Shown here piece by piece: positions 1-53,466 of a stretch of 53,466 nt of DNA (position 1 is the first letter of the stretch; each line of letters opens with the position of its first letter). The DNA lies in NCBI GenBank assembly GCA_023228245.1, contig JALOBN010000001.1:104447-157912 (forward strand). Direction: 5' to 3'. The stretch is from Candidatus Pacearchaeota archaeon. Its GTDB lineage: Archaea; Nanoarchaeota; Nanoarchaeia; Pacearchaeales; GW2011-AR1. The notes beneath the pieces were generated by a model, which had not been told where the DNA came from, made no database searches, and saw nothing but the letters and a program-made list of their open reading frames with translations. Made by a program: the position numbers and the translations under genes.

Positions 1-2
1 CA

Positions 3-188
3 TTGGACCTGAGTTCATATCTCAGCAATGCGTTCACGGCATTTCAGTCAACAACCGGTGACCAGAAGGCGCAAGAATTCTGGACAGAGCTTGCTGGCGA
101 GATGAATGTGGTCGTAACGCAGGTTGGTGAGCAGGGCGGATGGTTGGTTACCTGGATCAACTCCCATGACCTGAAGGATCAAGGGTAG
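3..188 (+). CDS. Hypothetical protein, C-terminal part (5' end lies outside the window)
   Basis: The reading frame is open to the left edge, so the true start is not visible. The last third encodes a segment, VGEQGGWLVTWINSHDLK, that recurs almost unchanged inside the next gene. The product is not recognised. The shared segment suggests that this gene and the next are partial duplicates. Confidence 0.6.
   Translation: MDLSSYLSNAFTAFQSTTGDQKAQEFWTELAGEMNVVVTQVGEQGGWLVTWINSHDLKDQG
121..177 (+). repeat. Direct repeat, copy 1 (57 bp)
   Basis: This stretch matches 350-406 at 53 of 57 positions, in the same reading frame, and encodes the shared GWLVTWINSHDLK segment. It lies at the 3' end of the partial first gene. 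Confidence 0.9.
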
Positions 189-201
189 CTGAGAGGTAAT
201 T

Positions 202-570
202 ATGAATTTAGACATACGAACACTTCCTACCATTGACGCCGGAATAACAGAATTCCGCAAAGAAGATAGAGAGGTTATGTTTGTATCGTACAGCCCACAG
301 AACGGCACTCTGTACAACCTCATCTTCACGGACATCAAGGGTTCGGATGAGGTTGGGGAGCAGGGAGGTTGGTTGGTAACCTGGATCAACTCCCATGACC
401 TGAAGGCGATGGTGGTGACTGATAATGGTGGCTTTCTAGCTTGGCAATACGTCATGGAAAAGATGCGGGCAAGCATTTCGGATGCTGTCTGCCTGGCGGA
501 AATCATCGGGCATTGCACTGGGCGTGAATACGACACCTGTGAAGAAGTTGCCCGGCAAGCAGAGGAGTAG
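202..570 (+). CDS. Hypothetical protein with duplicated segment
   Basis: A 122-aa soluble protein of unknown function. The ATG at 202 follows a GAGAGG ribosome-binding site at good spacing. The N-terminus (MNLDIRTLP) resembles that of the protein starting at 2145 (MGWDFRTLP), hinting at a shared N-terminal motif. Residues around 50-68 repeat the end of the preceding gene. It is first in a run of small coupled genes. No catalytic motif is visible. Confidence 0.75.
   Translation: MNLDIRTLPTIDAGITEFRKEDREVMFVSYSPQNGTLYNLIFTDIKGSDEVGEQGGWLVTWINSHDLKAMVVTDNGGFLAWQYVMEKMRASISDAVCLAEIIGHCTGREYDTCEEVARQAEE
350..406 (+). repeat. Direct repeat, copy 2 (57 bp)
   Basis: Second copy of the repeat at 121-177, 229 bp downstream and in the same frame. 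The flanking sequences differ, so only this segment was copied or retained. Confidence 0.9.
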
Positions 571-575
571 GTACT

Positions 576-911
576 ATGTGTGTAGGCGATGAAGTCGATG
601 AATCAGATTTCGATTTTGAGCCTGACATCCAGAATTCTCCTACCAAGCCATACACTCTGGATGATCGCATGTCTGTGGTGAAACTGAGACTTGAGGTCCA
701 GGAAACACTACGGCAAGATACCAGACCTACCACTGGTTACAGCATTGATGAACGTATGAAATGCGTTCGGTTGAAGATTGAGACTGAAGAGCAGCGTGCC
801 AAGATTCGCTATCTTGAGGAAGTTGATAGGTTACTTCAAGGCACGCGGCCAACCAAGGACCCACAATCCATACTCCAGGAATGTCTGACTCCAGAATCCT
901 GGGATCCATAG
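576..911 (+). CDS. Hypothetical acidic protein with internal two-fold repeat
   Basis: A 111-aa protein of unknown function, starting five bases after the previous stop with an AGGAG site upstream. It begins MCVGDE, nearly the same as the next gene (MCIGDE), so the two starts look duplicated. The body shows an internal repeat: an RM-x2-V-x-L-x2-E helix followed by a TRPT element occurs at about residues 28-52 and again at about 60-97. The N-terminus is strongly acidic. It could be a small adaptor or inhibitor, but nothing shows which. Confidence 0.75.
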   Translation: MCVGDEVDESDFDFEPDIQNSPTKPYTLDDRMSVVKLRLEVQETLRQDTRPTTGYSIDERMKCVRLKIETEEQRAKIRYLEEVDRLLQGTRPTKDPQSILQECLTPESWDP

Positions 912-921
912 GAGAAATATC

Positions 922-1173
922 ATGTGCATAGGCGATGAAGATTGCGATTGCCACTTGGAAGAAGATGAAGACTTCGACGATGATGAGGAGCTAATTGACT
1001 GGGTTGGGTTTGCTGACCCCGGTGGAACATCGGCTCTTCGGGCAGCCACAGTGGACAATCCGAGGATGTATCCCTGTCCTACCTGTGGAGTTGCCAACCG
1101 CTTGACGCCGATTGATGTGGCGCGAGGGTACCAGTGCGATTCCTGCAGTGATAGAGATGAGTTTGGTTGCTAA
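922..1173 (+). CDS. Small acidic zinc-ribbon protein
   Basis: An 83-aa protein. The first 35 residues are rich in Asp and Glu. The C-terminal half has a CPTC pair and a CDSC pair about 22 residues apart, a typical zinc ribbon. The start shares its first codons with the gene at 576. The stop codon overlaps the next ATG (TAATG), indicating translational coupling. Function unknown; an acidic arm plus zinc ribbon would suit a protein- or nucleic-acid-binding adaptor. Confidence 0.75.
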   Translation: MCIGDEDCDCHLEEDEDFDDDEELIDWVGFADPGGTSALRAATVDNPRMYPCPTCGVANRLTPIDVARGYQCDSCSDRDEFGC

Positions 1174-1523
1174 TGGCCACTCAAGTCAAGGTGAAGCGAA
1201 CGCGGGAAAAGCATGAGAAGGTCATTTACTTGTCCCGCCAGGAAACGGTGGGGTTGATACAGAACCTCATCGTACTTCTCACTGACCCGATAGGCGGTGG
1301 GGTTACCAACATGATGGTGTACTGCGAGGACCGGAGAAAGAACCCTTACCGGTTGTTCCTGATTCCTCGCAGACCCGAACCTGTGGCGGCGAAGAAGCCA
1401 TACCGATTCACTGTCAACGGGGTAGTTGTGGAAGCGGATTCCAAAGATGCAGCCACGGCGCTAGCCCAAGAGATACGGAAAGGTAAGAAAGTTGTCATAC
1501 GTAAACATAGACGGCGCGCTTAA
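1173..1523 (+). CDS. Hypothetical basic protein
   Basis: A 116-aa protein, strongly basic at both ends (KVKRTREKHEK near the start, RKHRRR at the end), which suggests nucleic-acid contact. The ATG at 1173 overlaps the upstream stop. A TTG at 1167 in frame is less likely because it has no better ribosome-binding site. Residues 74-108 look like a small alpha/beta unit. Not recognised. Confidence 0.7.
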   Translation: MATQVKVKRTREKHEKVIYLSRQETVGLIQNLIVLLTDPIGGGVTNMMVYCEDRRKNPYRLFLIPRRPEPVAAKKPYRFTVNGVVVEADSKDAATALAQEIRKGKKVVIRKHRRRA

Positions 1524-1549
1524 GCGAATGCGGGCAATCCTTTGGTAAA

Positions 1550-1714
1550 ATGAGTGATGCCATATCATTTATGATTAGGCACTCTGCGGGCAAGCTTGAT
1601 AATGATGGGCTCTCAAAAATTGTTTTCTGGATTTACACTCAAGACAACCCCAAGGCATTTACGCTACCATCCGTCCCCATCGAGTTGGATTGGAAGGTTT
1701 TGGTAACTGACTAG
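1550..1714 (+). CDS. Small hypothetical protein (54 aa)
   Basis: An open frame from ATG 1550 to TAG 1714 fills an otherwise empty 210-bp gap between two same-strand genes. The composition is protein-like (…KIVFWIYTQDNPKAF…). The ATG directly follows the recurring word CTTTGGTAAA rather than a clear Shine-Dalgarno site, so translation is uncertain. Confidence 0.45.
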   Translation: MSDAISFMIRHSAGKLDNDGLSKIVFWIYTQDNPKAFTLPSVPIELDWKVLVTD

Positions 1715-1735
1715 CAAATGAGGGAGAGATAGAGC

Positions 1736-2137
1736 ATGGCACAGATAGTACATGAATTCACAATCAGGCGCAAGGATGAGGAAATCGAGCTGAAGGCATC
1801 TTTTGAGGTGACTCCGGTGACAGGTGAGCGAAGACGGCCGCGGGCAGGGCATCGGTTGAACATTGACCAAACTGAAGGCGGTCATGCGGTGCTGGATGGT
1901 AAGATATTCTTGGTTGATAGTGGTCTTCCTTGGGATGGCCATCTTACAAAGAGGGAACAGGAGAGAGTTGAAGATTCTGCTTGGGAAGTCTACGTAGAAT
2001 CTGAGCCCGAAGACCGCAACAACCGCTTAGCTGACGATTGTTGCTTTATTGACGGTGCTTTTGATGATGGCATCGACGGGTTTGATGATGACCAGGCTTT
2101 GAAGTTGGCAGGTTGCCGCGGCACGATACATTGGTAG
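1736..2137 (+). CDS. Hypothetical protein
   Basis: A 133-aa protein starting after a strong GGGAGAGA site. The N-terminal half is mixed beta-like; the C-terminal half is very acidic (EPEDRNN…DDCCFIDGAFDDGIDGFDDD). No known family recognised. It belongs to the + strand array, and the next gene starts eight bases later. Confidence 0.7.
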   Translation: MAQIVHEFTIRRKDEEIELKASFEVTPVTGERRRPRAGHRLNIDQTEGGHAVLDGKIFLVDSGLPWDGHLTKREQERVEDSAWEVYVESEPEDRNNRLADDCCFIDGAFDDGIDGFDDDQALKLAGCRGTIHW

Positions 2138-2144
2138 GAGATGT

Positions 2145-2684
2145 ATGGGTTGGGATTTTAGAACACTACCCTGTGACAAACAGGAAATCATTGAAGAGTG
2201 TGTGAAGAGCATTTGCAGTATGGAATGCCTCAAGCACTCGGTTCAGGGCAACGAACTCTGGTCGGTTTGGGAAAAGAAGGATGGGTCTAGGGTCATCCTT
2301 TTGTTCTTGTTGGCCTCGAAAGATTTTTGTTGGGGTTACAAGGAGATTGCTGAGTTATCTGGGCCACATTACTACAAGTGTCCGATGGGATTCTTGGAGA
2401 TGGCGGCGGTCGCGAACAAAGAATGGCGCGACAAGGTATACGAATATCACGATAGGCGACTTCGAAACCTGTCGGCATTGAAGAAAGTCAGATTGGGAAT
2501 GATCGTGACGCTTGACATTCCTGGCAATGATTTCAGGGTGACGCACATGAACCCGTTTCTAGGGGTTAGTTCAAAAGATGGAAGGGTGTATCGCTTGGTG
2601 AAGAGCCGAGTGATAGCTGTCAGGGAAGGCGAGCCGGTGAAGGTGTTGAAACTGCCGGCCTCAATCGAACAAGTAGGGCTATAG
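2145..2684 (+). CDS. Hypothetical protein
   Basis: A 179-aa protein. The ATG at 2145 is preceded by TAGGAG; the out-of-frame ATG at 2141 is not used. The N-terminus MGWDFRTLP resembles MNLDIRTLP of the gene at 202. The middle is hydrophobic with several Trp and Cys residues; the last 60 residues look like a small beta-rich module. Not recognised. Confidence 0.75.
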   Translation: MGWDFRTLPCDKQEIIEECVKSICSMECLKHSVQGNELWSVWEKKDGSRVILLFLLASKDFCWGYKEIAELSGPHYYKCPMGFLEMAAVANKEWRDKVYEYHDRRLRNLSALKKVRLGMIVTLDIPGNDFRVTHMNPFLGVSSKDGRVYRLVKSRVIAVREGEPVKVLKLPASIEQVGL

Positions 2685-2687
2685 AAC

Positions 2688-3017
2688 ATGAGCGATGATC
2701 AGATCAATACAGCCGTAGACAATATAGTACCAATCAAGTCAACGGTGACGATTTTCAAGTACCGCATTGACCCGTTCAGTATGGACGATAGCTACGTGAA
2801 GATGCCGGAGGGTGCCGAGATCATTTGTGCTCACGGTGATTTTATCTGGGCACGGGTGGATACGAGCAAGCCGGAGGTTGAGCGGCGCATTGTAGTTCTT
2901 TGCACTGGTGAACCGATACTACCTGACGAGATGGGCGAGCATATTGCAACCATCTTTCAAGGTGGGCAGGTGCGGCACTTGTACGATTGTGGAGTAACGC
3001 GGCATAAGGGCTACTAA
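2688..3017 (+). CDS. DUF7352-like phage protein
   Basis: A 109-aa protein. The order of a KYRIDPF strand, a MPEGAEI segment, a WARVDTSKPEVERR segment and a TGEPI segment matches what I recall of the DUF7352 family, common in phages and of unknown function. It starts three bases after the upstream gene. The next gene shares the N-terminal strand (YRYHIEP) and may be a diverged paralogue. Family assignment is from memory. Confidence 0.6.
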   Translation: MSDDQINTAVDNIVPIKSTVTIFKYRIDPFSMDDSYVKMPEGAEIICAHGDFIWARVDTSKPEVERRIVVLCTGEPILPDEMGEHIATIFQGGQVRHLYDCGVTRHKGY

Positions 3018-3081
3018 GATCTTCCAGAGAATCACTAACCAGCAAAGAGGGGTTGCAACCGTTCTGGGATGAAGAGGTCTG

Positions 3082-3414
3082 ATGGATATGGTAACAATCA
3101 AAGTTTACAGGTACCATATAGAGCCATTGAATTGGTTCTGCCGGCTGCTACCGAGGTGGAAGTGGCTGGAACGATGGACTTGTGAAGAGGTTGTAGACGA
3201 GCTGGAGGTTGAGGCTCAGGGCGTGTTCTACAAGGGCGAGCAGATGAGCTTTGACGGTCCTGGTGAGCCTGGCTACGTCGAATTTGAAGCCGCATATTTG
3301 GATGGGAAACCCTTCATCTTGACCAAGGATGAGGTGTTTATCGCGGAAGAAAAGATATTGAAAGTTATTCGCGATGAGACTCCTAAAAACTTGAGAAAGC
3401 GATGGGCAATATGA
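3082..3414 (+). CDS. Hypothetical protein, possible paralogue of the gene at 2688
   Basis: A 110-aa protein beginning with VTIKVYRYHIEP, echoing VTIFKYRIDPF of the preceding gene. A 64-bp gap without a gene separates the two. The centre is Trp- and Arg-rich (CRLLPRWKWLERW); the rest is acidic. No enzyme motif seen. Confidence 0.7.
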   Translation: MDMVTIKVYRYHIEPLNWFCRLLPRWKWLERWTCEEVVDELEVEAQGVFYKGEQMSFDGPGEPGYVEFEAAYLDGKPFILTKDEVFIAEEKILKVIRDETPKNLRKRWAI

Positions 3415-3498
3415 TTATCGATGCAACTATGCAACTAGCATTCACTTTTGTATCATACGAAGCCAATCCGAACACCTCACCTGAGGGCTTTAGGTAGC

Positions 3499-3810
3499 AT
3501 GTGCAAACGCGAAGGCGAGCCATTTGAATACTCAAGGTCACTGCTGCCAGCATCTGGTGTTCCTAATAAAGTAACATTTGAAGAAGCGGTAGTTTTGATA
3601 ACGTTGAAATTGAATTCTGACACAGTACTGTCGTTATACAGGCAGACGGGCATACCAGTCAGGACGATCAGTCGCATTTTAGACAATCTGATAGCCTCGC
3701 ACCAAGTTCAGTGCAAAGGCAAAAACTACGAGGCAGTGATATCTAATGAACAATCTAACACCCGCACAACAGGATGTTATTCGCATGGCACGCAGTCTCA
3801 TTCGGGATAA
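3499..3810 (+). CDS. Probable winged-helix DNA-binding protein
   Basis: About 103 aa. Residues from about 30 to 80 read as a helix-turn-helix: a long helix with VVLITLKLN, then LYRQTGIPVRTISRILDNL as turn and recognition helix, then a short strand pair as a wing (VQCKGKNYEAV). It would act as a transcription regulator. ATG 3499 is chosen; an in-frame TTG at 3448 would add 17 residues. The last 65 bases overlap the next gene in another frame, which is long for this genome, so the real C-terminus may be eroded. Confidence 0.55.
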   Translation: MCKREGEPFEYSRSLLPASGVPNKVTFEEAVVLITLKLNSDTVLSLYRQTGIPVRTISRILDNLIASHQVQCKGKNYEAVISNEQSNTRTTGCYSHGTQSHSG

Positions 3811-4138
3811 TGCCATGAACTGGGCACGGGACGAACTAGCTGCGGATCCAGAGACGGTCTGTGCACAACTCTCTAGAATGATTGGTGAGGATTATAACTT
3901 CGAGAATGGCGAAGCAAAATCAAATCACAAACTGACGATCTTTGTAGACACTGTACTTCGAAAGAACAGTGCTGGTGAGCTATTCTTGATGAATCGTCAA
4001 GAAGCTGGTTGGAGTTCATCTGCCATTCCGGTTCCAAATGAAGAGTATGTCTTGGAACGCTTCAATGTTACGCTTGGTAAGTGGACTTCGGATAAGTATG
4101 GTGAATGCTGCCAAGTTCACAAGGAAGAGTCCAAGTGA
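3746..4138 (+). CDS. Hypothetical protein
   Basis: A 130-aa protein with a helical first third (LTPAQQDVIRMARSLIRD) and a beta-rich remainder. It starts inside the 3' end of the upstream gene and ends in a GTGA overlap with the next, so it is probably co-translated with it. Not recognised. Confidence 0.7.
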   Translation: MNNLTPAQQDVIRMARSLIRDNAMNWARDELAADPETVCAQLSRMIGEDYNFENGEAKSNHKLTIFVDTVLRKNSAGELFLMNRQEAGWSSSAIPVPNEEYVLERFNVTLGKWTSDKYGECCQVHKEESK

Positions 4139-4476
4139 ATCTTGACCAATTCATAACTCAGGTTCTGGAACACGGGGTGCGCAATGCCTATGTTGAAGAG
4201 CCTGGTTTTGATACTCTATACGTTCGGGTTGCAATTCGCTTCTTTGATGGTCAGCAAATGCGCACAATTGACCTAGCAACCATTGGGGCAAGCAATCCTG
4301 GCGGTGGGGCGTTCACGAAGCTGGTAGCGAGGTTGAGGGAGAAGTACCCCACGATGACAATCTTTGTAGAGAGCGTACAAACAGAGTGGTTTCGAAATAA
4401 GCTTCGTGCGATGGGATTTGTCGAGCGCGATTTGGAGCCTTACAACTTCTATCTGCTACCAAGGAAAATGGAATGA
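4135..4476 (+). CDS. Possible GNAT-fold acetyltransferase-like protein
   Basis: About 113 aa. The GTG at 4135 overlaps the upstream stop (GTGA) and has AAGGAAGAG six bases upstream; an ATG at 4105 in frame lacks such a site. The order of a beta strand, then GGGAFTKLVARLREKYP, a strand, and FRNKLRAMGFVERD resembles the acetyl-CoA-binding loop and the end of GNAT N-acetyltransferases. The canonical R/Q-x2-G-x-G/A loop is not clear, so this is a weak fold suggestion. Confidence 0.5.
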   Translation: MNLDQFITQVLEHGVRNAYVEEPGFDTLYVRVAIRFFDGQQMRTIDLATIGASNPGGGAFTKLVARLREKYPTMTIFVESVQTEWFRNKLRAMGFVERDLEPYNFYLLPRKME

Positions 4477-5108
4477 GAACATATCTCTCGGTGGATGTTG
4501 ATTTTTGGTTCGAACCAACGCGAGCTCGTAAGCAGTTGGTTCTTCTCATGCAGCGAGTTGGAAAGAATATACCAATCATCGCTGTTATGAATCACCAACA
4601 AATGTTAGCATCGGTCAATGCTTCGAATGCACAACGTCTGATTAATGTTGATGCGCATTCTGACCTGACCGAGAGCAGTGTTAGAAGGCTCAACTGTGGA
4701 ACTTGGGTATCGTACGTCACTTGGCGAAAACTAGGTGAATACATTTGGATTCGGCCCGATGCAGGCTTCCAAAATTCATGCAACGGTGATGATAGAGCAA
4801 TCTGGAATGCTGGAACGGATTGGAAGTACAGCGTATCTAGGTACATCTCATCAAAGAATTTGAAGCTCACTACTTACTTGCAAGGCTGTGTAGGGCTTGG
4901 ATTATGTATGAGTCCTGCATATGCAACTACAGGAGTTGTTGAAGTCTTTCGGGAGATAGTTGATAGGTACGGAATACCGTATCACAAAGGTAGATTGAGT
5001 GAACTCAATACTAAATACGCCAGACCTTCAGGATTTCCTCGACCACCTACCAAAGCGGCAGAGCGAAAGTTGATCCTCGAAGAGTATGGACATAGAAAGA
5101 GCGAATAA
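4473..5108 (+). CDS. Arginase-like / UPF0489-type protein
   Basis: A 211-aa protein starting in an ATGA overlap with the gene before. Residues 58-65 read NVDAHSDL, the metal-binding signature of arginase-like folds, as also seen in the UPF0489 family. An early SVDVDFW segment and a CGTWVSYV segment with a following Trp-rich stretch fit that family. Known relatives are poorly characterised; hydrolase activity on a guanidino compound is possible but not shown. It ends the first operon, followed by a 400-bp gap. Confidence 0.55.
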   Translation: MRTYLSVDVDFWFEPTRARKQLVLLMQRVGKNIPIIAVMNHQQMLASVNASNAQRLINVDAHSDLTESSVRRLNCGTWVSYVTWRKLGEYIWIRPDAGFQNSCNGDDRAIWNAGTDWKYSVSRYISSKNLKLTTYLQGCVGLGLCMSPAYATTGVVEVFREIVDRYGIPYHKGRLSELNTKYARPSGFPRPPTKAAERKLILEEYGHRKSE

Positions 5109-5189
5109 CAATGCTAGCTAATTCAGACCACAGACAAGACCTTGTGAAGCATTGCCTCGGAACAATGATGTTAGCTATGCATTGCGCCA

Positions 5190-5300
5190 GGCACTTAGGG
5201 ATAGCTAAGTATTGATTCAAATCCCTTCCGATAAGTGAAGGGGCTGACAGGTCGCGCGCACGCACTCCTTAAGATCTTACGCGCGAGGCTTTGGCCGGAT
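5190..5300 (+). other. Structured noncoding stretch upstream of the AT-hook gene
   Basis: Within the 399-bp gap 5109-5507 there is no convincing gene. Perfect stems are visible in close succession: ACTTAG/CTAAGT (5193-5210, loop GGATAG) and CCCTTC/GAAGGG (5223-5242). A GC-rich pair of CGCGCG segments follows around 5253-5293. This may be a small RNA, an operon end or a regulatory leader. A tRNA was tested and does not fold. The rest of the gap holds only the promoter listed next. Confidence 0.35.
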
Positions 5301-5419
5301 GACCGTACAATGTGGCGAGAGAACTGCCGATATAATTGGTAACCTCAAACCGTCTTGATACATATTCACTACTTAAATTACCCTTTTCGATTAGCGATAG
5401 TCGAATTTGAAAAAACTTG

Positions 5420-5447
5420 TTGACTATCAAATGTCAATAAGTATAAT
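5420..5447 (+). promoter_or_regulatory. Sigma-70-type promoter for the AT-hook gene
   Basis: TTGACT (5420-5425), a 16-bp spacer and a perfect TATAAT (5442-5447). Transcription would start near 5454 and leave a leader of about 54 nt before ATG 5508. It follows an AT-rich tract and is one of the two strongest promoters in the window. Confidence 0.75.
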
Positions 5448-5507
5448 CGATAGAGCCAATAGGGCAACAGCCCACCATCAACAGCAGAAAACAAAGGTAC
5501 ATACAAA

Positions 5508-6092
5508 ATGAACACTTCCAAGAATATCAACGCAGCAGCAGTTCTCGATAGCCTCAGCCCCCAGTCCGTCGCGGCCCTCGAATCACATTTTCGTAATGAG
5601 ATCCTCTCGACCCTGACCGCTACGCTCGGCTCCCCCATTGCCGCCGTTGCTACCGCTACCGCCGTTGCAGATACCTCTGATGATTCGTCTCCCGTGAAGC
5701 GCGGCCCTGGTCGTCCTCGCAAGAACCCCGAGAAGGTCGAGGAACCTGCGAAGCGTGGTCCTGGCCGTCCTGCTGGTTCCAAGAACAAGGCGAAGGCGGA
5801 TATTGGTCCGAGTGGTCGTGCGAAGGCTGCTAAGGCTGCTGCTAAGGCTGCTGCCGCCGGCCCCACTCCGCGCATTCGATTAGCTGATGGACGAACGGCT
5901 TCTCAGGTTATTCGTGACTTTGATGAGAAGTACAACACGAAGCACGAGGAAGAAGCACAAGCCAGTTTGGTGGTTGCTCATTGCGCGAAGCTCGGCTTGG
6001 AGATCAAACCGAGTTTGGTCTACAATTGCCGTCAAAATGTAAAGAAGGCTGCTGCCAAGGCCTCCAAGAAGGCCAAGAAGACTGCCAAGTAA
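5508..6092 (+). CDS. AT-hook, histone-like DNA-binding protein
   Basis: A 194-aa protein. It carries two AT-hooks, KRGPGRPRK (residues 64-72) and KRGPGRPAGSK (about 84-94), which bind the minor groove of AT-rich DNA. A Lys/Ala-rich linker follows, then a compact domain (about residues 125-180), then a KAAAKASKKAKKTAK tail like histone H1. The use of GC-rich codons (GCT/GCC Ala, CGT Arg) differs from its neighbours. It has its own strong promoter and terminator, so it is a monocistronic and probably highly expressed gene. Likely role: nucleoid-like compaction of phage DNA or silencing of host DNA. Confidence 0.75.
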   Translation: MNTSKNINAAAVLDSLSPQSVAALESHFRNEILSTLTATLGSPIAAVATATAVADTSDDSSPVKRGPGRPRKNPEKVEEPAKRGPGRPAGSKNKAKADIGPSGRAKAAKAAAKAAAAGPTPRIRLADGRTASQVIRDFDEKYNTKHEEEAQASLVVAHCAKLGLEIKPSLVYNCRQNVKKAAAKASKKAKKTAK

Positions 6093-6133
6093 GTAGCTTG
6101 ATGGTGGTTGCGCCCCGCGGCGATTGACTAGAG

Positions 6134-6165
6134 AGAATGGTCGGACCTAAAAATCCGGCCATTCT
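6134..6165 (+). terminator. Terminator after the AT-hook gene
   Basis: A 12-bp stem (AGAATGGTCGGA with TCCGGCCATTCT, one G-U pair) and a CCTAAAAA loop, followed by a mildly T-rich stretch. It closes the AT-hook transcription unit. Confidence 0.7.
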
Positions 6166-6168
6166 TCT

Positions 6169-6187
6169 AGGCATATTTTCTATGCCT
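6169..6187 (+). other. Perfect short hairpin next to the terminator
   Basis: AGGCATA, loop TTTTC, TATGCCT: a perfect 7-bp stem four bases after the terminator and about 25 bases before the next start codon. It may be a second terminator arm or a 5' leader structure of the next gene. Confidence 0.4.
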
Positions 6188-6212
6188 ATCTGGCAATATC
6201 ATTGTGGAGCAT

Positions 6213-6446
6213 ATGGAACAGTTATTTGCTGATACTGCAAGCGCCGCCGAGAAGCTTTTCAAGGGGTTGCCTATCCGAGTTTGGGTGGTCAAGCTCGGTG
6301 AACGCTCATGGAAATGCCTCATCATCAACACTGACAACTTGATCAAGTTGTCAGTGGGGCCTAAGAGAACAACAGCCGTAGCATCGTTGGTTACAATTAA
6401 GGCTCAATTGGAAAGTATCGTCGGCAAGATGAAGAAAGCCGATTAA
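6213..6446 (+). CDS. Hypothetical small protein
   Basis: A 77-aa protein. ATG 6213 has GGAG just upstream; an in-frame GTG at 6204 has none. It has a beta-rich centre (RVWVVKLGERSWKCLII) and a basic helical C-terminus. Not recognised. It precedes the DUF7227-like gene by 21 bases. Confidence 0.65.
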   Translation: MEQLFADTASAAEKLFKGLPIRVWVVKLGERSWKCLIINTDNLIKLSVGPKRTTAVASLVTIKAQLESIVGKMKKAD

Positions 6447-6467
6447 CCTATCAACGAAAGATACGAC

Positions 6468-7226
6468 ATGCTCGTAGGATATACTCGTGTTTCTGAGAAT
6501 GCGAAGACTGGTCCGATTCCAACCAGCATGACAGAGCAAGCGAGCTGTCCAAACGCCTGCCCTTTTAAGGCTGGGAAGCTCTGTTACCCTTACTTTTCTC
6601 CATTGGGATTCATGTGGGAAGCATTGATGAACAACGGTTACCACCCGAACTCGCCGAAGTCAGCAACTCAGACAGGTCGGCGTTCCATAACACCAATCAC
6701 CTGGGATGAGTTTTGTATAAACATTAGCAAGCTGCCTCACAACCAACTCTGGAGGCACAACACTGCAGGAGATCTTCCTGGTGAAGCTGATTCAATTGAT
6801 ATCAAAGCATTACAACAGCTTGTAGATGCCAATAAGAAATCTAGGGCATGTGGTTTTACATATACTCACAAGCCTGTAGGGTACTCTGGCCAGGCACTGG
6901 TAAATGCCAGGGCAATTTACGCTGCAAACAAGTCAGGGTTCAGGATCAATCTCAGCGCTGATAGTTTGCATGAGGCTGACGAGCTAGCTGTTTTGGGCAT
7001 TGCCCCTGTCGTAGTGGTTGTTGATAGCCAGGCACCAAAGAAGATGCGCACTCCGCAGGGAAGATATGTAATTGTATGCCCTGCCGAGACTGGTAAGGAT
7101 GGTAATGGAATTCAATGTGACCGATGCCAGCTATGTGCCAAGGACCACAAAGCAATTGTAGCCTTTCGAAGCCACGGAACAAGAAGAAACAAGGTCAATG
7201 CACTTCTAAAAGTGTTGAACCAATAG
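6468..7226 (+). CDS. DUF7227-like conserved phage protein
   Basis: A 252-aa protein. It has Cys residues at 27, 31 and 39 (CPNACPF…C), a LWRHNTAGDLPG motif at about residues 94-105, and a C-terminal CPAETGKDGNGIQCDRCQLC cluster. This combination matches what I recall as DUF7227, frequent in phages and of unknown function. The Cys-rich N-terminus and the middle alpha/beta repeats (FRINLSADSLHEADEL, PVVVVVDSQ) resemble a barrel with metal or Fe-S sites, which is inference. Its last codons lie in the left arm of a 41-bp inverted repeat. Confidence 0.65.
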   Translation: MLVGYTRVSENAKTGPIPTSMTEQASCPNACPFKAGKLCYPYFSPLGFMWEALMNNGYHPNSPKSATQTGRRSITPITWDEFCINISKLPHNQLWRHNTAGDLPGEADSIDIKALQQLVDANKKSRACGFTYTHKPVGYSGQALVNARAIYAANKSGFRINLSADSLHEADELAVLGIAPVVVVVDSQAPKKMRTPQGRYVIVCPAETGKDGNGIQCDRCQLCAKDHKAIVAFRSHGTRRNKVNALLKVLNQ

Positions 7227-7252
7227 TGTTTGGTCGTTTACAAAAGTCGTTT
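7212..7252. repeat. 41-bp perfect inverted repeat, left arm
   Basis: Reverse complement of 10948-10988 over all 41 bases. It covers the last codons of the gene ending at 7226 and the short spacer after it. The pair brackets 3.7 kb with two genes. Confidence 0.95.
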
Positions 7253-7268
7253 ACCAAAGAGGTTTATT

Positions 7269-7586
7269 ATGGGTTTCAACTCAACAGTTATCGTTTGTTT
7301 GGATCAGCTTGATTCGATTGAAAAGGATCCTGGTGTTGGGCAAAGCTTGGCGCTAGCGGTTTACCGGAGCAGTATATCAAACCGACCAATTGATGGTCCG
7401 CATGGGATGATGGTAGTTGAAACCCATCACGCGGATCATTTGGTGCCGGTGATAGTTGGTGGTAATTCTGGCACAGTGATTCCTGTGTACATTGGAATTA
7501 ATCCGAATGAGGCTAGGGAAGAAACCAACATTAGAGTATTGAAAGAGATGGCTCGGGTGTTGGGATATCGTGTCAGATTCCAGTAA
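7269..7586 (+). CDS. Conserved phage hypothetical protein
   Basis: A 105-aa protein. ATG 7269 follows GAGG at proper spacing; an earlier in-frame GTG at 7230 lies next to the repeat arm and is less likely. The features MGFNSTVIVCLDQLDSIEKDP, VVETHHADHLVPVIVGGNSG and a C-terminal helix belong to a widespread small protein family in phages and bacteria, without known function as far as I recall. The HHAD and GGN residues are its conserved core. Confidence 0.65.
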   Translation: MGFNSTVIVCLDQLDSIEKDPGVGQSLALAVYRSSISNRPIDGPHGMMVVETHHADHLVPVIVGGNSGTVIPVYIGINPNEAREETNIRVLKEMARVLGYRVRFQ

Positions 7587-7645
7587 GATTCCAGAAAAGA
7601 AAACAGATGCCTGAGCCGCAGAGAATGTGGCACTAAGGATACATC

Positions 7646-10600
7646 ATGATCGTCAACAAGTACGCCAAGAAATGCCAGTGTTGTGGTAGGCCAGTTGGCG
7701 TTGGTAAGGGCTGGGCCTACAACAATGGAAATGGATGGTTCACAACCTGTGCATCATCCGCTTGTCATCGTCATCTCGGCCTTGAAGTTCCTCAGAGTGT
7801 CACGGCGAACGCCAATGTTCGCAAGCTCACTGAGGATGGCAAGGTCTACATGGCATATGATCGCGATGCGGTACCGCTGCTTCGTGCAATGCCGGGTGCG
7901 AGCTTCAATCCAGAGAACCTTCCAAAGGATCAGGTCTACTGGCAAGTGAGTATAAAGCCAGCTGACCTTCCGCGAGTGGTTGAGATTGCTGATCAACTCA
8001 AGTTGGAGGTTCATGAATCGCTTCGTGCGTTGGTTGAAGCGGGTACTGCGGAGAGTCGCGAAGCAGTTGCTCGTGCGACTGCGATTAGCGTCAATGGAAA
8101 GACTCTGTTCGGCTTCCAGACGGATGGTGTCAAAGCCCTAGCGTTGCACGACAGGTTCTTCCTAGCCGACGATATGGGTTTGGGCAAGGCGCAGCCTGTT
8201 TCAGAACCAGTTCTCACACCAAAAGGATGGGTTCCAATCGGGACTTTGAAAGTTGGTGATTTTGTAATTGGTTCCAATGGAAGACCAACTAGAGTTGATG
8301 GGGTGTTTCCCCAGGGTGTAAAGGATATCTTCGAGATCGTCCTTTCTGATGATGCTCGTACTCGCTGTTGTGAAGATCATCTTTGGGCTGTTCAAACTCC
8401 AAATGATCGTGTTCGCAATCCAGGCAGAATTCGAGTGCTTTCATTGAAGGATTTGAATGCATTGGGTTTGAAAGATAGGAATGAAAATCATAAATTCTTC
8501 ATTCCAATGGTACGGCCGGTTGAGTTTGAAGAAACAGACCTTCCGATGCACCCCTACTTATTGGGTGCGTTGATTGCAAACGGCGGATTGTGTGCAACTA
8601 CAATAACTCATGCTGGTGATGATGAACAACGAGGTGCATTCAAGGAGTATCTTCCAGTTGGAATTTACCTATCACAGAGTGACGATTACACATACCGTCT
8701 TTCGTATCTAGGCCCTGAAAATCAAGATACCAATCCAATTACCCAAGTACTTGATAACTTGTGCCTGAAAGGACTGCAAAGCCAAGATAGATTTGTTCCA
8801 GAAGAGTACATGCTGGCCTCAGTAGAGCAAAGGCTTAGTCTCCTACAAGGCCTATTGGATAACGATGGAACAATTTCTAAAGACGGAATGTGTATTGAAT
8901 ACAATACAACCTCCCCTGTTCTTGCAAGTCAGGTTTGTTCTTTGGTGCGAAGCCTCGGTGGTATCGCATTGATGTCAAGCCGGATTCCGCTCTTCACACA
9001 TAACGGAGAAAAGAAAGCTGGGCTGCCAGATTTTAGAATTCGTATCAAACTTCCTAGTGGAATGGTGCCGTTCAGAATTCCGCGCAAGGTAGAGCGGTTC
9101 ATTCCTCCTACAAAATACCCATCGACACACGCCATCACAGATATCTTCCCAGCTGGTCAGGAGGATTGTGTTTGTATTCGTGTCGAAGCAAAGGATCATC
9201 TATACGTTACACGAGACTATATTCTAACGCACAACACGGTCCAGGCAATCGTAGCGCTGCCTGATAACGAAAGGGTATTGGTGATTTGCCCGGCGTCGCT
9301 GAAGTACAATTGGCGCGACGAAATTCAGATGTGGCGTCCGAGTTACCGAGTTACAATCTGCAGCGGCAAAGAAGAGACGGTTGCAAAGACATTGGCCGAA
9401 GGTAAGAAGACCAAAGCGATACCGTTCAAGATTCCCGAGCCTGGTGAGATTGTGATTTGCAACTACGACATCCTTCCGAACTACCTCGCACCGAAGAAAG
9501 ACAGCGGCAAGGTATCGAAAAAGGGCAAGCCGATTCTGGTAGCCAATCTCACACCGGAGCAAGAGCAAGCGCTGAGCGAAACGAATGTGATTGGAGATGA
9601 ATTTCACCTCGTCAAGAACTACAAGACGGCGAGAGCCCAGAAGGTTGGACAGGTAACAAGAATCAGCAAGCGTGTATGGGCTCTATCGGGCACGCCATTG
9701 ATGAATAACCCTCTGGACTTGTTTGGAGTTCTATCAGCTGGCAACATAAATGTGTTTGGTAGCTGGGACAACTTCCTGAGGTTGTTCAATGGGTACAAGA
9801 ATCAATGGGGCGGATACGAATTCGGGATGCCGCTACCTGAGGTACCTGAGCGAATGCAGCGGGTCATGCTGCGGCGGCTAAAGACCGAGGTGTTGAAAGA
9901 CCTACCGCCCAAGGTGTACCAGGACATCGAGGTTGATGACGGAACGCTGACCAAGACACTTAATACATTTCTTGGTAAAGTAACCGGCAAGAAAATCGAC
10001 GATGATTTCGACTACGAGGCTGAGCTTGACATCGAAGAGCTTCCAGACTTCAAGGAGTTCTCGGAGATTCGTGCAATGCTGGCCAGGTCACGCATCCCAG
10101 CGATGCTTGAGATGGTTGAAAGCTACGAAGATTCAGGAACGCCGCTGGTAGTGTTCAGCGCTCACAAGGAACCAATCGAAGCACTGCAGGATCGTGCTGG
10201 TTGGAGAATCATCACTGGGGATACTGACCCAGAAACCAGACGCAACTTCGTCAAGGAATTCCAAGACGGATTGTTGAAGGGAATTGCCCTAACAATCAAG
10301 ACTGGTGGCGTAGGGTTTACGTTGACTCGGGCAACGAACGCTCTGTTTGTTGACTTGGATTGGACGCCTTCATGGAACATTCAAGCTGAGGATCGTCTTG
10401 TTCGCATCGGAGCTACTGGCAGCCACGTTTTGATCATGCGAATGCGGTCAAATCATCCGCTAGATCGACACATCCAAAAGCTACTTAAACACAAGATTGC
10501 TCTTGCGTACTTGGCACTGGAAGCCAGTATCAAATTCAAGCCACCACCGCCTCGGCTACCAGGAGTTGCGGTGATTCAAGAGACTGATGACGAGATGATG

Positions 10601-11014
10601 GCTCGCATTCAGGTGGCTGGCGATGAGGTTGAGCGAGAGATAGCACTGGATAGGTTGCAAGGAGTGCTTGCTCGTGAATCGGCGAAGGTCAATAACGTCC
10701 CGGAACCTGAGTTGACTCCAGGTCGCAAAGAGATGCTGCGGGATGCGCTGGAATACATGATCAGCGTATGCGATGGCGCTGAGACACGAGACCAAATGGG
10801 GTTCAATAAGCCGGACGCCTTTATGGCTCGATGGGTTGGAATGTGCCTACGAGAAGAAGACGAGGTTTCATTTAGGGTTTTGGAAAGGATCCTGGTGAGG
10901 TATCGCCGGCAACTCAAGGGTAGGTTTGAAGAGATTTGGAAACCAGCAAACGACTTTTGTAAACGACCAAACACTATTGGTTCAACACATGTTTGGGTAG
11001 ACGGAGGTAAGTAA
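7646..11014 (+). CDS. SNF2-family DNA helicase/ATPase interrupted by an intein
   Basis: A 1122-aa precursor. Host-protein part: a Cys-rich zinc finger (C10, C12, C13, C35, C40), then FQTDGVKALALHDRFFLADDMGLGK|T with the Walker A lysine at 181, a DEFH box in IGDEFHL, SGTPLMNNPLDLFG (motif III), TKTGGVGFTL-type motif V (as IKTGGVGFTL) and QAEDRLVRIG (motif VI). This is a SMARCAL1-like translocase for remodelling or annealing DNA. An intein occupies residues 182-530; the spliced helicase would be about 773 aa. The C-terminal 150 residues are unassigned. The last codons lie in the right arm of the inverted repeat. Confidence 0.9.
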   Translation: MIVNKYAKKCQCCGRPVGVGKGWAYNNGNGWFTTCASSACHRHLGLEVPQSVTANANVRKLTEDGKVYMAYDRDAVPLLRAMPGASFNPENLPKDQVYWQVSIKPADLPRVVEIADQLKLEVHESLRALVEAGTAESREAVARATAISVNGKTLFGFQTDGVKALALHDRFFLADDMGLGKAQPVSEPVLTPKGWVPIGTLKVGDFVIGSNGRPTRVDGVFPQGVKDIFEIVLSDDARTRCCEDHLWAVQTPNDRVRNPGRIRVLSLKDLNALGLKDRNENHKFFIPMVRPVEFEETDLPMHPYLLGALIANGGLCATTITHAGDDEQRGAFKEYLPVGIYLSQSDDYTYRLSYLGPENQDTNPITQVLDNLCLKGLQSQDRFVPEEYMLASVEQRLSLLQGLLDNDGTISKDGMCIEYNTTSPVLASQVCSLVRSLGGIALMSSRIPLFTHNGEKKAGLPDFRIRIKLPSGMVPFRIPRKVERFIPPTKYPSTHAITDIFPAGQEDCVCIRVEAKDHLYVTRDYILTHNTVQAIVALPDNERVLVICPASLKYNWRDEIQMWRPSYRVTICSGKEETVAKTLAEGKKTKAIPFKIPEPGEIVICNYDILPNYLAPKKDSGKVSKKGKPILVANLTPEQEQALSETNVIGDEFHLVKNYKTARAQKVGQVTRISKRVWALSGTPLMNNPLDLFGVLSAGNINVFGSWDNFLRLFNGYKNQWGGYEFGMPLPEVPERMQRVMLRRLKTEVLKDLPPKVYQDIEVDDGTLTKTLNTFLGKVTGKKIDDDFDYEAELDIEELPDFKEFSEIRAMLARSRIPAMLEMVESYEDSGTPLVVFSAHKEPIEALQDRAGWRIITGDTDPETRRNFVKEFQDGLLKGIALTIKTGGVGFTLTRATNALFVDLDWTPSWNIQAEDRLVRIGATGSHVLIMRMRSNHPLDRHIQKLLKHKIALAYLALEASIKFKPPPPRLPGVAVIQETDDEMMARIQVAGDEVEREIALDRLQGVLARESAKVNNVPEPELTPGRKEMLRDALEYMISVCDGAETRDQMGFNKPDAFMARWVGMCLREEDEVSFRVLERILVRYRRQLKGRFEEIWKPANDFCKRPNTIGSTHVWVDGGK
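8189..9235 (+). mobile_element. Class 3-like intein with LAGLIDADG endonuclease domain
   Basis: 349 residues inserted between Lys181 and Thr531 of the helicase, inside the P-loop. It starts with Ala rather than Cys or Ser and ends with THN before Thr+1. The trio typical of class 3 inteins is visible: Trp247 in DHLW, Cys510 in CIRV, and Thr531 as first extein residue. Endonuclease motifs are YLLGALIANGG (degenerate) and LLQGLLDNDG. The first LAGLIDADG copy lacks its usual acidic residue, so cleavage activity may be lost while splicing remains. Confidence 0.85.
10948..10988. repeat. 41-bp perfect inverted repeat, right arm
   Basis: Reverse complement of 7212-7252. It lies inside the last codons of the helicase gene. 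If the copy arrived secondarily, the helicase C-terminus downstream of it would be new sequence. Confidence 0.95.
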
Positions 11015-11139
11015 TGTTCACTCCCGGGATCAACAGCTCCTACGGAGAACCACTGTTGGTGCAGTAGAGCTCGCCAAATCTCAGCAATGAAAGTATTGCT
11101 ATCGATTGTGAATGCGGTTGTAAGCAGAGAGGAAACACA

Positions 11140-11358
11140 ATGTACATCAAAGACACCAAGAACCACCCCGTCGGCACCACCTACACCGTGCTCGTTCCTG
11201 CGCACGCGGCCCGTCGCCGTGACGTCTCGCTAGATGATGCCATATCTGCGTTGCAAACTATGGAGTCCGAGGGGCTCGATGCTGTCATGCACGCGACATT
11301 TCCTGATGGTACCAGGGTACTCGGGTGCGTCGGTGACTGGATGCACTGGGTCCCGTGA
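11140..11358 (+). CDS. Hypothetical small protein
   Basis: A 72-aa protein, ATG after GAGAGGAAA. It has a short beta strand, an AARRRDVSLDDAISALQTM helix and a C-terminal HATFPDGTRVLGCVGDW strand pair. A 125-bp stretch before it (11015-11139) holds only a 17-codon frame (ATG 11014) that overlaps the helicase stop. A strong terminator follows, so it ends the helicase transcription unit. Confidence 0.65.
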   Translation: MYIKDTKNHPVGTTYTVLVPAHAARRRDVSLDDAISALQTMESEGLDAVMHATFPDGTRVLGCVGDWMHWVP

Positions 11359-11403
11359 GAGACACCCTTCCAGTCACGCTCCTCCGACTCAGGTTGGTGA
11401 GAA

Positions 11404-11432
11404 GGGCTGCGGAAACGCAGCCCTTTTCTTTT
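11404..11432 (+). terminator. Rho-independent terminator
   Basis: GGGCTGCG, a GAAA tetraloop, CGCAGCCC, then TTTTCTTTT: a textbook perfect 8-bp stem with U tract, 45 bases after the stop at 11358. Confidence 0.95.
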
Positions 11433-11495
11433 GTCTTGACAGTTTGGAAAATGCAGCCAAGGCTGTTTCGATAGAGGAATGTATGAGAGGAATGT

Positions 11496-11657
11496 ATGAG
11501 AGAGAAGCAAGAACTTACCGTAACGCCCGTACCAGTCGAAAGCACGCTAGTAATTTGGGAGGAGAATCCAGAAAGAATTCGGTTTTCCCTCATAGGGGCC
11601 CTGTTATTTGATGGGGTTTTGATTACTCGGGTTTGTCAAACTGGATTTTTATTGTAA
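11496..11657 (+). CDS. Small hypothetical protein (53 aa) with duplicated start region
   Basis: ATG 11496 is preceded by AGAGG at five-base spacing and the frame runs to TAA 11657. Sequence is protein-like (…STLVIWEENPERIRFSLIG…). The segment GAGGAATGTATGA occurs twice in tandem just before it (11474-11486 and 11487-11499), so ribosome-binding site and start codon are duplicated in two frames. It ends 32 bases before the Ku start. Confidence 0.45.
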   Translation: MREKQELTVTPVPVESTLVIWEENPERIRFSLIGALLFDGVLITRVCQTGFLL

Positions 11658-11689
11658 CAATTTACCAACGCACTCAGAAAGATTCTCAC

Positions 11690-12631
11690 ATGGCATCAAG
11701 ATCAGTCGGACGAGTAGTTCTCAGTTTCGGGATGGCTCAAATTGCCGTCAAACTCTACAACGCCACGGGCTCAGAAGCCGTGAGCTTCAACATGATCAGT
11801 CCCAAACGCAATCGGGTTGGTCAACGCCTGTTCGAAAAGTTGCCAGGGTCCACAGAGGACACTGTGATTTGGGGGGAGGAGATCAAGGATCGGAGCAAAT
11901 TGCTGAAGGGTTACGAATACGCCAAGGATCAGTTCGTCTACTTCACCGACGAAGAAGTGGCGAACATGCAAGCCGGCAAGAAAGACTCTCTGAATATTGC
12001 CGAATTCGTTCCTGTCAGCGAAATCGATCCGCTGCACATCGAGAAGACGTACTATACAGCGCCTGACAAGGGCATGGACAAGGGGTACCGATTCTTGTAC
12101 GAACTTCTCAAAGCTCACAATCGCGCCGCCATCGGGATTTACGTAGCACGTGGCAAGGAACATCTCGTTGCAATCCAGGCGTTCCAACACGGCCTCGTCC
12201 TGTACCAGTTGTTCTACAACACGGAGGTTCGGGCATTCGACAATAAGTGTGCGAACATTCCGGTCTCGCCAGTTGAGTTGGCAATGGGCAAGGTGCTGAT
12301 GGATACGCTGTTCAAGTCGACCTTCGATTCTTCCAAGTACTCAGACAAGTTCATCGATAAAGTGAATAAGGCAGTGGCAGTCAAGCTAGCGGATCCGATG
12401 GCTACAATCACAGAGGTTGCGGTTCCGGTATCAACTGGTGGCATGGCTGACACGCTTCGAGCATCGCTGATTTCGATGGGTGTGCCGGAAGACCAAATCG
12501 ATGCGATGATTGCCAAGGCGATGGGCGATATACCAGCAGTACCGAGTGGACCAGCTGCAGCTGAACCTCTGGTGCTCACTGCACCTGCAGCAAAGTCTGC
12601 ACGTAAGCAGCGGGCCAAGCAAGCTAGCTAG
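11690..12631 (+). CDS. ku: Ku-family DNA end-binding protein
   Basis: A 313-aa homologue of bacterial Ku / Mu Gam: a ring-forming protein that binds double-strand ends and recruits a ligase in non-homologous end joining. The family hallmarks are the beta-barrel start RSVGRVVLSFGMAQIAVKLYNAT, the central FVPVSEIDPLHIEKTYY segment with LLKAHNRAAIGIYVARGKEHLVAIQ, and a basic Ala/Lys tail. ATG 11690 matches the family start; the frame is open to 11633 but without a ribosome-binding site. An ATP-dependent ligase gene lies 5 kb downstream. It may protect or circularise phage ends. Length is normal for bacterial Ku. Confidence 0.9.
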   Translation: MASRSVGRVVLSFGMAQIAVKLYNATGSEAVSFNMISPKRNRVGQRLFEKLPGSTEDTVIWGEEIKDRSKLLKGYEYAKDQFVYFTDEEVANMQAGKKDSLNIAEFVPVSEIDPLHIEKTYYTAPDKGMDKGYRFLYELLKAHNRAAIGIYVARGKEHLVAIQAFQHGLVLYQLFYNTEVRAFDNKCANIPVSPVELAMGKVLMDTLFKSTFDSSKYSDKFIDKVNKAVAVKLADPMATITEVAVPVSTGGMADTLRASLISMGVPEDQIDAMIAKAMGDIPAVPSGPAAAEPLVLTAPAAKSARKQRAKQAS

Positions 12632-12638
12632 GGTTGTG

Positions 12639-12666
12639 GTTGAGGGCTCGAAAACGAGCCCTCAAC
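12639..12666 (+). terminator. Strong hairpin after ku
   Basis: GTTGAGGGCTCG, loop AAAA, CGAGCCCTCAAC: a perfect 12-bp stem eight bases after the stop. No U tract follows, so it may be a transcript-stabilising hairpin rather than an intrinsic terminator. Confidence 0.65.
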
Positions 12667-12715
12667 GACCTGAGTAAGTCCTGCCGATGTAAAATAACTG
12701 ACCTTCAATCGCGCG

Positions 12716-12744
12716 TTGTCAGGATTTATTCTGGTCGTTACTGT
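12716..12744 (+). promoter_or_regulatory. Putative promoter with very short leader
   Basis: TTGTCA (12716-12721), a 17-bp spacer, TACTGT (12739-12744). The start point would be about four bases before ATG 12755. Agreement with consensus is moderate. Confidence 0.45.
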
Positions 12745-12754
12745 TGAGATAACT

Positions 12755-13015
12755 ATGTCAGACCCAATATACACTTTGAAAGTGGGAGATATCCTCGTTG
12801 CAGTAGATGGAAGCAAGTATGGTGTTATAGTTTTGGACGTTACTAAATATACCAAAACCGAGGATGTTATTGTTCGTCCGTTTGACTCTCATTATGTTGA
12901 GAAAACAACGGATTTGATGGATGTTTTTAGGCTCATCTACAGATTCCGATTGGTAGGGGACAAAATTCCAGAATGGGTACCACATGAAGCGAAGATTAAC
13001 CATCGAGCTACTTGA
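12755..13015 (+). CDS. Hypothetical protein
   Basis: An 86-aa, probably beta-barrel-like small protein (YTLKVGDILVAVDGSKYGVIVLDV, then VIVRPFDSHYVEKT), similar in feel to KOW/SH3-type modules, without a diagnostic motif. ATG 12755 is the start that suits the upstream promoter; a GTG-type start at 12716 would sit on the -35 box. First gene of an operon running to about 19416. Confidence 0.6.
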   Translation: MSDPIYTLKVGDILVAVDGSKYGVIVLDVTKYTKTEDVIVRPFDSHYVEKTTDLMDVFRLIYRFRLVGDKIPEWVPHEAKINHRAT

Positions 13016-13223
13016 TAGAATGATAGTAATCGCCCAAAAGGATCCTGATAAGAATGAAGCCGAATGGAACTTTTTTCATGGGGTTCTCTGGGGCGAAGAA
13101 AAAAATGATCCAGGCATCATATTTGACTTGCTCAAGATGGCAAGGCGAATATTGGTATGGCGAAGCCAAGCTACAGCTACTTTAACAAAGCTACAAAAGG
13201 CAAGTGTCTGTGAAAATAAATGA
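12984..13223 (+). CDS. Hypothetical small protein
   Basis: A 79-aa mostly helical, basic protein, overlapping the gene before by 32 bases and the next by 20. No recognisable motif. The overlaps suggest translational coupling. Confidence 0.6.
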   Translation: MKRRLTIELLDRMIVIAQKDPDKNEAEWNFFHGVLWGEEKNDPGIIFDLLKMARRILVWRSQATATLTKLQKASVCENK

Positions 13224-13725
13224 TATTATCAATGGGGCCTCTGTGAAAGTAAATGATGTTATCGATGGGGAATACAAAACCTACATCAAAATAAGAACTG
13301 GTACGGTTTATCAAAGCATTGGGCCTGGTTCAAACATCATTAGCTATTTGGAAAAAGATGCTAGGATATGGGTAGGTTCGGTATCTGCTGAAGTTACCCG
13401 GGCCGCTCAGACTCTGGTGGGTATTTGGGAAACATCCACAGAGTTACGAAAGTTACGAGAGGCTCTTCCGGTAGTAGAAGATAGCGATAGTGATAACTGT
13501 CCTTCCTGTGGGCATTCATCAGTCACGCTAAGTGCCGTTAAATATACGTTTGAATATGGCCAGGATGATCGCATCGTGATGCTAACGGCAGTCGTTCCTG
13601 TATTCACGTGTGGTCGCAAAGATTGTAAGTTGAGTTGGTTGAATGAGTGTGGCCAAGCCTTGATAGAATATGCCATTACTCAGTATTTGGAATCTCAAGA
13701 ATCCGAAGTTACCAGAGTCACCTAA
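13204..13725 (+). CDS. Zinc-ribbon protein with tandem N-terminal repeat
   Basis: A 173-aa protein. GTG 13204 follows AAAAGG. The first 20 residues are a tandem duplication (VKINDIINGAS, VKVNDVIDGE) encoded by two similar 33-bp units. A CPSCGH pair and a CGRKDC pair about 45 residues apart form a likely zinc ribbon in the C-terminal half. Function unknown; probably nucleic-acid or protein binding. Confidence 0.65.
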   Translation: MSVKINDIINGASVKVNDVIDGEYKTYIKIRTGTVYQSIGPGSNIISYLEKDARIWVGSVSAEVTRAAQTLVGIWETSTELRKLREALPVVEDSDSDNCPSCGHSSVTLSAVKYTFEYGQDDRIVMLTAVVPVFTCGRKDCKLSWLNECGQALIEYAITQYLESQESEVTRVT

Positions 13726-13870
13726 ACTGATAGTTCCAACTGGTAGAACAATAATTGTTGCAGATGAGCAAAACAAAAAGTTCAAGGTCATCAAAGGTCC
13801 AGCGATCATAGATGACTGCGGTCTGGAGATCATAGATGACTGTTTCTGCCATCCGCCGAGCGCACAATGA
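13670..13870 (+). CDS. Small hypothetical protein with internal repeat
   Basis: A 66-aa frame, overlapping the upstream gene by 56 bases and coupled by ATGA to the next. The C-terminus repeats IIDDC twice (AIIDDCGLEIIDDCF), from a duplicated ATCATAGATGACTG. No clear ribosome-binding site, so confidence is moderate. Confidence 0.45.
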   Translation: MPLLSIWNLKNPKLPESPKLIVPTGRTIIVADEQNKKFKVIKGPAIIDDCGLEIIDDCFCHPPSAQ

Positions 13871-14292
13871 AAATACTAATACAAGTCAATACAATTGATG
13901 GAGAACTCGAAACAGACATTCAATATGCCGTCGTTGAAGTGAATCCCGAGATGCAGCAATACCTAACTCAGCGGCTGGCGTTGTTCAACGCTTCCAAGCA
14001 ATTTGCAACTGATCTATCAGACATGCGGTTCTGGGGTTGTGCTTTCATCACATTCCACAGCAACATCGACCTCGATACGTTGCTAGGTGAAGATGAGCAG
14101 CACGTGTTCGATGAGCAAGGCTACTGGGCAGTGGTTGATGACTTCGCGAACGATGAGGAAGCATCTGAATGGGAGTTCGAACAAGTGGTGCTCGATGGTG
14201 ATGGCTGGTACGTCACGGCGAATGAAAAGGATACTGGGGTCGAGATTAAGACTCGGGAGATACCATATGACCTGTCCCAATTGTCAGCATAG
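13867..14292 (+). CDS. Hypothetical acidic protein
   Basis: A 141-aa protein that starts in an ATGA overlap. It contains a beta-rich N-terminus and an acidic C-terminal half (DDFANDEEASEWEFEQVVLDGDGWYV) with a possible strand-turn motif. Not recognised. The next gene starts inside its 3' end. Confidence 0.7.
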   Translation: MKILIQVNTIDGELETDIQYAVVEVNPEMQQYLTQRLALFNASKQFATDLSDMRFWGCAFITFHSNIDLDTLLGEDEQHVFDEQGYWAVVDDFANDEEASEWEFEQVVLDGDGWYVTANEKDTGVEIKTREIPYDLSQLSA

Positions 14293-14956
14293 CAACATTG
14301 AAGGTGCACAGTTTTGTGCGGTTTGCGGAACAACACTTAAGGAAACTACAATGACCGAAGAGATTAAGGACAACCTGGAAGAAGTTACCAATGAGCTGGC
14401 GGAGGCATTGGCGGCTATTCAAATCGAAGGGTCCAGGCATAAAAGGGAAGCGCAGAGCTACGTTATCCTGCAGAAGTTTGGAACCGATTGCAACATCGAA
14501 GCTCGCTACGATGTGCGGTCAATCTCTGAAGTAATTACCGATAACTACGGTAACGAGTTCGTTCCGATGGACTTACATGTGATGGTAACCTATCCATCAC
14601 ATGGTGGAGATGAGGTAGAGTTGGTTTATGATCGCACTCGGTTCTTAAAAAAGTGTTGCATAGAGGCCTTGAAACTTAGAAACGAATTCACACCGAAACC
14701 GGTCTTCTGCCTACTACGTTCGGCAGCGCAAAAGCGACAGCGCGAACATGAGAAGAGTGCCGAGGTGGTTCGCTTGACCATCGTCATCAACTGCAAGGGT
14801 ATGCGGATTGGTGCTTCGAAAAGGTTTTGCGACAGGCACTTCTCTGACCAATTGGTACCCGGCATTTACGATATCAGCATTGACAAGAGGCGCTACACCG
14901 CAGACGTCAGCGATAGCAAGGTTGTTACGGTAGTTCGAAGGCCATTGGAGTCCTGA
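14267..14956 (+). CDS. Zinc-ribbon protein with alpha/beta C-terminal part
   Basis: A 229-aa protein. ATG 14267 has CGGGAGA seven bases upstream, which fixes the start. It opens with CPNCQHSNIEGAQFCAVCG, a double-CxxC zinc ribbon of the type found in many regulatory proteins. A helical linker (about residues 30-60) and a larger alpha/beta region follow, with basic patches (RSAAQKRQREHEKSAEVVR). Function unknown. Confidence 0.7.
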   Translation: MTCPNCQHSNIEGAQFCAVCGTTLKETTMTEEIKDNLEEVTNELAEALAAIQIEGSRHKREAQSYVILQKFGTDCNIEARYDVRSISEVITDNYGNEFVPMDLHVMVTYPSHGGDEVELVYDRTRFLKKCCIEALKLRNEFTPKPVFCLLRSAAQKRQREHEKSAEVVRLTIVINCKGMRIGASKRFCDRHFSDQLVPGIYDISIDKRRYTADVSDSKVVTVVRRPLES

Positions 14957-14986
14957 GATGGTAGCCGGCGTTGATGAGATACCAAA

Positions 14987-15334
14987 ATGACCAAGCTGGC
15001 AAGGATCCCCACGCCAGAAGATTTGTGGGGTGACTGCGAAGTAACTGGTTGGGACGAGCGACACACGTCCTTATGGAAACTTTGGCTACGAGGGATTGCT
15101 GCCATCATCGTATTTGCTGAGCAAAGTGTGATTGACCGGGTTGAGGAGGTAGTTAGATTAACCACGGCAAAAGCGAAGGCTGGAGATCTGACGGCTGAGG
15201 AGGCGGTATGGCTGGTGAGCCCGCTAGTCCTGATATCCTCGAAGGAATGGGACACAATAAATGCTATAGCAAGGGAGCAAGGCCAGATGGTAGGGAATTT
15301 TTTCCTATCAGATGAGTTCACTAGCAATAATTAG
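14987..15334 (+). CDS. Hypothetical helical protein
   Basis: A 115-aa protein, mostly helical, with hydrophobic helices in the centre (LWLRGIAAIIVFAEQSVIDRVEEVVRL). It lies in the operon between the zinc-ribbon protein and a proline-rich protein. No family recognised. Confidence 0.65.
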   Translation: MTKLARIPTPEDLWGDCEVTGWDERHTSLWKLWLRGIAAIIVFAEQSVIDRVEEVVRLTTAKAKAGDLTAEEAVWLVSPLVLISSKEWDTINAIAREQGQMVGNFFLSDEFTSNN

Positions 15335-15369
15335 TCATGTATTCATCAAGGTAACACTTAGAGGAATAT

Positions 15370-15984
15370 ATGACCAGAGAGACAGCATCAATTCAAAACT
15401 TCCTTATTTCAGCTGAACAATCCATTCCTAATTTGGATGGACACAAAATCCGAGTGGCTGAACGTCGAATTCTCTGGTCGAAATTAGCACAGCAAGCGCC
15501 TGCTTCGGCAGGCGCTCAACCTCCTCGAACGTATGAGGAGTGGGAAAAACAACAGAAGTACAAGACACCAATTAGTAATCAGCAGCTGATGGATCAACAG
15601 GCATGGCAGCAAGCAAACCCAGAAGATGAATTGGGTAAGTTGCTGCGTCCACAGGGACCTCGGCCACCACAGCAGGGAGTTGCTCATGCGCCTACGCAGC
15701 AAGTAAGACGCCCAGCTCCAAAGCCAAAGCCGGTAGCACCGGCCGCTAATCCGGTAGTCACACCAGTACCGAAATTTGACCTACGGCAGACAATGGATAG
15801 TCCAACTGGAATTCTGCCACCGCAAACGTACACACCAGGTCCCGGGGATGTAAACTACGAAGACGATGAAAAGTCTTTGGGGTATACTCCAGGGCCTAAC
15901 GATCCGAACTATACCGGAGCAAGCAAGAGCATTTCTGGCCTGCTCAAGATTGCGGACTACCTCAGCAAGAAGCGGACATCCTAA
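15370..15984 (+). CDS. Proline-rich, probably disordered protein
   Basis: A 204-aa protein. A helical N-terminus (about 50 residues) is followed by a long Pro/Gln/Ala-rich low-complexity stretch (residues 50-140) and a C-terminal repeat of the type YTPGPGDVNY / YTPGPNDPNY, then a short helix. It looks like a linker or scaffold that docks via the repeats. It could be a virion-associated or peptidase-anchoring protein, but there is no direct evidence. Confidence 0.65.
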   Translation: MTRETASIQNFLISAEQSIPNLDGHKIRVAERRILWSKLAQQAPASAGAQPPRTYEEWEKQQKYKTPISNQQLMDQQAWQQANPEDELGKLLRPQGPRPPQQGVAHAPTQQVRRPAPKPKPVAPAANPVVTPVPKFDLRQTMDSPTGILPPQTYTPGPGDVNYEDDEKSLGYTPGPNDPNYTGASKSISGLLKIADYLSKKRTS

Positions 15985-15997
15985 GAAAGAATAGAAA

Positions 15998-16861
15998 ATG
16001 TTATTGTGGACAAATGATATACACCTGAACTTCTTGAAGCAAGATGACGGGGCGTTACGATTTGCTCAATATCTAATGGAAGAAAATCCGACGGCGGATG
16101 GATTGATAATCGCTGGAGATATTTCTGATGGCAATCTTCTTGAGACTCATTTAACTCAGTTAGCTCAAGGGTTTCCTAAGCCAATATACCTAACCACTGG
16201 CAATCATGATTACTACCACAGTTCATTTGCCAAGATAGATGAATTAGTTACTGGTCTTACCAAGAAGTTTGATAATTTACATTGGCTCAATCAAGGCAAT
16301 CATACTTACGAAGGCATCAGCATCGTAGGTGTAGGTGGGTGGTATGATTCTCGTCAAGGAAATTGTAGGACTCGGGTTGAGCTTTCTGACTTCACGGCGA
16401 TTGAAGACCTGTGGGGTGGACTCAACTGTCGAGATCTGATGATTGACTTGGTACGAAAGCGAGCGGCCAAGGAAGCTGAGCGGCTCGACGAATTACTTTT
16501 TCAAGAAATGGTCGACGTTGATGAAGATGTCGTTTTGGTAGCAACACATATCTCGCCGTATCCTGAGTCTTGCTGGCATAAAGGCAAACAGAGTGATCGC
16601 GAATGGTTGCCATGGTTCTGCAGTCACGTTACCGGAGAGGTCCTTGACAAATATGCCGAGAGCTTTCCTGGGAAGAAATTCGTAGTATTAGTAGGGCATG
16701 GTCATTCTCCTGGTATTTATGAAAGGCGTGATAATTTGATTGTGTATACTGGCGGCGCTATATATGGCTATCCAGATGTGGCAGGCACGATTGATGTCGT
16801 GTGTGGAAAAATTGTTTGTTATAATTCTTTTGGTAAGAAAGTTGAAAGGACATTTCCATAA
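15998..16861 (+). CDS. Calcineurin-like metallophosphoesterase
   Basis: A 287-aa enzyme with all metal-binding motifs of the family in order: D7-x-H9 (NDIH), GD41xxD (AGDISDG), GNH70D (TGNHDYYH), a central HIS motif and GHGH at 233-236. Such proteins cleave phosphomono- or diesters; relatives include SbcD/Mre11 nucleases and cyclic nucleotide phosphodiesterases, and the substrate here is open. Its 3' end, TAATGGGG, overlaps a copied start codon of the gene that used to follow it. Residues 16-32 coding sequence is duplicated at 16881-16929. Confidence 0.85.
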   Translation: MLLWTNDIHLNFLKQDDGALRFAQYLMEENPTADGLIIAGDISDGNLLETHLTQLAQGFPKPIYLTTGNHDYYHSSFAKIDELVTGLTKKFDNLHWLNQGNHTYEGISIVGVGGWYDSRQGNCRTRVELSDFTAIEDLWGGLNCRDLMIDLVRKRAAKEAERLDELLFQEMVDVDEDVVLVATHISPYPESCWHKGKQSDREWLPWFCSHVTGEVLDKYAESFPGKKFVVLVGHGHSPGIYERRDNLIVYTGGAIYGYPDVAGTIDVVCGKIVCYNSFGKKVERTFP

Positions 16862-16994
16862 TGGGGAAAATATCGCAGTAATGACGGGGCGTTACGATTT
16901 GCTCAATGTCTAATGGAAGAAAATCCGACCGTGGACCTGAGCGGGGTTCCGGTAAGCAGTCATATCGAAAGTCTACAACAGAAAGAGGTCCCTA
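16861..16994 (+). other. Recombination scar: copies of both flanking genes
   Basis: 16861-16879 repeats the first 19 bases of the gene at 17722 exactly. 16881-16929 repeats 16044-16092 of the phosphoesterase gene with one mismatch. The copied start gives only MGKISQ and a stop. These scraps mark the left border of an 842-bp insertion (16880-17721). The remaining 65 bases before the inserted gene match nothing else seen here. Confidence 0.85.
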
Positions 16995-17681
16995 GTGGCA
17001 ACTACAATCACTCTCAGCGCGGAATCAAAATTTGGATACAGAGGGCAATACATCGCTCGATTGCGAGGACGGGCGGCAAAGTTCGAGTTCGACCGTGATT
17101 TCATCGGAAACAAGTATGGTAAGCGGCTCGATTGCACTACCGTAGAGACCGACGAAACGGGTCTCTATGAAACTTGCGACGTCGGAAAGCACGGCAAAGA
17201 CAAGTCGTACTACCTCGTTTTGCCGTGGAATGATGGCATCGTGCGTTTGGTGTCGGACCATGAGGACGCCTTGGCAATTGCTAAGCGCATGAGCGCTGGC
17301 GAGTGCATCGCAGACATCGTTGCGGTCGAACGTGGCGATGTCGTCATGGTGACGACCTACCCGCGGATTTGCGGCGCTTGCGGCGCAACGTGCGACGGGT
17401 GGACTTGCGCGTGTGGCTCGACAGACGTTCATCAGCAGACGGTCCAGACCGCGAAACTCAAGGAAGACGGAAGCGAAGTCCACTCACTCGCCTACGTCAT
17501 TCGCGGCAAATGCGAAGCGAAAAAGGCGATTGCAGCGGCTACGATCGATGGTGCAGCCCTGGCTATCGCCAATGTGCTTGTGGGGTTGCCGGCAGCGCAG
17601 CAGAAACAGGCCTTGGCGGCCGCAAAAGCTCGACTATTCCCAAAGGCCGAACCCCAACATGAAATTGTGAGCGAAGAATGA
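16995..17681 (+). CDS. Hypothetical zinc-ribbon protein on an inserted segment
   Basis: A 228-aa protein starting at GTG 16995 after AGAGG. It has an N-terminal beta-rich domain, a zinc ribbon with CGACGATCDGWTCACG (residues about 121-136), and a helical C-terminus rich in Ala. Its codons are visibly more GC-rich than the genes on both sides, which with the scar points to recent acquisition. It has no endonuclease or recombinase motif that would explain the insertion. Function unknown. Confidence 0.7.
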   Translation: MATTITLSAESKFGYRGQYIARLRGRAAKFEFDRDFIGNKYGKRLDCTTVETDETGLYETCDVGKHGKDKSYYLVLPWNDGIVRLVSDHEDALAIAKRMSAGECIADIVAVERGDVVMVTTYPRICGACGATCDGWTCACGSTDVHQQTVQTAKLKEDGSEVHSLAYVIRGKCEAKKAIAAATIDGAALAIANVLVGLPAAQQKQALAAAKARLFPKAEPQHEIVSEE

Positions 17682-17721
17682 AACTTCGAGCCAATGGCAC
17701 CGCGCGGTAAGTGAGGCAATC

Positions 17722-17928
17722 ATGGGGAAAATATCGCAGTTCTTACAGGCAGTAAAGGCAGGTCTGGTTCAAGAAATTCCACCTGAGTATCAAGCTTGTG
17801 AATCTTGTCGGCGGCCGAATTGCGATTCTGCAACGGCGGCAATGTGTGAACAACGGATTCTTGGAGAGAGGCAAGAGTCTCAGCGAAGGGTAGAATTGGT
17901 AGACGGAAAGGATAAGATTATTGACTGA
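17722..17928 (+). CDS. Small cysteine-pair protein
   Basis: A 68-aa protein. Residues about 26-44 carry C-x2-C and two more Cys (ACESCRRPNCDS…MC), perhaps one zinc site. Its first 19 bases are also found at 16861, directly joined to the phosphoesterase stop, so it originally followed that gene. It overlaps the ligase start by eight bases. Confidence 0.65.
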   Translation: MGKISQFLQAVKAGLVQEIPPEYQACESCRRPNCDSATAAMCEQRILGERQESQRRVELVDGKDKIID

Positions 17929-18685
17929 TTTTCTATTAGCAAACCGATGGGATAGAATATTGGATCCTACAGGGTGGTGGGTCTCTATTAAACTTGATGG
18001 TCACCGTGCTCATTGGGATGGCAAGCATTTTCGTAGTCGTGGCACAGATGGAAACTTCGGGCGTGTTATAGAGGCACCGGAATGGTTCATCAAAGGACTT
18101 CCTTATGAAGTGCTGGATGGTGAGTTGTATGCTGGGCGCGGTGAGATTGGAAAGGTAACTTCGGCAGTCAGTGGTAAGCGCGAACTTGATTGGAAAGCAC
18201 TTACCTATTCAGTTTACGACGCCCCCGATTACCTGCAAGGATTTGAGCTACGTATTGCATATGCAAAGATGATCTTGAACCGAGCGGTTAACGCAAAGGT
18301 GATCGATTTTTGGGTATGCGAAAGTAAAGAGCAACTACTCGTACAGCTTGACAAGATTGTAGCTGAGGGTGGCGAAGGTTTGATGCTTCGCAAGCCTAAC
18401 TCACGCTATGAGAAGAAGCGAAGCAACACACTGCTCAAGGTGAAGAAGCGATTCGACGCCGAGGCGGTAGTGACAGGACATATTGAGGGAACGCGCCCTG
18501 GACTTTGTGGTGCTCTGCAAGTGATGAACAAAGCAGGGCTGCAATTCAAGGTAGCGTCTGGAATGACCGAGGCAATGGCACACAATCCGCCGCCGATTGG
18601 AACGGTCATAACGTATGAATGGGAACTGCTGACTAAGGAAGGAATTCCGCGGCCGGCTATATTTGTAAGAATTCGGCAGGGTTAA
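17921..18685 (+). CDS. ATP-dependent DNA ligase, minimal LigE-like type
   Basis: A 254-aa ligase that seals nicks using ATP. Motifs: K24-LDG-R29 (motif I, adenylated lysine), DGELY at 66-70 (motif III), YSVYD at 96-100 (IIIa), EGLMLRK at 152-158 (IV) and LLKVKKR at 171-177 (V), then a short OB-fold from about 180. The WVSIKLDGHRAHWDGKHFRSR stretch and size resemble LigE/minimal ligases rather than LigD. There is no signal peptide, unlike many LigE proteins. Start is TTG 17921 with AAGGA upstream. With ku in the same operon region, it could supply the sealing step of end joining. Confidence 0.9.
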   Translation: MTDFLLANRWDRILDPTGWWVSIKLDGHRAHWDGKHFRSRGTDGNFGRVIEAPEWFIKGLPYEVLDGELYAGRGEIGKVTSAVSGKRELDWKALTYSVYDAPDYLQGFELRIAYAKMILNRAVNAKVIDFWVCESKEQLLVQLDKIVAEGGEGLMLRKPNSRYEKKRSNTLLKVKKRFDAEAVVTGHIEGTRPGLCGALQVMNKAGLQFKVASGMTEAMAHNPPPIGTVITYEWELLTKEGIPRPAIFVRIRQG

Positions 18686-18686
18686 T

Positions 18687-18905
18687 ATGGAATTCGACGC
18701 ACTCGTATTCAATCTCTTTGGTAATAAGACGATAGCTAAAATGATGGAACGCGATGGACTGCCTCACAATCGTTTGGTCAAGATGACAGCAGAGCGATTG
18801 TTTGAGTTGTCCAGGTTATACGATGTGACGGTACGTATTCATACGACGACGCACATCTTCCTGGCACTACAAGCCACCTACCTACCGGGAGACTACAGTG
18901 AATAA
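18687..18905 (+). CDS. Hypothetical small protein (HAD-like fragment possible)
   Basis: A 72-aa protein beginning one base after the ligase stop. It is helix-rich, followed by VTVRIHTTTH and a last helix. It overlaps the next start by eight bases. Not recognised; the HAD idea rests only on a vague strand-helix pattern. Confidence 0.55.
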   Translation: MEFDALVFNLFGNKTIAKMMERDGLPHNRLVKMTAERLFELSRLYDVTVRIHTTTHIFLALQATYLPGDYSE

Positions 18906-19416
18906 GGGCGAAACTAAACTACTTGATACATTCAAGCCGTTCATCAATGCCGCACAGGCTTTCGTTGATGAACATATTGTAGGCAATACTACAATGACGG
19001 TTCCAGATATTACTGCTGGGTTCATGGCCATCAACCAGTCACTTATTGGTGGAACAATCACACCGGTCGAGTTCGACAAGGGCTTTCGCCTAGCGATTCG
19101 TGAGAAGCTCATCACCGGTCTAGAGGTGGCTCAAGGCAAGGGCAAAGGTTACAAGAGAGAGGGAGTTGTCCTTCCGCGATCGGTAACCATCAGTCCGAAA
19201 GATTGGGATACGATACGTTACCGGCTTCATCTCACATCTTCCGATGACTTGCCTGAAGTACTGGCCGCACTAGAGGCGGTTGCTCCAATAATCGAAGCTG
19301 CAATCGTTGGAGTTTCGGCATTGAAGAGAGCTGGGATGCCACGATGTCTCTGCCCTGGTCCTGCCGGTCGTCATCATGAGACATGGTGTCCTTCCTACAA
19401 GTGTGTTGTTGAATAA
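18898..19416 (+). CDS. Hypothetical protein
   Basis: A 172-aa protein starting at GTG 18898 after GGGAG. Its N-terminal 60 residues are helical, the middle is basic (GKGKGYKREGVV), and the last 25 residues carry CLCPGPAGRHHETWCPSYKC, a Cys/His cluster fit for zinc. It closes the ku-to-ligase gene run; a promoter for the next unit follows in the 106-bp gap. Confidence 0.7.
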   Translation: MNKGETKLLDTFKPFINAAQAFVDEHIVGNTTMTVPDITAGFMAINQSLIGGTITPVEFDKGFRLAIREKLITGLEVAQGKGKGYKREGVVLPRSVTISPKDWDTIRYRLHLTSSDDLPEVLAALEAVAPIIEAAIVGVSALKRAGMPRCLCPGPAGRHHETWCPSYKCVVE

Positions 19417-19478
19417 TCGGCTAGCCGGCACAATCCAGCCATCCGATTTGTATCGCTAATCATCAGTCTTAATTAGCA

Positions 19479-19506
19479 TTGACAAATCTTCTGTTCCGCA
19501 GATAAT
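19479..19506 (+). promoter_or_regulatory. Sigma-70-type promoter for the FtsK-like gene
   Basis: TTGACA (19479-19484), a 16-bp spacer, GATAAT (19501-19506). The start point lies near 19513. The -10 box covers the ATG at 19505, so translation must start at ATG 19523. Confidence 0.7.
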
Positions 19507-19522
19507 GATTGGAATAAGTGCC

Positions 19523-20581
19523 ATGTCTATCCAAGCCGAAATGAATAATGTATTGAATGAACTTGGCATTGATGGAGAATGCATCCGTGCAGAAGCCCAC
19601 CGCCATCTAGCCTACTACGACATCAAGCTGGCTTGCCGACCATCAGCGCTCGGCAAGCTACAGCGCAGTGCCATGGCCATTGCATTAGCGATCAAGTCAC
19701 AGACTGTCCCTCTAATGCGGCTCGTGCCCGAGAAAGGAATTGTGCGGTTGCAGGTAGCACTCAGCAAAGCTCAGCCGATTCCGTTCACTAATCTTCTCAA
19801 AGGCGAACAGATCCCGGACCATATGGTGTTCCCGATGCTTCTGGGAGAGAGTGATGAGGGCAGTAAGTTGTGGATGGATATGAATAACAATCCACATCTA
19901 CTGATTGCTGGCAGCACTGGGTCCGGCAAGTCAACTCTGCTTCATGCGCTGATTGCGAATGGTTTGATTCTTCATGCCAAGAACGTTCGCAACGTACATA
20001 TCTACCTCAATGACCCAAAGAAAACTGAGTTTCAAGAATACACCAGTGACCTTAGCGACACCATCAAAGAGGTTGCCTCTACCTATAGCGATACGTTGAG
20101 TCAATTGAATTATCTTGCACAAGTAATGGAAGACCGGTACGCTTTGATGAGTGAGATTAAGATACGCAGCATTGAGGAGAACCCTCGGCGTCTACCTCTC
20201 ATATTGTGTATTGTTGATGAGGTTGCCGACCTGATGCTACAGGACAGGGGCCGCAAGCTCGAAGCCTTGATTGTCCGGCTTGCGCAGAAGGGTCGCGCTG
20301 CTGGCATCTTCATGGTGTTAGCAACGCAGCGCCCGAGCGTCAAGGTTATCACTGGTGAAATCAAAGCCAATTTTCCAGGACGAATTGCTTGCAAGACCGC
20401 ATCTAAAGTTGACAGCATGGTGATTCTAGACCGTGTTGGCGCAGAAACCTTGCTGGGCCGAGGCGATGCGGTTCTCAAGAATCAACAATTTGAAAGCTTG
20501 CGTTTCCAAGTAGCGTATACCACCCCAACCATTAACAAACTAATTTTCAAAAGTTTCCTAGAGAGAAGGACACACTCATGA
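19523..20581 (+). CDS. FtsK/SpoIIIE-like DNA translocase ATPase
   Basis: A 352-aa P-loop ATPase. Walker A AGSTGSGKST at 129-138, Walker B LILCIVDE at 226-233, followed by AQKGRAAGIFMVLATQRP, the characteristic FtsK motor segment. It has no membrane part and no gamma domain. Such phage and plasmid proteins move double-stranded DNA, for example during transfer or packaging of replication products. ATG 19523 is preferred to 19505 because of the promoter. It is coupled by ATGA to the next gene. Confidence 0.9.
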   Translation: MSIQAEMNNVLNELGIDGECIRAEAHRHLAYYDIKLACRPSALGKLQRSAMAIALAIKSQTVPLMRLVPEKGIVRLQVALSKAQPIPFTNLLKGEQIPDHMVFPMLLGESDEGSKLWMDMNNNPHLLIAGSTGSGKSTLLHALIANGLILHAKNVRNVHIYLNDPKKTEFQEYTSDLSDTIKEVASTYSDTLSQLNYLAQVMEDRYALMSEIKIRSIEENPRRLPLILCIVDEVADLMLQDRGRKLEALIVRLAQKGRAAGIFMVLATQRPSVKVITGEIKANFPGRIACKTASKVDSMVILDRVGAETLLGRGDAVLKNQQFESLRFQVAYTTPTINKLIFKSFLERRTHS

Positions 20582-21195
20582 CCACAGTAAAGATCCATTA
20601 CCTCGGAGAAATTGAAACCGCAACGGGTAAAGCGCACGATGGTTGGACTGGTGGATTTAAGTACAATGGCCACCGCGTAGATGTTCGGCGCGTTGAGCCA
20701 ACTACCTTGGAGCTTGACATCTGTCCATTCACTAAACTGAGCGTGGGCTGGGGAGATCGTGGTGCATCAGCTGCCGATCTGGCTATCTGGGGTGAGACCG
20801 CCAATGGTAGTGTAGAATATTCGGCGAAGCATGGCCTGTGCATCAACGGTTACTTCGTGAAAGATTCTGTGTTGGAATTGCGAGCCATGGAGATTCACTC
20901 GGCAATAGTTGCGGCGGCTCAATTGGCGGAAGAGACACGGCCGAATGTATCTGCCGTCTGCGCACAGTACCGCTCCATTTTGAAGTCAATTGCTGAAGAG
21001 CACGAGCGGCATTACGCGCAGTGGAAATCTAACCTTCCCAAGATTGCTCGTAAGTTCCGACGCAAGAAGGTGCTGGTTGGAGAGCAAACCGTTCCTGGGA
21101 AATGCTGCGTAAGGAGTGTTCGTGGGAACCTACTCGGTTACGTTGATATTTGGAACGGCAAGTGGCTTGAAACTGTGGAAAGAATTACAGCCTAA
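20578..21195 (+). CDS. Hypothetical protein downstream of the FtsK-like gene
   Basis: A 205-aa protein starting in an ATGA overlap with the FtsK-like gene. The N-terminal half is beta-rich (IHYLGEIETATGKAHDGWTGGFKYNGH) and the C-terminal half helical and basic (KIARKFRRKKV). The coupling suggests a partner of the translocase, but no family is recognised. Confidence 0.7.
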   Translation: MTTVKIHYLGEIETATGKAHDGWTGGFKYNGHRVDVRRVEPTTLELDICPFTKLSVGWGDRGASAADLAIWGETANGSVEYSAKHGLCINGYFVKDSVLELRAMEIHSAIVAAAQLAEETRPNVSAVCAQYRSILKSIAEEHERHYAQWKSNLPKIARKFRRKKVLVGEQTVPGKCCVRSVRGNLLGYVDIWNGKWLETVERITA

Positions 21196-21205
21196 CGGAA
21201 TCACC

Positions 21206-21415
21206 ATGAACAAAACACTAGCACTCATCAAAGCTTCGCAGCTGAGGGAAGAGGCAGAGCTTGCTCTCTCGGCTATTGATTGGAAAGCCCTGCCACTGCT
21301 GTTCAAACAGCTAGGTAGTCAGCTAGCGGCTGTGCGTGGGCTTTGCTCCGAGATTGTTGGCCGGACCGGAGCGTGGCTGGCTCTCACTGATACGGTTGAT
21401 AGGGTGATGTCATGA
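21206..21415 (+). CDS. Small helical protein
   Basis: A 69-aa, almost all-helical protein (LALIKASQLREEAELALSAIDW…). ATG 21206 is used, as the longer frame overlaps the gene before in a different frame. It ends in an ATGA overlap with the next gene. Function unknown. Confidence 0.65.
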   Translation: MNKTLALIKASQLREEAELALSAIDWKALPLLFKQLGSQLAAVRGLCSEIVGRTGAWLALTDTVDRVMS

Positions 21416-21678
21416 TTCACTGGAGCATACGCAACGTACAGATTCGTTCTCGAAAATTGAATGAACAGCTTGTGCAGAAGTTGCAAGAAGCTCACGTCGT
21501 ATTCGTTCAGATGACGGAAATCCAAGAGAAAGTACGGCGTGGAGAGTTGGCCGCTGAGAAAGCGAAAGCATCCTTGGAGCAGGCGGAGGCGTTTCATGCG
21601 GCGGCGATGAATGCCTGCTCACAACTACTGGTTGACAGAGTGGCTCTATTCGACCCGTTCATAAAGGTCGAGCCATGA
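21412..21678 (+). CDS. Coiled-coil protein
   Basis: An 88-aa protein with a long amphipathic helix (residues about 15-65, rich in Glu, Gln and Lys), likely a coiled coil. ATGA overlaps on both sides place it in a tightly coupled chain 21206-22763 with the macro domain gene. Confidence 0.65.
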   Translation: MIHWSIRNVQIRSRKLNEQLVQKLQEAHVVFVQMTEIQEKVRRGELAAEKAKASLEQAEAFHAAAMNACSQLLVDRVALFDPFIKVEP

Positions 21679-21944
21679 TCACTTCGGTCAAAGAGCTACA
21701 CACCACAATTGAACGCGCCGACTACCAATTCTACAATTACTTGATTTGCAAGGTACGAACTGGTGGATCAATTCGGTACGATCTCTATCGAGTTTGGTTG
21801 AGCAATCGCAGCGACAGAACTCTGCTCAAACGCCTTGGATGTGCGCTGCCCCTGGGTCACTGCCGAAGATTGATTCGTGAGCAAGAACCTAATGGAACTG
21901 TGGTTGTTTCTCACCGAGCCTCGCCACAAAGGATTTCAAGATGA
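21675..21944 (+). CDS. Hypothetical basic protein
   Basis: An 89-aa basic protein with several Tyr and Arg residues and a beta-strand rich centre (YLICKVRTGGSIRYDLYRVWL). Coupled by ATGA to the coiled-coil gene and to the macro domain gene. Not recognised. Confidence 0.65.
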   Translation: MITSVKELHTTIERADYQFYNYLICKVRTGGSIRYDLYRVWLSNRSDRTLLKRLGCALPLGHCRRLIREQEPNGTVVVSHRASPQRISR

Positions 21945-22471
21945 CACGCTATCTTACTATCGAACAAGATATCACCACAATGAAGGTTGACTGCATCGTC
22001 AATGCGGCCAACAACCGAATGCTAGGTGGCGGCGGAGTTGATGGATCAATTCATCGTGCTGCCGGTACAAACCTGGTAGAGGCCTGCTCAATCATCCCCG
22101 AAGTATCCAAGGGAGTTCGGTGCCCTACTGGCCATGTGCGAATCACTCCAGCGTTCAAGCTGCCATGCAAGTTCGTGATCCATACCGCAGGCCCCATATG
22201 GAAAGATGGAACGCACAACGAAGCTGAGTTTCTTGCTTCGTGTTATCGGCGGTCATTGCAGTTGGCGGCGCTGCATGGAAAGTCGGTAGCGATACCGGCA
22301 ATCAGTACGGGTATCTTCCAGTTCCCGATTGAGCAAGCTTGTCACATTGCGGTGCGTGAAGTGGAAGCGTTCATGCAATGCGACTCGGACCTTGAGGATA
22401 TCTACTTGGTGACATTCATGTCCGATGAAGTCTCGGAGTGCTTTGCGGAGATGGGAGTACAACATGGCTGA
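21941..22471 (+). CDS. Macro domain protein (ADP-ribose binding/hydrolase)
   Basis: A 176-aa complete MacroD-type macro domain. Motifs: VDCIVNAANNRMLGGGGVDGSIH (residues 16-38, ADP-ribose loop with the catalytic-type Asn and GGGGVDG), KLPCKFVIHTAGPIW, and AIPAISTGIFQFPIEQA as the phosphate loop. MacroD enzymes remove ADP-ribose from proteins or O-acetyl-ADP-ribose. A PARP-type gene lies 1.8 kb downstream, so it may reverse or read the PARP mark, or counter host ADP-ribosylating defences. Confidence 0.9.
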   Translation: MTRYLTIEQDITTMKVDCIVNAANNRMLGGGGVDGSIHRAAGTNLVEACSIIPEVSKGVRCPTGHVRITPAFKLPCKFVIHTAGPIWKDGTHNEAEFLASCYRRSLQLAALHGKSVAIPAISTGIFQFPIEQACHIAVREVEAFMQCDSDLEDIYLVTFMSDEVSECFAEMGVQHG

Positions 22472-22763
22472 CGACAAAGATAAGGGCTTCATTGTAATGG
22501 GTCCTGAGTTGCCAAATGGCGGGCGCGCTGCCATTCATGTTGACAAGGAAGGGGTTCACCACGGCGAGATGTTCCGCGAAGGCGAGGCTCCCGAATGTGC
22601 AGAGGGAGAACTCACCAGGATCAGGACCGAACAAATTGCCGGGCCAATCTATCAAGTCACCGAAGAAGAGCCGATTGGAAAGCCTTTGATGGTAAACTCT
22701 TTGGATTATCGAAATAATTGGAATAACATCTTTGGTAAGAAACAAGACGTTGGAGAAGCATAA
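22464..22763 (+). CDS. Hypothetical acidic protein
   Basis: A 99-aa acidic, probably partly disordered protein. ATG 22464 overlaps the macro gene by eight bases. It begins MADDKDKGFIVMGPELPNGG and ends FGKKQDVGEA; the stop overlaps the next ATG. No motif known. Confidence 0.65.
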   Translation: MADDKDKGFIVMGPELPNGGRAAIHVDKEGVHHGEMFREGEAPECAEGELTRIRTEQIAGPIYQVTEEEPIGKPLMVNSLDYRNNWNNIFGKKQDVGEA

Positions 22764-23257
22764 TGTTAGAAATACAACTTCGAAAAATCGAGAACGGTCG
22801 CGAATACCACCTGACTGGTGCTCACATCGAGTCGCTCCCGCAAATGTTTGGTATACAGCTCGCCAACACAAAATACGCTTTGGTACACGCAGAGCCTGAG
22901 CTGGCGGTGCTCTACGAGTTTCGCGGGCTGATGTTGCGCGGACACGGAGAGGCCTGGGGTACGTCGCTCACACTTTATGGACCAGTTGATCCGCGAATCA
23001 ACTCGCAGATCGATCCCGGCGGTAGCCGGCCAAACATGCCGGCGACGATCGTGTGGCACGACGAGATCTGGGATCGCGATGCGATAAACCGCCTCGGCAC
23101 GAAAGGCGCGATATGTAGTGTGCCAAATGATGAACGAATCGAGGAAGCGCGTAAACAGCTATTTGCGCGGGCCGAACAATATTCGAGGACTGGTGGTTGG
23201 CCGCACTGGTTCGACAGGACCGAGCTTGAGTTAGCGAATAACGATAACGATGAATAG
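22763..23257 (+). CDS. Hypothetical protein
   Basis: A 164-aa protein starting in a TAATG overlap. It has a beta-rich N-terminal half, a DEIWDRDAINRLG segment and a helical C-terminus. Base composition is more GC-rich than its neighbours. Not recognised. It ends the chain begun at 20578; a gene-poor gap follows. Confidence 0.65.
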   Translation: MLEIQLRKIENGREYHLTGAHIESLPQMFGIQLANTKYALVHAEPELAVLYEFRGLMLRGHGEAWGTSLTLYGPVDPRINSQIDPGGSRPNMPATIVWHDEIWDRDAINRLGTKGAICSVPNDERIEEARKQLFARAEQYSRTGGWPHWFDRTELELANNDNDE

Positions 23258-23653
23258 TTCCCAGGAAGAAAAACAATGCCGAAGTTCGACGGCTGCTGCG
23301 TGAAGCTAATAGTTCTAGAGCATTGTCTTCACGGAATTGGGCAGAGCAAAATTTGAGATTGTCGCTGAGGCACTTGATCATCTGGTCTTGAAGAAACGCA
23401 AGAAGAACATTTGGAGCGCGCAGAACCTACTTGGGTAGTGAACTTTGTTATTGTATGGAGAGGCTTCTTGTGATAAGGTATTCTGGATTAGCGAAATGGT
23501 CTTTGGCTCAGTGACCGACAACGGACCTGGGTTGTTGTGATCCTCGGATGTCTGGCGCATCTCGGGCTCATTCATTATGTCCTGAGGGGAATGGTTCATA
23601 TGAAGCATATCACTTACATGCCGTGTAGTTGGGTCTCAATGGAGAAGTAATTA
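23258..23653 (+). pseudogene. Gene-poor gap with coding remnants
   Basis: No intact gene is seen in these 396 bp. A good ribosome-binding site AGGAAGAA precedes ATG 23276, but the frame stops after 26 codons (23356). A different frame then gives a protein-like stretch (GRAKFEIVAEALDHLVLKKRKKN) up to a TAG at 23439. This looks like one small gene broken by a frameshift. The rest to 23653 holds only tiny frames (for example 16 codons from ATG 23600). Confidence 0.35.
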
Positions 23654-23914
23654 GTGACGCAGCGCAAACCCAACGACAGCTCGAAGCATCCAAGGATCGT
23701 AGGCCCCGATGATGAAGGACGGCTCTGCGTCAAGTATTCACGGAAGTTTTGGACGCTGATGGGTGCTTGGTGCAATTTCGAACTCAGTGCAGATCTCATC
23801 AGTCTGCGTCACTACCGACACCTTTACACCGAAGGTAATCCCTGGAATCCAGTACATACCAAGGACTTCTGGGCTTGGTACCAAGAGAAGAACAATGGCA
23901 AAAGTAAAAGCTGA
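23654..23914 (+). CDS. Hypothetical protein
   Basis: An 86-aa Trp-rich, basic protein starting at GTG 23654 with GGAG nine bases upstream. It overlaps the following gene by 20 bases. No motif recognised. Confidence 0.6.
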   Translation: MTQRKPNDSSKHPRIVGPDDEGRLCVKYSRKFWTLMGAWCNFELSADLISLRHYRHLYTEGNPWNPVHTKDFWAWYQEKNNGKSKS

Positions 23915-24254
23915 ATCAACCGTATCTACCTCCATGCCAAACGAAGAAGCTGTCATCCCGGTCGTTGGAATGGGCGTCACTGGCTTGGGCTACACCGATC
24001 GCTACCCATATACGGTGATCGAAGTCATCGACGACAAAACCCTTCGCATCCAAGAGGACAAGGCCACTCGCACCGACACCAACGGCATGAGCGAGAGCCA
24101 ATCATACGACTACGAAGCCGACCCAAAGGGTAAGATCTTGACCATCGTCCTTCGGAAGAACGGCCAATGGCATGTGAAAATCCCGAAAGTCGTCCCCGAA
24201 GCTACTCGCTTCCAGGTGGGCGTCCGTCGCAAGTATCACGACTACAGCTTCTGA
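23895..24254 (+). CDS. Hypothetical beta-rich protein
   Basis: A 119-aa protein. ATG 23895 with AGAG upstream is preferred to the longer frame that runs through the upstream gene. It contains VVGMGVTGLGYTDRYPYTVIEVIDDKTLRIQEDKA, typical of small beta-barrel phage proteins that bind nucleic acid, and a C-terminal GVRRKYHDYSF. 54 bases separate it from the PARP gene. Confidence 0.65.
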   Translation: MAKVKAESTVSTSMPNEEAVIPVVGMGVTGLGYTDRYPYTVIEVIDDKTLRIQEDKATRTDTNGMSESQSYDYEADPKGKILTIVLRKNGQWHVKIPKVVPEATRFQVGVRRKYHDYSF

Positions 24255-24308
24255 AAAACTATCATTCCAAACTCTATCAGAATATAGCTGTGTTCAGAAA
24301 GAAAACAA

Positions 24309-25829
24309 ATGGTAAAAGTTAAAACTAATAAGCAGGCATCTTTTACTGATTATGAGGTTCCTGTTGGGTGGGTTGTCGAGCTTAATTTCTTTGACATGAC
24401 TGGCGAAAAAGCTAAGACGTGCGGAACTTCAGCGAAGATGTATCACCTTGAGATCCAAGCATCGAAAGACGGCACACAATACCAGCTCTATTCGGAGTAT
24501 GGCCCAACTGGAAAAGTTGCGGCTTGTGATTGGCGTTACTTTGGGGAAGATAAAAGTTCTGCAGAGGCCGAGTTCAATTCAATTAAGAAATCAAAGATTC
24601 GCAAAGGCTATGTTGAAATCGATGTAGCTCAGCGCACCCTTGGTAGTGATGAGGCTAAGAAGCAAGTCAAGGCTGTTACACTAAAGAATGCCGAAGCACT
24701 TCCAACTGCGCCGAAGTCTACCATGACCACGGCACAGCAATCCATCGTATTCCTGTTCTTCAATGCACAGGATACTTGGGTTGCCCAGAACCTCAAATGT
24801 CCACTAGGTCAGTTGACAAACAACCAGATTGATCTCGGCCGTGCTGCTTTGAATGAAGCCAAGGTAATCATCAATAAAAATTCAACCTTGTCGGATGAAG
24901 CTCTCAAAGAACTCACCAGGCTTACAAACAGCTTCTATGGGCTCATCCCTCACAACCTAGGGTCTGGTGCTCGTGGTCAGATGTTGGAGCTTCGCCTCGA
25001 TACCCTAGACAAGATCGTAGCCAAGGAAACTGACTTGGATACGCTACTCGATGCCAAGCAGGTCAACGCAGTCCTCAAGGCAGACTCCACGCTGGATGAC
25101 AAGTACCGTTCGCTCAACTGCGATTTCGGCGAGGTGGAGCAGGGCACCGACCTCTGGAAGTTCCTGGTCAGCTACTTCGCGGAATCCAAGGTCAATGGCC
25201 ACGGCTACCACTCCAGCAGGGTCACCCGCATCTGGTCAATGAAGCGCAAGGACAGCAAGGAAGCTGCCTTCATGCGCAATATGGAAGGTATTGCGAAGCA
25301 GGCGGGTAGTCATACGTTCGCCGCTGACACTGCTGATATCAGTGGAGGCAAGAGCAAGCTGTGGACACCTGACCAGCGCCCCGATCTTAACAAAGAAGAA
25401 AGGGATTTGTACAAGCGGGCAAATGTTTGGCTTTGCTGGCACGGCACTCGTTCAGCAAACTTGGTAGGTATCACTCGCCGTGGTTTGCTAATTCGTCCTG
25501 CTGGTGCGGCGTATACTGGAAGTCTCTTTGGTGACGGAAAATATTTCGCGTGGCAATCGACGAAATCGCTAAATTACAGTGACGGTGGATATTGGACTGG
25601 TGGTGGTAAGGTAGATAAACGTTATATGTTCTTGCTAGATTGTGCATTCGGTAAGATGCACCATACGTGGAGTAACCAGTTTTTTAGCGGCCCACCCAAG
25701 GGACATCATAGCGTTTATGGTCGTTCGGGTCGTGGTAGTTCATTGCGTAACGATGAGATGATCACGTACGACAGGGACGACAAGGATAACCAAAGTGGCA
25801 TTCGCTACCTATTTGAGATTACTGGGTAA
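24309..25829 (+). CDS. PARP-type ADP-ribosyltransferase with WGR-like domain
   Basis: A 506-aa protein with the layout of DNA-dependent PARPs: a WGR-like module (about residues 40-105, with YSEYGPTGKV in place of the WGR core and a KKSKIRKGY end), a helical regulatory domain (about 140-250), and the catalytic domain. The triad is intact by eye: H378 in WHGTR, Y412 in FGDGKYFA, E483 in NDEMITYD, and the SKS-like QSTKSLNYS follows. It would use NAD+ to ADP-ribosylate proteins or nucleic acid; the Glu favours polymer formation. Macro and PARG genes on the same replicon support a full cycle. A reverse-strand homing endonuclease ends two bases after its stop. Confidence 0.9.
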   Translation: MVKVKTNKQASFTDYEVPVGWVVELNFFDMTGEKAKTCGTSAKMYHLEIQASKDGTQYQLYSEYGPTGKVAACDWRYFGEDKSSAEAEFNSIKKSKIRKGYVEIDVAQRTLGSDEAKKQVKAVTLKNAEALPTAPKSTMTTAQQSIVFLFFNAQDTWVAQNLKCPLGQLTNNQIDLGRAALNEAKVIINKNSTLSDEALKELTRLTNSFYGLIPHNLGSGARGQMLELRLDTLDKIVAKETDLDTLLDAKQVNAVLKADSTLDDKYRSLNCDFGEVEQGTDLWKFLVSYFAESKVNGHGYHSSRVTRIWSMKRKDSKEAAFMRNMEGIAKQAGSHTFAADTADISGGKSKLWTPDQRPDLNKEERDLYKRANVWLCWHGTRSANLVGITRRGLLIRPAGAAYTGSLFGDGKYFAWQSTKSLNYSDGGYWTGGGKVDKRYMFLLDCAFGKMHHTWSNQFFSGPPKGHHSVYGRSGRGSSLRNDEMITYDRDDKDNQSGIRYLFEITG

Positions 25830-25831
25830 TG

Positions 25832-26623
25832 TCACTTCCACTTATAGCTCAGACTTTTGACCAGAGGCTTCCCGATGAGGTCGTAGAAGTCATTGGCCTG
25901 AGCTTGTGGAAGTTTGATTCGGTATCCTGTTCCATCTTTAATCTTCTCCAGTCCAAAACGCAATCCCCATTTGGCATTCATCTTTTCGCAGATCATTTCT
26001 TGATTGCTGGGAGAGAAACATTGAGACGACAGCGTAATGACTATCTGTCTAGTTTTACGCTTTCGTTCGTACGAAGATCCATCGTCTAAGAACCAGTGAT
26101 GCAGCATGGTTGGTGTTGGAGTCAACGTATCTGGGATTACTTTGATGCCATCCTTGTACCACTCGGAATATGTAGAGCTTAGTTTACTTGTGGCGAATGT
26201 AGAGAACTTAAAATAAGAGAAGCTTTTTCCATTCAGATACGATGTATCAGTTTTAATTCTACTCTTCCAATCTCCGGAGAACAACTTGCTAGCAACCAAT
26301 GATACATGGTCGTAATACTTGTTCTTCTTGTAGAAGTATGGAACAGTTAGAATCGAATCATTCGATCTTCTAAGCCCAGCATCACCAAGCAAAGAACCAA
26401 AGACAATATCGGTGTCAAAGACAAATGAATCATCATTTCCAAGGACTTGTGCTTCACTTCTGTTCCGTATAGGAATCCCGAAGTGTATCAATGCTTGTCT
26501 TACCGAGTTGCCTGTGGCGGCTCCAATTTCTTCAGAGATTTGCTTTGCCGATTTTCCAAGTGTAATATATTGGTTTGTCAGCCAATCAAGGTCGTTGAGT
26601 TGAGTGTACTTTCTAGATGTCAT
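25832..26623 (-). CDS. Free-standing LAGLIDADG homing endonuclease
   Basis: A 263-aa protein on the reverse strand. Residues 12-58 form a helix-turn-helix (DWLTNQYITLGKSAKQISEE…). Two LAGLIDADG helices follow: VFGSLLGDAGL (74-84, Asp81) and LHHWFLDDGSS (174-183), both with acidic residues, so it may be active. It lies tail to tail with the PARP gene, two bases from its stop, and is the only reverse gene between positions 1 and 43894. A mobile insertion next to the PARP gene is likely. Confidence 0.85.
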   Translation of the reverse strand: MTSRKYTQLNDLDWLTNQYITLGKSAKQISEEIGAATGNSVRQALIHFGIPIRNRSEAQVLGNDDSFVFDTDIVFGSLLGDAGLRRSNDSILTVPYFYKKNKYYDHVSLVASKLFSGDWKSRIKTDTSYLNGKSFSYFKFSTFATSKLSSTYSEWYKDGIKVIPDTLTPTPTMLHHWFLDDGSSYERKRKTRQIVITLSSQCFSPSNQEMICEKMNAKWGLRFGLEKIKDGTGYRIKLPQAQANDFYDLIGKPLVKSLSYKWK

Positions 26624-26662
26624 ACATCAATGGAACTATATTGATAGATGGGATGTACTAAT

Positions 26663-26911
26663 ATGAAACTACGACAGCACCGTGGTGGTCTTGCCGAATC
26701 GATGGCCACCACGATTGAGATCGAGCCAACAATGGAGGCGCTTCTTGTAGCAATCAGGGAGCGCTACAAGGGATTGATGGATGTGGCTGACGATGCTGTG
26801 AGTGTGAATCCTCACGGTCATCATGATAAGCGAAATAATTGGAACACTCATATCGTTGTTATCCAGGGCTTTGGGGTCTATGGTTTTACGGATGGGCCAT
26901 TATCATGCTAA
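26663..26911 (+). CDS. Conserved small phage protein
   Basis: An 82-aa protein. The start MKLRQHRGGLAESMATTIEIEPTMEALL and the end WNTHIVVIQGFGVYGFTDGPL belong to a small protein family I remember from many phages, without known function. ATG 26663 fits the family start; an ATG at 26648 is in frame too. It overlaps the next gene by seven bases. Confidence 0.7.
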   Translation: MKLRQHRGGLAESMATTIEIEPTMEALLVAIRERYKGLMDVADDAVSVNPHGHHDKRNNWNTHIVVIQGFGVYGFTDGPLSC

Positions 26912-27174
26912 GCGAATACCAACAAAAAGATCTAGAAATCATCCTTCTGGTCAGTGAATGGCCATCTATAATCTTTGCCATGGTCAAGAGGAGTTGTGAG
27001 GCTGGGGAGATGCCTCAATGCGCCTTCTTGGTAAAGGGGCATGGGCCAAAGCTATACCACAAGAACATGTTCGCACTTGAAAGTGGTTTGCTATCTCCGC
27101 AGTTGGATGGAATTCCCACCACGGAATTCGAGAGTTTCGAGGCTATGTTGGAAGCGGGTTGGGAAGCTGATTAA
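26905..27174 (+). CDS. Hypothetical protein
   Basis: An 89-aa protein. ATG 26905 overlaps the gene before; the longer frame is discarded. Helical N-terminus, a CAFLVKGHGPKLYHKNMF centre and an acidic end. Not recognised. Confidence 0.65.
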   Translation: MLSEYQQKDLEIILLVSEWPSIIFAMVKRSCEAGEMPQCAFLVKGHGPKLYHKNMFALESGLLSPQLDGIPTTEFESFEAMLEAGWEAD

Positions 27175-27194
27175 TTCTGGTTGAAAGGATATCT

Positions 27195-27491
27195 ATGAAA
27201 CAAGCAGTAGTTCTAGTAATCTTCGAAGGTGTTCCAGACGAGAATAAGGTTGCCCTTATCCCCTCTGCCGAACTGAGTCCAGAGCTTCGGGGAGCGTTCG
27301 ATCTCCTGGATGGCAAGATGGTCAATGGCGACTTTGATCTAAGTGCAGAAGTCAACCGAAAGGCTTGCGGCCTTATGTGTGAAGAGATCTACAACGGGCC
27401 TATAGCCAAGTACTTCGTCGAGCGCGGTACCACCTTGCCAGAGCGTGACATCCAGGTCGAACGCATCTACCGCCTTGGGCAGTATCTTTAA
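27195..27491 (+). CDS. Hypothetical protein
   Basis: A 98-aa protein with GAAAGG before the ATG. It has an alpha/beta start (AVVLVIFEGVPDENKVALIP) and a helical rest, acidic. The family is unknown to me. Confidence 0.65.
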   Translation: MKQAVVLVIFEGVPDENKVALIPSAELSPELRGAFDLLDGKMVNGDFDLSAEVNRKACGLMCEEIYNGPIAKYFVERGTTLPERDIQVERIYRLGQYL

Positions 27492-27505
27492 GGCCTGGTA
27501 TTGTA

Positions 27506-27721
27506 GTGGCTTATCACTACATCGAACCTGGCTATAGCTTAATTGAAATTGGCTATATCTATGCATCAAATCTTGGGTCATATGCCACGAAGGCAAAACT
27601 CAAGAGAGTCAACCATGCGACAGGGACCTGCGTCCTAACTTACGAGTTCGGTGGAGGCACCCTCTACCTTTCAATAGCTCGGCTATCAAACTGGCATCGA
27701 ATAGGAAAGCCACCGGAGTAA
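27506..27721 (+). CDS. Hypothetical small protein
   Basis: A 71-aa, beta-rich, Tyr-rich protein (YHYIEPGYSLIEIGYIYAS…) starting at GTG 27506. The ribosome-binding site is weak, so the start is not certain. It fits between two same-strand genes. Confidence 0.5.
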   Translation: MAYHYIEPGYSLIEIGYIYASNLGSYATKAKLKRVNHATGTCVLTYEFGGGTLYLSIARLSNWHRIGKPPE

Positions 27722-27726
27722 AAGTT

Positions 27727-28461
27727 ATGGAACTAACACCATCTCACATTGATGCAATCATCATGCACGTGCGGTTTGCAGAAGGGGATTTGATGGGATG
27801 TTTTCTAGTCTCTTCTCCGCCAGTTGCCAATCTTGGTGGCGCTATTGGTCGTTTGGAAGCTGCTCTATTGATTGCTAGGGAGTGTTATGCGGAGGCAAAA
27901 GCATTGAGTACGGAGCAGATTTCGCACCGTCCTAGCCGCCTGCTAAACCCCTGTCGCGCCTCGAAGGAGCATGTAGCGGGGTGGTTGCAAGGTTCTAGTC
28001 GAGATAAAGAGACGCCTGCAATAATGAAGAGCCTTGATACCATTGTCAAAGAATATGGTATCAAATATGTTTTTGTTGAGAGCGGTAGGTCGTCTGTTGA
28101 GCAGAAGTGTATTGAGTTAGCAATCAATCCTAACGACTATCCTGATGCGAAGTTTTGGTGTGAATTATCTTGGGGGTCTGGTGATGGCGATAAATATGAC
28201 TTCGCCTACAACTCTATCGGCGATACTCTTGGAGAGGCAATTCAGAATTGTCTTGACGATTTTCAATCGGCTGTGAGATGCCAATATCCAGACCAAGTGA
28301 ATGCGGCAAAGGATGCTGGTATCTATTCAAAACTGATCGGTGAAGAGCCTGAGGAATCGCCTGATAGTGATGAGATAGCTGCCGCAGAAGCTGCCGATGA
28401 CCTAGTGGCGTTATCAAACTCTGTGGCCAAGCTTGGTGCATATTCACCTGACGAAACATGA
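27727..28461 (+). CDS. Hypothetical protein, possibly two domains
   Basis: A 244-aa protein. Residues 1-65 are helical; residues 95-180 form an alpha/beta region (SLDTIVKEYGIKYVFVESGRS…); the C-terminus is acidic with Ser and Asp. The stop overlaps the next ATG. No diagnostic motif. Confidence 0.65.
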   Translation: MELTPSHIDAIIMHVRFAEGDLMGCFLVSSPPVANLGGAIGRLEAALLIARECYAEAKALSTEQISHRPSRLLNPCRASKEHVAGWLQGSSRDKETPAIMKSLDTIVKEYGIKYVFVESGRSSVEQKCIELAINPNDYPDAKFWCELSWGSGDGDKYDFAYNSIGDTLGEAIQNCLDDFQSAVRCQYPDQVNAAKDAGIYSKLIGEEPEESPDSDEIAAAEAADDLVALSNSVAKLGAYSPDET

Positions 28462-28835
28462 ACCGGCATATCAGTTCAGAAACGTTGCAAGACTTCTTCA
28501 ATACACTTGGAGAGTCCGAGGCTGTAGATTCTATGACGCAACAGAAGATTGAGTTCACCATCCAAAAAGGTTCTCGTGTTCGAGCTGAGTGGTTTGAGGT
28601 AGACCTCTTCAAGGCGTCACTAGCTGGCGTGCAGCTCAAGACAACCGGCAGACCCAAAGAGATTACCGGCACGATACGCCACATGAGAACCAATGATCCG
28701 AATTGGGCACCAGAGAACGTGGTGCTGTTCGTTGAGCTAGATGAGGATGATGGAACCGGACAGCACTGCGACAAATGCGGGGTGAAGGAAATCCAAATCA
28801 AACCTAGCTGGATTAGAGAGGTGATAGCATTATGA
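28458..28835 (+). CDS. Hypothetical protein with CxxC pair
   Basis: A 125-aa protein starting in an ATGA overlap. It is beta-rich in the centre (GVQLKTTGRPKEITGTI) and has HCDKCGVKEIQI near the end, a single Cys pair with a His. Acidic patch EDDGTG before it. Function unknown. Confidence 0.65.
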   Translation: MNRHISSETLQDFFNTLGESEAVDSMTQQKIEFTIQKGSRVRAEWFEVDLFKASLAGVQLKTTGRPKEITGTIRHMRTNDPNWAPENVVLFVELDEDDGTGQHCDKCGVKEIQIKPSWIREVIAL

Positions 28836-29212
28836 ACACAATATACAAATTCCTGTATTGGTTTTGTGGAGTTGTACTGGGTAACCCAATCTACATCTGC
28901 AAGCTATACATTTTGGAGCTGAAAGAATATGAACTAAAACTTGAGAAGTGTCGCTCTCAACTGACGGCTGCACATACCACACTCAAACCATATTCAGATT
29001 ACCTCTCTTTGAAATGCGGATCTGTGAGGGTGGTTGTGTTTCATATGGAAGAAGTACTAACGCGCATAAGCATTCATGCTAGAGGTATTCGTTGTGATAT
29101 ATCAGAAACGGAAACAGCGATAGCTATGTTGATCAAGGCAGGTCACAGCCTCAACCACGAGACTGCCATGAAAGAGGTATATCGTTTGCGGAAAAGCAAA
29201 GGACTTATATGA
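28832..29212 (+). CDS. Putative membrane-anchored helical protein
   Basis: A 126-aa protein. Residues 4-24 (IYKFLYWFCGVVLGNPIYICK) are hydrophobic and could be a membrane anchor. The remainder is helical and coiled-coil-like (LELKEYELKLEKCRSQL), probably cytoplasmic. ATGA overlaps on both sides. Confidence 0.6.
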   Translation: MNTIYKFLYWFCGVVLGNPIYICKLYILELKEYELKLEKCRSQLTAAHTTLKPYSDYLSLKCGSVRVVVFHMEEVLTRISIHARGIRCDISETETAIAMLIKAGHSLNHETAMKEVYRLRKSKGLI

Positions 29213-29499
29213 GCACGAATGATGATGCTATGGACAAGGCAATAGTTGCCGCTGCTGAAGCTGCTGTTGATGACTGGGAGCGTGGGCTCAAGGCACGAGA
29301 AAATGGTGACGTTCTAGCGGTGCGCAATATCCAGCGAGTACAGCAAGCGGTTAATTCGAAGCGAGATGCGCTTAGCCTAACCGAATTGGTAAGACTGCTT
29401 AACCGAACTATCGATACGGCAGCAAGTCTCGACGCTATAACGGATGAAGAGATTGTGATCCTTCGAGCTTTCGTTGGGACTATCCACAGCAGGGGGTGA
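29209..29499 (+). CDS. Hypothetical helical protein
   Basis: A 96-aa all-helical acidic protein (…AAAEAAVDDWERGLKARENG…). Coupled by ATGA to the putative membrane protein. No family recognised. Confidence 0.65.
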   Translation: MSTNDDAMDKAIVAAAEAAVDDWERGLKARENGDVLAVRNIQRVQQAVNSKRDALSLTELVRLLNRTIDTAASLDAITDEEIVILRAFVGTIHSRG

Positions 29500-29502
29500 G
29501 GT

Positions 29503-29826
29503 ATGTTTTCATGTCCAGCGAAAGCTCCCATAACACTACGCAGCGAGACTAGCAAAGAGCACACGATGATACCTGGCTCGGAGAAGTATTCGTTCTGCGA
29601 GTCAACGACAGCGATACGCAACCATTGGCATATTCGCCAACTGGACGAGTCAGGTAAGCACTCTGGTGGCGGCATCACTACCCCTTCACTCTGCGGCATG
29701 GTCAAGCCACTACCTGAGGGGATGGGCGGATGGGATGTGACAGTGGACATCACGCCGCACCATGTAGAGCACAACTGTCAGAAGTGCTGGGAGCAGTTGC
29801 AGGTAGAGCTTTCGAAAGGTTCTTAA
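29503..29826 (+). CDS. Small cysteine-rich protein
   Basis: A 107-aa protein with LCGM and HNCQKC as a possible zinc site. ATG 29503 lies directly after GGTGAGG (short spacing); ATG 29566 (MIPGSEKYSFCE) is an alternative start. The pattern of a Cys in mid-chain and a terminal CxxC recurs in the next gene. Confidence 0.6.
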   Translation: MFSCPAKAPITLRSETSKEHTMIPGSEKYSFCESTTAIRNHWHIRQLDESGKHSGGGITTPSLCGMVKPLPEGMGGWDVTVDITPHHVEHNCQKCWEQLQVELSKGS

Positions 29827-29827
29827 C

Positions 29828-30127
29828 ATGCATATTGATCTTGACAAGTATACCTGGAAGATATTGCCCGGAAGAAAGGTGTGCCATGCCGTTCATAGGT
29901 ATAATTTCGAAACTGCCTTGCATGGCATTTGTGGCCAAACCAACAGCTATAAACATACTGTTCTACTAGATCCGTTCAAGGATACTAGGAAATGTGAGCA
30001 TTGTTTGATAGCGATTGTCTATCGCGAAATTGGGTACAACAAAATATATTGGAGAGAGTTCTTGGAAGAAAACCCTGAGTATGGACCTCCATCTTGGAGA
30101 GATCACTCCGTTGGTATAGCTGTATGA
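29828..30127 (+). CDS. Small cysteine/histidine protein
   Basis: A 99-aa protein with CHAVHR, HGICG and CEHC, likely a zinc-binding fold related in layout to its upstream neighbour. It is coupled by ATGA to the radical SAM gene. Confidence 0.65.
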   Translation: MHIDLDKYTWKILPGRKVCHAVHRYNFETALHGICGQTNSYKHTVLLDPFKDTRKCEHCLIAIVYREIGYNKIYWREFLEENPEYGPPSWRDHSVGIAV

Positions 30128-31071
30128 AACTTGAAGATATCGGATTTTTAGAGGTCGTTGAGGAGCGGGCAAAAAGGATTGAGCCTGGGAAGATTTCGTA
30201 TTGCGAATGGATCATCACATCCAATTGCAACTTCAACTGTCCCTATTGCAATCGCCTTGAGCCAAGAAACACAAAGGACTTAACCCTAGATCAAATCCGA
30301 TCCTATACAGAAATTCTAGCTGGTATGGGTTGCAAGTATATTCACCTTACAGGTGGTGATCCTACTACTCGCCCAGACCTTCTAGACATTGTGCGGTTGA
30401 TTAGGAGCTTCGGCATCAGGGTCGGAATATCAACCAATGGATCTCGAAGGCTAACTTACTATGAGGAATTGGTCGAGGCAGGTATTGAACTGTTCTCCCT
30501 CTCACTAGATGTTCACCAGCGAGATCTGAATAACAAGTTCACAATGGTACCTTCGCGTGTCTTTGATGTGGTAGTCTCAAACATTCGAGAACTATCAAAA
30601 ATGGTATACACGAATGTTGGCGTCGTATTCAACGATGACAATGCGGATAAGTACCGAGAGATCATTGAATTCATATCCGGTTTGGGGGCTCATGATATCC
30701 GAATCATGACAGCTACAAAGTACAACAAGATTCTAGCTTTTGAGCTGGATAGCGACTTGCTGGACAAGCATCCCATTTTGAAGTTTAGGGTTGAGAACTT
30801 CAATGCCGGCAGGAACATGAGGGGTTCTGGACTAGCCCAAACGCCAAGGTGTCATTTGGTTAGGGATGACATCACGATCTTTGGAGAGGACTTTTATTCT
30901 TGCGCCGTATACGTTCGCGAGGGAGGTTCTCCAATAGGCAAGTTTGGTACTGGTAACATTGAACTTCGAGAAGCGTGGTTTGATAGTCACAACTCTCATC
31001 GTGATGAGTTGTGCAGTACATATTGCATGGACTTCAAATGTCAATTCAATGACAGAGTAGAGGCGGTCTAA
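30124..31071 (+). CDS. Radical SAM enzyme with auxiliary cysteine cluster
   Basis: A 315-aa protein. CNFNCPYC at residues 35-42 gives the C-x3-C-x2-C site for the 4Fe-4S cluster that cleaves S-adenosylmethionine; LTGGDPTTRPDL is the GGE-like SAM-binding turn. The C-terminus has RCHL, SCAV and CSTYCMDFKC, consistent with a SPASM or twitch-type auxiliary cluster, as in peptide-modifying enzymes. ATG 30124 overlaps the upstream stop. Stop and next ATG overlap (TAATG); then an ATP-grasp gene follows. The substrate is unknown; the small protein between them is a candidate. Confidence 0.85.
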   Translation: MKLEDIGFLEVVEERAKRIEPGKISYCEWIITSNCNFNCPYCNRLEPRNTKDLTLDQIRSYTEILAGMGCKYIHLTGGDPTTRPDLLDIVRLIRSFGIRVGISTNGSRRLTYYEELVEAGIELFSLSLDVHQRDLNNKFTMVPSRVFDVVVSNIRELSKMVYTNVGVVFNDDNADKYREIIEFISGLGAHDIRIMTATKYNKILAFELDSDLLDKHPILKFRVENFNAGRNMRGSGLAQTPRCHLVRDDITIFGEDFYSCAVYVREGGSPIGKFGTGNIELREAWFDSHNSHRDELCSTYCMDFKCQFNDRVEAV

Positions 31072-31340
31072 TGGCAACTCGCAAGAAGGTTCCAACTTCA
31101 ACCAATCCAAATCCCCCTCCGCCCAAAGTAGGGACAGTGATCAAAGGACGCAGCGACATAGCACCATGTGAAGTGCGCGCTGTTGTAGATCATGTTAAGG
31201 ACGATATGTACGGCCACTTGTATCAATTGGTTGTTAGGTCGCAAAGTATAAAGCATCCTGGTTCGTACAGCTATTCGTTGGTTGATGCTCATGCTATTGG
31301 CCTTGGTCTTTATGTTGTTGTGAAAGGTAGCGTCAAATGA
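31071..31340 (+). CDS. Small protein between radical SAM and ATP-grasp genes
   Basis: An 89-aa protein fused into the operon by overlaps on both sides (TAATG and ATGA). The N-terminus is basic and proline-rich (RKKVPTSTNPNPPPPK), followed by a small beta-rich body with one Cys. It could be a peptide substrate or a recognition partner, or just an unrelated small protein. Confidence 0.65.
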   Translation: MATRKKVPTSTNPNPPPPKVGTVIKGRSDIAPCEVRAVVDHVKDDMYGHLYQLVVRSQSIKHPGSYSYSLVDAHAIGLGLYVVVKGSVK

Positions 31341-32467
31341 TTCTTTTCCCAAGTCATCCGTCATTCCCCAGGCAACCCGATCCTTCTTTCGAAGAAGAAA
31401 TTGAGGCTGCTAAAGCCGCGGGTTTCAAGATTGGATTGGTGGATGTTGATCAAAAGATCTTTGCCGGTAGCCAGATCCCATGCCTGTATCGCGGCTGGAT
31501 TATGACACCAGATGGGTATATCGATTTGTGGCATAAGGAACCTAAGTTGATTATAAATCCAGGCGAGTACGAGAACAGTTACAACTTTCCTGCCTGGTAT
31601 AATCAAGTAAGGGCTTTTGATAACTCTCTTACGCCTCGGTCTGTTAGTCACCAACTTTCACCAAACATACCAATCAGCGATATTTTCGATCAGCTTGAAG
31701 AGGACTCTTGGTATGAGGCATTGACCGGTCCAGTAATAGTTAAGGATTGGGTAAAGAGTCGGAAACACGAATGGTTTGACGCTTGCTACATTAGCGACAT
31801 TCGCGATAAAGCTGAGTTCAAGCGCGTCGTAACCAACTTCCTCAATGGGCAGGGTGATGACCTTGCCGGCGGCTTAGTGTTCCGAGAGTTCGTTAAGCTC
31901 AAGTCAATTGGAGTTCATCCCCAGAGCAAGATGCCTCTCACCAACGAGCATCGCTTCTTCGTGTTCAAGGGACGGATATTCTACTCGGCCCCTTACTGGG
32001 ATAGGAGTTTCTACGGCACCTCAAACTTGCCAGACAAGAAGGTCATCATCGATCTGGTTCCGCACATCAAGAGCAACTTCTTTGCGATTGATGTTGCCGA
32101 GAAAGAGGATGGTGGATGGATTGTGGTTGAGGTGAATGATGGAGGGACGGCTAGCGTTCCTGATGGCGGAAACATTGCTGAGTTCTATCTCAAATTGAGA
32201 GTTGTTTTAGCCATGACTAAAAAAGAAGAACGTGAGTTGACCGCCATCATACAGGATGCATGGAAACTACTAGAGCGTCCAGGGTGCGACTCGCAACAAA
32301 TCCCTGATTACTTACACATCAAAAGCGGGAATGAGTACGAGATAACATCTGTGGCTCTTAGAGAATCTGACTTGATGCCTCTAGTGATCTATAGAAGGAA
32401 AGGTCATACCGTTCAATTCGCCCGATCTATATACGAGTTTCTGGAGAAGTTCAGATCCATGGGGTAA
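31337..32467 (+). CDS. ATP-grasp ligase, R2K-type
   Basis: A 376-aa protein. The segments VKDWVKSRKHEW (135-146) and GGLVFREFV (178-186) are the hallmark of the R2K clade of ATP-grasp proteins (formerly DUF4343); metal-binding residues follow in FAIDVAE and VVEVNDG (about 249-268). ATP-grasp enzymes join a carboxylate to an amine through an acyl phosphate. The first 110 residues form an N-terminal recognition domain. The last 70 residues, after a linker, look like a separate small domain. Together with the radical SAM enzyme it suggests modification of a peptide or protein. Confidence 0.8.
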   Translation: MILFPSHPSFPRQPDPSFEEEIEAAKAAGFKIGLVDVDQKIFAGSQIPCLYRGWIMTPDGYIDLWHKEPKLIINPGEYENSYNFPAWYNQVRAFDNSLTPRSVSHQLSPNIPISDIFDQLEEDSWYEALTGPVIVKDWVKSRKHEWFDACYISDIRDKAEFKRVVTNFLNGQGDDLAGGLVFREFVKLKSIGVHPQSKMPLTNEHRFFVFKGRIFYSAPYWDRSFYGTSNLPDKKVIIDLVPHIKSNFFAIDVAEKEDGGWIVVEVNDGGTASVPDGGNIAEFYLKLRVVLAMTKKEERELTAIIQDAWKLLERPGCDSQQIPDYLHIKSGNEYEITSVALRESDLMPLVIYRRKGHTVQFARSIYEFLEKFRSMG

Positions 32468-32471
32468 GGTT

Positions 32472-32795
32472 ATGACAATTGCGCAAGTAAGGTCCGATAC
32501 ATTAGCAGACTTGCTAGCTGAATTTGACGTACACCTTACCAGAGAACAACTTGATAGTGTCTCCGATTCCTTCGCCGGCCATATCGAAATGGAACGCGAA
32601 CAGGAGGGTTACAAGTTCTGGGGACCGCACGTTTGTGACGATTGCACGAGACTAAAAGAGCGAGTGAAGGATTTAGAAAAACAATTGGCCGACGCTTACG
32701 AAGGCGGAGAGCGTGCGGTAAAGCGAATCCTTGGGCTCTTTCCGGACGACCCCATTGCAATAGACAAACATGGTAACGTTGAGAGGATGCGATGA
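32472..32795 (+). CDS. Hypothetical coiled-coil protein with CxxC
   Basis: A 107-aa protein. A CDDC pair at about residue 55 is followed by a coiled-coil helix (LKERVKDLEKQLADAYEGGERAVKR…). The stop overlaps the ATG of a 35-codon membrane peptide gene. Function unknown. Confidence 0.65.
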   Translation: MTIAQVRSDTLADLLAEFDVHLTREQLDSVSDSFAGHIEMEREQEGYKFWGPHVCDDCTRLKERVKDLEKQLADAYEGGERAVKRILGLFPDDPIAIDKHGNVERMR

Positions 32796-32899
32796 TACTT
32801 CTAATTCTAATTGGTTTATTGATCGTGATTGTTCGCCCATGGGAATCAGAACCAGAATACGATTTTTCTCGCGGCTCAGTATTTCCAGAATATATGTAA
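32792..32899 (+). CDS. 35-aa single-span membrane peptide
   Basis: ATG 32792 overlaps the upstream TGA (ATGA) and the frame ends at 32899, four bases before the AAA+ start. Residues 2-18 (ILLILIGLLIVIVRPWE) form one perfect membrane helix; the short C-terminal tail is acidic. Placement between coupled genes supports it being real. It might anchor the BCS1-like ATPase that follows. Confidence 0.6.
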   Translation: MILLILIGLLIVIVRPWESEPEYDFSRGSVFPEYM

Positions 32900-32903
32900 T
32901 AGA

Positions 32904-34133
32904 ATGTCATTTGCAAAACCAAAGAAGCTCCGGTGGAGAAGGCTTCTCTCCTTCGCTACTGATATTATCAACAAAACCCCGCACCGTAGCGATGGGATGT
33001 TGACGAAGGTTATCAAGACGCTTGCAGTAATTGATTCATTCAATACCCAAATGACCAAGGGTGGAAAGTCATCCGCCATATCAAGCTTCTTTGGTGACCT
33101 TGACTTGGTAGAAGTAACCAACGATCAGTTCGTCAACCTCTTCTATTCTACAGGCCTAAGAGATAGCTTCACCATTACTAGGATTGAGGTTGGTGACTAC
33201 TGCGAGATCGTCAAGGCAACCCGTGCGGATATCGGAACCCTATACTTCGTTGAGTGGCATTGGGGACGGCGGCCTGAACCATCTGCAGACTTCTACCACA
33301 CGCCGGGATTCAATTTCGAGAAGGCCCTTGCTGTGCTGTGGGAGAACTTCCATGGCCGCATTCATCTAGGGATAACTCAAGGTCGGGAGGGAGAACTCAA
33401 ATCCACCTATTCCGAAATCCCCGAACCAAAAGAATATCTCTTTGGTAAAACAAGAGAGATGCTTCAAGAGTTCAAGGAACAACATCTACTCTACGTCAGA
33501 GACCACGTACCACGCACCTACCTCTTCTGCGGCAAGCAAGGCATTGGTAAGACATCCTTCTGCCTTCGCTTAGCAGCGCTCACTGGAGGAAGGACTCTGC
33601 GCATTGATGCTTGTGGCATGACGGAGGTGGGGGTTAGGGACCTAGACTTCATCGTCAATGGGTTGTGTCCGAACTTCCTGATTGTAGATGACATAGACCG
33701 TGCCCCAGACCTTACCAAGTCTTTACCAACGCTGTTCTCAATTCTCTCTGACTTCAAGCGCAAGCACCCAAATGTTACGGTGGCGATGACCATCAATGAC
33801 ATCAATCAACTTGATGTGGCTTTGATAAGGCCAGAGCGGATTGATGAGATCATCGAGCTGGAACCTCCCGATGGAGAAGATCGGACGGACATTCTAAAGG
33901 GGTACTTGGAGGCTTTCGGAGTTACCGGCGAGGTTGATATCGCCAAGCTCTCTGAAGCCACTGAGGGGCTGACTGCCGCCTACCTTCAGGAGATTGCCTT
34001 GCAGCTTCGATACCGCCCTCAGGAGAAGGTTCTGAAGCTTGTGACTAGGATGAATGAGCTGACCAAGGCAAAGGCTGTAGAGAAGGAATCTAAACCAGGT
34101 GACATTTGGCACAGGGCCTCAACCAAGGCATGA
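32904..34133 (+). CDS. BCS1-like AAA+ ATPase
   Basis: A 409-aa AAA+ protein. Walker A GKQGIGKTS at 210-218, Walker B FLIVDDID at 258-265, sensor-1-like AMTIND, and an arginine segment ALIRPERIDEIIEL (from 306) as in BCS1/FtsH-type ATPases. The KTREMLQEF…HVPRTYLFCG lead-in resembles BCS1. The N-terminal 180 residues lack homology that I can see and lack a membrane helix; the preceding 35-aa gene encodes one. ATG 32904 is chosen over the longer frame from 32829, which crosses that gene. Confidence 0.8.
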   Translation: MSFAKPKKLRWRRLLSFATDIINKTPHRSDGMLTKVIKTLAVIDSFNTQMTKGGKSSAISSFFGDLDLVEVTNDQFVNLFYSTGLRDSFTITRIEVGDYCEIVKATRADIGTLYFVEWHWGRRPEPSADFYHTPGFNFEKALAVLWENFHGRIHLGITQGREGELKSTYSEIPEPKEYLFGKTREMLQEFKEQHLLYVRDHVPRTYLFCGKQGIGKTSFCLRLAALTGGRTLRIDACGMTEVGVRDLDFIVNGLCPNFLIVDDIDRAPDLTKSLPTLFSILSDFKRKHPNVTVAMTINDINQLDVALIRPERIDEIIELEPPDGEDRTDILKGYLEAFGVTGEVDIAKLSEATEGLTAAYLQEIALQLRYRPQEKVLKLVTRMNELTKAKAVEKESKPGDIWHRASTKA

Positions 34134-34136
34134 GTT

Positions 34137-34634
34137 ATGTTCAAGTCAATCGACCTATCTTCTTTAGAATCTACCTGGGCGTACGCACCTGGGGAAGAAG
34201 TTTCTCCTGGGGTTTGGGTAACGTGGACACATAATTTTGAGAACTTTTATCTTACCAAAGAGTTTGAAAGTTTTTGTGAGTGTACTTTAGCAGCCACGGA
34301 TGGGGTAGACCCTTTGAAATGGTTTGTGGATTCTGGTTTTCGCAGCACGTATGGTGTCTGTGATAGTCCTGAGCAATTCCTGGCCAGTGATGTTTACAAG
34401 TTCTACAACGAGCGGCCAGAAGAGTTCATTGCAACTTTGACGGAGGTTCGTAAGGATGACCAACCAAAGCAGGGTGGCTGGCGATGGCACAAGTGGGGAC
34501 CGTACATTGGGACTCACGAGAAGCAGTTCGAGTACCTGGCTGATGAAGAGGGAATCGAGCGCGTGTTCTGCTACCACATCGTGTTGAGGGTGAGTCTCAA
34601 AGAACGCCTAGGAGCAATTACCCCCGAGGATTAG
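34137..34634 (+). CDS. Hypothetical protein
   Basis: A 165-aa protein three bases after the AAA+ gene. Rich in Trp, Phe and Tyr in the first half; the centre has GGWRWHKWGPYIG followed by an acidic helix and a C-terminal strand. This compact pattern occurs in phage proteins of unknown role. Not identified. Confidence 0.65.
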   Translation: MFKSIDLSSLESTWAYAPGEEVSPGVWVTWTHNFENFYLTKEFESFCECTLAATDGVDPLKWFVDSGFRSTYGVCDSPEQFLASDVYKFYNERPEEFIATLTEVRKDDQPKQGGWRWHKWGPYIGTHEKQFEYLADEEGIERVFCYHIVLRVSLKERLGAITPED

Positions 34635-34638
34635 TTTT

Positions 34639-34881
34639 ATGACTGTAGAATTATCAGGTCAAGAATCTAAGGCGCTTTGCAAGTGGGCTGGCGTAGACCT
34701 TTCTCAAAGCTGCAATGATGATGGATCTCCAAATCCATTATTGGTTGCTGGTGCTATACGCAATGTCATTAGGGCTTCGGAGCAGTTGGGTCCGAAGCTC
34801 GTTGCGATGCTTGCGGTGCGTGGTTTGATTGAGCCCGGCGAGACTCCAGTAGATGCTTTGGAAAGGTTGCTAGATTCATGA
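34639..34881 (+). CDS. Hypothetical small helical protein
   Basis: An 80-aa helical protein (ESKALCKWAGVDLSQ…, LVAMLAVRGLIEPGETPVDALERLL). Ends in an ATGA overlap. No family recognised. Confidence 0.65.
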   Translation: MTVELSGQESKALCKWAGVDLSQSCNDDGSPNPLLVAGAIRNVIRASEQLGPKLVAMLAVRGLIEPGETPVDALERLLDS

Positions 34882-35192
34882 AGACTATATTCATCCTTGA
34901 AGATGATGATGAGGTGGCAACCTCCGATCTTTGCCGCCCATTGAATCCATCTGGTGCGCTGGAACTGTCCGCATTTGGTAGGTATGTTCGGAACAACTCA
35001 ACATGGATTCCGGTGACAGAAGTACTTGGTCCGATGTGGATGGGGAAGAAGTTGGGCGCGATAAAGAGGGAGCTAACTGAGAAGTCTGTCCATGAGTATG
35101 TGTTCGAATACGAAGTGATTCGAGGGGAAGTTCCGAGAGATCATTTGCTGGATGTAGATGCTTATAAGACTCAGATGCTACATGGGTTCTAA
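34878..35192 (+). CDS. Hypothetical protein
   Basis: A 104-aa protein starting with a strand and acidic turn (IFILEDDDEVA). The middle is mixed. Coupled to its neighbours by overlap and two-base spacing. The first ten residues recall receiver folds, but the rest does not fit. Confidence 0.65.
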   Translation: MKTIFILEDDDEVATSDLCRPLNPSGALELSAFGRYVRNNSTWIPVTEVLGPMWMGKKLGAIKRELTEKSVHEYVFEYEVIRGEVPRDHLLDVDAYKTQMLHGF

Positions 35193-35194
35193 CT

Positions 35195-35581
35195 ATGACT
35201 TACGCTGAATGGATTGCGGCCTACATCGAATCTCAGAATGGTATTGTATATGGGCAATGCTCTTCTGCAGTTGCTGCGATGGTCAAGGTGTTTCCCGAGC
35301 TTCGCATTGTTCGGGGTCATGTGTTCGATTTGCAGTTGGGGCAACGAAGTCATTGGTGGTTGGTGACTGCAGCTGGTGAGATTGTAGATCCTACCAAAGG
35401 CCAATTCCCTTGCCTCATGGAGTATGAAGAGTGGGTGCCTGGTACTGAGGTGCGGGTTGGGGCTTGTATGCAGTGCGGGGCTGATATCTGGGAAGCTGTT
35501 GATTCGCTTGATGGGCCACCTATTCATCGCAACTTTTGCAGTTCAGAATGTGAAGCTGAGTTGATTAGTGAATACAGATGA
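35195..35581 (+). CDS. Cysteine-peptidase-like phage protein with zinc site
   Basis: A 128-aa protein. GQCSSAVAAM (Cys21), HWWLVT (His) and EIVDPT (Asp) have the Cys-His-Asp order and spacing of papain/transglutaminase-like folds, in a phage family that I recall having this layout. The C-terminal 45 residues add CMQCG and CSSEC, a zinc finger. Substrate unknown. It overlaps the PARG-like frame. Confidence 0.6.
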   Translation: MTYAEWIAAYIESQNGIVYGQCSSAVAAMVKVFPELRIVRGHVFDLQLGQRSHWWLVTAAGEIVDPTKGQFPCLMEYEEWVPGTEVRVGACMQCGADIWEAVDSLDGPPIHRNFCSSECEAELISEYR

Positions 35582-35601
35582 TGCGTTACAGGAAAGACAA
35601 A

Positions 35602-36492
35602 ATGAACAAGCTACAAAAAATTGCCGAAGACACAATCGCTGCTATCGATGCCGAGAAGTACACCACTCCTTCAGGCCGCACGCTATCGCTCGACAAGCTG
35701 ATGGCATCCTGCACTCGAAGGTCAGTTCTCTACAAGCCAGATGGCATTGCGGAACTGGAGAAGTCCAATGGTCTCACTCGGAAGATCGTGGTGGCTCCAG
35801 AGATCATGGTGACGAGGGAGTCAACGCTGGAGGCTGCGGCGCGGTTGGCTGGTGAGCGTCCCTGCATCCTCAACTTCGCTTCGGCAAAACACCCTGGTGG
35901 CGGCTTCCTGCGTGGGTCTCCGGCGCAAGAGGAGAGTATTGCGCGCAGCTCTGGGTTGTTCCCAACGCTGATTCGGCACCCTGAGTTCTACGAAGAGAAC
36001 AAGAAGTCACAGAGAAATAACATTGGGTTGTATTTGGACTATGCCATTTACTCTCCGGATGTTCCAGTCATCCGCAATGATGCTGGTGAATGGTTAGAGG
36101 AACCATACTTTGTGTCTGTTGTTACATCGCCAGCTCCTAATCGTCATGCAATCTTCGATGATGAAGACAACAAGATGGATGACGATCAAGAGGAAGCAAT
36201 GGAGATGAAGATTGAACAGACTTTTTCAAAGAGAATGAAACAAGTACTCTCAATCATGGCAGCTCAAGGACATCGAACGATCATCCTGGGAGCGTGGGGA
36301 TGCGGGGTATTTGGCAATGATCCATTGATGGTTGCTGAATTGTTCAGAGACAACTTGAAGCTTCTGCCGTTTTTTGATAAAGTGGCGTTCCCAATATACG
36401 ACCGGTCGGACTCAGAAACGCTCCGGTCATTCGTTCAAATCTTCGGGCCGGAGGTTGACCCACGGACCGGTTCGAAACCACAACCGAATTGA
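35602..36492 (+). CDS. Poly(ADP-ribose) glycohydrolase, bacterial type (TIGR02452/DUF2263-like)
   Basis: A 296-aa protein. NFASAKHPGGGFLRGSPAQEES (about residues 91-112) holds the PARG catalytic signature GGG-x7-QEE, with the two Glu that cleave ribose-ribose bonds. A GAWGCGVFGNDP phosphate loop lies downstream. ATG 35602 has AGGAAAG upstream; ATG 35578 overlaps the previous stop (ATGA) and is the alternative start. It would degrade poly(ADP-ribose), matching the PARP encoded 10 kb upstream. Removal of host-made ADP-ribose marks (for example DarT-type) is an alternative role. Confidence 0.85.
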   Translation: MNKLQKIAEDTIAAIDAEKYTTPSGRTLSLDKLMASCTRRSVLYKPDGIAELEKSNGLTRKIVVAPEIMVTRESTLEAAARLAGERPCILNFASAKHPGGGFLRGSPAQEESIARSSGLFPTLIRHPEFYEENKKSQRNNIGLYLDYAIYSPDVPVIRNDAGEWLEEPYFVSVVTSPAPNRHAIFDDEDNKMDDDQEEAMEMKIEQTFSKRMKQVLSIMAAQGHRTIILGAWGCGVFGNDPLMVAELFRDNLKLLPFFDKVAFPIYDRSDSETLRSFVQIFGPEVDPRTGSKPQPN

Positions 36493-36558
36493 GGAACTCC
36501 GGCATAGTCAACTGTATTGGATTGACTTGAACTCAATCAACCATTTGGAGAGGCTGCT

Positions 36559-36909
36559 TTGATTGGCCGTCTCTTCACCAAGAACAAAATGTCAATCACA
36601 GTAGCAATTGAACCGCCAGGATATCGCAAGCCCAATGTGAAGGCGGCATTGGAAATTGGATACGCTCCAGTCATGGCCTTTTATGGTGACTGCATGGGTG
36701 TTGCCTTGGTCAATAGAGACCCAGCTCAGCTTCACCTTTCTTTCGTTATGCTCTATGAGGATGATGGTTGGTGGTACGAATCCAAAGGTAACCCAATCGA
36801 TTCGCATTGGATGCCTGAGATGATCGAGGTTCTACAGGAAGCACATCGCTGGGTGAAAGCGCACGCCAGGAAGTCCAAGGATGGTTGCGGATGGGAGGCT
36901 AAGAAGTGA
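36559..36909 (+). CDS. Hypothetical protein
   Basis: A 116-aa protein. TTG 36559 has GGAGAGG five bases upstream and decides the start; ATG 36589 has none. Contains VMAFYGDCMGVALVN and WWYESKGNPIDSHWM, with a basic C-terminus. Not recognised. Its stop overlaps the next GTG (GTGA). Confidence 0.65.
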   Translation: MIGRLFTKNKMSITVAIEPPGYRKPNVKAALEIGYAPVMAFYGDCMGVALVNRDPAQLHLSFVMLYEDDGWWYESKGNPIDSHWMPEMIEVLQEAHRWVKAHARKSKDGCGWEAKK

Positions 36910-37235
36910 CCGACACACTATGTGATTGTTGCGAAGTGCTCCACGAAATGTTATGTAAATGCTGCGAATTTGGAATAATCTCTCCTCCGGTGAGTAATTG
37001 TAAATTGTACAATCCATCCACTGCCTGCCCAGCTGATGCTGCTGAGATAGTGATCACGGCCGTTGATGCGGTAAAGGCATACTACGCCGACCCTGGGCGA
37101 TTGAGTACGAATGTAGTGGCCTCGATCGGTAGTAAGTGGCTCGAAGAGGCTATGAATAACTTGAGGTTAGCACTGATTGCCGGTGGCCATCTTCACTTAC
37201 CTATGCCTACGGATGAGGTTGATGACAATGATTAA
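36906..37235 (+). CDS. Cysteine-rich small protein
   Basis: A 109-aa protein starting at GTG 36906. Its first 35 residues hold seven Cys (CDCCEVLHEMLCKCCEFG, then C), probably two metal sites; the rest is helical. Role unknown. It overlaps the next gene by eight bases. Confidence 0.65.
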   Translation: MTDTLCDCCEVLHEMLCKCCEFGIISPPVSNCKLYNPSTACPADAAEIVITAVDAVKAYYADPGRLSTNVVASIGSKWLEEAMNNLRLALIAGGHLHLPMPTDEVDDND

Positions 37236-37593
37236 AGGCAGAGCCTTCATCTCTGGACCGTACCGTGGTGATCTCACCGATGCTTGCATTGCAGCTAACC
37301 TTGCTAAAGCTAGGGTTGTAGCTCAAGAAGTAACACGATTGGGTTGGGTTCCGGTCTGTCCTAACCTAATGTTCACTGAGTTCGCTGAATTGCAGAATTG
37401 GAATTTCTGGTTAGAGGCCTCACTTAAAGAACTTGACACATGTGACATCTTGGTGTTGGTTCCTGGTTGGCGAAATTCAACTGGGGTTAGTGGAGAAATA
37501 GTTCGTGCAGTAGAACGACACATGCCAGTGTTCAAGTCATCTGAAGATCTTGCTATCTATGAAGCAGACCTATTAGGAATGGCGATTCTATGA
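37228..37593 (+). CDS. DUF4406 / nucleoside 2-deoxyribosyltransferase-like protein
   Basis: A 121-aa protein. SGPYRG (9-14), a helix with AKARVVAQEVTRLGWVPVCPNLMF, and DILVLVPGWRNSTGVSGE (73-90) with Glu90 match the DUF4406/NDT fold, where the Glu attacks the N-glycosidic bond of deoxynucleosides. A nucleotide-salvage or nucleotide-sensing role is likely. The longer frame from 37177 is out of place over the upstream gene. ATGA couples it to the next gene. Confidence 0.8.
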   Translation: MIKGRAFISGPYRGDLTDACIAANLAKARVVAQEVTRLGWVPVCPNLMFTEFAELQNWNFWLEASLKELDTCDILVLVPGWRNSTGVSGEIVRAVERHMPVFKSSEDLAIYEADLLGMAIL

Positions 37594-38222
37594 CTGACAA
37601 ATCTGAAATGCCAGTAGCTGCTAGTATTATTGTGCAGTACTTGCAGCACCTATCTCAGGAACATTACTGCGCAAAATGGACTGCGGATATTGAGCATAGC
37701 ATCTGGGAACATGTGATAGGGCCAGACCCAGCTCCAGAAGAGGATGGACGCTTTTGGAATAGAATTGGTAATGATCTCGTCCAGCTGCGCAAGCTAGCCG
37801 CTGAGTGCAAGGGCTGGGTTTGCTTCAATGACCTTGCAACTGGACCAGATGACTTCAGATCTTTTGTTCCGATAGAGGAATGGATCAAGCAGCATGCGGC
37901 TCATACCGGCAAGGAGATGACCGAAGAGCAACGTCATCGACTGAATGCCTTTATGAACGAACGTCTGAGTGACAAGCAGCGCAAGCTACAAGACCATGCG
38001 GCAGCTGTAGTTCTGGCCATCCAAGCATCAGGGCGCACCGATGTTCATCTGGACTTCCTAGAGGTGTTGCGAATGATCCCATTGGAGTTGCGCGGCTGCC
38101 CAGATTGCGGCACTCATCCGGGCGGAGTTCATCATCCGAAGTGTAAGAGCCTGACCTATGAAAAGGTTCGTTCTGAAACGGTATATGATGATGCGTTCAT
38201 AGAGAAGGTTCCATGGAGATAG
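37590..38222 (+). CDS. Hypothetical protein with C-terminal zinc site
   Basis: A 210-aa protein. A helical N-terminal 100 residues is followed by a helical middle with MTEEQRHRLNAFMNERLSDKQRKLQ and a CPDCGTHPGGVHHPKC cluster (about residues 175-190). The pattern suggests a structural zinc knuckle. No family known to me. Confidence 0.65.
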   Translation: MTDKSEMPVAASIIVQYLQHLSQEHYCAKWTADIEHSIWEHVIGPDPAPEEDGRFWNRIGNDLVQLRKLAAECKGWVCFNDLATGPDDFRSFVPIEEWIKQHAAHTGKEMTEEQRHRLNAFMNERLSDKQRKLQDHAAAVVLAIQASGRTDVHLDFLEVLRMIPLELRGCPDCGTHPGGVHHPKCKSLTYEKVRSETVYDDAFIEKVPWR

Positions 38223-38244
38223 GCCAGGTGATAAAGCAAATGCA

Positions 38245-38595
38245 GTGCGCAACCTGCGGAACATTGCGAAGAGCATTGAAGAGCAGGCCAACGCCATTGA
38301 GAATGGCACTCTCCCAAATCTCTTGAATGTAGGTTATGGTTGGAGAGATGATAATATTGGCCCAATTGACTTGGGATATGGAGCCTACCATCTGACGGTC
38401 TTGGAAGCTAGATGCTTGGTTTCGAAACTGCTTGGTGCCATCTATGCTCTTGGCGGTAATGGAAACACCCAAGGGCAAGCACATGAACCCATCGAACATG
38501 CATTCATTGACGCTCTGAAAACTGGGCTGACGTTTCCGTTAGACGAAGAACAAATCCTCAAGGTATTGCAAGAAGCGAAGGCTCGGAATGGCTAA
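38245..38595 (+). CDS. Hypothetical protein (weak start)
   Basis: A 116-aa protein with start at GTG 38245; no ATG exists in frame and the ribosome-binding site is poor. The frame is open and protein-like for 11 further codons upstream until a TAG. Alternative frame from ATG 38213 gives only 37 codons. The body (RNLRNIAKSIEEQANAIENG…LTVLEARCLVSKLLGAIYALGG) is clearly coding. Confidence 0.55.
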   Translation: MRNLRNIAKSIEEQANAIENGTLPNLLNVGYGWRDDNIGPIDLGYGAYHLTVLEARCLVSKLLGAIYALGGNGNTQGQAHEPIEHAFIDALKTGLTFPLDEEQILKVLQEAKARNG

Positions 38596-39070
38596 GACTT
38601 CATTACAGGCTCATGAAGGATGGATCCCTAAGGATAGTTGCAAGGATCGTTTCCTCTACCGCATTAATTCGCGCAACCTATTCTTAGGTGTCTTCCGCGC
38701 GGCAACTGGTGGCTTCATTGGTTTGCGCACGAAGTTCGGCAGCGTGTATGCCTTCGAGGAATACCACTGGGACAATGAAGCTTTCGCAACGGTCAAGCCA
38801 GAAGAGCAACTGGAAGAGTTGCCGGCGGAGATTGTTTTGGATACAGGTCTAGGTTCGAGGTGTCATAACTGTCACAAGACCTGTGCGTACATCGATTTCC
38901 TTGATGGTCCTCGTGAGAAAGACTATGGCGGCGAACGCAAAGTCTCGATACGTGGAGAGTGGAAGCATACCGAGCCAAGTGATTGCACTGAGGTTCTAGC
39001 TTACGGAGAACCAAATGCTCCGCTAGAAAAATGGCTACACGAAATGGAGGCTAAGTATGTCAGCGATTGA
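38588..39070 (+). CDS. Hypothetical protein with CxxC
   Basis: A 160-aa protein. Contains RFLYRINSRNLFLGVF and GFIGLRTKFGSVYAFEEYHWD segments, common in phage proteins of unknown role, and a CHNCHKTC cluster (about residues 96-103). It overlaps the next gene by 14 bases. Confidence 0.65.
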   Translation: MAKTSLQAHEGWIPKDSCKDRFLYRINSRNLFLGVFRAATGGFIGLRTKFGSVYAFEEYHWDNEAFATVKPEEQLEELPAEIVLDTGLGSRCHNCHKTCAYIDFLDGPREKDYGGERKVSIRGEWKHTEPSDCTEVLAYGEPNAPLEKWLHEMEAKYVSD

Positions 39071-39427
39071 TTATAAGAATCTGTTGTCTCCTATCGTGTA
39101 TGGAAAGATCCGTTTCGTAGAGGACGATGGGGGCCGAGCTGCAGCCGGCTTTGAGGGTACGGCTGATGATTGTGCCACTCGTGCGATAGCGATTGTTGCC
39201 GAGCTTCCATACAAGGATGTTCATGCCGCACTAACCGAGTGGCAGGGTTGGGCCGCTGATGCTGGTGGGAATGGTTCTGACCATTTCACTTGCAGAAAGG
39301 TAGGATTATTGTAAGGGTGTCTCATCATTTTGCGGCAGTCATTGATGGAGTCCTACACGACACCCACGACTGCTCTCGCTATGGCAAGCGCTGCGTATAC
39401 GGATACTTCAAGAAGGAATCTATATGA
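39057..39427 (+). pseudogene. Frameshifted and internally deleted conserved phage gene
   Basis: The first frame (39057-39314) reads GFEGTADDCATRAIAI, the N-terminal signature of a family that I recall as a small papain-like phage protein. It stops at 39314. The missing C-terminus is found in another frame just upstream of that stop: GRIIVRVSHHFAAVIDG, then LHDTHDCSR and RCVYGYF, ending at TGA 39425-39427. That stop overlaps the next ATG (ATGA), as expected of the intact gene. The central part of about 60 residues seems missing. Either a decayed gene or a base error in the sequence. Confidence 0.7.
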
Positions 39428-40263
39428 CCATAACTCGCTACAGCTTTTTCAATGTGCGATGTCTACCGAACTGTTCAGACAAGAACCTTTGCTTCACCGA
39501 ACATGCACCACCAAAAAAGGAATGCGACCATCCAATCTGTTGTTGCACGAGCAATGTTTCGATTCGTCCGACTGGGGAGCCATCATCGGTAACCCAGCAC
39601 ATTGAATTCGTACCGCTGCAGTTGGGGAAGTTTCGTCCAGAGTTTGGTCTGGATAATGGATGGCTTATCTTTCGTTGGGACATGACTCCTGAGGATATTG
39701 AGAAGTGTATCTATGATGATGATAATCGCGATCCTCATGCGTACTTCATGTTCCATCCCGCTCAGCGCAGCGTAAAGATTCAGGTGATGGTTCCTGGGTA
39801 TGGATTGACAGATTACTTCTTTGCCGATCTGTATATGGGTAACCAGATTGACGTCAGCAAGTTCATCAATGGGCACTCCGCGTCCGAGATGGTAAACCTC
39901 TCTGGTACAGCTCACAAGTTATCACTATCTCCGATTACAAGCGAAGACCTCTGGCTGCACAAATGCAACTGGGGAGTGGAGGCGATGCGAGTCTTTGGAG
40001 ATAGCGAAGAGGCGCGGGCCTGGAGAGATGCAATCATCCGAATGGAACGCCTTCATCAGCTGATGTCGAAGTACAGATCAAAAGAAACTTTCAGTTGGCC
40101 AATTGAAGATATTCGAGAGGATGTCAGAGCCAACTTGGAGATCTTTGAAATCGCTAGTCGCGTCGCCAATTATTGCGAACAAGTAGTCTTTGAGTTGCAA
40201 ACCACGCATCTGTTTCGGCTACAACAGGAACTAGATCTGGTACTTAAGGACGCCCATGTTTGA
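39424..40263 (+). CDS. Hypothetical protein
   Basis: A 279-aa protein. It opens with a Cys-rich segment (CLPNCSDKNLCF, CDHPICCC, up to residue 42), a likely metal-binding module. The centre is beta-rich (RSVKIQVMVPGYGLTDYFF), the C-terminal 90 residues helical. No match recognised. Overlaps the next gene by eight bases. Confidence 0.65.
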   Translation: MTITRYSFFNVRCLPNCSDKNLCFTEHAPPKKECDHPICCCTSNVSIRPTGEPSSVTQHIEFVPLQLGKFRPEFGLDNGWLIFRWDMTPEDIEKCIYDDDNRDPHAYFMFHPAQRSVKIQVMVPGYGLTDYFFADLYMGNQIDVSKFINGHSASEMVNLSGTAHKLSLSPITSEDLWLHKCNWGVEAMRVFGDSEEARAWRDAIIRMERLHQLMSKYRSKETFSWPIEDIREDVRANLEIFEIASRVANYCEQVVFELQTTHLFRLQQELDLVLKDAHV

Positions 40264-40657
40264 TGCTCCTTATGAGGCTATATTCCTTCTTCCGGAACCT
40301 CTCTGCAAATCCTGTGGCGCGAAGATACCTCCATCAGATTCGGGAGCAGACTCATCCGCCTGCCCGCAATGTGGTGAGATCTTCCATTGGTCTCTGAGGG
40401 AGAAGGTTGCCACTGCGGCGATCATGGCATACGTTTCTGCGGAGGTGGTTAAGGAAGAAGCCGCCCGTATTCTTCGCGAGTTCAAAGCTCGGCGCTGGTG
40501 CAAGAGGCACGGTTTCCAGAGAGTGTTGCCACTAGAACATCCACCGGGAAGGACACTTGAATACTGTGTCCATTGCATTGCTGTGGCGATGGCTCATCCA
40601 CCGACAAAAAGTTCACCAGATGATTGTCCTGGAGTATTCCTTCCGAGGAACCAATGA
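40256..40657 (+). CDS. Protein with two zinc ribbons
   Basis: A 133-aa protein. CKSCG and CPQCG (residues about 17-40) form one zinc ribbon; CKRHG and CVHC (about 82-108) a possible second. A helix with VVKEEAARILREFKARRW lies between. Probable nucleic-acid or protein adaptor. ATGA overlap with the next gene. Confidence 0.65.
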   Translation: MFDAPYEAIFLLPEPLCKSCGAKIPPSDSGADSSACPQCGEIFHWSLREKVATAAIMAYVSAEVVKEEAARILREFKARRWCKRHGFQRVLPLEHPPGRTLEYCVHCIAVAMAHPPTKSSPDDCPGVFLPRNQ

Positions 40658-41025
40658 GTATTGCGGACAAGCTCATAGCGATGTTCGAGGAGCGCCAGTT
40701 AGAACAGATCCAGAACTCATGGTGTCTAGCTGACAAGGCGGCACGCAAGCATCGTCTGAAGACTCTCATCGCCTTGGTGTTGGAGCTTGAGGAGATCAAG
40801 AAGGTCAGCATCTTCTCGACTGCCTTTGGAGAGATGGCTATCGAGGCTGTCATCCAGGGAGATTGGCGCGAGCTGGAAGAGGTGGTGGGGTACCAGACGT
40901 TCAAGGCTGAGCACCCTGATATACAAGCCGAGTTCGCACCACTATGGGAGAAGTTCCGGGCGATTGCGGAGACGGCGATTGCAGAAGAGCGGCGCAGGGA
41001 CGGGAAAGCAAGCGAGGCTCACTAA
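40654..41025 (+). CDS. Helical protein
   Basis: A 123-aa all-helical, charged protein (ADKLIAMFEERQLEQIQNSW…, LVLELEEIKKV). ATG 40654 is set by the ATGA overlap; the frame extends upstream without a good start. Stop overlaps the next ATG. Function unknown. Confidence 0.65.
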   Translation: MSIADKLIAMFEERQLEQIQNSWCLADKAARKHRLKTLIALVLELEEIKKVSIFSTAFGEMAIEAVIQGDWRELEEVVGYQTFKAEHPDIQAEFAPLWEKFRAIAETAIAEERRRDGKASEAH

Positions 41026-41687
41026 TGTATCGAGTACTTCCAGTTGAAGATTTTCCTAGCTACAAGGCATTCCCCGGAGCTAATCCTCCTGCTTGGTTAG
41101 TGGTAACTCCATACATTCCAGAGAAGGAGCCGAAGGAACTGGCCTACAAGCTGCGCGGCACAACAACAAGAGAACAATGGTACACCGTAGTCTCGTCGCA
41201 CCCTACCAAAGGCTCTGCTGATAAAGCTTACAGAAAACTGATGTCACAAGGCAGGGCTCATGGATTCAAAGAGATGGTTGGTGAGGTAGATGATAAGCCC
41301 TACCATCTTGCAATGACCGAGAGGCAGGCACAGGTATTGGTGAATGCTCTTGACTTGTACTCTCGAATTGGTATGGGGCAATTGACAGAGGTTACACACA
41401 TCTTACGTATGACTGTTGTTGGTAACCCAAGCGGCACAGTAGATGCTCTTGACGCTGTTGAGAGATTGACTCGGGAGGCTGCTTCTCTTTGGATGGGTGG
41501 TTCCGGAGGCTACTATGGAATTACTAGCGATAAGATCAGTGACGTGTTCAGAGTGGCATGGGATCTTCAGCAAGTAATCCGGTATCGCTTGGCCTGGGAT
41601 CGAAAGCCCGAGGGTGGGATTCAGGTTCACTTCGATAATCCAATGAAGACTTCTGCTGAGGAGCTTGCGCTTATAAAGAAGGTTTGA
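41025..41687 (+). CDS. Hypothetical protein
   Basis: A 220-aa protein starting in TAATG. Residues 1-85 are mixed alpha/beta with WLVVTPYIPEKEPKELAYKLRG; residues 88-220 helical, with LAMTERQAQVLVNALDLYSRIGMGQLTEV and a C-terminal helix pair, a pattern seen in phage proteins of unknown function. Confident as a gene only. Confidence 0.65.
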   Translation: MYRVLPVEDFPSYKAFPGANPPAWLVVTPYIPEKEPKELAYKLRGTTTREQWYTVVSSHPTKGSADKAYRKLMSQGRAHGFKEMVGEVDDKPYHLAMTERQAQVLVNALDLYSRIGMGQLTEVTHILRMTVVGNPSGTVDALDAVERLTREAASLWMGGSGGYYGITSDKISDVFRVAWDLQQVIRYRLAWDRKPEGGIQVHFDNPMKTSAEELALIKKV

Positions 41688-41688
41688 T

Positions 41689-42246
41689 TTGATTATGGAT
41701 GATATGCATCTGCCTTGTGCTGTTTGTGGAAAACCTGAGCCATGCGATGAGTGGGCGTGCCGTGTTGAAATGAATCGGCGCAAGGGTTGCCCCGAGTATA
41801 CGCCGAACAACTTGCCCATTCGTTGCATCCGTGCAGATGGGATGATGCTGGAGCACGAGCACGGCGATCATCCTGACTACATCTTCCCAGTGGAGGTTGA
41901 GTATGTAGGCCCAAAAGATGAGCGGCGCTATCAGTTGGTTGATAGAGAAGGCAATGTAGAGATGATGGACGAGGGATGGAAATACTCCATTGATCATGAG
42001 GAACATGCACTTCTTTATACGAATGGAAGCATTGCAGTTACCATCTATGAAACATGTAGCTCAATGTGGTCGTTACTATCATATCCGAAGTTCAAAGATA
42101 GTAAGCGTATTGAGGATAAACCGGCAGGATTGTGTATGGGAGGTAGTCTTTGGCTAAAGGATGAGTGGAAACTTACTGACGAATCCTTGAAGAAGATTGC
42201 TAGATATTTCAAAACAAAATTAGAGAATGGTTATGAAGAGAAGTGA
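41689..42246 (+). CDS. Zinc-site protein
   Basis: A 185-aa protein. The first 35 residues contain CAVCGKPEPCDEWAC and another Cys (zinc ribbon). A beta-rich region follows, then YETCSSMW and a helical end. TTG 41689 has AAGAAGG at good spacing; ATG 41695 is an equally plausible start six bases on. Function unknown. Confidence 0.65.
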   Translation: MIMDDMHLPCAVCGKPEPCDEWACRVEMNRRKGCPEYTPNNLPIRCIRADGMMLEHEHGDHPDYIFPVEVEYVGPKDERRYQLVDREGNVEMMDEGWKYSIDHEEHALLYTNGSIAVTIYETCSSMWSLLSYPKFKDSKRIEDKPAGLCMGGSLWLKDEWKLTDESLKKIARYFKTKLENGYEEK

Positions 42247-42379
42247 AGCGAAGGAGATGATCGTCGCTTATATTACTGATGTTCAGGGATGTAAAGCCAC
42301 TGAGCTTGCGGCGGCTTGGGCGGCATCATACAACGGTGAACATGGACTATCGAGAGAAAAGCTTCTATCTTCCTGGTAA
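42233..42379 (+). CDS. Small helical (HTH-like) protein, 48 aa
   Basis: ATG 42233 overlaps the upstream gene end, with AGAG seven bases before. The product reads as two or three helices (EAKEMIVAYITDVQGCKATELAAAWAA…LSREKLLSSW), like half of a winged helix. It fills the gap before 42448. Confidence 0.5.
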   Translation: MKRSEAKEMIVAYITDVQGCKATELAAAWAASYNGEHGLSREKLLSSW

Positions 42380-42446
42380 CACACAGGTTATTATAGACGC
42401 AGAACAAAAGGTTGTAGCGCCAGAAGTGAAAGCCGGAGCTAAGTAA
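42342..42446 (+). CDS. Very small hypothetical protein, 34 aa
   Basis: ATG 42342 to TAA 42446, ending two bases before the next gene. It overlaps the previous small frame by 38 bases. Contains FYLPGNTQVIIDAEQK. Supported mainly by position and protein-like composition. Confidence 0.35.
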   Translation: MDYREKSFYLPGNTQVIIDAEQKVVAPEVKAGAK

Positions 42447-42447
42447 C

Positions 42448-42990
42448 ATGGTCATTTCATTAGAGCAGGCTCAGGATTTTATAACTAGCATCCTTCCGAA
42501 GGTACGAACCAACTTCGAGGGGAATGGTTTCTTACACCCTGTGGCTTTCATTGGCGCGCAGATAAATCCGGAGACTAGTGAACCATTTGTTGAGACTACC
42601 ATCATTGCAATAACTCCAGAGATGCTTGGTGTTAGCATGAGTAATAATCAAGGAGTCCAAATGTATACAATGGGACTTCGTCAGATCTCTAAGATGTGCA
42701 AGGCCATAATGGTTGTTAGTGTAATTGAGGCGTGGAGATTGATGTTTCCCAAGGGAGAAGATCCTCGTGCTGGCCGTAAAAATTTCCCAAGATCATTGGA
42801 GCATGCACCTGGTCGTGAAGAGTGCATTCAGGTCATGATGGAGCACCACAAACTAAATGGTAAGGTAATGATGTGGTGTGCCACTATAACCCGCGATAAA
42901 CAAGAACGTGGTATATTGGCCGAGTTTACTGGTCCTGATACTATAGATGGATCGGGAAGGTTCCTTGGTATGGTGGAGACTCTGTCATGA
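42448..42990 (+). CDS. Hypothetical protein
   Basis: A 180-aa alpha/beta protein with a helical start, a central strand-helix-strand (VETTIIAITPEMLGVSMSNNQG) and a basic loop (GEDPRAGRKNFPRSLEH). The C-terminal strand pattern VMMWCATITRDKQERGILAEF is beta-rich. Not recognised. Confidence 0.65.
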   Translation: MVISLEQAQDFITSILPKVRTNFEGNGFLHPVAFIGAQINPETSEPFVETTIIAITPEMLGVSMSNNQGVQMYTMGLRQISKMCKAIMVVSVIEAWRLMFPKGEDPRAGRKNFPRSLEHAPGREECIQVMMEHHKLNGKVMMWCATITRDKQERGILAEFTGPDTIDGSGRFLGMVETLS

Positions 42991-43055
42991 TGGCGGATGT
43001 GATGTATCCATAATCTCATAGGCAGCGTGTACCGAAACTAGGGTAGGAGTTATCA

Positions 43056-43331
43056 ATGACTGTAAAGCTCATCAGGCACACCAGCGAATGTGATCACTCA
43101 GACGATCCAATCATGCCATTCAAACTTGAGATGGTACTTAAGGTACCGGAGTTCATGGAGGTTACATGGGTTTGTCTTTATGGCGGAACAGAAGAAATTG
43201 TTGCGCGAGGAGATAGTGTTGAAGAACTGCATGCCTGGATGGAAGAGCACAGCCTCAAGACGCATCCACGAATGAGCAGATACGCAATAGCCAATAACGA
43301 TGGCGTGGTCGTAGATTCATTTGATCGATGA
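43056..43331 (+). CDS. Hypothetical small protein
   Basis: A 91-aa protein with AGGAG before the ATG. Mixed alpha/beta (FMEVTWVCLYGGTEEIVARGDSVEELHAWMEE). ATGA couples it to the next gene. Family unknown. Confidence 0.65.
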   Translation: MTVKLIRHTSECDHSDDPIMPFKLEMVLKVPEFMEVTWVCLYGGTEEIVARGDSVEELHAWMEEHSLKTHPRMSRYAIANNDGVVVDSFDR

Positions 43332-43588
43332 GGCTCCAGATGGAAGCATACAAGAGTACGTGTAATAGTTGTGGCAAGTCTTACTTCTGGAACGGGTACA
43401 AGACTGGTATCGGGAAGACAGAATCTCAACTCGAACAGATGAAGAATGAGCGTACCATCTGTAAGTATTGCCAATCTCCCGACCTTGTTACAGAACTGGA
43501 CCACGAAAGTGAAGAGGGTCAGTTACAAGATGAGTTTGCGGCCTTTACAGCTAACACTGTACTATCTATACTGTTTGGTAAACCATAA
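43328..43588 (+). CDS. Small zinc-ribbon protein
   Basis: An 86-aa protein with CNSCG (residues 12-16) and CKYC (45-48) as a zinc ribbon, then an acidic helix ending LFGKP. Another of the many small Cys-pair proteins here. The 78-bp gap after it holds nothing evident. Confidence 0.65.
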   Translation: MRLQMEAYKSTCNSCGKSYFWNGYKTGIGKTESQLEQMKNERTICKYCQSPDLVTELDHESEEGQLQDEFAAFTANTVLSILFGKP

Positions 43589-43666
43589 TCGCTACTAAAA
43601 AGCTTCTACTAAAGAGCATGTTGTCGCCTTCAAATACCAGAATTAATAGATGAAGAGGATGAAGAA

Positions 43667-43921
43667 ATGCCAGGACCAGTATCAGATTCTTATCACCCAG
43701 AGTTTTCAACCGGCGAGCGTGCCACCAGAGTGCGTGAAGCAATCATGAAGGTACGTGATAGGTTGACATCAATCCTCGGAGATAGGTTATTGAACATCGT
43801 TGATGTTGTTGATGGTAACTTCAAAAGCGCAAGGTCGAGGAAGTACATGCATCTGAGCTTTACTGAGCAAGAGCTGCGCACAATTCGATTTGCCCTAAAC
43901 AGAACTATAGATTCTATATAG
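43667..43921 (+). CDS. Hypothetical helical protein
   Basis: An 84-aa helical protein (ERATRVREAIMKVRDRLTSILGDRLL…) whose 3' end overlaps the M23 peptidase gene on the other strand by 27 bases, tail to tail. Function unknown. Confidence 0.6.
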   Translation: MPGPVSDSYHPEFSTGERATRVREAIMKVRDRLTSILGDRLLNIVDVVDGNFKSARSRKYMHLSFTEQELRTIRFALNRTIDSI

Positions 43922-44539
43922 CTCGGCGAACTTCATCAACCGATCCAAACGCGAAGCCACACGATTTCCACCAACATGTTGCTTCATATTGAAAGCTATC
44001 GCATCTTGTCTTGCCTTTGGCGATAAGTACATTCCATGAAGCTTCTCTTGCTGATTCAGATCAGAGTATTGAGGTATCGGAAAGAACTGTGCTGGGTCTT
44101 GTATCTGCCCATTCTTCCATACTTGGAAATGACAATGCGGCCATGTCTTCTGTGCATTGCCGGTGTTGCCAACTGTACCTAGAACGGTATTGGAATCCAC
44201 CTTCTGCCCCTTCTGAACGTTCGCGGTGGCCAGATGGGCGTAGTAGGTCTTGACTCCATCGGCGTGCTCAACGTTGACCACGTTGCCACCAAGCGGGTCT
44301 GTTCCAACGTTGGTGACAACACCAGGTGAAATGGGGTACAATGGGGTGCCTATCGGAGCCCTTAAGTCCACACCCTGATGCTTCCCGCCAAAGCCACCAG
44401 AGTTCTGCCAAATTCCCTTGATCGGCGCTTGGAATGACTGCAGAATTGGGGCTGGTGGATTGGCCTTAGGCTTGGGCAATTCGAAGTTGAACAGATCTAA
44501 ATCTTCATTCTTTGGTAAAGAAACCACAAATACATTCAA
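43895..44539 (-). CDS. M23 (lysostaphin-like) metallopeptidase
   Basis: A 214-aa zinc peptidase that cleaves peptidoglycan cross-bridges. Motifs: H54-x3-D58 (GGKHQGVDL), YYAHLAT with His102, and H135-x-H137 (PHCHFQV), the full M23 set. There is no signal peptide or membrane segment, so it may act from the virion or with a holin as an endolysin. The N-terminal 38 residues are Pro-rich and the C-terminal 60 helical. It is reverse-oriented and its start is nine bases from the start of the diverging gene. Confidence 0.9.
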   Translation of the reverse strand: MNVFVVSLPKNEDLDLFNFELPKPKANPPAPILQSFQAPIKGIWQNSGGFGGKHQGVDLRAPIGTPLYPISPGVVTNVGTDPLGGNVVNVEHADGVKTYYAHLATANVQKGQKVDSNTVLGTVGNTGNAQKTWPHCHFQVWKNGQIQDPAQFFPIPQYSDLNQQEKLHGMYLSPKARQDAIAFNMKQHVGGNRVASRLDRLMKFAELYRIYSSV

Positions 44540-44548
44540 TAATATCCC

Positions 44549-45382
44549 ATGAGTATTGGCCCAAAGGATATGGCTTGGTTGGAGATTATGACAATACTAT
44601 ATCGTCCAGTTGGTTTCAAGGAACTTCGCCTCATCGCTGATTCTGGATTCCGATCATTTCCGCCGCGCCTTCCTGAGCAACCGTTCTTCTATCCTGTACT
44701 GAGTGTTGAGTACGCCAGGAAGATTGCCCATGACTGGAACACGAAGGATGAGTTCTCTGAATACATCGGTTGCGTTGTTCAGTTCGAGGTTGATGAGGCT
44801 GCCATCCAACGCTACCCAGCCCAGATTGCCGGAGGATCTCTGCATCAAGAGCTTCAAATCCCAGCGGAAGAATTGGTGGAATTCAACTCCAACATCATAG
44901 GAACTATCAAAGTTATAGAGAAATATATCGGAGAGAAGGCTGTTGGGGCTGAGTCTGATGACTTCCTATCCAAGACAAAAGCGGATGAAGTGGAGTGGAT
45001 ACAGGAGCTATCTATAGGATCTGATTGGAATATTAAACACTGTGACTTCTTACTAGACCCAGAGATAATGCAATCATTTGAAGATCTGGCTGCGTCATAT
45101 ATCAATAGGCATTCTATGTCTTCAAAATGGAATAAGAAGATAGATTATGCTGGAGTTAGGTTCTCTTTTGGAATGGCCTATCACGGGAATGATCTGAGTG
45201 TGTGGAGCGCAGGGCTTTCTCTTGAGGCTTCAATTCCTTACGGTAATTTCCTGAAGCCAGAGACAAAGGAGAATCTATCTCGTGAGTTCAAGCGCGTCTG
45301 TGACTTAATGATTGCCAGTGAACTACCCACAGGACGAGCCTGTGGGCTTCCTTTCGGCCCTTCGGGCATCAAGGAATTTTAA
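44549..45382 (+). CDS. ART-fold-like protein (family often labelled ADP-ribosylation/crystallin J1)
   Basis: A 277-aa protein. YRPVGFKELRLIADSGF (18-34), FPPRLPEQPFFYPV (37-50), an EYARKIAHDWN helix and GGSLHQELQIPAEEL (95-109) match a small family that I remember under this label. The ordered Arg, Tyr and Glu residues are compatible with an ADP-ribosyltransferase fold, but activity is unproven. Residues 130-277 are extra and unassigned. ATG 44549 lacks a ribosome-binding site; ATG 44588 after GGAG is an alternative. The end contains a CCCACAGG/CCTGTGGG hairpin (45326-45346). Confidence 0.6.
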   Translation: MSIGPKDMAWLEIMTILYRPVGFKELRLIADSGFRSFPPRLPEQPFFYPVLSVEYARKIAHDWNTKDEFSEYIGCVVQFEVDEAAIQRYPAQIAGGSLHQELQIPAEELVEFNSNIIGTIKVIEKYIGEKAVGAESDDFLSKTKADEVEWIQELSIGSDWNIKHCDFLLDPEIMQSFEDLAASYINRHSMSSKWNKKIDYAGVRFSFGMAYHGNDLSVWSAGLSLEASIPYGNFLKPETKENLSREFKRVCDLMIASELPTGRACGLPFGPSGIKEF

Positions 45383-45406
45383 TTCGGCCTGTTCCACCAT
45401 ATAGAT

Positions 45407-45490
45407 TTGGTCAAGCGAGCTAAGGTGTTGAAGAGATTGATTGGTGATAGATTAGATTCTGAAATATTTGTGGAGATAGATGGAACCTGA
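45407..45490 (+). CDS. Possible very small protein or gene remnant, 27 aa
   Basis: TTG 45407 to TGA 45490 in the 97-bp spacer. The reading VKRAKVLKRLIGDRLDSEIF is protein-like, and the stop overlaps the next start. No ribosome-binding site. It may be a remnant of a longer C-terminus. Confidence 0.25.
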   Translation: MVKRAKVLKRLIGDRLDSEIFVEIDGT

Positions 45491-46127
45491 AGAACCAAAG
45501 GTAGAGTTAAATGTTGATGGGATGCACGATCCTAATCACGACATCACCTACATCGGCAAAGCCACCAAGATGGAAGATGGTACTTGGCGCTGCCTTGCTA
45601 ACGTCGAGGGCGCACTCTGTTTGGTTGAGGTGAACATCAGGCCAAGCAAGGAAGACTTACGTGCCTCAGTGTTCTGCTGTTCCTTTTGTGGGAAGTCGAG
45701 CGCGGAGTGTGAAATTCTCATCGCTGGGCCAATGGTAAACATTTGCAATGAGTGCATTGAATTGGCTCAGGATTGCGTGGACGATCAGAGGGCGAAGAAG
45801 ACAGAGGGTAATTCTCCAGTCAGCTTTGTTGGTCACATCAAATCCGATTCGCCTTGTGAGACATGCCGCAATTGCATCCCTCCATTCAATTCAGTAGCGC
45901 CTTGGTGGAAGGGAAGTTGCACCGAAGGGTTGGGCCTCAAGACGAAGGTCAAGACGTGCCCGCTCTACATCGAGGCCGAATGGAAGAAGCCTTTCGTGCC
46001 GCCGCTGGGAGAGTTCAGCGGCTGCCGATGCCCTGATTGTCCCGAGCGCGAAGGGACTGGCGAATGTTCCTGCTGTGCTGAGCGCCGAGACGAAGAAAAG
46101 AACCCCGGGCCGGACCCTTTTGTGTAA
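45480..46127 (+). CDS. Cysteine-rich protein with ClpX-type zinc-binding domain
   Basis: A 215-aa protein. Residues 67-100 (CSFCGKSSAE…LIAGPMVNICNECIELAQD) reproduce the C4 zinc-binding domain of the ClpX unfoldase (C67, C70, C89, C92). No ATPase follows. Further Cys pairs occur around 124-127 (CETC), 178-183 (CRCPDC) and 197-200 (CSCC). In ClpX this domain dimerises and docks adaptors, so this protein could mimic or bind host ClpX. The start follows GGAG. Confidence 0.75.
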   Translation: MEPEEPKVELNVDGMHDPNHDITYIGKATKMEDGTWRCLANVEGALCLVEVNIRPSKEDLRASVFCCSFCGKSSAECEILIAGPMVNICNECIELAQDCVDDQRAKKTEGNSPVSFVGHIKSDSPCETCRNCIPPFNSVAPWWKGSCTEGLGLKTKVKTCPLYIEAEWKKPFVPPLGEFSGCRCPDCPEREGTGECSCCAERRDEEKNPGPDPFV

Positions 46128-46131
46128 TGAC

Positions 46132-46161
46132 TTGACCAGTAAAGCCGACCAGTGATACCCT
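46132..46161 (+). promoter_or_regulatory. Promoter giving a leaderless transcript
   Basis: TTGACC (46132-46137), an 18-bp spacer, TACCCT (46156-46161). The start point seven bases on is the A of ATG 46168. There is no ribosome-binding site before that ATG, consistent with leaderless translation. Confidence 0.6.
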
Positions 46162-46167
46162 GCCCGA

Positions 46168-46458
46168 ATGCCTGATGACCAGGAAGTCAAGTACAAGTTG
46201 GCACAGCGTCAGTTGACTGACGCTGAGGTCAAGCTCAGAAGCTACGCCGTTCTCGAAGCCAAGATCCTCATCCTGCTTCACAACCAAGGAGACCAGGATG
46301 TAGACGTTCTCGCCACCAAGCTCGGCTTCAAAGACGACATCGAGGCCAAAAGACCCTTACGCCTCGCCCTAGGAAGCCTCGTAAAAAAGGGACTCATCCG
46401 CCCTTCCTCTTGCGTAATCCCAGGAATCGCCGTCATAGACGACATCCGCCCAAGCTAA
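46168..46458 (+). CDS. Winged-helix-like small protein
   Basis: A 96-aa protein. A helical N-terminus is followed by LEAKILILLHNQGDQDVDVLATKLG and LRLALGSLVKKGLI, a winged helix-turn-helix layout. Likely a transcription regulator, perhaps for its own operon. It is the first gene after a leaderless promoter and the next gene begins six bases after its stop. Confidence 0.65.
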   Translation: MPDDQEVKYKLAQRQLTDAEVKLRSYAVLEAKILILLHNQGDQDVDVLATKLGFKDDIEAKRPLRLALGSLVKKGLIRPSSCVIPGIAVIDDIRPS

Positions 46459-46463
46459 CCATC

Positions 46464-47258
46464 ATGCCATACGGAACTCTCAATGCCGCCCAAGAAGAAT
46501 GCTTGAAGAAGTTGGTGGCCGGTAAGGTTGTCTACGATCTTGGAGCTGGAGATTTGGTATTGGCGCACAAGCTCCTTGAACTGGGCGCTGCTAAAGTCGT
46601 TGCGATTGAGAAGGAACTCTTCTTTATTGACAACGTAGCCCCCGAGATTGAGGTTAGGCAACAATACTTCCAGCATATGGATGAGGACATGGACATCGCA
46701 TTCGTAAGCTGGCCCGCAAATTACGACAATGGATTGCGGGAAATTCTGAAGCGAACAAAAACAATAATCTATCTTGGTAAAAATACAGACGGATCAATGT
46801 GTGGAACTCCAGCTCTCTTCGAATACTTATCCACAAGGAAGATAGAAGAGCACGTTCCGTCCCGAGCAAACACTTTCATCTGCTACACCGATACCTTGGA
46901 CAAGCCAAGGCACACCGCATGGCTACTGCAGGAAGAGGAAGCGGCCATCAATGCCAATGTTCACGCCGAGCCGGTTCGATACAAGAACCCCAGGTGCCAG
47001 CATATAGATGGTTGCCGCGAGGAGAGTTGGGACCATCCAGAAAAAGGTATGCTGTGCCTTTGTCAGGAGCACGCCGAGCTGGTCTTTGCTGGCATTGAGA
47101 AGGCCCCACCGCTGCGTAGGAATAGGGACTATCAAGCAGTGGGTAGGAAGACCTTCTTGATTGATGGGGATGGTCCAATCGCCAGTACGGATTTCAGCAG
47201 CATTCCAATAGAAGAATCTTTGAAAATCTTAGAAGGCTTCGCAACCATACTTAAATGA
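46464..47258 (+). CDS. SAM-dependent methyltransferase-like protein
   Basis: A 264-aa protein. VVYDLGAGDLVLAHKLLELGAAKVVAIEKE (residues 22-51) is a Rossmann SAM-binding motif I with an acidic end of strand 2. The first 140 residues look like a class I methyltransferase, though a catalytic NPPY or similar motif is not seen. A C-terminal zinc-like cluster (CQHIDGC…CLCQEH) follows. ATG 46464 is used; the frame extends into the upstream gene. ATGA couples it to the cREC gene. Confidence 0.65.
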   Translation: MPYGTLNAAQEECLKKLVAGKVVYDLGAGDLVLAHKLLELGAAKVVAIEKELFFIDNVAPEIEVRQQYFQHMDEDMDIAFVSWPANYDNGLREILKRTKTIIYLGKNTDGSMCGTPALFEYLSTRKIEEHVPSRANTFICYTDTLDKPRHTAWLLQEEEAAINANVHAEPVRYKNPRCQHIDGCREESWDHPEKGMLCLCQEHAELVFAGIEKAPPLRRNRDYQAVGRKTFLIDGDGPIASTDFSSIPIEESLKILEGFATILK

Positions 47259-47635
47259 GAATCCTTTTCCTAGACGATAACCCGGCTCGCCATGACATAA
47301 TGGATGCTCAATATCCATTGGACGAGATCATCCACGTCTACGATATCGATACGTACCGAGATGCGCTGGAGAAGTACGACCACTTCGACATGATCAGCTT
47401 GGACCATGACCTGAATGATTTCGAACACCGCAGCTACATGGGTGATAGCGATCTGACGGGTAGGGATGCTTGTGGCTACCTGATGAAGTACTTACATAAG
47501 GCTCCAGCAGTAATCCACATTCATTCCTCTAACGAAGAGGGGGCTCGGGACATGGCTGAATTCCTGGATAGCCGCGGTGTAAAGAACAGATGGAAGATGT
47601 TTCCCGTGGAATTTGTAGAGGAATCAGAGACCTAG
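47255..47635 (+). CDS. cREC: cyclic-phosphate-processing receiver-like domain
   Basis: A 126-aa single-domain protein. LFLDDNPARH (with D7, D8), SLDHDL at 48-53, TGRD (68-71) and IHSSNEEGARDM (89-100) are the marks of the cREC group of receiver folds, which differs from two-component receivers by the DHDL motif and is predicted to process cyclic phosphates at nucleic-acid ends. Such a protein fits RNA repair or counter-defence in a phage. It is coupled to the methyltransferase-like gene. Confidence 0.75.
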   Translation: MRILFLDDNPARHDIMDAQYPLDEIIHVYDIDTYRDALEKYDHFDMISLDHDLNDFEHRSYMGDSDLTGRDACGYLMKYLHKAPAVIHIHSSNEEGARDMAEFLDSRGVKNRWKMFPVEFVEESET

Positions 47636-47656
47636 CGCATATTCTATTATGAGGAT

Positions 47657-47797
47657 ATGGGCCTACCTACTCTTGAAAAGACATGGCAATATAACGTAAA
47701 CCAGTATATAGCTCCAGGGGCTGATGTTACTGCAGATCGCCGGAACTTGTGGTTTCTAATAAAGCAATCACTAACTGGGTTCGCGTCAAACCCATAA
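47657..47797 (+). pseudogene. 5' fragment of a phage gene (46 codons)
   Basis: ATG 47657 follows GAGG. The product GLPTLEKTWQYNVNQYI…NLWFLIKQSLTGFASNP matches the beginning of a phage protein family that I remember as longer, normally continuing after the FA…P turn. Here a TAA follows and the next sequence belongs to a reverse-strand gene, whose 3' end overlaps by 12 bases. Likely truncated when the reverse block 47786-49229 arrived. Confidence 0.5.
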
Positions 47798-48238
47798 ATC
47801 CGAGACCCAGACGTCCACATCATCAGCTTGGGTTACAATCAGGCGGCGCGAGAACTCATCGTTGTGCCAGAGCAATCCATTGAACAGCTTGTGCTGAACT
47901 GGTTTGACGAAGTGAGATTGGACTAGAGTTCGAACTTCCCCAAGCTTTGTGCAGCGTAGCGAACGCCCAAGGAACTCTCTCAATTCTTCTGGGTAGTCTC
48001 GGTTCTTTGGGATGGGTTTGTTGAGCTTTGTCAGCGCCCAATGCACGTCCTCGATGTAGCCGGCTAGACCTACTGTTGGGCTGAGGTCAGGGATATTGGG
48101 AATCTCTGTAGTGGATTCGTATGTATCTGTTTCAACTCCAAGCAACCAAAAGCCGCGGCGAGAATAGTCCAGCACTTCCGTTTCTGGATATCCATCACGG
48201 TGTCGTACGTAGAATTTTCGGGCCTTGAGATCATACAT
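47786..48238 (-). CDS. Hypothetical protein
   Basis: A 150-aa protein on the reverse strand. It has a beta start (KARKFYVRHRDGYPETEVLDY), a central helix region and a C-terminal TQADDVDVWVSDLWV strand. Upstream of the ATG lies the recurring CTCTTTGGTAAAA word. Unknown function; last of three reverse genes. Confidence 0.65.
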   Translation of the reverse strand: MYDLKARKFYVRHRDGYPETEVLDYSRRGFWLLGVETDTYESTTEIPNIPDLSPTVGLAGYIEDVHWALTKLNKPIPKNRDYPEELREFLGRSLRCTKLGEVRTLVQSHFVKPVQHKLFNGLLWHNDEFSRRLIVTQADDVDVWVSDLWV

Positions 48239-48253
48239 TGTTTTACCAAAGAG

Positions 48254-48568
48254 TTATAACATGTCTTTCGGGAAGTCTGGCATCGGCACGGTCTGTCCTG
48301 CAAATTGATGTTTCGAATCTGCGCAGAACTCAATCTTACCTGCGTGAATGAAGTAGTGGCAAGAGCCAACGTGATTGATGGACGGATTGAAGGTTGGGGC
48401 TTCTAGGTTGCCATCGAACGTCCAGATTGCGCCGAGTCTGTTGGGCTTTTCGGTGTTGATGAGGTGCATCTGCTCGCAGCCTGGACACCAGTGTAGGTAG
48501 CACAGCCCGAAGCATTCCGTCCAGGATTCGTGGGATTCGGCCAGCACCGGGCTGAGCAGCTTAATCAT
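48254..48568 (-). CDS. DUF6527-like protein
   Basis: A 104-aa protein. CPGCEQMHLI, IWTFDGNLEAPTFNPSI, SCHYFIHAGKIEFCADSKHQFAGQTV reproduce the layout of DUF6527, a small metal-binding family seen in phages and in some bacterial gene clusters with ubiquitin-like components. Biochemical role unknown. It overlaps the upstream reverse gene by eight bases. Confidence 0.7.
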   Translation of the reverse strand: MIKLLSPVLAESHESWTECFGLCYLHWCPGCEQMHLINTEKPNRLGAIWTFDGNLEAPTFNPSINHVGSCHYFIHAGKIEFCADSKHQFAGQTVPMPDFPKDML

Positions 48569-49229
48569 GGGAAGGAGCCGTTGGGTTCCAGTGGAATTCA
48601 GGGGAGCCTACGAGCAGAGCTTCCGGATCGACCCACTCCATGAGCTTCCTGGTGGTCTGGTAGCTCCAAGTAATATCGCCTGTACCGGTTGCGATTGCGT
48701 TCTTGTCACGTCCTCCACCGCCATGTAGAGCAACGTGCTTATCGTTTGGAGTTTCTAGCAAGAACTCAACGTGGTTGTTGTTAGAGCCTGGCGTGTAGTA
48801 ATGCATTGAAGCGCCGAGCACTGGAGGTCCGTCCTTAGGATAGGTGCGCAGAGCTTTCAAATCGATGGCAATTTGTCTAACCCAAGCGATTGCCATGCCG
48901 GTCTTGTACGGACGCTTTAGCAGTTCGTGTTGAACTCCAGCCAACCACCAAACACCAAGCATAAACATTCCGCAGTTCGTTGTGATCTGTACGACCTGAT
49001 TCGGATCATCGACTTGGCGAGCGGTTAGAAGTGCCAAGTCTTCTTTGTTGTGGATTAGCGAATCACCAATGTAGCTCTTTACAATTTCAACAATGTCATT
49101 CGGGGTTGCCATACTTGGATACGGCAATATGGGTTGGCCGGATGATTGGTCGAAACCAAAAATCTTGCCAAAGCTCGGATGGCTCGGGAAAGCTACACAC
49201 TCTTCTGACGATTGAAACATTGACACCAA
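48561..49229 (-). CDS. Cysteine-peptidase-like (NlpC/P60-like) protein
   Basis: A 222-aa protein. TTNCGMFMLGVWWLAG supplies a Cys nucleophile candidate at a helix start, and NNHVEFLLE with VALHGGGG supply His residues, the order found in NlpC/P60 folds. Residues 40-60 are helical. It may be a cell-wall hydrolase or a virion protein. The start at 49229 lies 25 bases from the diverging gene at 49255, so the promoters overlap; ATG 49220 and 49112 are alternative starts. Confidence 0.5.
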   Translation of the reverse strand: MVSMFQSSEECVAFPSHPSFGKIFGFDQSSGQPILPYPSMATPNDIVEIVKSYIGDSLIHNKEDLALLTARQVDDPNQVVQITTNCGMFMLGVWWLAGVQHELLKRPYKTGMAIAWVRQIAIDLKALRTYPKDGPPVLGASMHYYTPGSNNNHVEFLLETPNDKHVALHGGGGRDKNAIATGTGDITWSYQTTRKLMEWVDPEALLVGSPEFHWNPTAPSHD

Positions 49230-49248
49230 GTTATTTTTACGATACGAT
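49220..49248 (+). promoter_or_regulatory. Near-consensus promoter giving a leaderless transcript
   Basis: TTGACA (49220-49225), a 17-bp spacer, TACGAT (49243-49248). The start point is the A of ATG 49255, and no ribosome-binding site is present. The promoter overlaps the 5' end of the diverging reverse gene. Confidence 0.75.
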
Positions 49249-49254
49249 ATTTAG

Positions 49255-50943
49255 ATGTTGACAAATTCTGCCAAAAGAGTTGCTGACACAATTGTTCACA
49301 CCCTTATTTCATCTAATATAAATCACTTCTTTGGAGTTCCAGGAGGCCCAATCTCTCCCATATTCGATGCCATTCTGGGCAACACCACTGCGACACTCAT
49401 CGAATCGCGGCAAGAAACAGGCGCTGCCTTTGCCGCTGGGGGCTACAATCGCATCAGTGGACACGTTCCATGCGTCATGGTCACAGCTGGACCTGGAGCT
49501 ACCAATGTAGTGACTGGTGTGACAGCGGCTTACCTAGAGCATACCCCAATGATCGTGCTGGCTGGAGACGTTTCATGGACGAAGGGGGGCCGGATGCTTC
49601 AAGACTCTGGACCGCAGGGCATTGATATGGAAGGAATGTTTCGCGGAGTTACCAAAGCTACTATTCGCATTCGACAAGCCAAGTCTGCTGCAGCTCATGT
49701 GATGGCTGCGATCCAAATTGCAACCAATCCTAATAACCCTGGCCCGGTTTTGATTGTTATTGCAATTGAAGTAGCATCTGAATTGGAAGTCACACCAGAA
49801 ACTCAAATGATGGCATGCTACTTGGACTACCGAATCAGTCAGGCAACTGTAGAAATGATTCGAGACAAGATAATCAATGCAGAGCGACCATTGCTAGTAT
49901 TGGGAGCTGGGTGTCGGCCATTTGCGCAATCTTTAGAGACGCTGCTATCTATCTTCAAAGTTCCGTTCGTTACTACGCCGAGAGGTAAAGGAGTTGTCAG
50001 CGAGTCCCACTCTTGTTCTTTGAGGCACGGTGGGCTGGCTGCTTCAATGTGGGCGCGTGAGTATTGTCAAAGGGGTGTTGACTTCGCATTGGTTTTGGGA
50101 ACTGATCTTGACGATTGTTCTATAGGCCCTACCAAGTACATCCGAGAAGGTGGAGAGTTGGTACATGTGGATTTGGATTCCACGGTCTTCAATCGTAACC
50201 TACCAACCACACTGGGATTGGTGACAAATGTTGGTAGTCTTCTCAACCAATTAATTGTGGCTACCTTCGATATGGCTATCAATCTGAAGGATGAGGTGCG
50301 AGAGATTAAGTCGCACTCTGCTTTCGACGTTTGGGATTTTGAGACTCAGCCCAGCGTCATCATCACACCATACAGAGCCATCTTTGATCTTCAAACTGCT
50401 TGCCCAGATGCACGTTTCGTTACCGATATTGGGGAGCACATGCTTTTTGCACTACACTACCTAACGGCTACGAATCCCCAACAATTCACCATTCATTTAG
50501 GATTGGGAAGCATGGGGTCTGGTATTTGCTCAGCGATTGGAATGGCCATTGCTGATAGGGGAACGGGAGTAATTTGCATATGTGGAGATGGTGGAATGCA
50601 AATGAATGGTATGGAGGTGATAACCGCAAAGATGCAGCGTCTTCCAATTCTGTTCGCGATATTTAATGACTCTAGATACAATATGGTATATCATGGTTAC
50701 AAACAAGTCTACGGGAAAGAAACACCAGTCGAAACTCCATTGATTGATTTTCGATCATGGGGGCTATCGATGGGGATTGCCTCTGAGCGCATCAATCATT
50801 CTGGTGAAATAACACCAAATTTAATTGGTGCTCTCATGCATGATGGACCGGCAATATTGGACATCAGGATTGACCGAAACTTTCACATTGCTGGCGGTGG
50901 AAGAAATGAAGCGCTACAACTAATGAGTCAACCGGAGAAATAA
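49255..50943 (+). CDS. Thiamine-diphosphate enzyme, acetolactate-synthase-like
   Basis: A 562-aa, full-length member of the IlvB-like family: an N-terminal PYR domain with catalytic Glu54 (SRQETGAAFAAGGYNR), a central domain (about 190-340), and a C-terminal PP domain with the ThDP/Mg motif GDGG (from 444) to Asn471 (FNDSRYN). Such enzymes make a carbanion from a 2-oxo acid and transfer it to an acceptor, forming acyloins or 2-hydroxy acids. The FAD-binding and substrate residues of true acetolactate synthase cannot be judged by eye. It forms an operon with a KAS III-like gene one base downstream. Rare in phages. Confidence 0.85.
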   Translation: MLTNSAKRVADTIVHTLISSNINHFFGVPGGPISPIFDAILGNTTATLIESRQETGAAFAAGGYNRISGHVPCVMVTAGPGATNVVTGVTAAYLEHTPMIVLAGDVSWTKGGRMLQDSGPQGIDMEGMFRGVTKATIRIRQAKSAAAHVMAAIQIATNPNNPGPVLIVIAIEVASELEVTPETQMMACYLDYRISQATVEMIRDKIINAERPLLVLGAGCRPFAQSLETLLSIFKVPFVTTPRGKGVVSESHSCSLRHGGLAASMWAREYCQRGVDFALVLGTDLDDCSIGPTKYIREGGELVHVDLDSTVFNRNLPTTLGLVTNVGSLLNQLIVATFDMAINLKDEVREIKSHSAFDVWDFETQPSVIITPYRAIFDLQTACPDARFVTDIGEHMLFALHYLTATNPQQFTIHLGLGSMGSGICSAIGMAIADRGTGVICICGDGGMQMNGMEVITAKMQRLPILFAIFNDSRYNMVYHGYKQVYGKETPVETPLIDFRSWGLSMGIASERINHSGEITPNLIGALMHDGPAILDIRIDRNFHIAGGGRNEALQLMSQPEK

Positions 50944-50944
50944 G

Positions 50945-52015
50945 ATGATACAAGCAAAAATCGCAGGTATGGGGCAATGGATTCCGGAAGAAGTTCGCAC
51001 AAATGATGCGTGGCCATTAGGTTTCGCCGAGTTATCAAAGGCGTCATCTCAACGAGAACTGATCGATATTGAACAAAAAGCATCTTGTTTAGCTGATGAA
51101 ATCACTTTACGAAACATGAATGCTGAGGCCGGAGATCCTTTTCTTGGGGCTTGTGAACGTCGAATCGCTTCACCCGACATAACTCCCGCCGAGGCTGCAA
51201 CTCATGCTGCCAGAGCAGCTATCAAAGATGCTGATGTAGACCCAAAAGATATCGATGCGGTACTATCATGGGATGCCGTACCTGAGTTTGTTGGGCCATC
51301 ATCATCTTCGCGTGTGGCTTATTTAGTAGGTGCTCATAATGCGTATGGTGTGGGTATTGATGTGGCCTGCGCTTCGTTTATTAGCCAACTTGATTTGGCA
51401 TCGGCGCTCATCAAAGCTGAACATGCTAAGACAATTCTATTGACTCAAACGCACTTTATGACGCGGCCAATCAAGATGATGCATCCTGCATCTCCGACAG
51501 TCGGTGATATTGCCACAGCAGCTGTTGTTACAGCACAAACAGATTTAAGCAAGGGCATTTTACCAATGCATGCACGCAGCTATGGAGAAGCTTATTATGC
51601 CGTACTGTGGACTCGTGGCCAGAAAGTACAAAATACATGGTATCAAAAAGGTGGCGATTTCTATCTGGGAACAGCAGATTTAGATATAGTTCGAGAGTTG
51701 GTGCGAACCACCGTGCGTGGTGCCTCTGAGATGATTCTAGAGACTTTGGCAAAAAGCAATTGTCCTTTGGATGAGGTTAGTGCGCTGATTAGTATTCAAC
51801 CTCGCAAATGGATTCCAGCGGCTATAGCTGAAGCGGCTGGGATTAAAGCTCCAGCTCCAACCACATTTGATAGGTTCTGTCACATTGGTGGTTGTGGCCT
51901 AGTGGCAAATCTTATTAAGGCCCGAGAAATGGGATTACTCACACCACAAGCGAAAACTATATTGTTCGGACAAGGAGCTGGATTTATCAAAGCCGCAATG
52001 CTAATTTTGTGGTGA
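50945..52015 (+). CDS. KAS III-like condensing enzyme (FabH/thiolase fold) with altered active site
   Basis: A 356-aa thiolase-fold protein. The nucleophile Cys142 is present in GIDVACASFISQLDLA. By eye alignment the usual His of the HQAN segment is Ile284 (ISIQPRKW), and the Asn of the GN segment is His313 (FDRFCHIGGCG). Such changes occur in KAS III-like enzymes that transfer acyl groups to oxygen or nitrogen rather than decarboxylating malonyl-ACP. The last GQGAGFIKAAMLI is canonical. With the ThDP enzyme it may make a small metabolite. Confidence 0.8.
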   Translation: MIQAKIAGMGQWIPEEVRTNDAWPLGFAELSKASSQRELIDIEQKASCLADEITLRNMNAEAGDPFLGACERRIASPDITPAEAATHAARAAIKDADVDPKDIDAVLSWDAVPEFVGPSSSSRVAYLVGAHNAYGVGIDVACASFISQLDLASALIKAEHAKTILLTQTHFMTRPIKMMHPASPTVGDIATAAVVTAQTDLSKGILPMHARSYGEAYYAVLWTRGQKVQNTWYQKGGDFYLGTADLDIVRELVRTTVRGASEMILETLAKSNCPLDEVSALISIQPRKWIPAAIAEAAGIKAPAPTTFDRFCHIGGCGLVANLIKAREMGLLTPQAKTILFGQGAGFIKAAMLILW

Positions 52016-52033
52016 TGACTGATTGGCCGGTCA
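52016..52033. terminator. Weak hairpin between converging genes
   Basis: TGACTG, loop ATTGGC, CGGTCA, with a G-T pair, placed in the 35-bp gap between the stops at 52015 (+) and 52051 (-). No U tract. It may serve as a bidirectional terminator. Confidence 0.3.
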
Positions 52034-52050
52034 GAATGTTTGATATCCTC

Positions 52051-52326
52051 TTATACCAAAGGAAGTTTTAGTTGATTTCCATTGCTATGTCGTGCTGAAC
52101 AGGCCATCTTGATTTTCTGGATTTCTACGTCTAGTACTTCAGTTCTCTTTTCCAGTGCTTCAATTTTCTTTAACGATGTTTCATAGAGCTTTATAGCCCA
52201 TGGTGGTGGTTCATTAGAGGCGAGTTGAGATTCTATACGCTGCATAGCTCCGACAAGATAAGCTAATACATCATCTTGACTAATCATTGGTCCATTTGGG
52301 TTCGTTGGCAGTTCTGAATCGGTCAT
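52051..52326 (-). CDS. Coiled-coil protein
   Basis: A 91-aa protein. ATG at 52326 is set by AAGGAGAAAG upstream; the longer frame is less likely. N-terminal Pro/Asn-rich linker, then ISQDDVLAYLVGAMQRIESQL and a heptad helix (LYETSLKKIEALEKRTEVLDVEIQKIK). Probably a dimeric or trimeric scaffold. Role unknown. Confidence 0.7.
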   Translation of the reverse strand: MTDSELPTNPNGPMISQDDVLAYLVGAMQRIESQLASNEPPPWAIKLYETSLKKIEALEKRTEVLDVEIQKIKMACSARHSNGNQLKLPLV

Positions 52327-52657
52327 GATACTTTCTCCTTGTAGCATACGATAATATTATATCGTCTGTAATAATCTAACTAATAAATTTCAATTCTTTC
52401 ATTGAGAACATAGTAATTAACCTCTGGGGACTTTACAATATTGAAATATAACATTTCAAATATGAACTTACCGTACGGCTGACCGATTGACGTGGATGTA
52501 GTCCGTTCTACCTCCAAAGATCGGATCCTTTCTCAATAAACTTGACTACTAAACGCCAGATAGATAACTTGCTCGGCACATTGGGAAATGCGTTCGGAGA
52601 CCGAATCCGGGGAGACTGCTTGCTTAGGGAGCCGGGTAGATGGTCTGAGGAGGCCGG
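52327..52657. other. AT-rich intergenic region with a reverse promoter
   Basis: No gene is seen in these 331 bp. A perfect TATAAT on the reverse strand (52356-52361) would start transcription near 52349 for the coiled-coil gene; its -35 is poor. 52370-52470 is very AT-rich. 52500-52650 is mixed with short possible stems (AGACC…GGTCT) but no clear RNA. Confidence 0.4.
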
Positions 52658-52948
52658 GTGGATTCGACACTGCTAGTGATCAGCAACTTCGATTTGATAA
52701 AATTCGGATGTCCTCATTGCGGGTCTCTGGAGGGTGGAATATTTATCGAGAATGGAACCTGCTCTATTTGGAGTTGTGGGAATTGTGCAAAGGACTGTGC
52801 TGTGGTTGGAAAATCTATCGAAGAGGTTGCACAATTCACTCTTCGGAATACTGACATCAAAGATCTGATTGGAAATCATCCGTACCAAAATGGGGATTGC
52901 CAAATCAATTCCTATGCTTTGCGGATGAATAATCTTCCAATTGGTTAA
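52658..52948 (+). CDS. Zinc-ribbon protein
   Basis: A 96-aa protein. GTG 52658 follows GAGGAGG at short spacing, a very strong site that decides the start. CPHCG (residues about 18-22) and CSIWSCGNC (about 34-43) form a zinc ribbon, then helices. A tRNA-like element follows directly. Confidence 0.65.
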   Translation: MDSTLLVISNFDLIKFGCPHCGSLEGGIFIENGTCSIWSCGNCAKDCAVVGKSIEEVAQFTLRNTDIKDLIGNHPYQNGDCQINSYALRMNNLPIG

Positions 52949-52954
52949 TTACTT

Positions 52955-53005
52955 AGGCTCATTGCTAATTGGATGCGGTTCTCGGTTCGAATCCGAGTGG
53001 GCCTA
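52955..53005 (+). tRNA. tRNA-like element without anticodon arm
   Basis: AGGCTCA (52955-52961) pairs fully with TGGGCCT (52998-53004), with one G-U pair. CTCGG-TTCGAAT-CCGAG (52981-52997) is a perfect T-arm, and A53005 is the discriminator base. Between acceptor and T-arm are only 19 bases, with a D-loop-like AATTGGA but no anticodon arm. So it cannot be a working tRNA; it is a tRNA fossil or a tRNA-derived signal. No CCA is encoded. Confidence 0.6.
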
Positions 53006-53008
53006 CTT

Positions 53009-53060
53009 CACATGCAGTCTTAACTTTTCGCCGAAGGAGACAGGCTGCATGTGATTTTTC
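53009..53060 (+). terminator. Hairpin with U tract after the tRNA-like element
   Basis: CACATGCAG (53009-53017) pairs perfectly with CTGCATGTG (53045-53053), enclosing 27 bases with a smaller CTT…AAG stem, followed by ATTTTTC. Likely terminator, or a part of a longer structured RNA together with the tRNA-like element. Confidence 0.55.
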
Positions 53061-53189
53061 TATCCTGTGCTGATATTTATTCATTACCAAAAAGTATTGA
53101 TATAGATATTGTGCGGGTTGATTCCCGTTCACTAATAACAAGCCCATAAAACGCTCTGTTGGAGCAGCATGGGTTCGTAGAGGTATATC

Positions 53190-53466
53190 ATGGTACAAAA
53201 GAAAATTACAAAGACAACTAGCAAAGCAAAGAAAACCGCCTCTGATATCGTGGAAGATGTAACCACGGCAGCCCCAGTCGATGAGAAGGCTCGTAAAGTT
53301 CGTGCCCAATATAAAGACCAGGCTGTTGCAGACTCAGCATCGCTAACTGTTGAGAGGGTTACTCAATCACTAACCAAGGCCGGTCTTGATATTACTAAGA
53401 CCTTACACTCTGTTCGGGAGCTTTTCGAGTCTGAGATTTCTGCACTTCAGACGATCAAGGAAGCAA
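53190..53466 (+). CDS. Lysine-rich coiled-coil protein, N-terminal part (runs off the window)
   Basis: ATG 53190 with TAGAGG six bases upstream; 92 codons are visible and the frame is open at the right edge. The start is basic (VQKKITKTTSKAKKTASD), followed by a long helix (SLTVERVTQSLTKAGLDITKTLHSVRELFESEI). This resembles virion-associated or scaffold-type coiled coils, but the rest is not visible. Confidence 0.6.
   Translation, partial: MVQKKITKTTSKAKKTASDIVEDVTTAAPVDEKARKVRAQYKDQAVADSASLTVERVTQSLTKAGLDITKTLHSVRELFESEISALQTIKEA

Follow-up and report, generated by a model that had tools for sequence, protein, structure and literature searches.

A possible viral ADP-ribosylation cycle: PARP, PARG and a MacroD-type macro domain encoded within 15 kb of jumbo-phage DNA

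The stretch of DNA analysed here (53,466 nucleotides, referred to below as the window) encodes a predicted writer of ADP-ribose marks, a PARP, together with two predicted erasers, a PARG and a MacroD-type macro domain protein, and the three genes lie inside 15 kb (Table 1). The window is collinear with G004, a viral contig of 392 kb, and all three gene products match curated models above cut-off. These parts may form a complete viral tagging cycle, though they also occur separately in relatives. The reading that we prefer, with a probability of roughly 0.38, is that a jumbo phage encodes an ADP-ribosylation cycle of its own, one that is reversible and probably linked to the DNA of the phage.

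Table 1. Positions in the window of the predicted ADP-ribosylation genes and of neighbouring genes discussed in the text
Feature	Position	Strand	Evidence
Ku-type DNA-end-binding protein	11633..12631	+	PF02735 E=6.4e-32; bacterial Ku 8v53 E=1.9e-21; phrog_4873 E=4.5e-27
Calcineurin-like phosphoesterase	15998..16861	+	PF00149 E=4.9e-12
Small ATP-dependent DNA ligase, KLDG at residue 24	17921..18685	+	phrog_114 E=3.1e-41; PF14743, PF01068; motif
MacroD-type macro domain protein, 176 aa, predicted mono-ADP-ribosyl hydrolase	21941..22471	+	PF01661 E=8.4e-42
PARP1/2/3-like ADP-ribosyltransferase, 506 aa (WGR, helical regulatory and ART domains)	24309..25829	+	
WGR domain, residues 39-105	24423..24623	+	PF05406 E=3.8e-6; motif alignment
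PARP_reg helical domain, residues 163-263	24795..25097	+	PF02877 E=1.6e-12
ART catalytic domain with H378, Y412, E483	25377..25829	+	PF00644 E=4.1e-18; residue conservation
Free-standing LAGLIDADG endonuclease, directly behind PARP	25832..26623	-	PF03161 E=1.3e-20
Bacterial-type PARG, 304 aa	35578..36492	+	PF10021 E=2.9e-42; TIGR02452 E=1.2e-70

The window PARP has the domain order of clade-1 (DNA-repair) PARPs, WGR followed by PARP_reg and the PARP catalytic domain, as well as the H-Y-E triad expected of that clade. It matches structures of PARP1 and PARP2 bound to DNA breaks over nearly its full length (4dqy: residues 8-506). In a comparison with DarTG toxin-antitoxin systems, in which a DarT-type toxin stands beside a DarG macro antitoxin, the Pfam matches of the transferase were PARP, WGR and PARP_reg only. 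H378, Y412 and E483 are identical in 26/26 rows of an alignment of close relatives, and the triad is aligned in all 19 phage PARPs compared (both counts include the window, and the second leaves aside a weak match in phage G, which has no triad). This conservation suggests selection for an active enzyme, and it argues against an account that we consider quite improbable, in which the PARP is inactive or adds no more than single ADP-ribose units, and the PARG serves some other purpose. The catalytic residues, whose loss an earlier note on this DNA had named as a refutation, are retained in the alignments; profile matches and alignments also bear out the sites given there for the triad, the macro domain and the GGG-x7-QEE signature of the PARG. 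An alignment-based scan of genome contigs for a bacterial source of the PARP yielded no relatives (26 pattern matches, none confirmed), a weak negative because the patterns were particular to the close clade.

The WGR motif of the window PARP reads Y-G-P-T-G, versus W/Y-G-R-x-G. The arginine is replaced by P, A or S in all 26 aligned close relatives, the window included, and is R in G008b, G012, G013, G016, G018, LR756511, 05F01, RAS14 and XacN1. Changing the WGR arginine abolished the DNA-dependent activity of PARP1, PARP2 and PARP3 (PMC4081085). Since this residue is absent, the window protein is described here as a PARP of clade-1 architecture and is not classed among the PARPs activated by DNA breaks.

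The best solved match of the macro domain protein is 5cb3, named O-acetyl-ADP-ribose deacetylase (E=1.5e-40). Compared with solved MacroD-type chains, it has the loop NAAN...GGGGVDGxIHRAAG typical of that type with its N and D present; these are the two residues that are A in chain 5cb5 (an alignment row from Pseudomonas phage Y1, a wrong-strand ORF, was disregarded). This MacroD type was found only in close kin of the window. The macro domains of G001-G003, G004b and G031, the last two identical to each other, show 17-20% identity to it and belong to a different type, which we take to be TARG1/DarG-like. The window PARG has the two hallmarks of a bacterial-type PARG, a near-whole-model match to PF10021/TIGR02452 and the GGG-X6-8-QEE signature, here GGG-FLRGSPA-QEE with an x7 spacer at 35896-35934. 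It matches the solved PARG 3sig (E=1.8e-56), and the glutamate that reads A in chain 3sij is retained. The start at 35602 proposed previously is an in-frame ATG, but the ORF opens earlier, at 35578.

That the three genes lie on one strand within 15 kb, as the earlier note says, is true, but the shared strand means little, because 62 of the 76 ORFs in the window (at least 90 aa, picked longest first with little overlap) lie on the plus strand. The genes do not form one operon. Other ORFs lie in between, and the LAGLIDADG gene, on the opposite strand, separates PARP from PARG; relatives of it also stand directly behind PARP in G001 and G005.

PARP and an intact PARG occur in one record in the window, in LR756511, and in G012, G013, G016, G018 and G037, which are five contigs from a second lineage of jumbo phages. 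Phage PARPs are already in print (Aeh1 and Cellulophaga phi4:1, PMC4245714; Xanthomonas XacN1, BBA65562.1, PMC7824862), as are phage PARGs, including the bactPARG of phage G (PMC4245714), and phage macro domains. The presence of PARP and PARG in one record departs from the 2014 survey, which, in the part cited here, reports the two in different viruses only and states that bacterial PARG does not strongly follow PARP (PMC4245714). Among the 21 PARP-positive records examined (the viral records used for comparison may be fragments), PARG was found in 8, counting the window, a remnant in G004 and four records that had been found through PARG, and was not found in the other 13. The window has all three genes intact, the gene content of a complete PAR metabolism; in G004 the PARP and macro domain are retained, though the PARG is a broken remnant. 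The three-part set is not conserved as a unit among relatives. The complete phage ADP-ribose cycle proposed in the earlier note thus keeps its three right families, their intact signatures, the phage DNA and the recurrence of PARP with PARG in jumbo phages, but the idea of a fixed set does not hold, given the decayed PARG of G004, the 13 of 21 PARP records in which no PARG was found, and a MacroD type confined to close kin. The note had also named as a refutation that the genes occur independently and never together; they do occur independently, but it is not the case that they are never together.

By tblastn against the phages collection, 15 records matched PARP and 20 matched PARG, with LR756511 alone on both lists; four of the 15 PARP records (LR756511, 05F01, RAS14 and XacN1) were searched whole, and whole-record profile searches did not find PARG in XacN1, RAS14 or Klebsiella 05F01. 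Phage G was considered as a three-part phage and rejected, its PF00644 match of 21 bits being under cut-off, with no triad in the alignment. Among relatives chosen by terminase (21 records of at least 100 kb, searched from the best 80 of at least 396), PARG was present in 5/8 PARP-positive records, G004's broken copy included, versus 0/13 PARP-negative ones (p=0.0028 by Fisher's test, which takes no account of kinship). Eight PARP-positive records had served to make the terminase query, and five of them, G002, G004, G012, G013 and G018, were among the 21 tested; with these five removed, the counts are 1/3 versus 0/13 (p=0.19). In metagenome protein lists (the best 120 of more in each), PARP P0130, PARG P0018 and MacroD P0256 have the same longest-contig size, 71,137; PARP and PARG pair at 28,588 and 233,817, and PARP and macro at 31,481, the pairing in each case being by equal size only.

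In a PARG tree with rows of our choosing, the window and second-lineage PARGs do not group together, and bacterial PARGs stand between their two branches (97/93, 99/100). A single clade of the two was rejected at p-AU 0.026, in a test that named the clade after the tree was seen and was run without LR756511, G010 and G014. The PARG of LR756511 has a very long branch, and G010 and G014, each a record without a PARP match, fall one in each of the two branches. Judged from these sequences, PARG seems to have been acquired independently in the two jumbo-phage lineages.

The surroundings of PARP contain genes predicted to act on DNA ends. Measured from start to start, Ku lies 12.7 kb and the ATP-dependent ligase 6.4 kb upstream of PARP; this predicted bacterial-type end-joining pair is also present in G004. 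The profile match of the G004 ligase extends past two stop codons, which suggests that the small ligases may be truncated versions. An ATP ligase lies 0.4 kb behind PARP in LR756511, and a LigA-type ligase 2.6-4.1 kb upstream of it in G012, G013, G016 and G042. PARP is near a ligase in three lineages; if 8-12 lineages are assumed, the probability by a rough binomial is 0.001-0.0035, a post hoc calculation with the number of lineages set by our judgement and two ligase queries only. In eight records, G001-G003 and G005-G009, of which G007 and others are fragments, a search of 10 kb around PARP found no ligase of either type, and none was found within about 5 kb in G018, G037, G046, XacN1, RAS14 and 05F01. 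Ku was rejected as a constant partner of PARP, since its excess (4/20 other PARP-positive records versus 0/17 PARP-negative ones, p=0.11) is not significant. A scan of 20 selected PARP-neighbour ORFs found several DNA genes (ligases, a DnaQ-like exonuclease, UvdE and a D12 methyltransferase) and also radical SAM, IMP dehydrogenase, glyoxylate-shunt and homing-endonuclease genes. Ku and a ligase near PARP in the window, and other ligases near PARP in two further lineages, point to DNA-end metabolism. The earlier note had left several purposes open (control of host proteins, the phage's own DNA, disarming of defences); by inference, this gene context favours the phage's own DNA as the object of ADP-ribosylation.

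The erasers could nevertheless be unconnected with the PARP of the phage. It is quite possible, without being probable, that they are independent counter-measures against toxins and defences of hosts or competitors (DarT-type marks on DNA, RhsP2-type marks on RNA 2'-OH groups, or small ADP-ribose signals). Bacterial PARGs erase RhsP2-type marks from RNA and are protective for the cell (PMC11833690), and PF00644 is not over cut-off in 17/21 PARG records, namely phage G, G010, G014, G029 and thirteen of less than 200 kb that are possible fragments. A macro domain is over cut-off in 10/21 PARP-positive records, no enrichment over the 56% of jumbo phages in a published survey (PMC9503650); that survey names poly-ADPr glycohydrolases generally among macro activities, and the word PARG is absent from its text. 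A macro domain as constant partner of PARP, suggested by 8/8 in the first PARP records, was rejected on the wider set. What speaks against independent erasers is that PARG was seen only alongside PARP in the terminase-chosen family, a small and non-independent sample, and that PARG was apparently gained twice in PARP-bearing lineages. Host takeover, in which the PARP would modify host proteins such as RNA polymerase in the manner of T4 Alt/Mod and the erasers would limit the effect, has been suggested as a role of ARTs and PARPs in phages (PMC7824862; PMC9503650, section 3.7.1). We consider it unlikely for the window, because WGR and PARP_reg are typical of DNA-linked PARPs and because none of the 20 selected PARP-neighbour ORFs gave a head or packaging family match, while several are DNA genes.

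Under the preferred reading of a self-contained cycle, a target that is produced or becomes accessible in infection would receive ADP-ribose from the PARP, probably in the form of chains, PARG would cut the chains, and the MacroD enzyme would take off the last, protein-linked unit, allowing the phage to reset the mark. The likeliest targets would be proteins located at ends or nicks of the phage DNA, or the PARP itself at such sites, with Ku and DNA ligase supplied by the same region. In a bolder form, which we regard as rather unlikely, the phage would run a full poly(ADP-ribose) cycle coupled to the joining of DNA ends, a eukaryotic-type break response in a bacterial virus: PARP would mark ends or nicks, Ku and ligase would join them, and PARG and MacroD would reset the mark. 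Such a system would have been rebuilt more than once with different ligases and PARGs, and in the window lineage activation of the PARP would depend on a feature different from the usual WGR arginine.

PAR metabolism, rare in bacteria, is a hallmark of DNA repair in eukaryotes. Jumbo phages that combine a writer, erasers and nearby end-joining genes would offer small, testable systems for the use of PARylation in prokaryotes, and would bear on the question of phages using it to protect or label DNA of their own. Phages with a PARP in which PARG is absent or lost provide natural comparisons.

Several known systems resemble the window in part. The huge phage LR756511 (595 kb) likewise has PARP, PARG and a macro domain in one genome, but its genes are dispersed, its macro domain is 18% identical to that of the window, and its PARG signature has a longer spacer. 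Bacillus phage G shares a PARG with intact signature (gp114) and a macro domain (gp122), and the XacN1 PARP has its H-Y-E residues aligned with those of the window PARP. Human PARP1, PARP2 and PARP3 have the same domain order and fold, whereas the window PARP is without further Pfam domains and has its WGR arginine replaced. There are also the bacterial PAR systems of Herpetosiphon aurantiacus and Clostridioides difficile CD160, for which the cited account gives the same combination of PARP, PARG and MacroD, the same WGR-PARP_reg-PARP architecture and the same GGG-X6-8-QEE signature in PARG (PMC5966428); the window set differs from them in that it is carried by a phage, lies within 15 kb, lacks the WGR arginine and is, as an active system, a prediction.

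Roughly 28 ORFs on the plus strand of the window have matches within a 40-kb section of G004, an IMG/VR viral record of 391,957 bases with a terminase match, and their order is mostly kept. Given this collinearity with a terminase-bearing record, the window is most likely part of a jumbo-phage genome. A macro–PARP–PARG slot is common to both; the macro proteins are 78% identical, the PARPs only 45%. In the alignment, the window PARP shows 63–67% identity to the PARPs of viral records G001–G003 versus 47% to that of G004, which is nearer to the G007 PARP (63%). Judged by these identities, the PARP genes look as if exchanged within the slot. The G004 PARG is a remnant with a frame change; its residues 1–127 are gone, and GGG-QEE with them. 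Directly behind PARP, a free-standing LAGLIDADG endonuclease gene, which may mobilise PARP alleles, is found in the window and in PARP loci L001 and L037 (51% and 43% identical to the window gene, orientation differing). The SNF2-type helicase of the window carries an intein-like insert (LAGLIDADG_3 match), and its residues ~177–534 match PHROG terminase profiles, perhaps due to shared inteins.

Coordinates of genes in the window and in fetched PARP loci
Feature	Location	Coordinates	Position
SNF2-type helicase	window	7646-11014	
Ku	window	11633-12631	upstream of macro
Calcineurin-type phosphoesterase	window		upstream of macro
Small ATP-dependent ligase	window	17921-18685	upstream of macro
FtsK-like ATPase	window		upstream of macro
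LAGLIDADG endonuclease	window	25832-26623 (-)	behind PARP
LAGLIDADG endonuclease	L001	11503-12303	behind PARP
LAGLIDADG endonuclease	L037	11550-12536	behind PARP
R2K-type ATP-grasp	window	31337-32467	
Acetolactate-synthase-like, KASIII-like	window	49255-52015	adjoining
Isocitrate lyase, malate synthase	L204 (G042)	12895-17170	beside second PARP
DUF4343	L009 (XacN1)	1597-2412	near PARP

The Ku and ligase genes, overlooked in the earlier note, make a DNA-related reading worth testing. In other lineages PARP has other ligases as neighbours: an ATP-dependent ligase lies 0.4 kb behind PARP in the 595-kb phage LR756511, and a LigA-like NAD-dependent ligase 2.6–4.1 kb upstream of PARP in G012, G013, G016, and G042 (partial in G012 and G016, cut at the edge of the fetched stretch). 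A UvdE UV endonuclease gene lies 1.1 kb behind the PARP of G037. In G001 a DnaQ-like exonuclease precedes PARP by 2.9 kb, and the gene sizes of the block around it are seen again in G002, G003, and G005–G009 (genes were scanned in G001 only). In G010, where PARG was matched but PARP was not, PARG has a LigA-like ligase within 0.8 kb behind it. Because of such neighbours we favour DNA metabolism over host takeover, despite the metabolic and homing-endonuclease genes likewise found near PARP. The WGR motif of the window PARP clade reads Y/W/F-G-P/A/S-T in 26/26 sequences, and its lack of arginine counts against plain break sensing; the arginine is kept in the aligned G012, G013, G016, G018, LR756511, XacN1, RAS14, and 05F01 proteins. 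In the part of PMC4081085 consulted, PARP1 R591A, PARP2 R140A, and PARP3 R103A lose DNA-dependent activity.

The earlier note proposed a three-part ADP-ribose cycle; PARP, macro, and PARG were correctly named, while "cycle" went further than the evidence. We infer every functional step of our main reading (probability about 0.38): PARP would mark a target located at the ends of phage DNA or on replication intermediates, and PARG and the MacroD-type protein would then clear the mark. The strongest alternative, nearly as likely in our estimate, is that both erasers counter ADP-ribosylation by the host or by competitors and share no more than a genome with PARP. Co-residence was surveyed by searches led by PARP, PARG, and macro each, then by profile searches over whole records. 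The 21 PARP-bearing records were the window, G001–G009, G012, G013, G016, G018, G037, G042, G046, LR756511, Klebsiella phage 05F01, RAS14, and XacN1. PARG was present in eight (the window, G004 as the broken copy, G012, G013, G016, G018, G037, and LR756511), a count biased upward since G012, G013, G016, and G018 were found via PARG. Macro exceeded the cut-off in 10/21 (the window, G001–G004, G018, LR756511, 05F01, RAS14, and XacN1). All three kinds of gene, PARG being intact, occur together in the window, G018, and LR756511; in G018 the match to macro lies 3 kb behind PARP and is 16% identical to the window macro. Among 22 viral records found by PARG, five carry PARP (G004, G012, G013, G016, and G018). 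A tblastn search of the phages collection hit 15 records with PARP and 20 with PARG; only LR756511 appears in both sets.

Terminase-chosen records comprised the 21 of at least 100 kb among the best 80 of 396 relatives, five of them from the terminase query. PARP was found in eight, PARG in five, and macro in four, and all five PARG-bearing records had PARP (p = 0.0028, n = 21, kinship ignored; p = 0.06 for the 11 records of at least 200 kb; p = 0.19 without the five query records). For macro and PARP, p was 0.25. Four of these five PARG records (G012, G013, G018, and G037) fall in one PARG branch, and the terminases of G012, G013, G016, and G018 are 71–87% alike. In the tree, this second-lineage group and the window PARG group form separate supported branches, each including one record without a PARP match (G014 and G010 being the two), and a single clade of both types was rejected (p-AU 0.026).

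Several other genes were noticed. Two PF00644 matches in separate ORFs occur in each of G008, G042, and G046; the two G008 PARPs are only 26% identical, and the second G046 match spans a short 137-aa frame. In G042, glyoxylate-shunt genes are adjacent to each other beside the second PARP gene. The acetolactate-synthase-like and KASIII-like genes of the window may be a small phage-borne pair for biosynthesis. The DUF4343 gene of XacN1 belongs to what we take to be the same family as the R2K-type ATP-grasp of the window.

The sections consulted report four dsDNA viruses with PARP and another three viruses with bacterial PARG (PMC4245714, section 3.7), PARPs in few jumbo phages (PMC7824862), and host macromolecules as suggested targets of phage ARTs (PMC9503650); the examined text of the latter two does not mention PARP–PARG pairing. 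The open-access literature searched yielded no report of a virus with both. Complete sets are described for bacteria in the parts seen of PMC5966428 and PMC4245714. What is new here is thus the carrier of a known bacterial kind of system, built of known enzymes, and perhaps also a connection with end joining.
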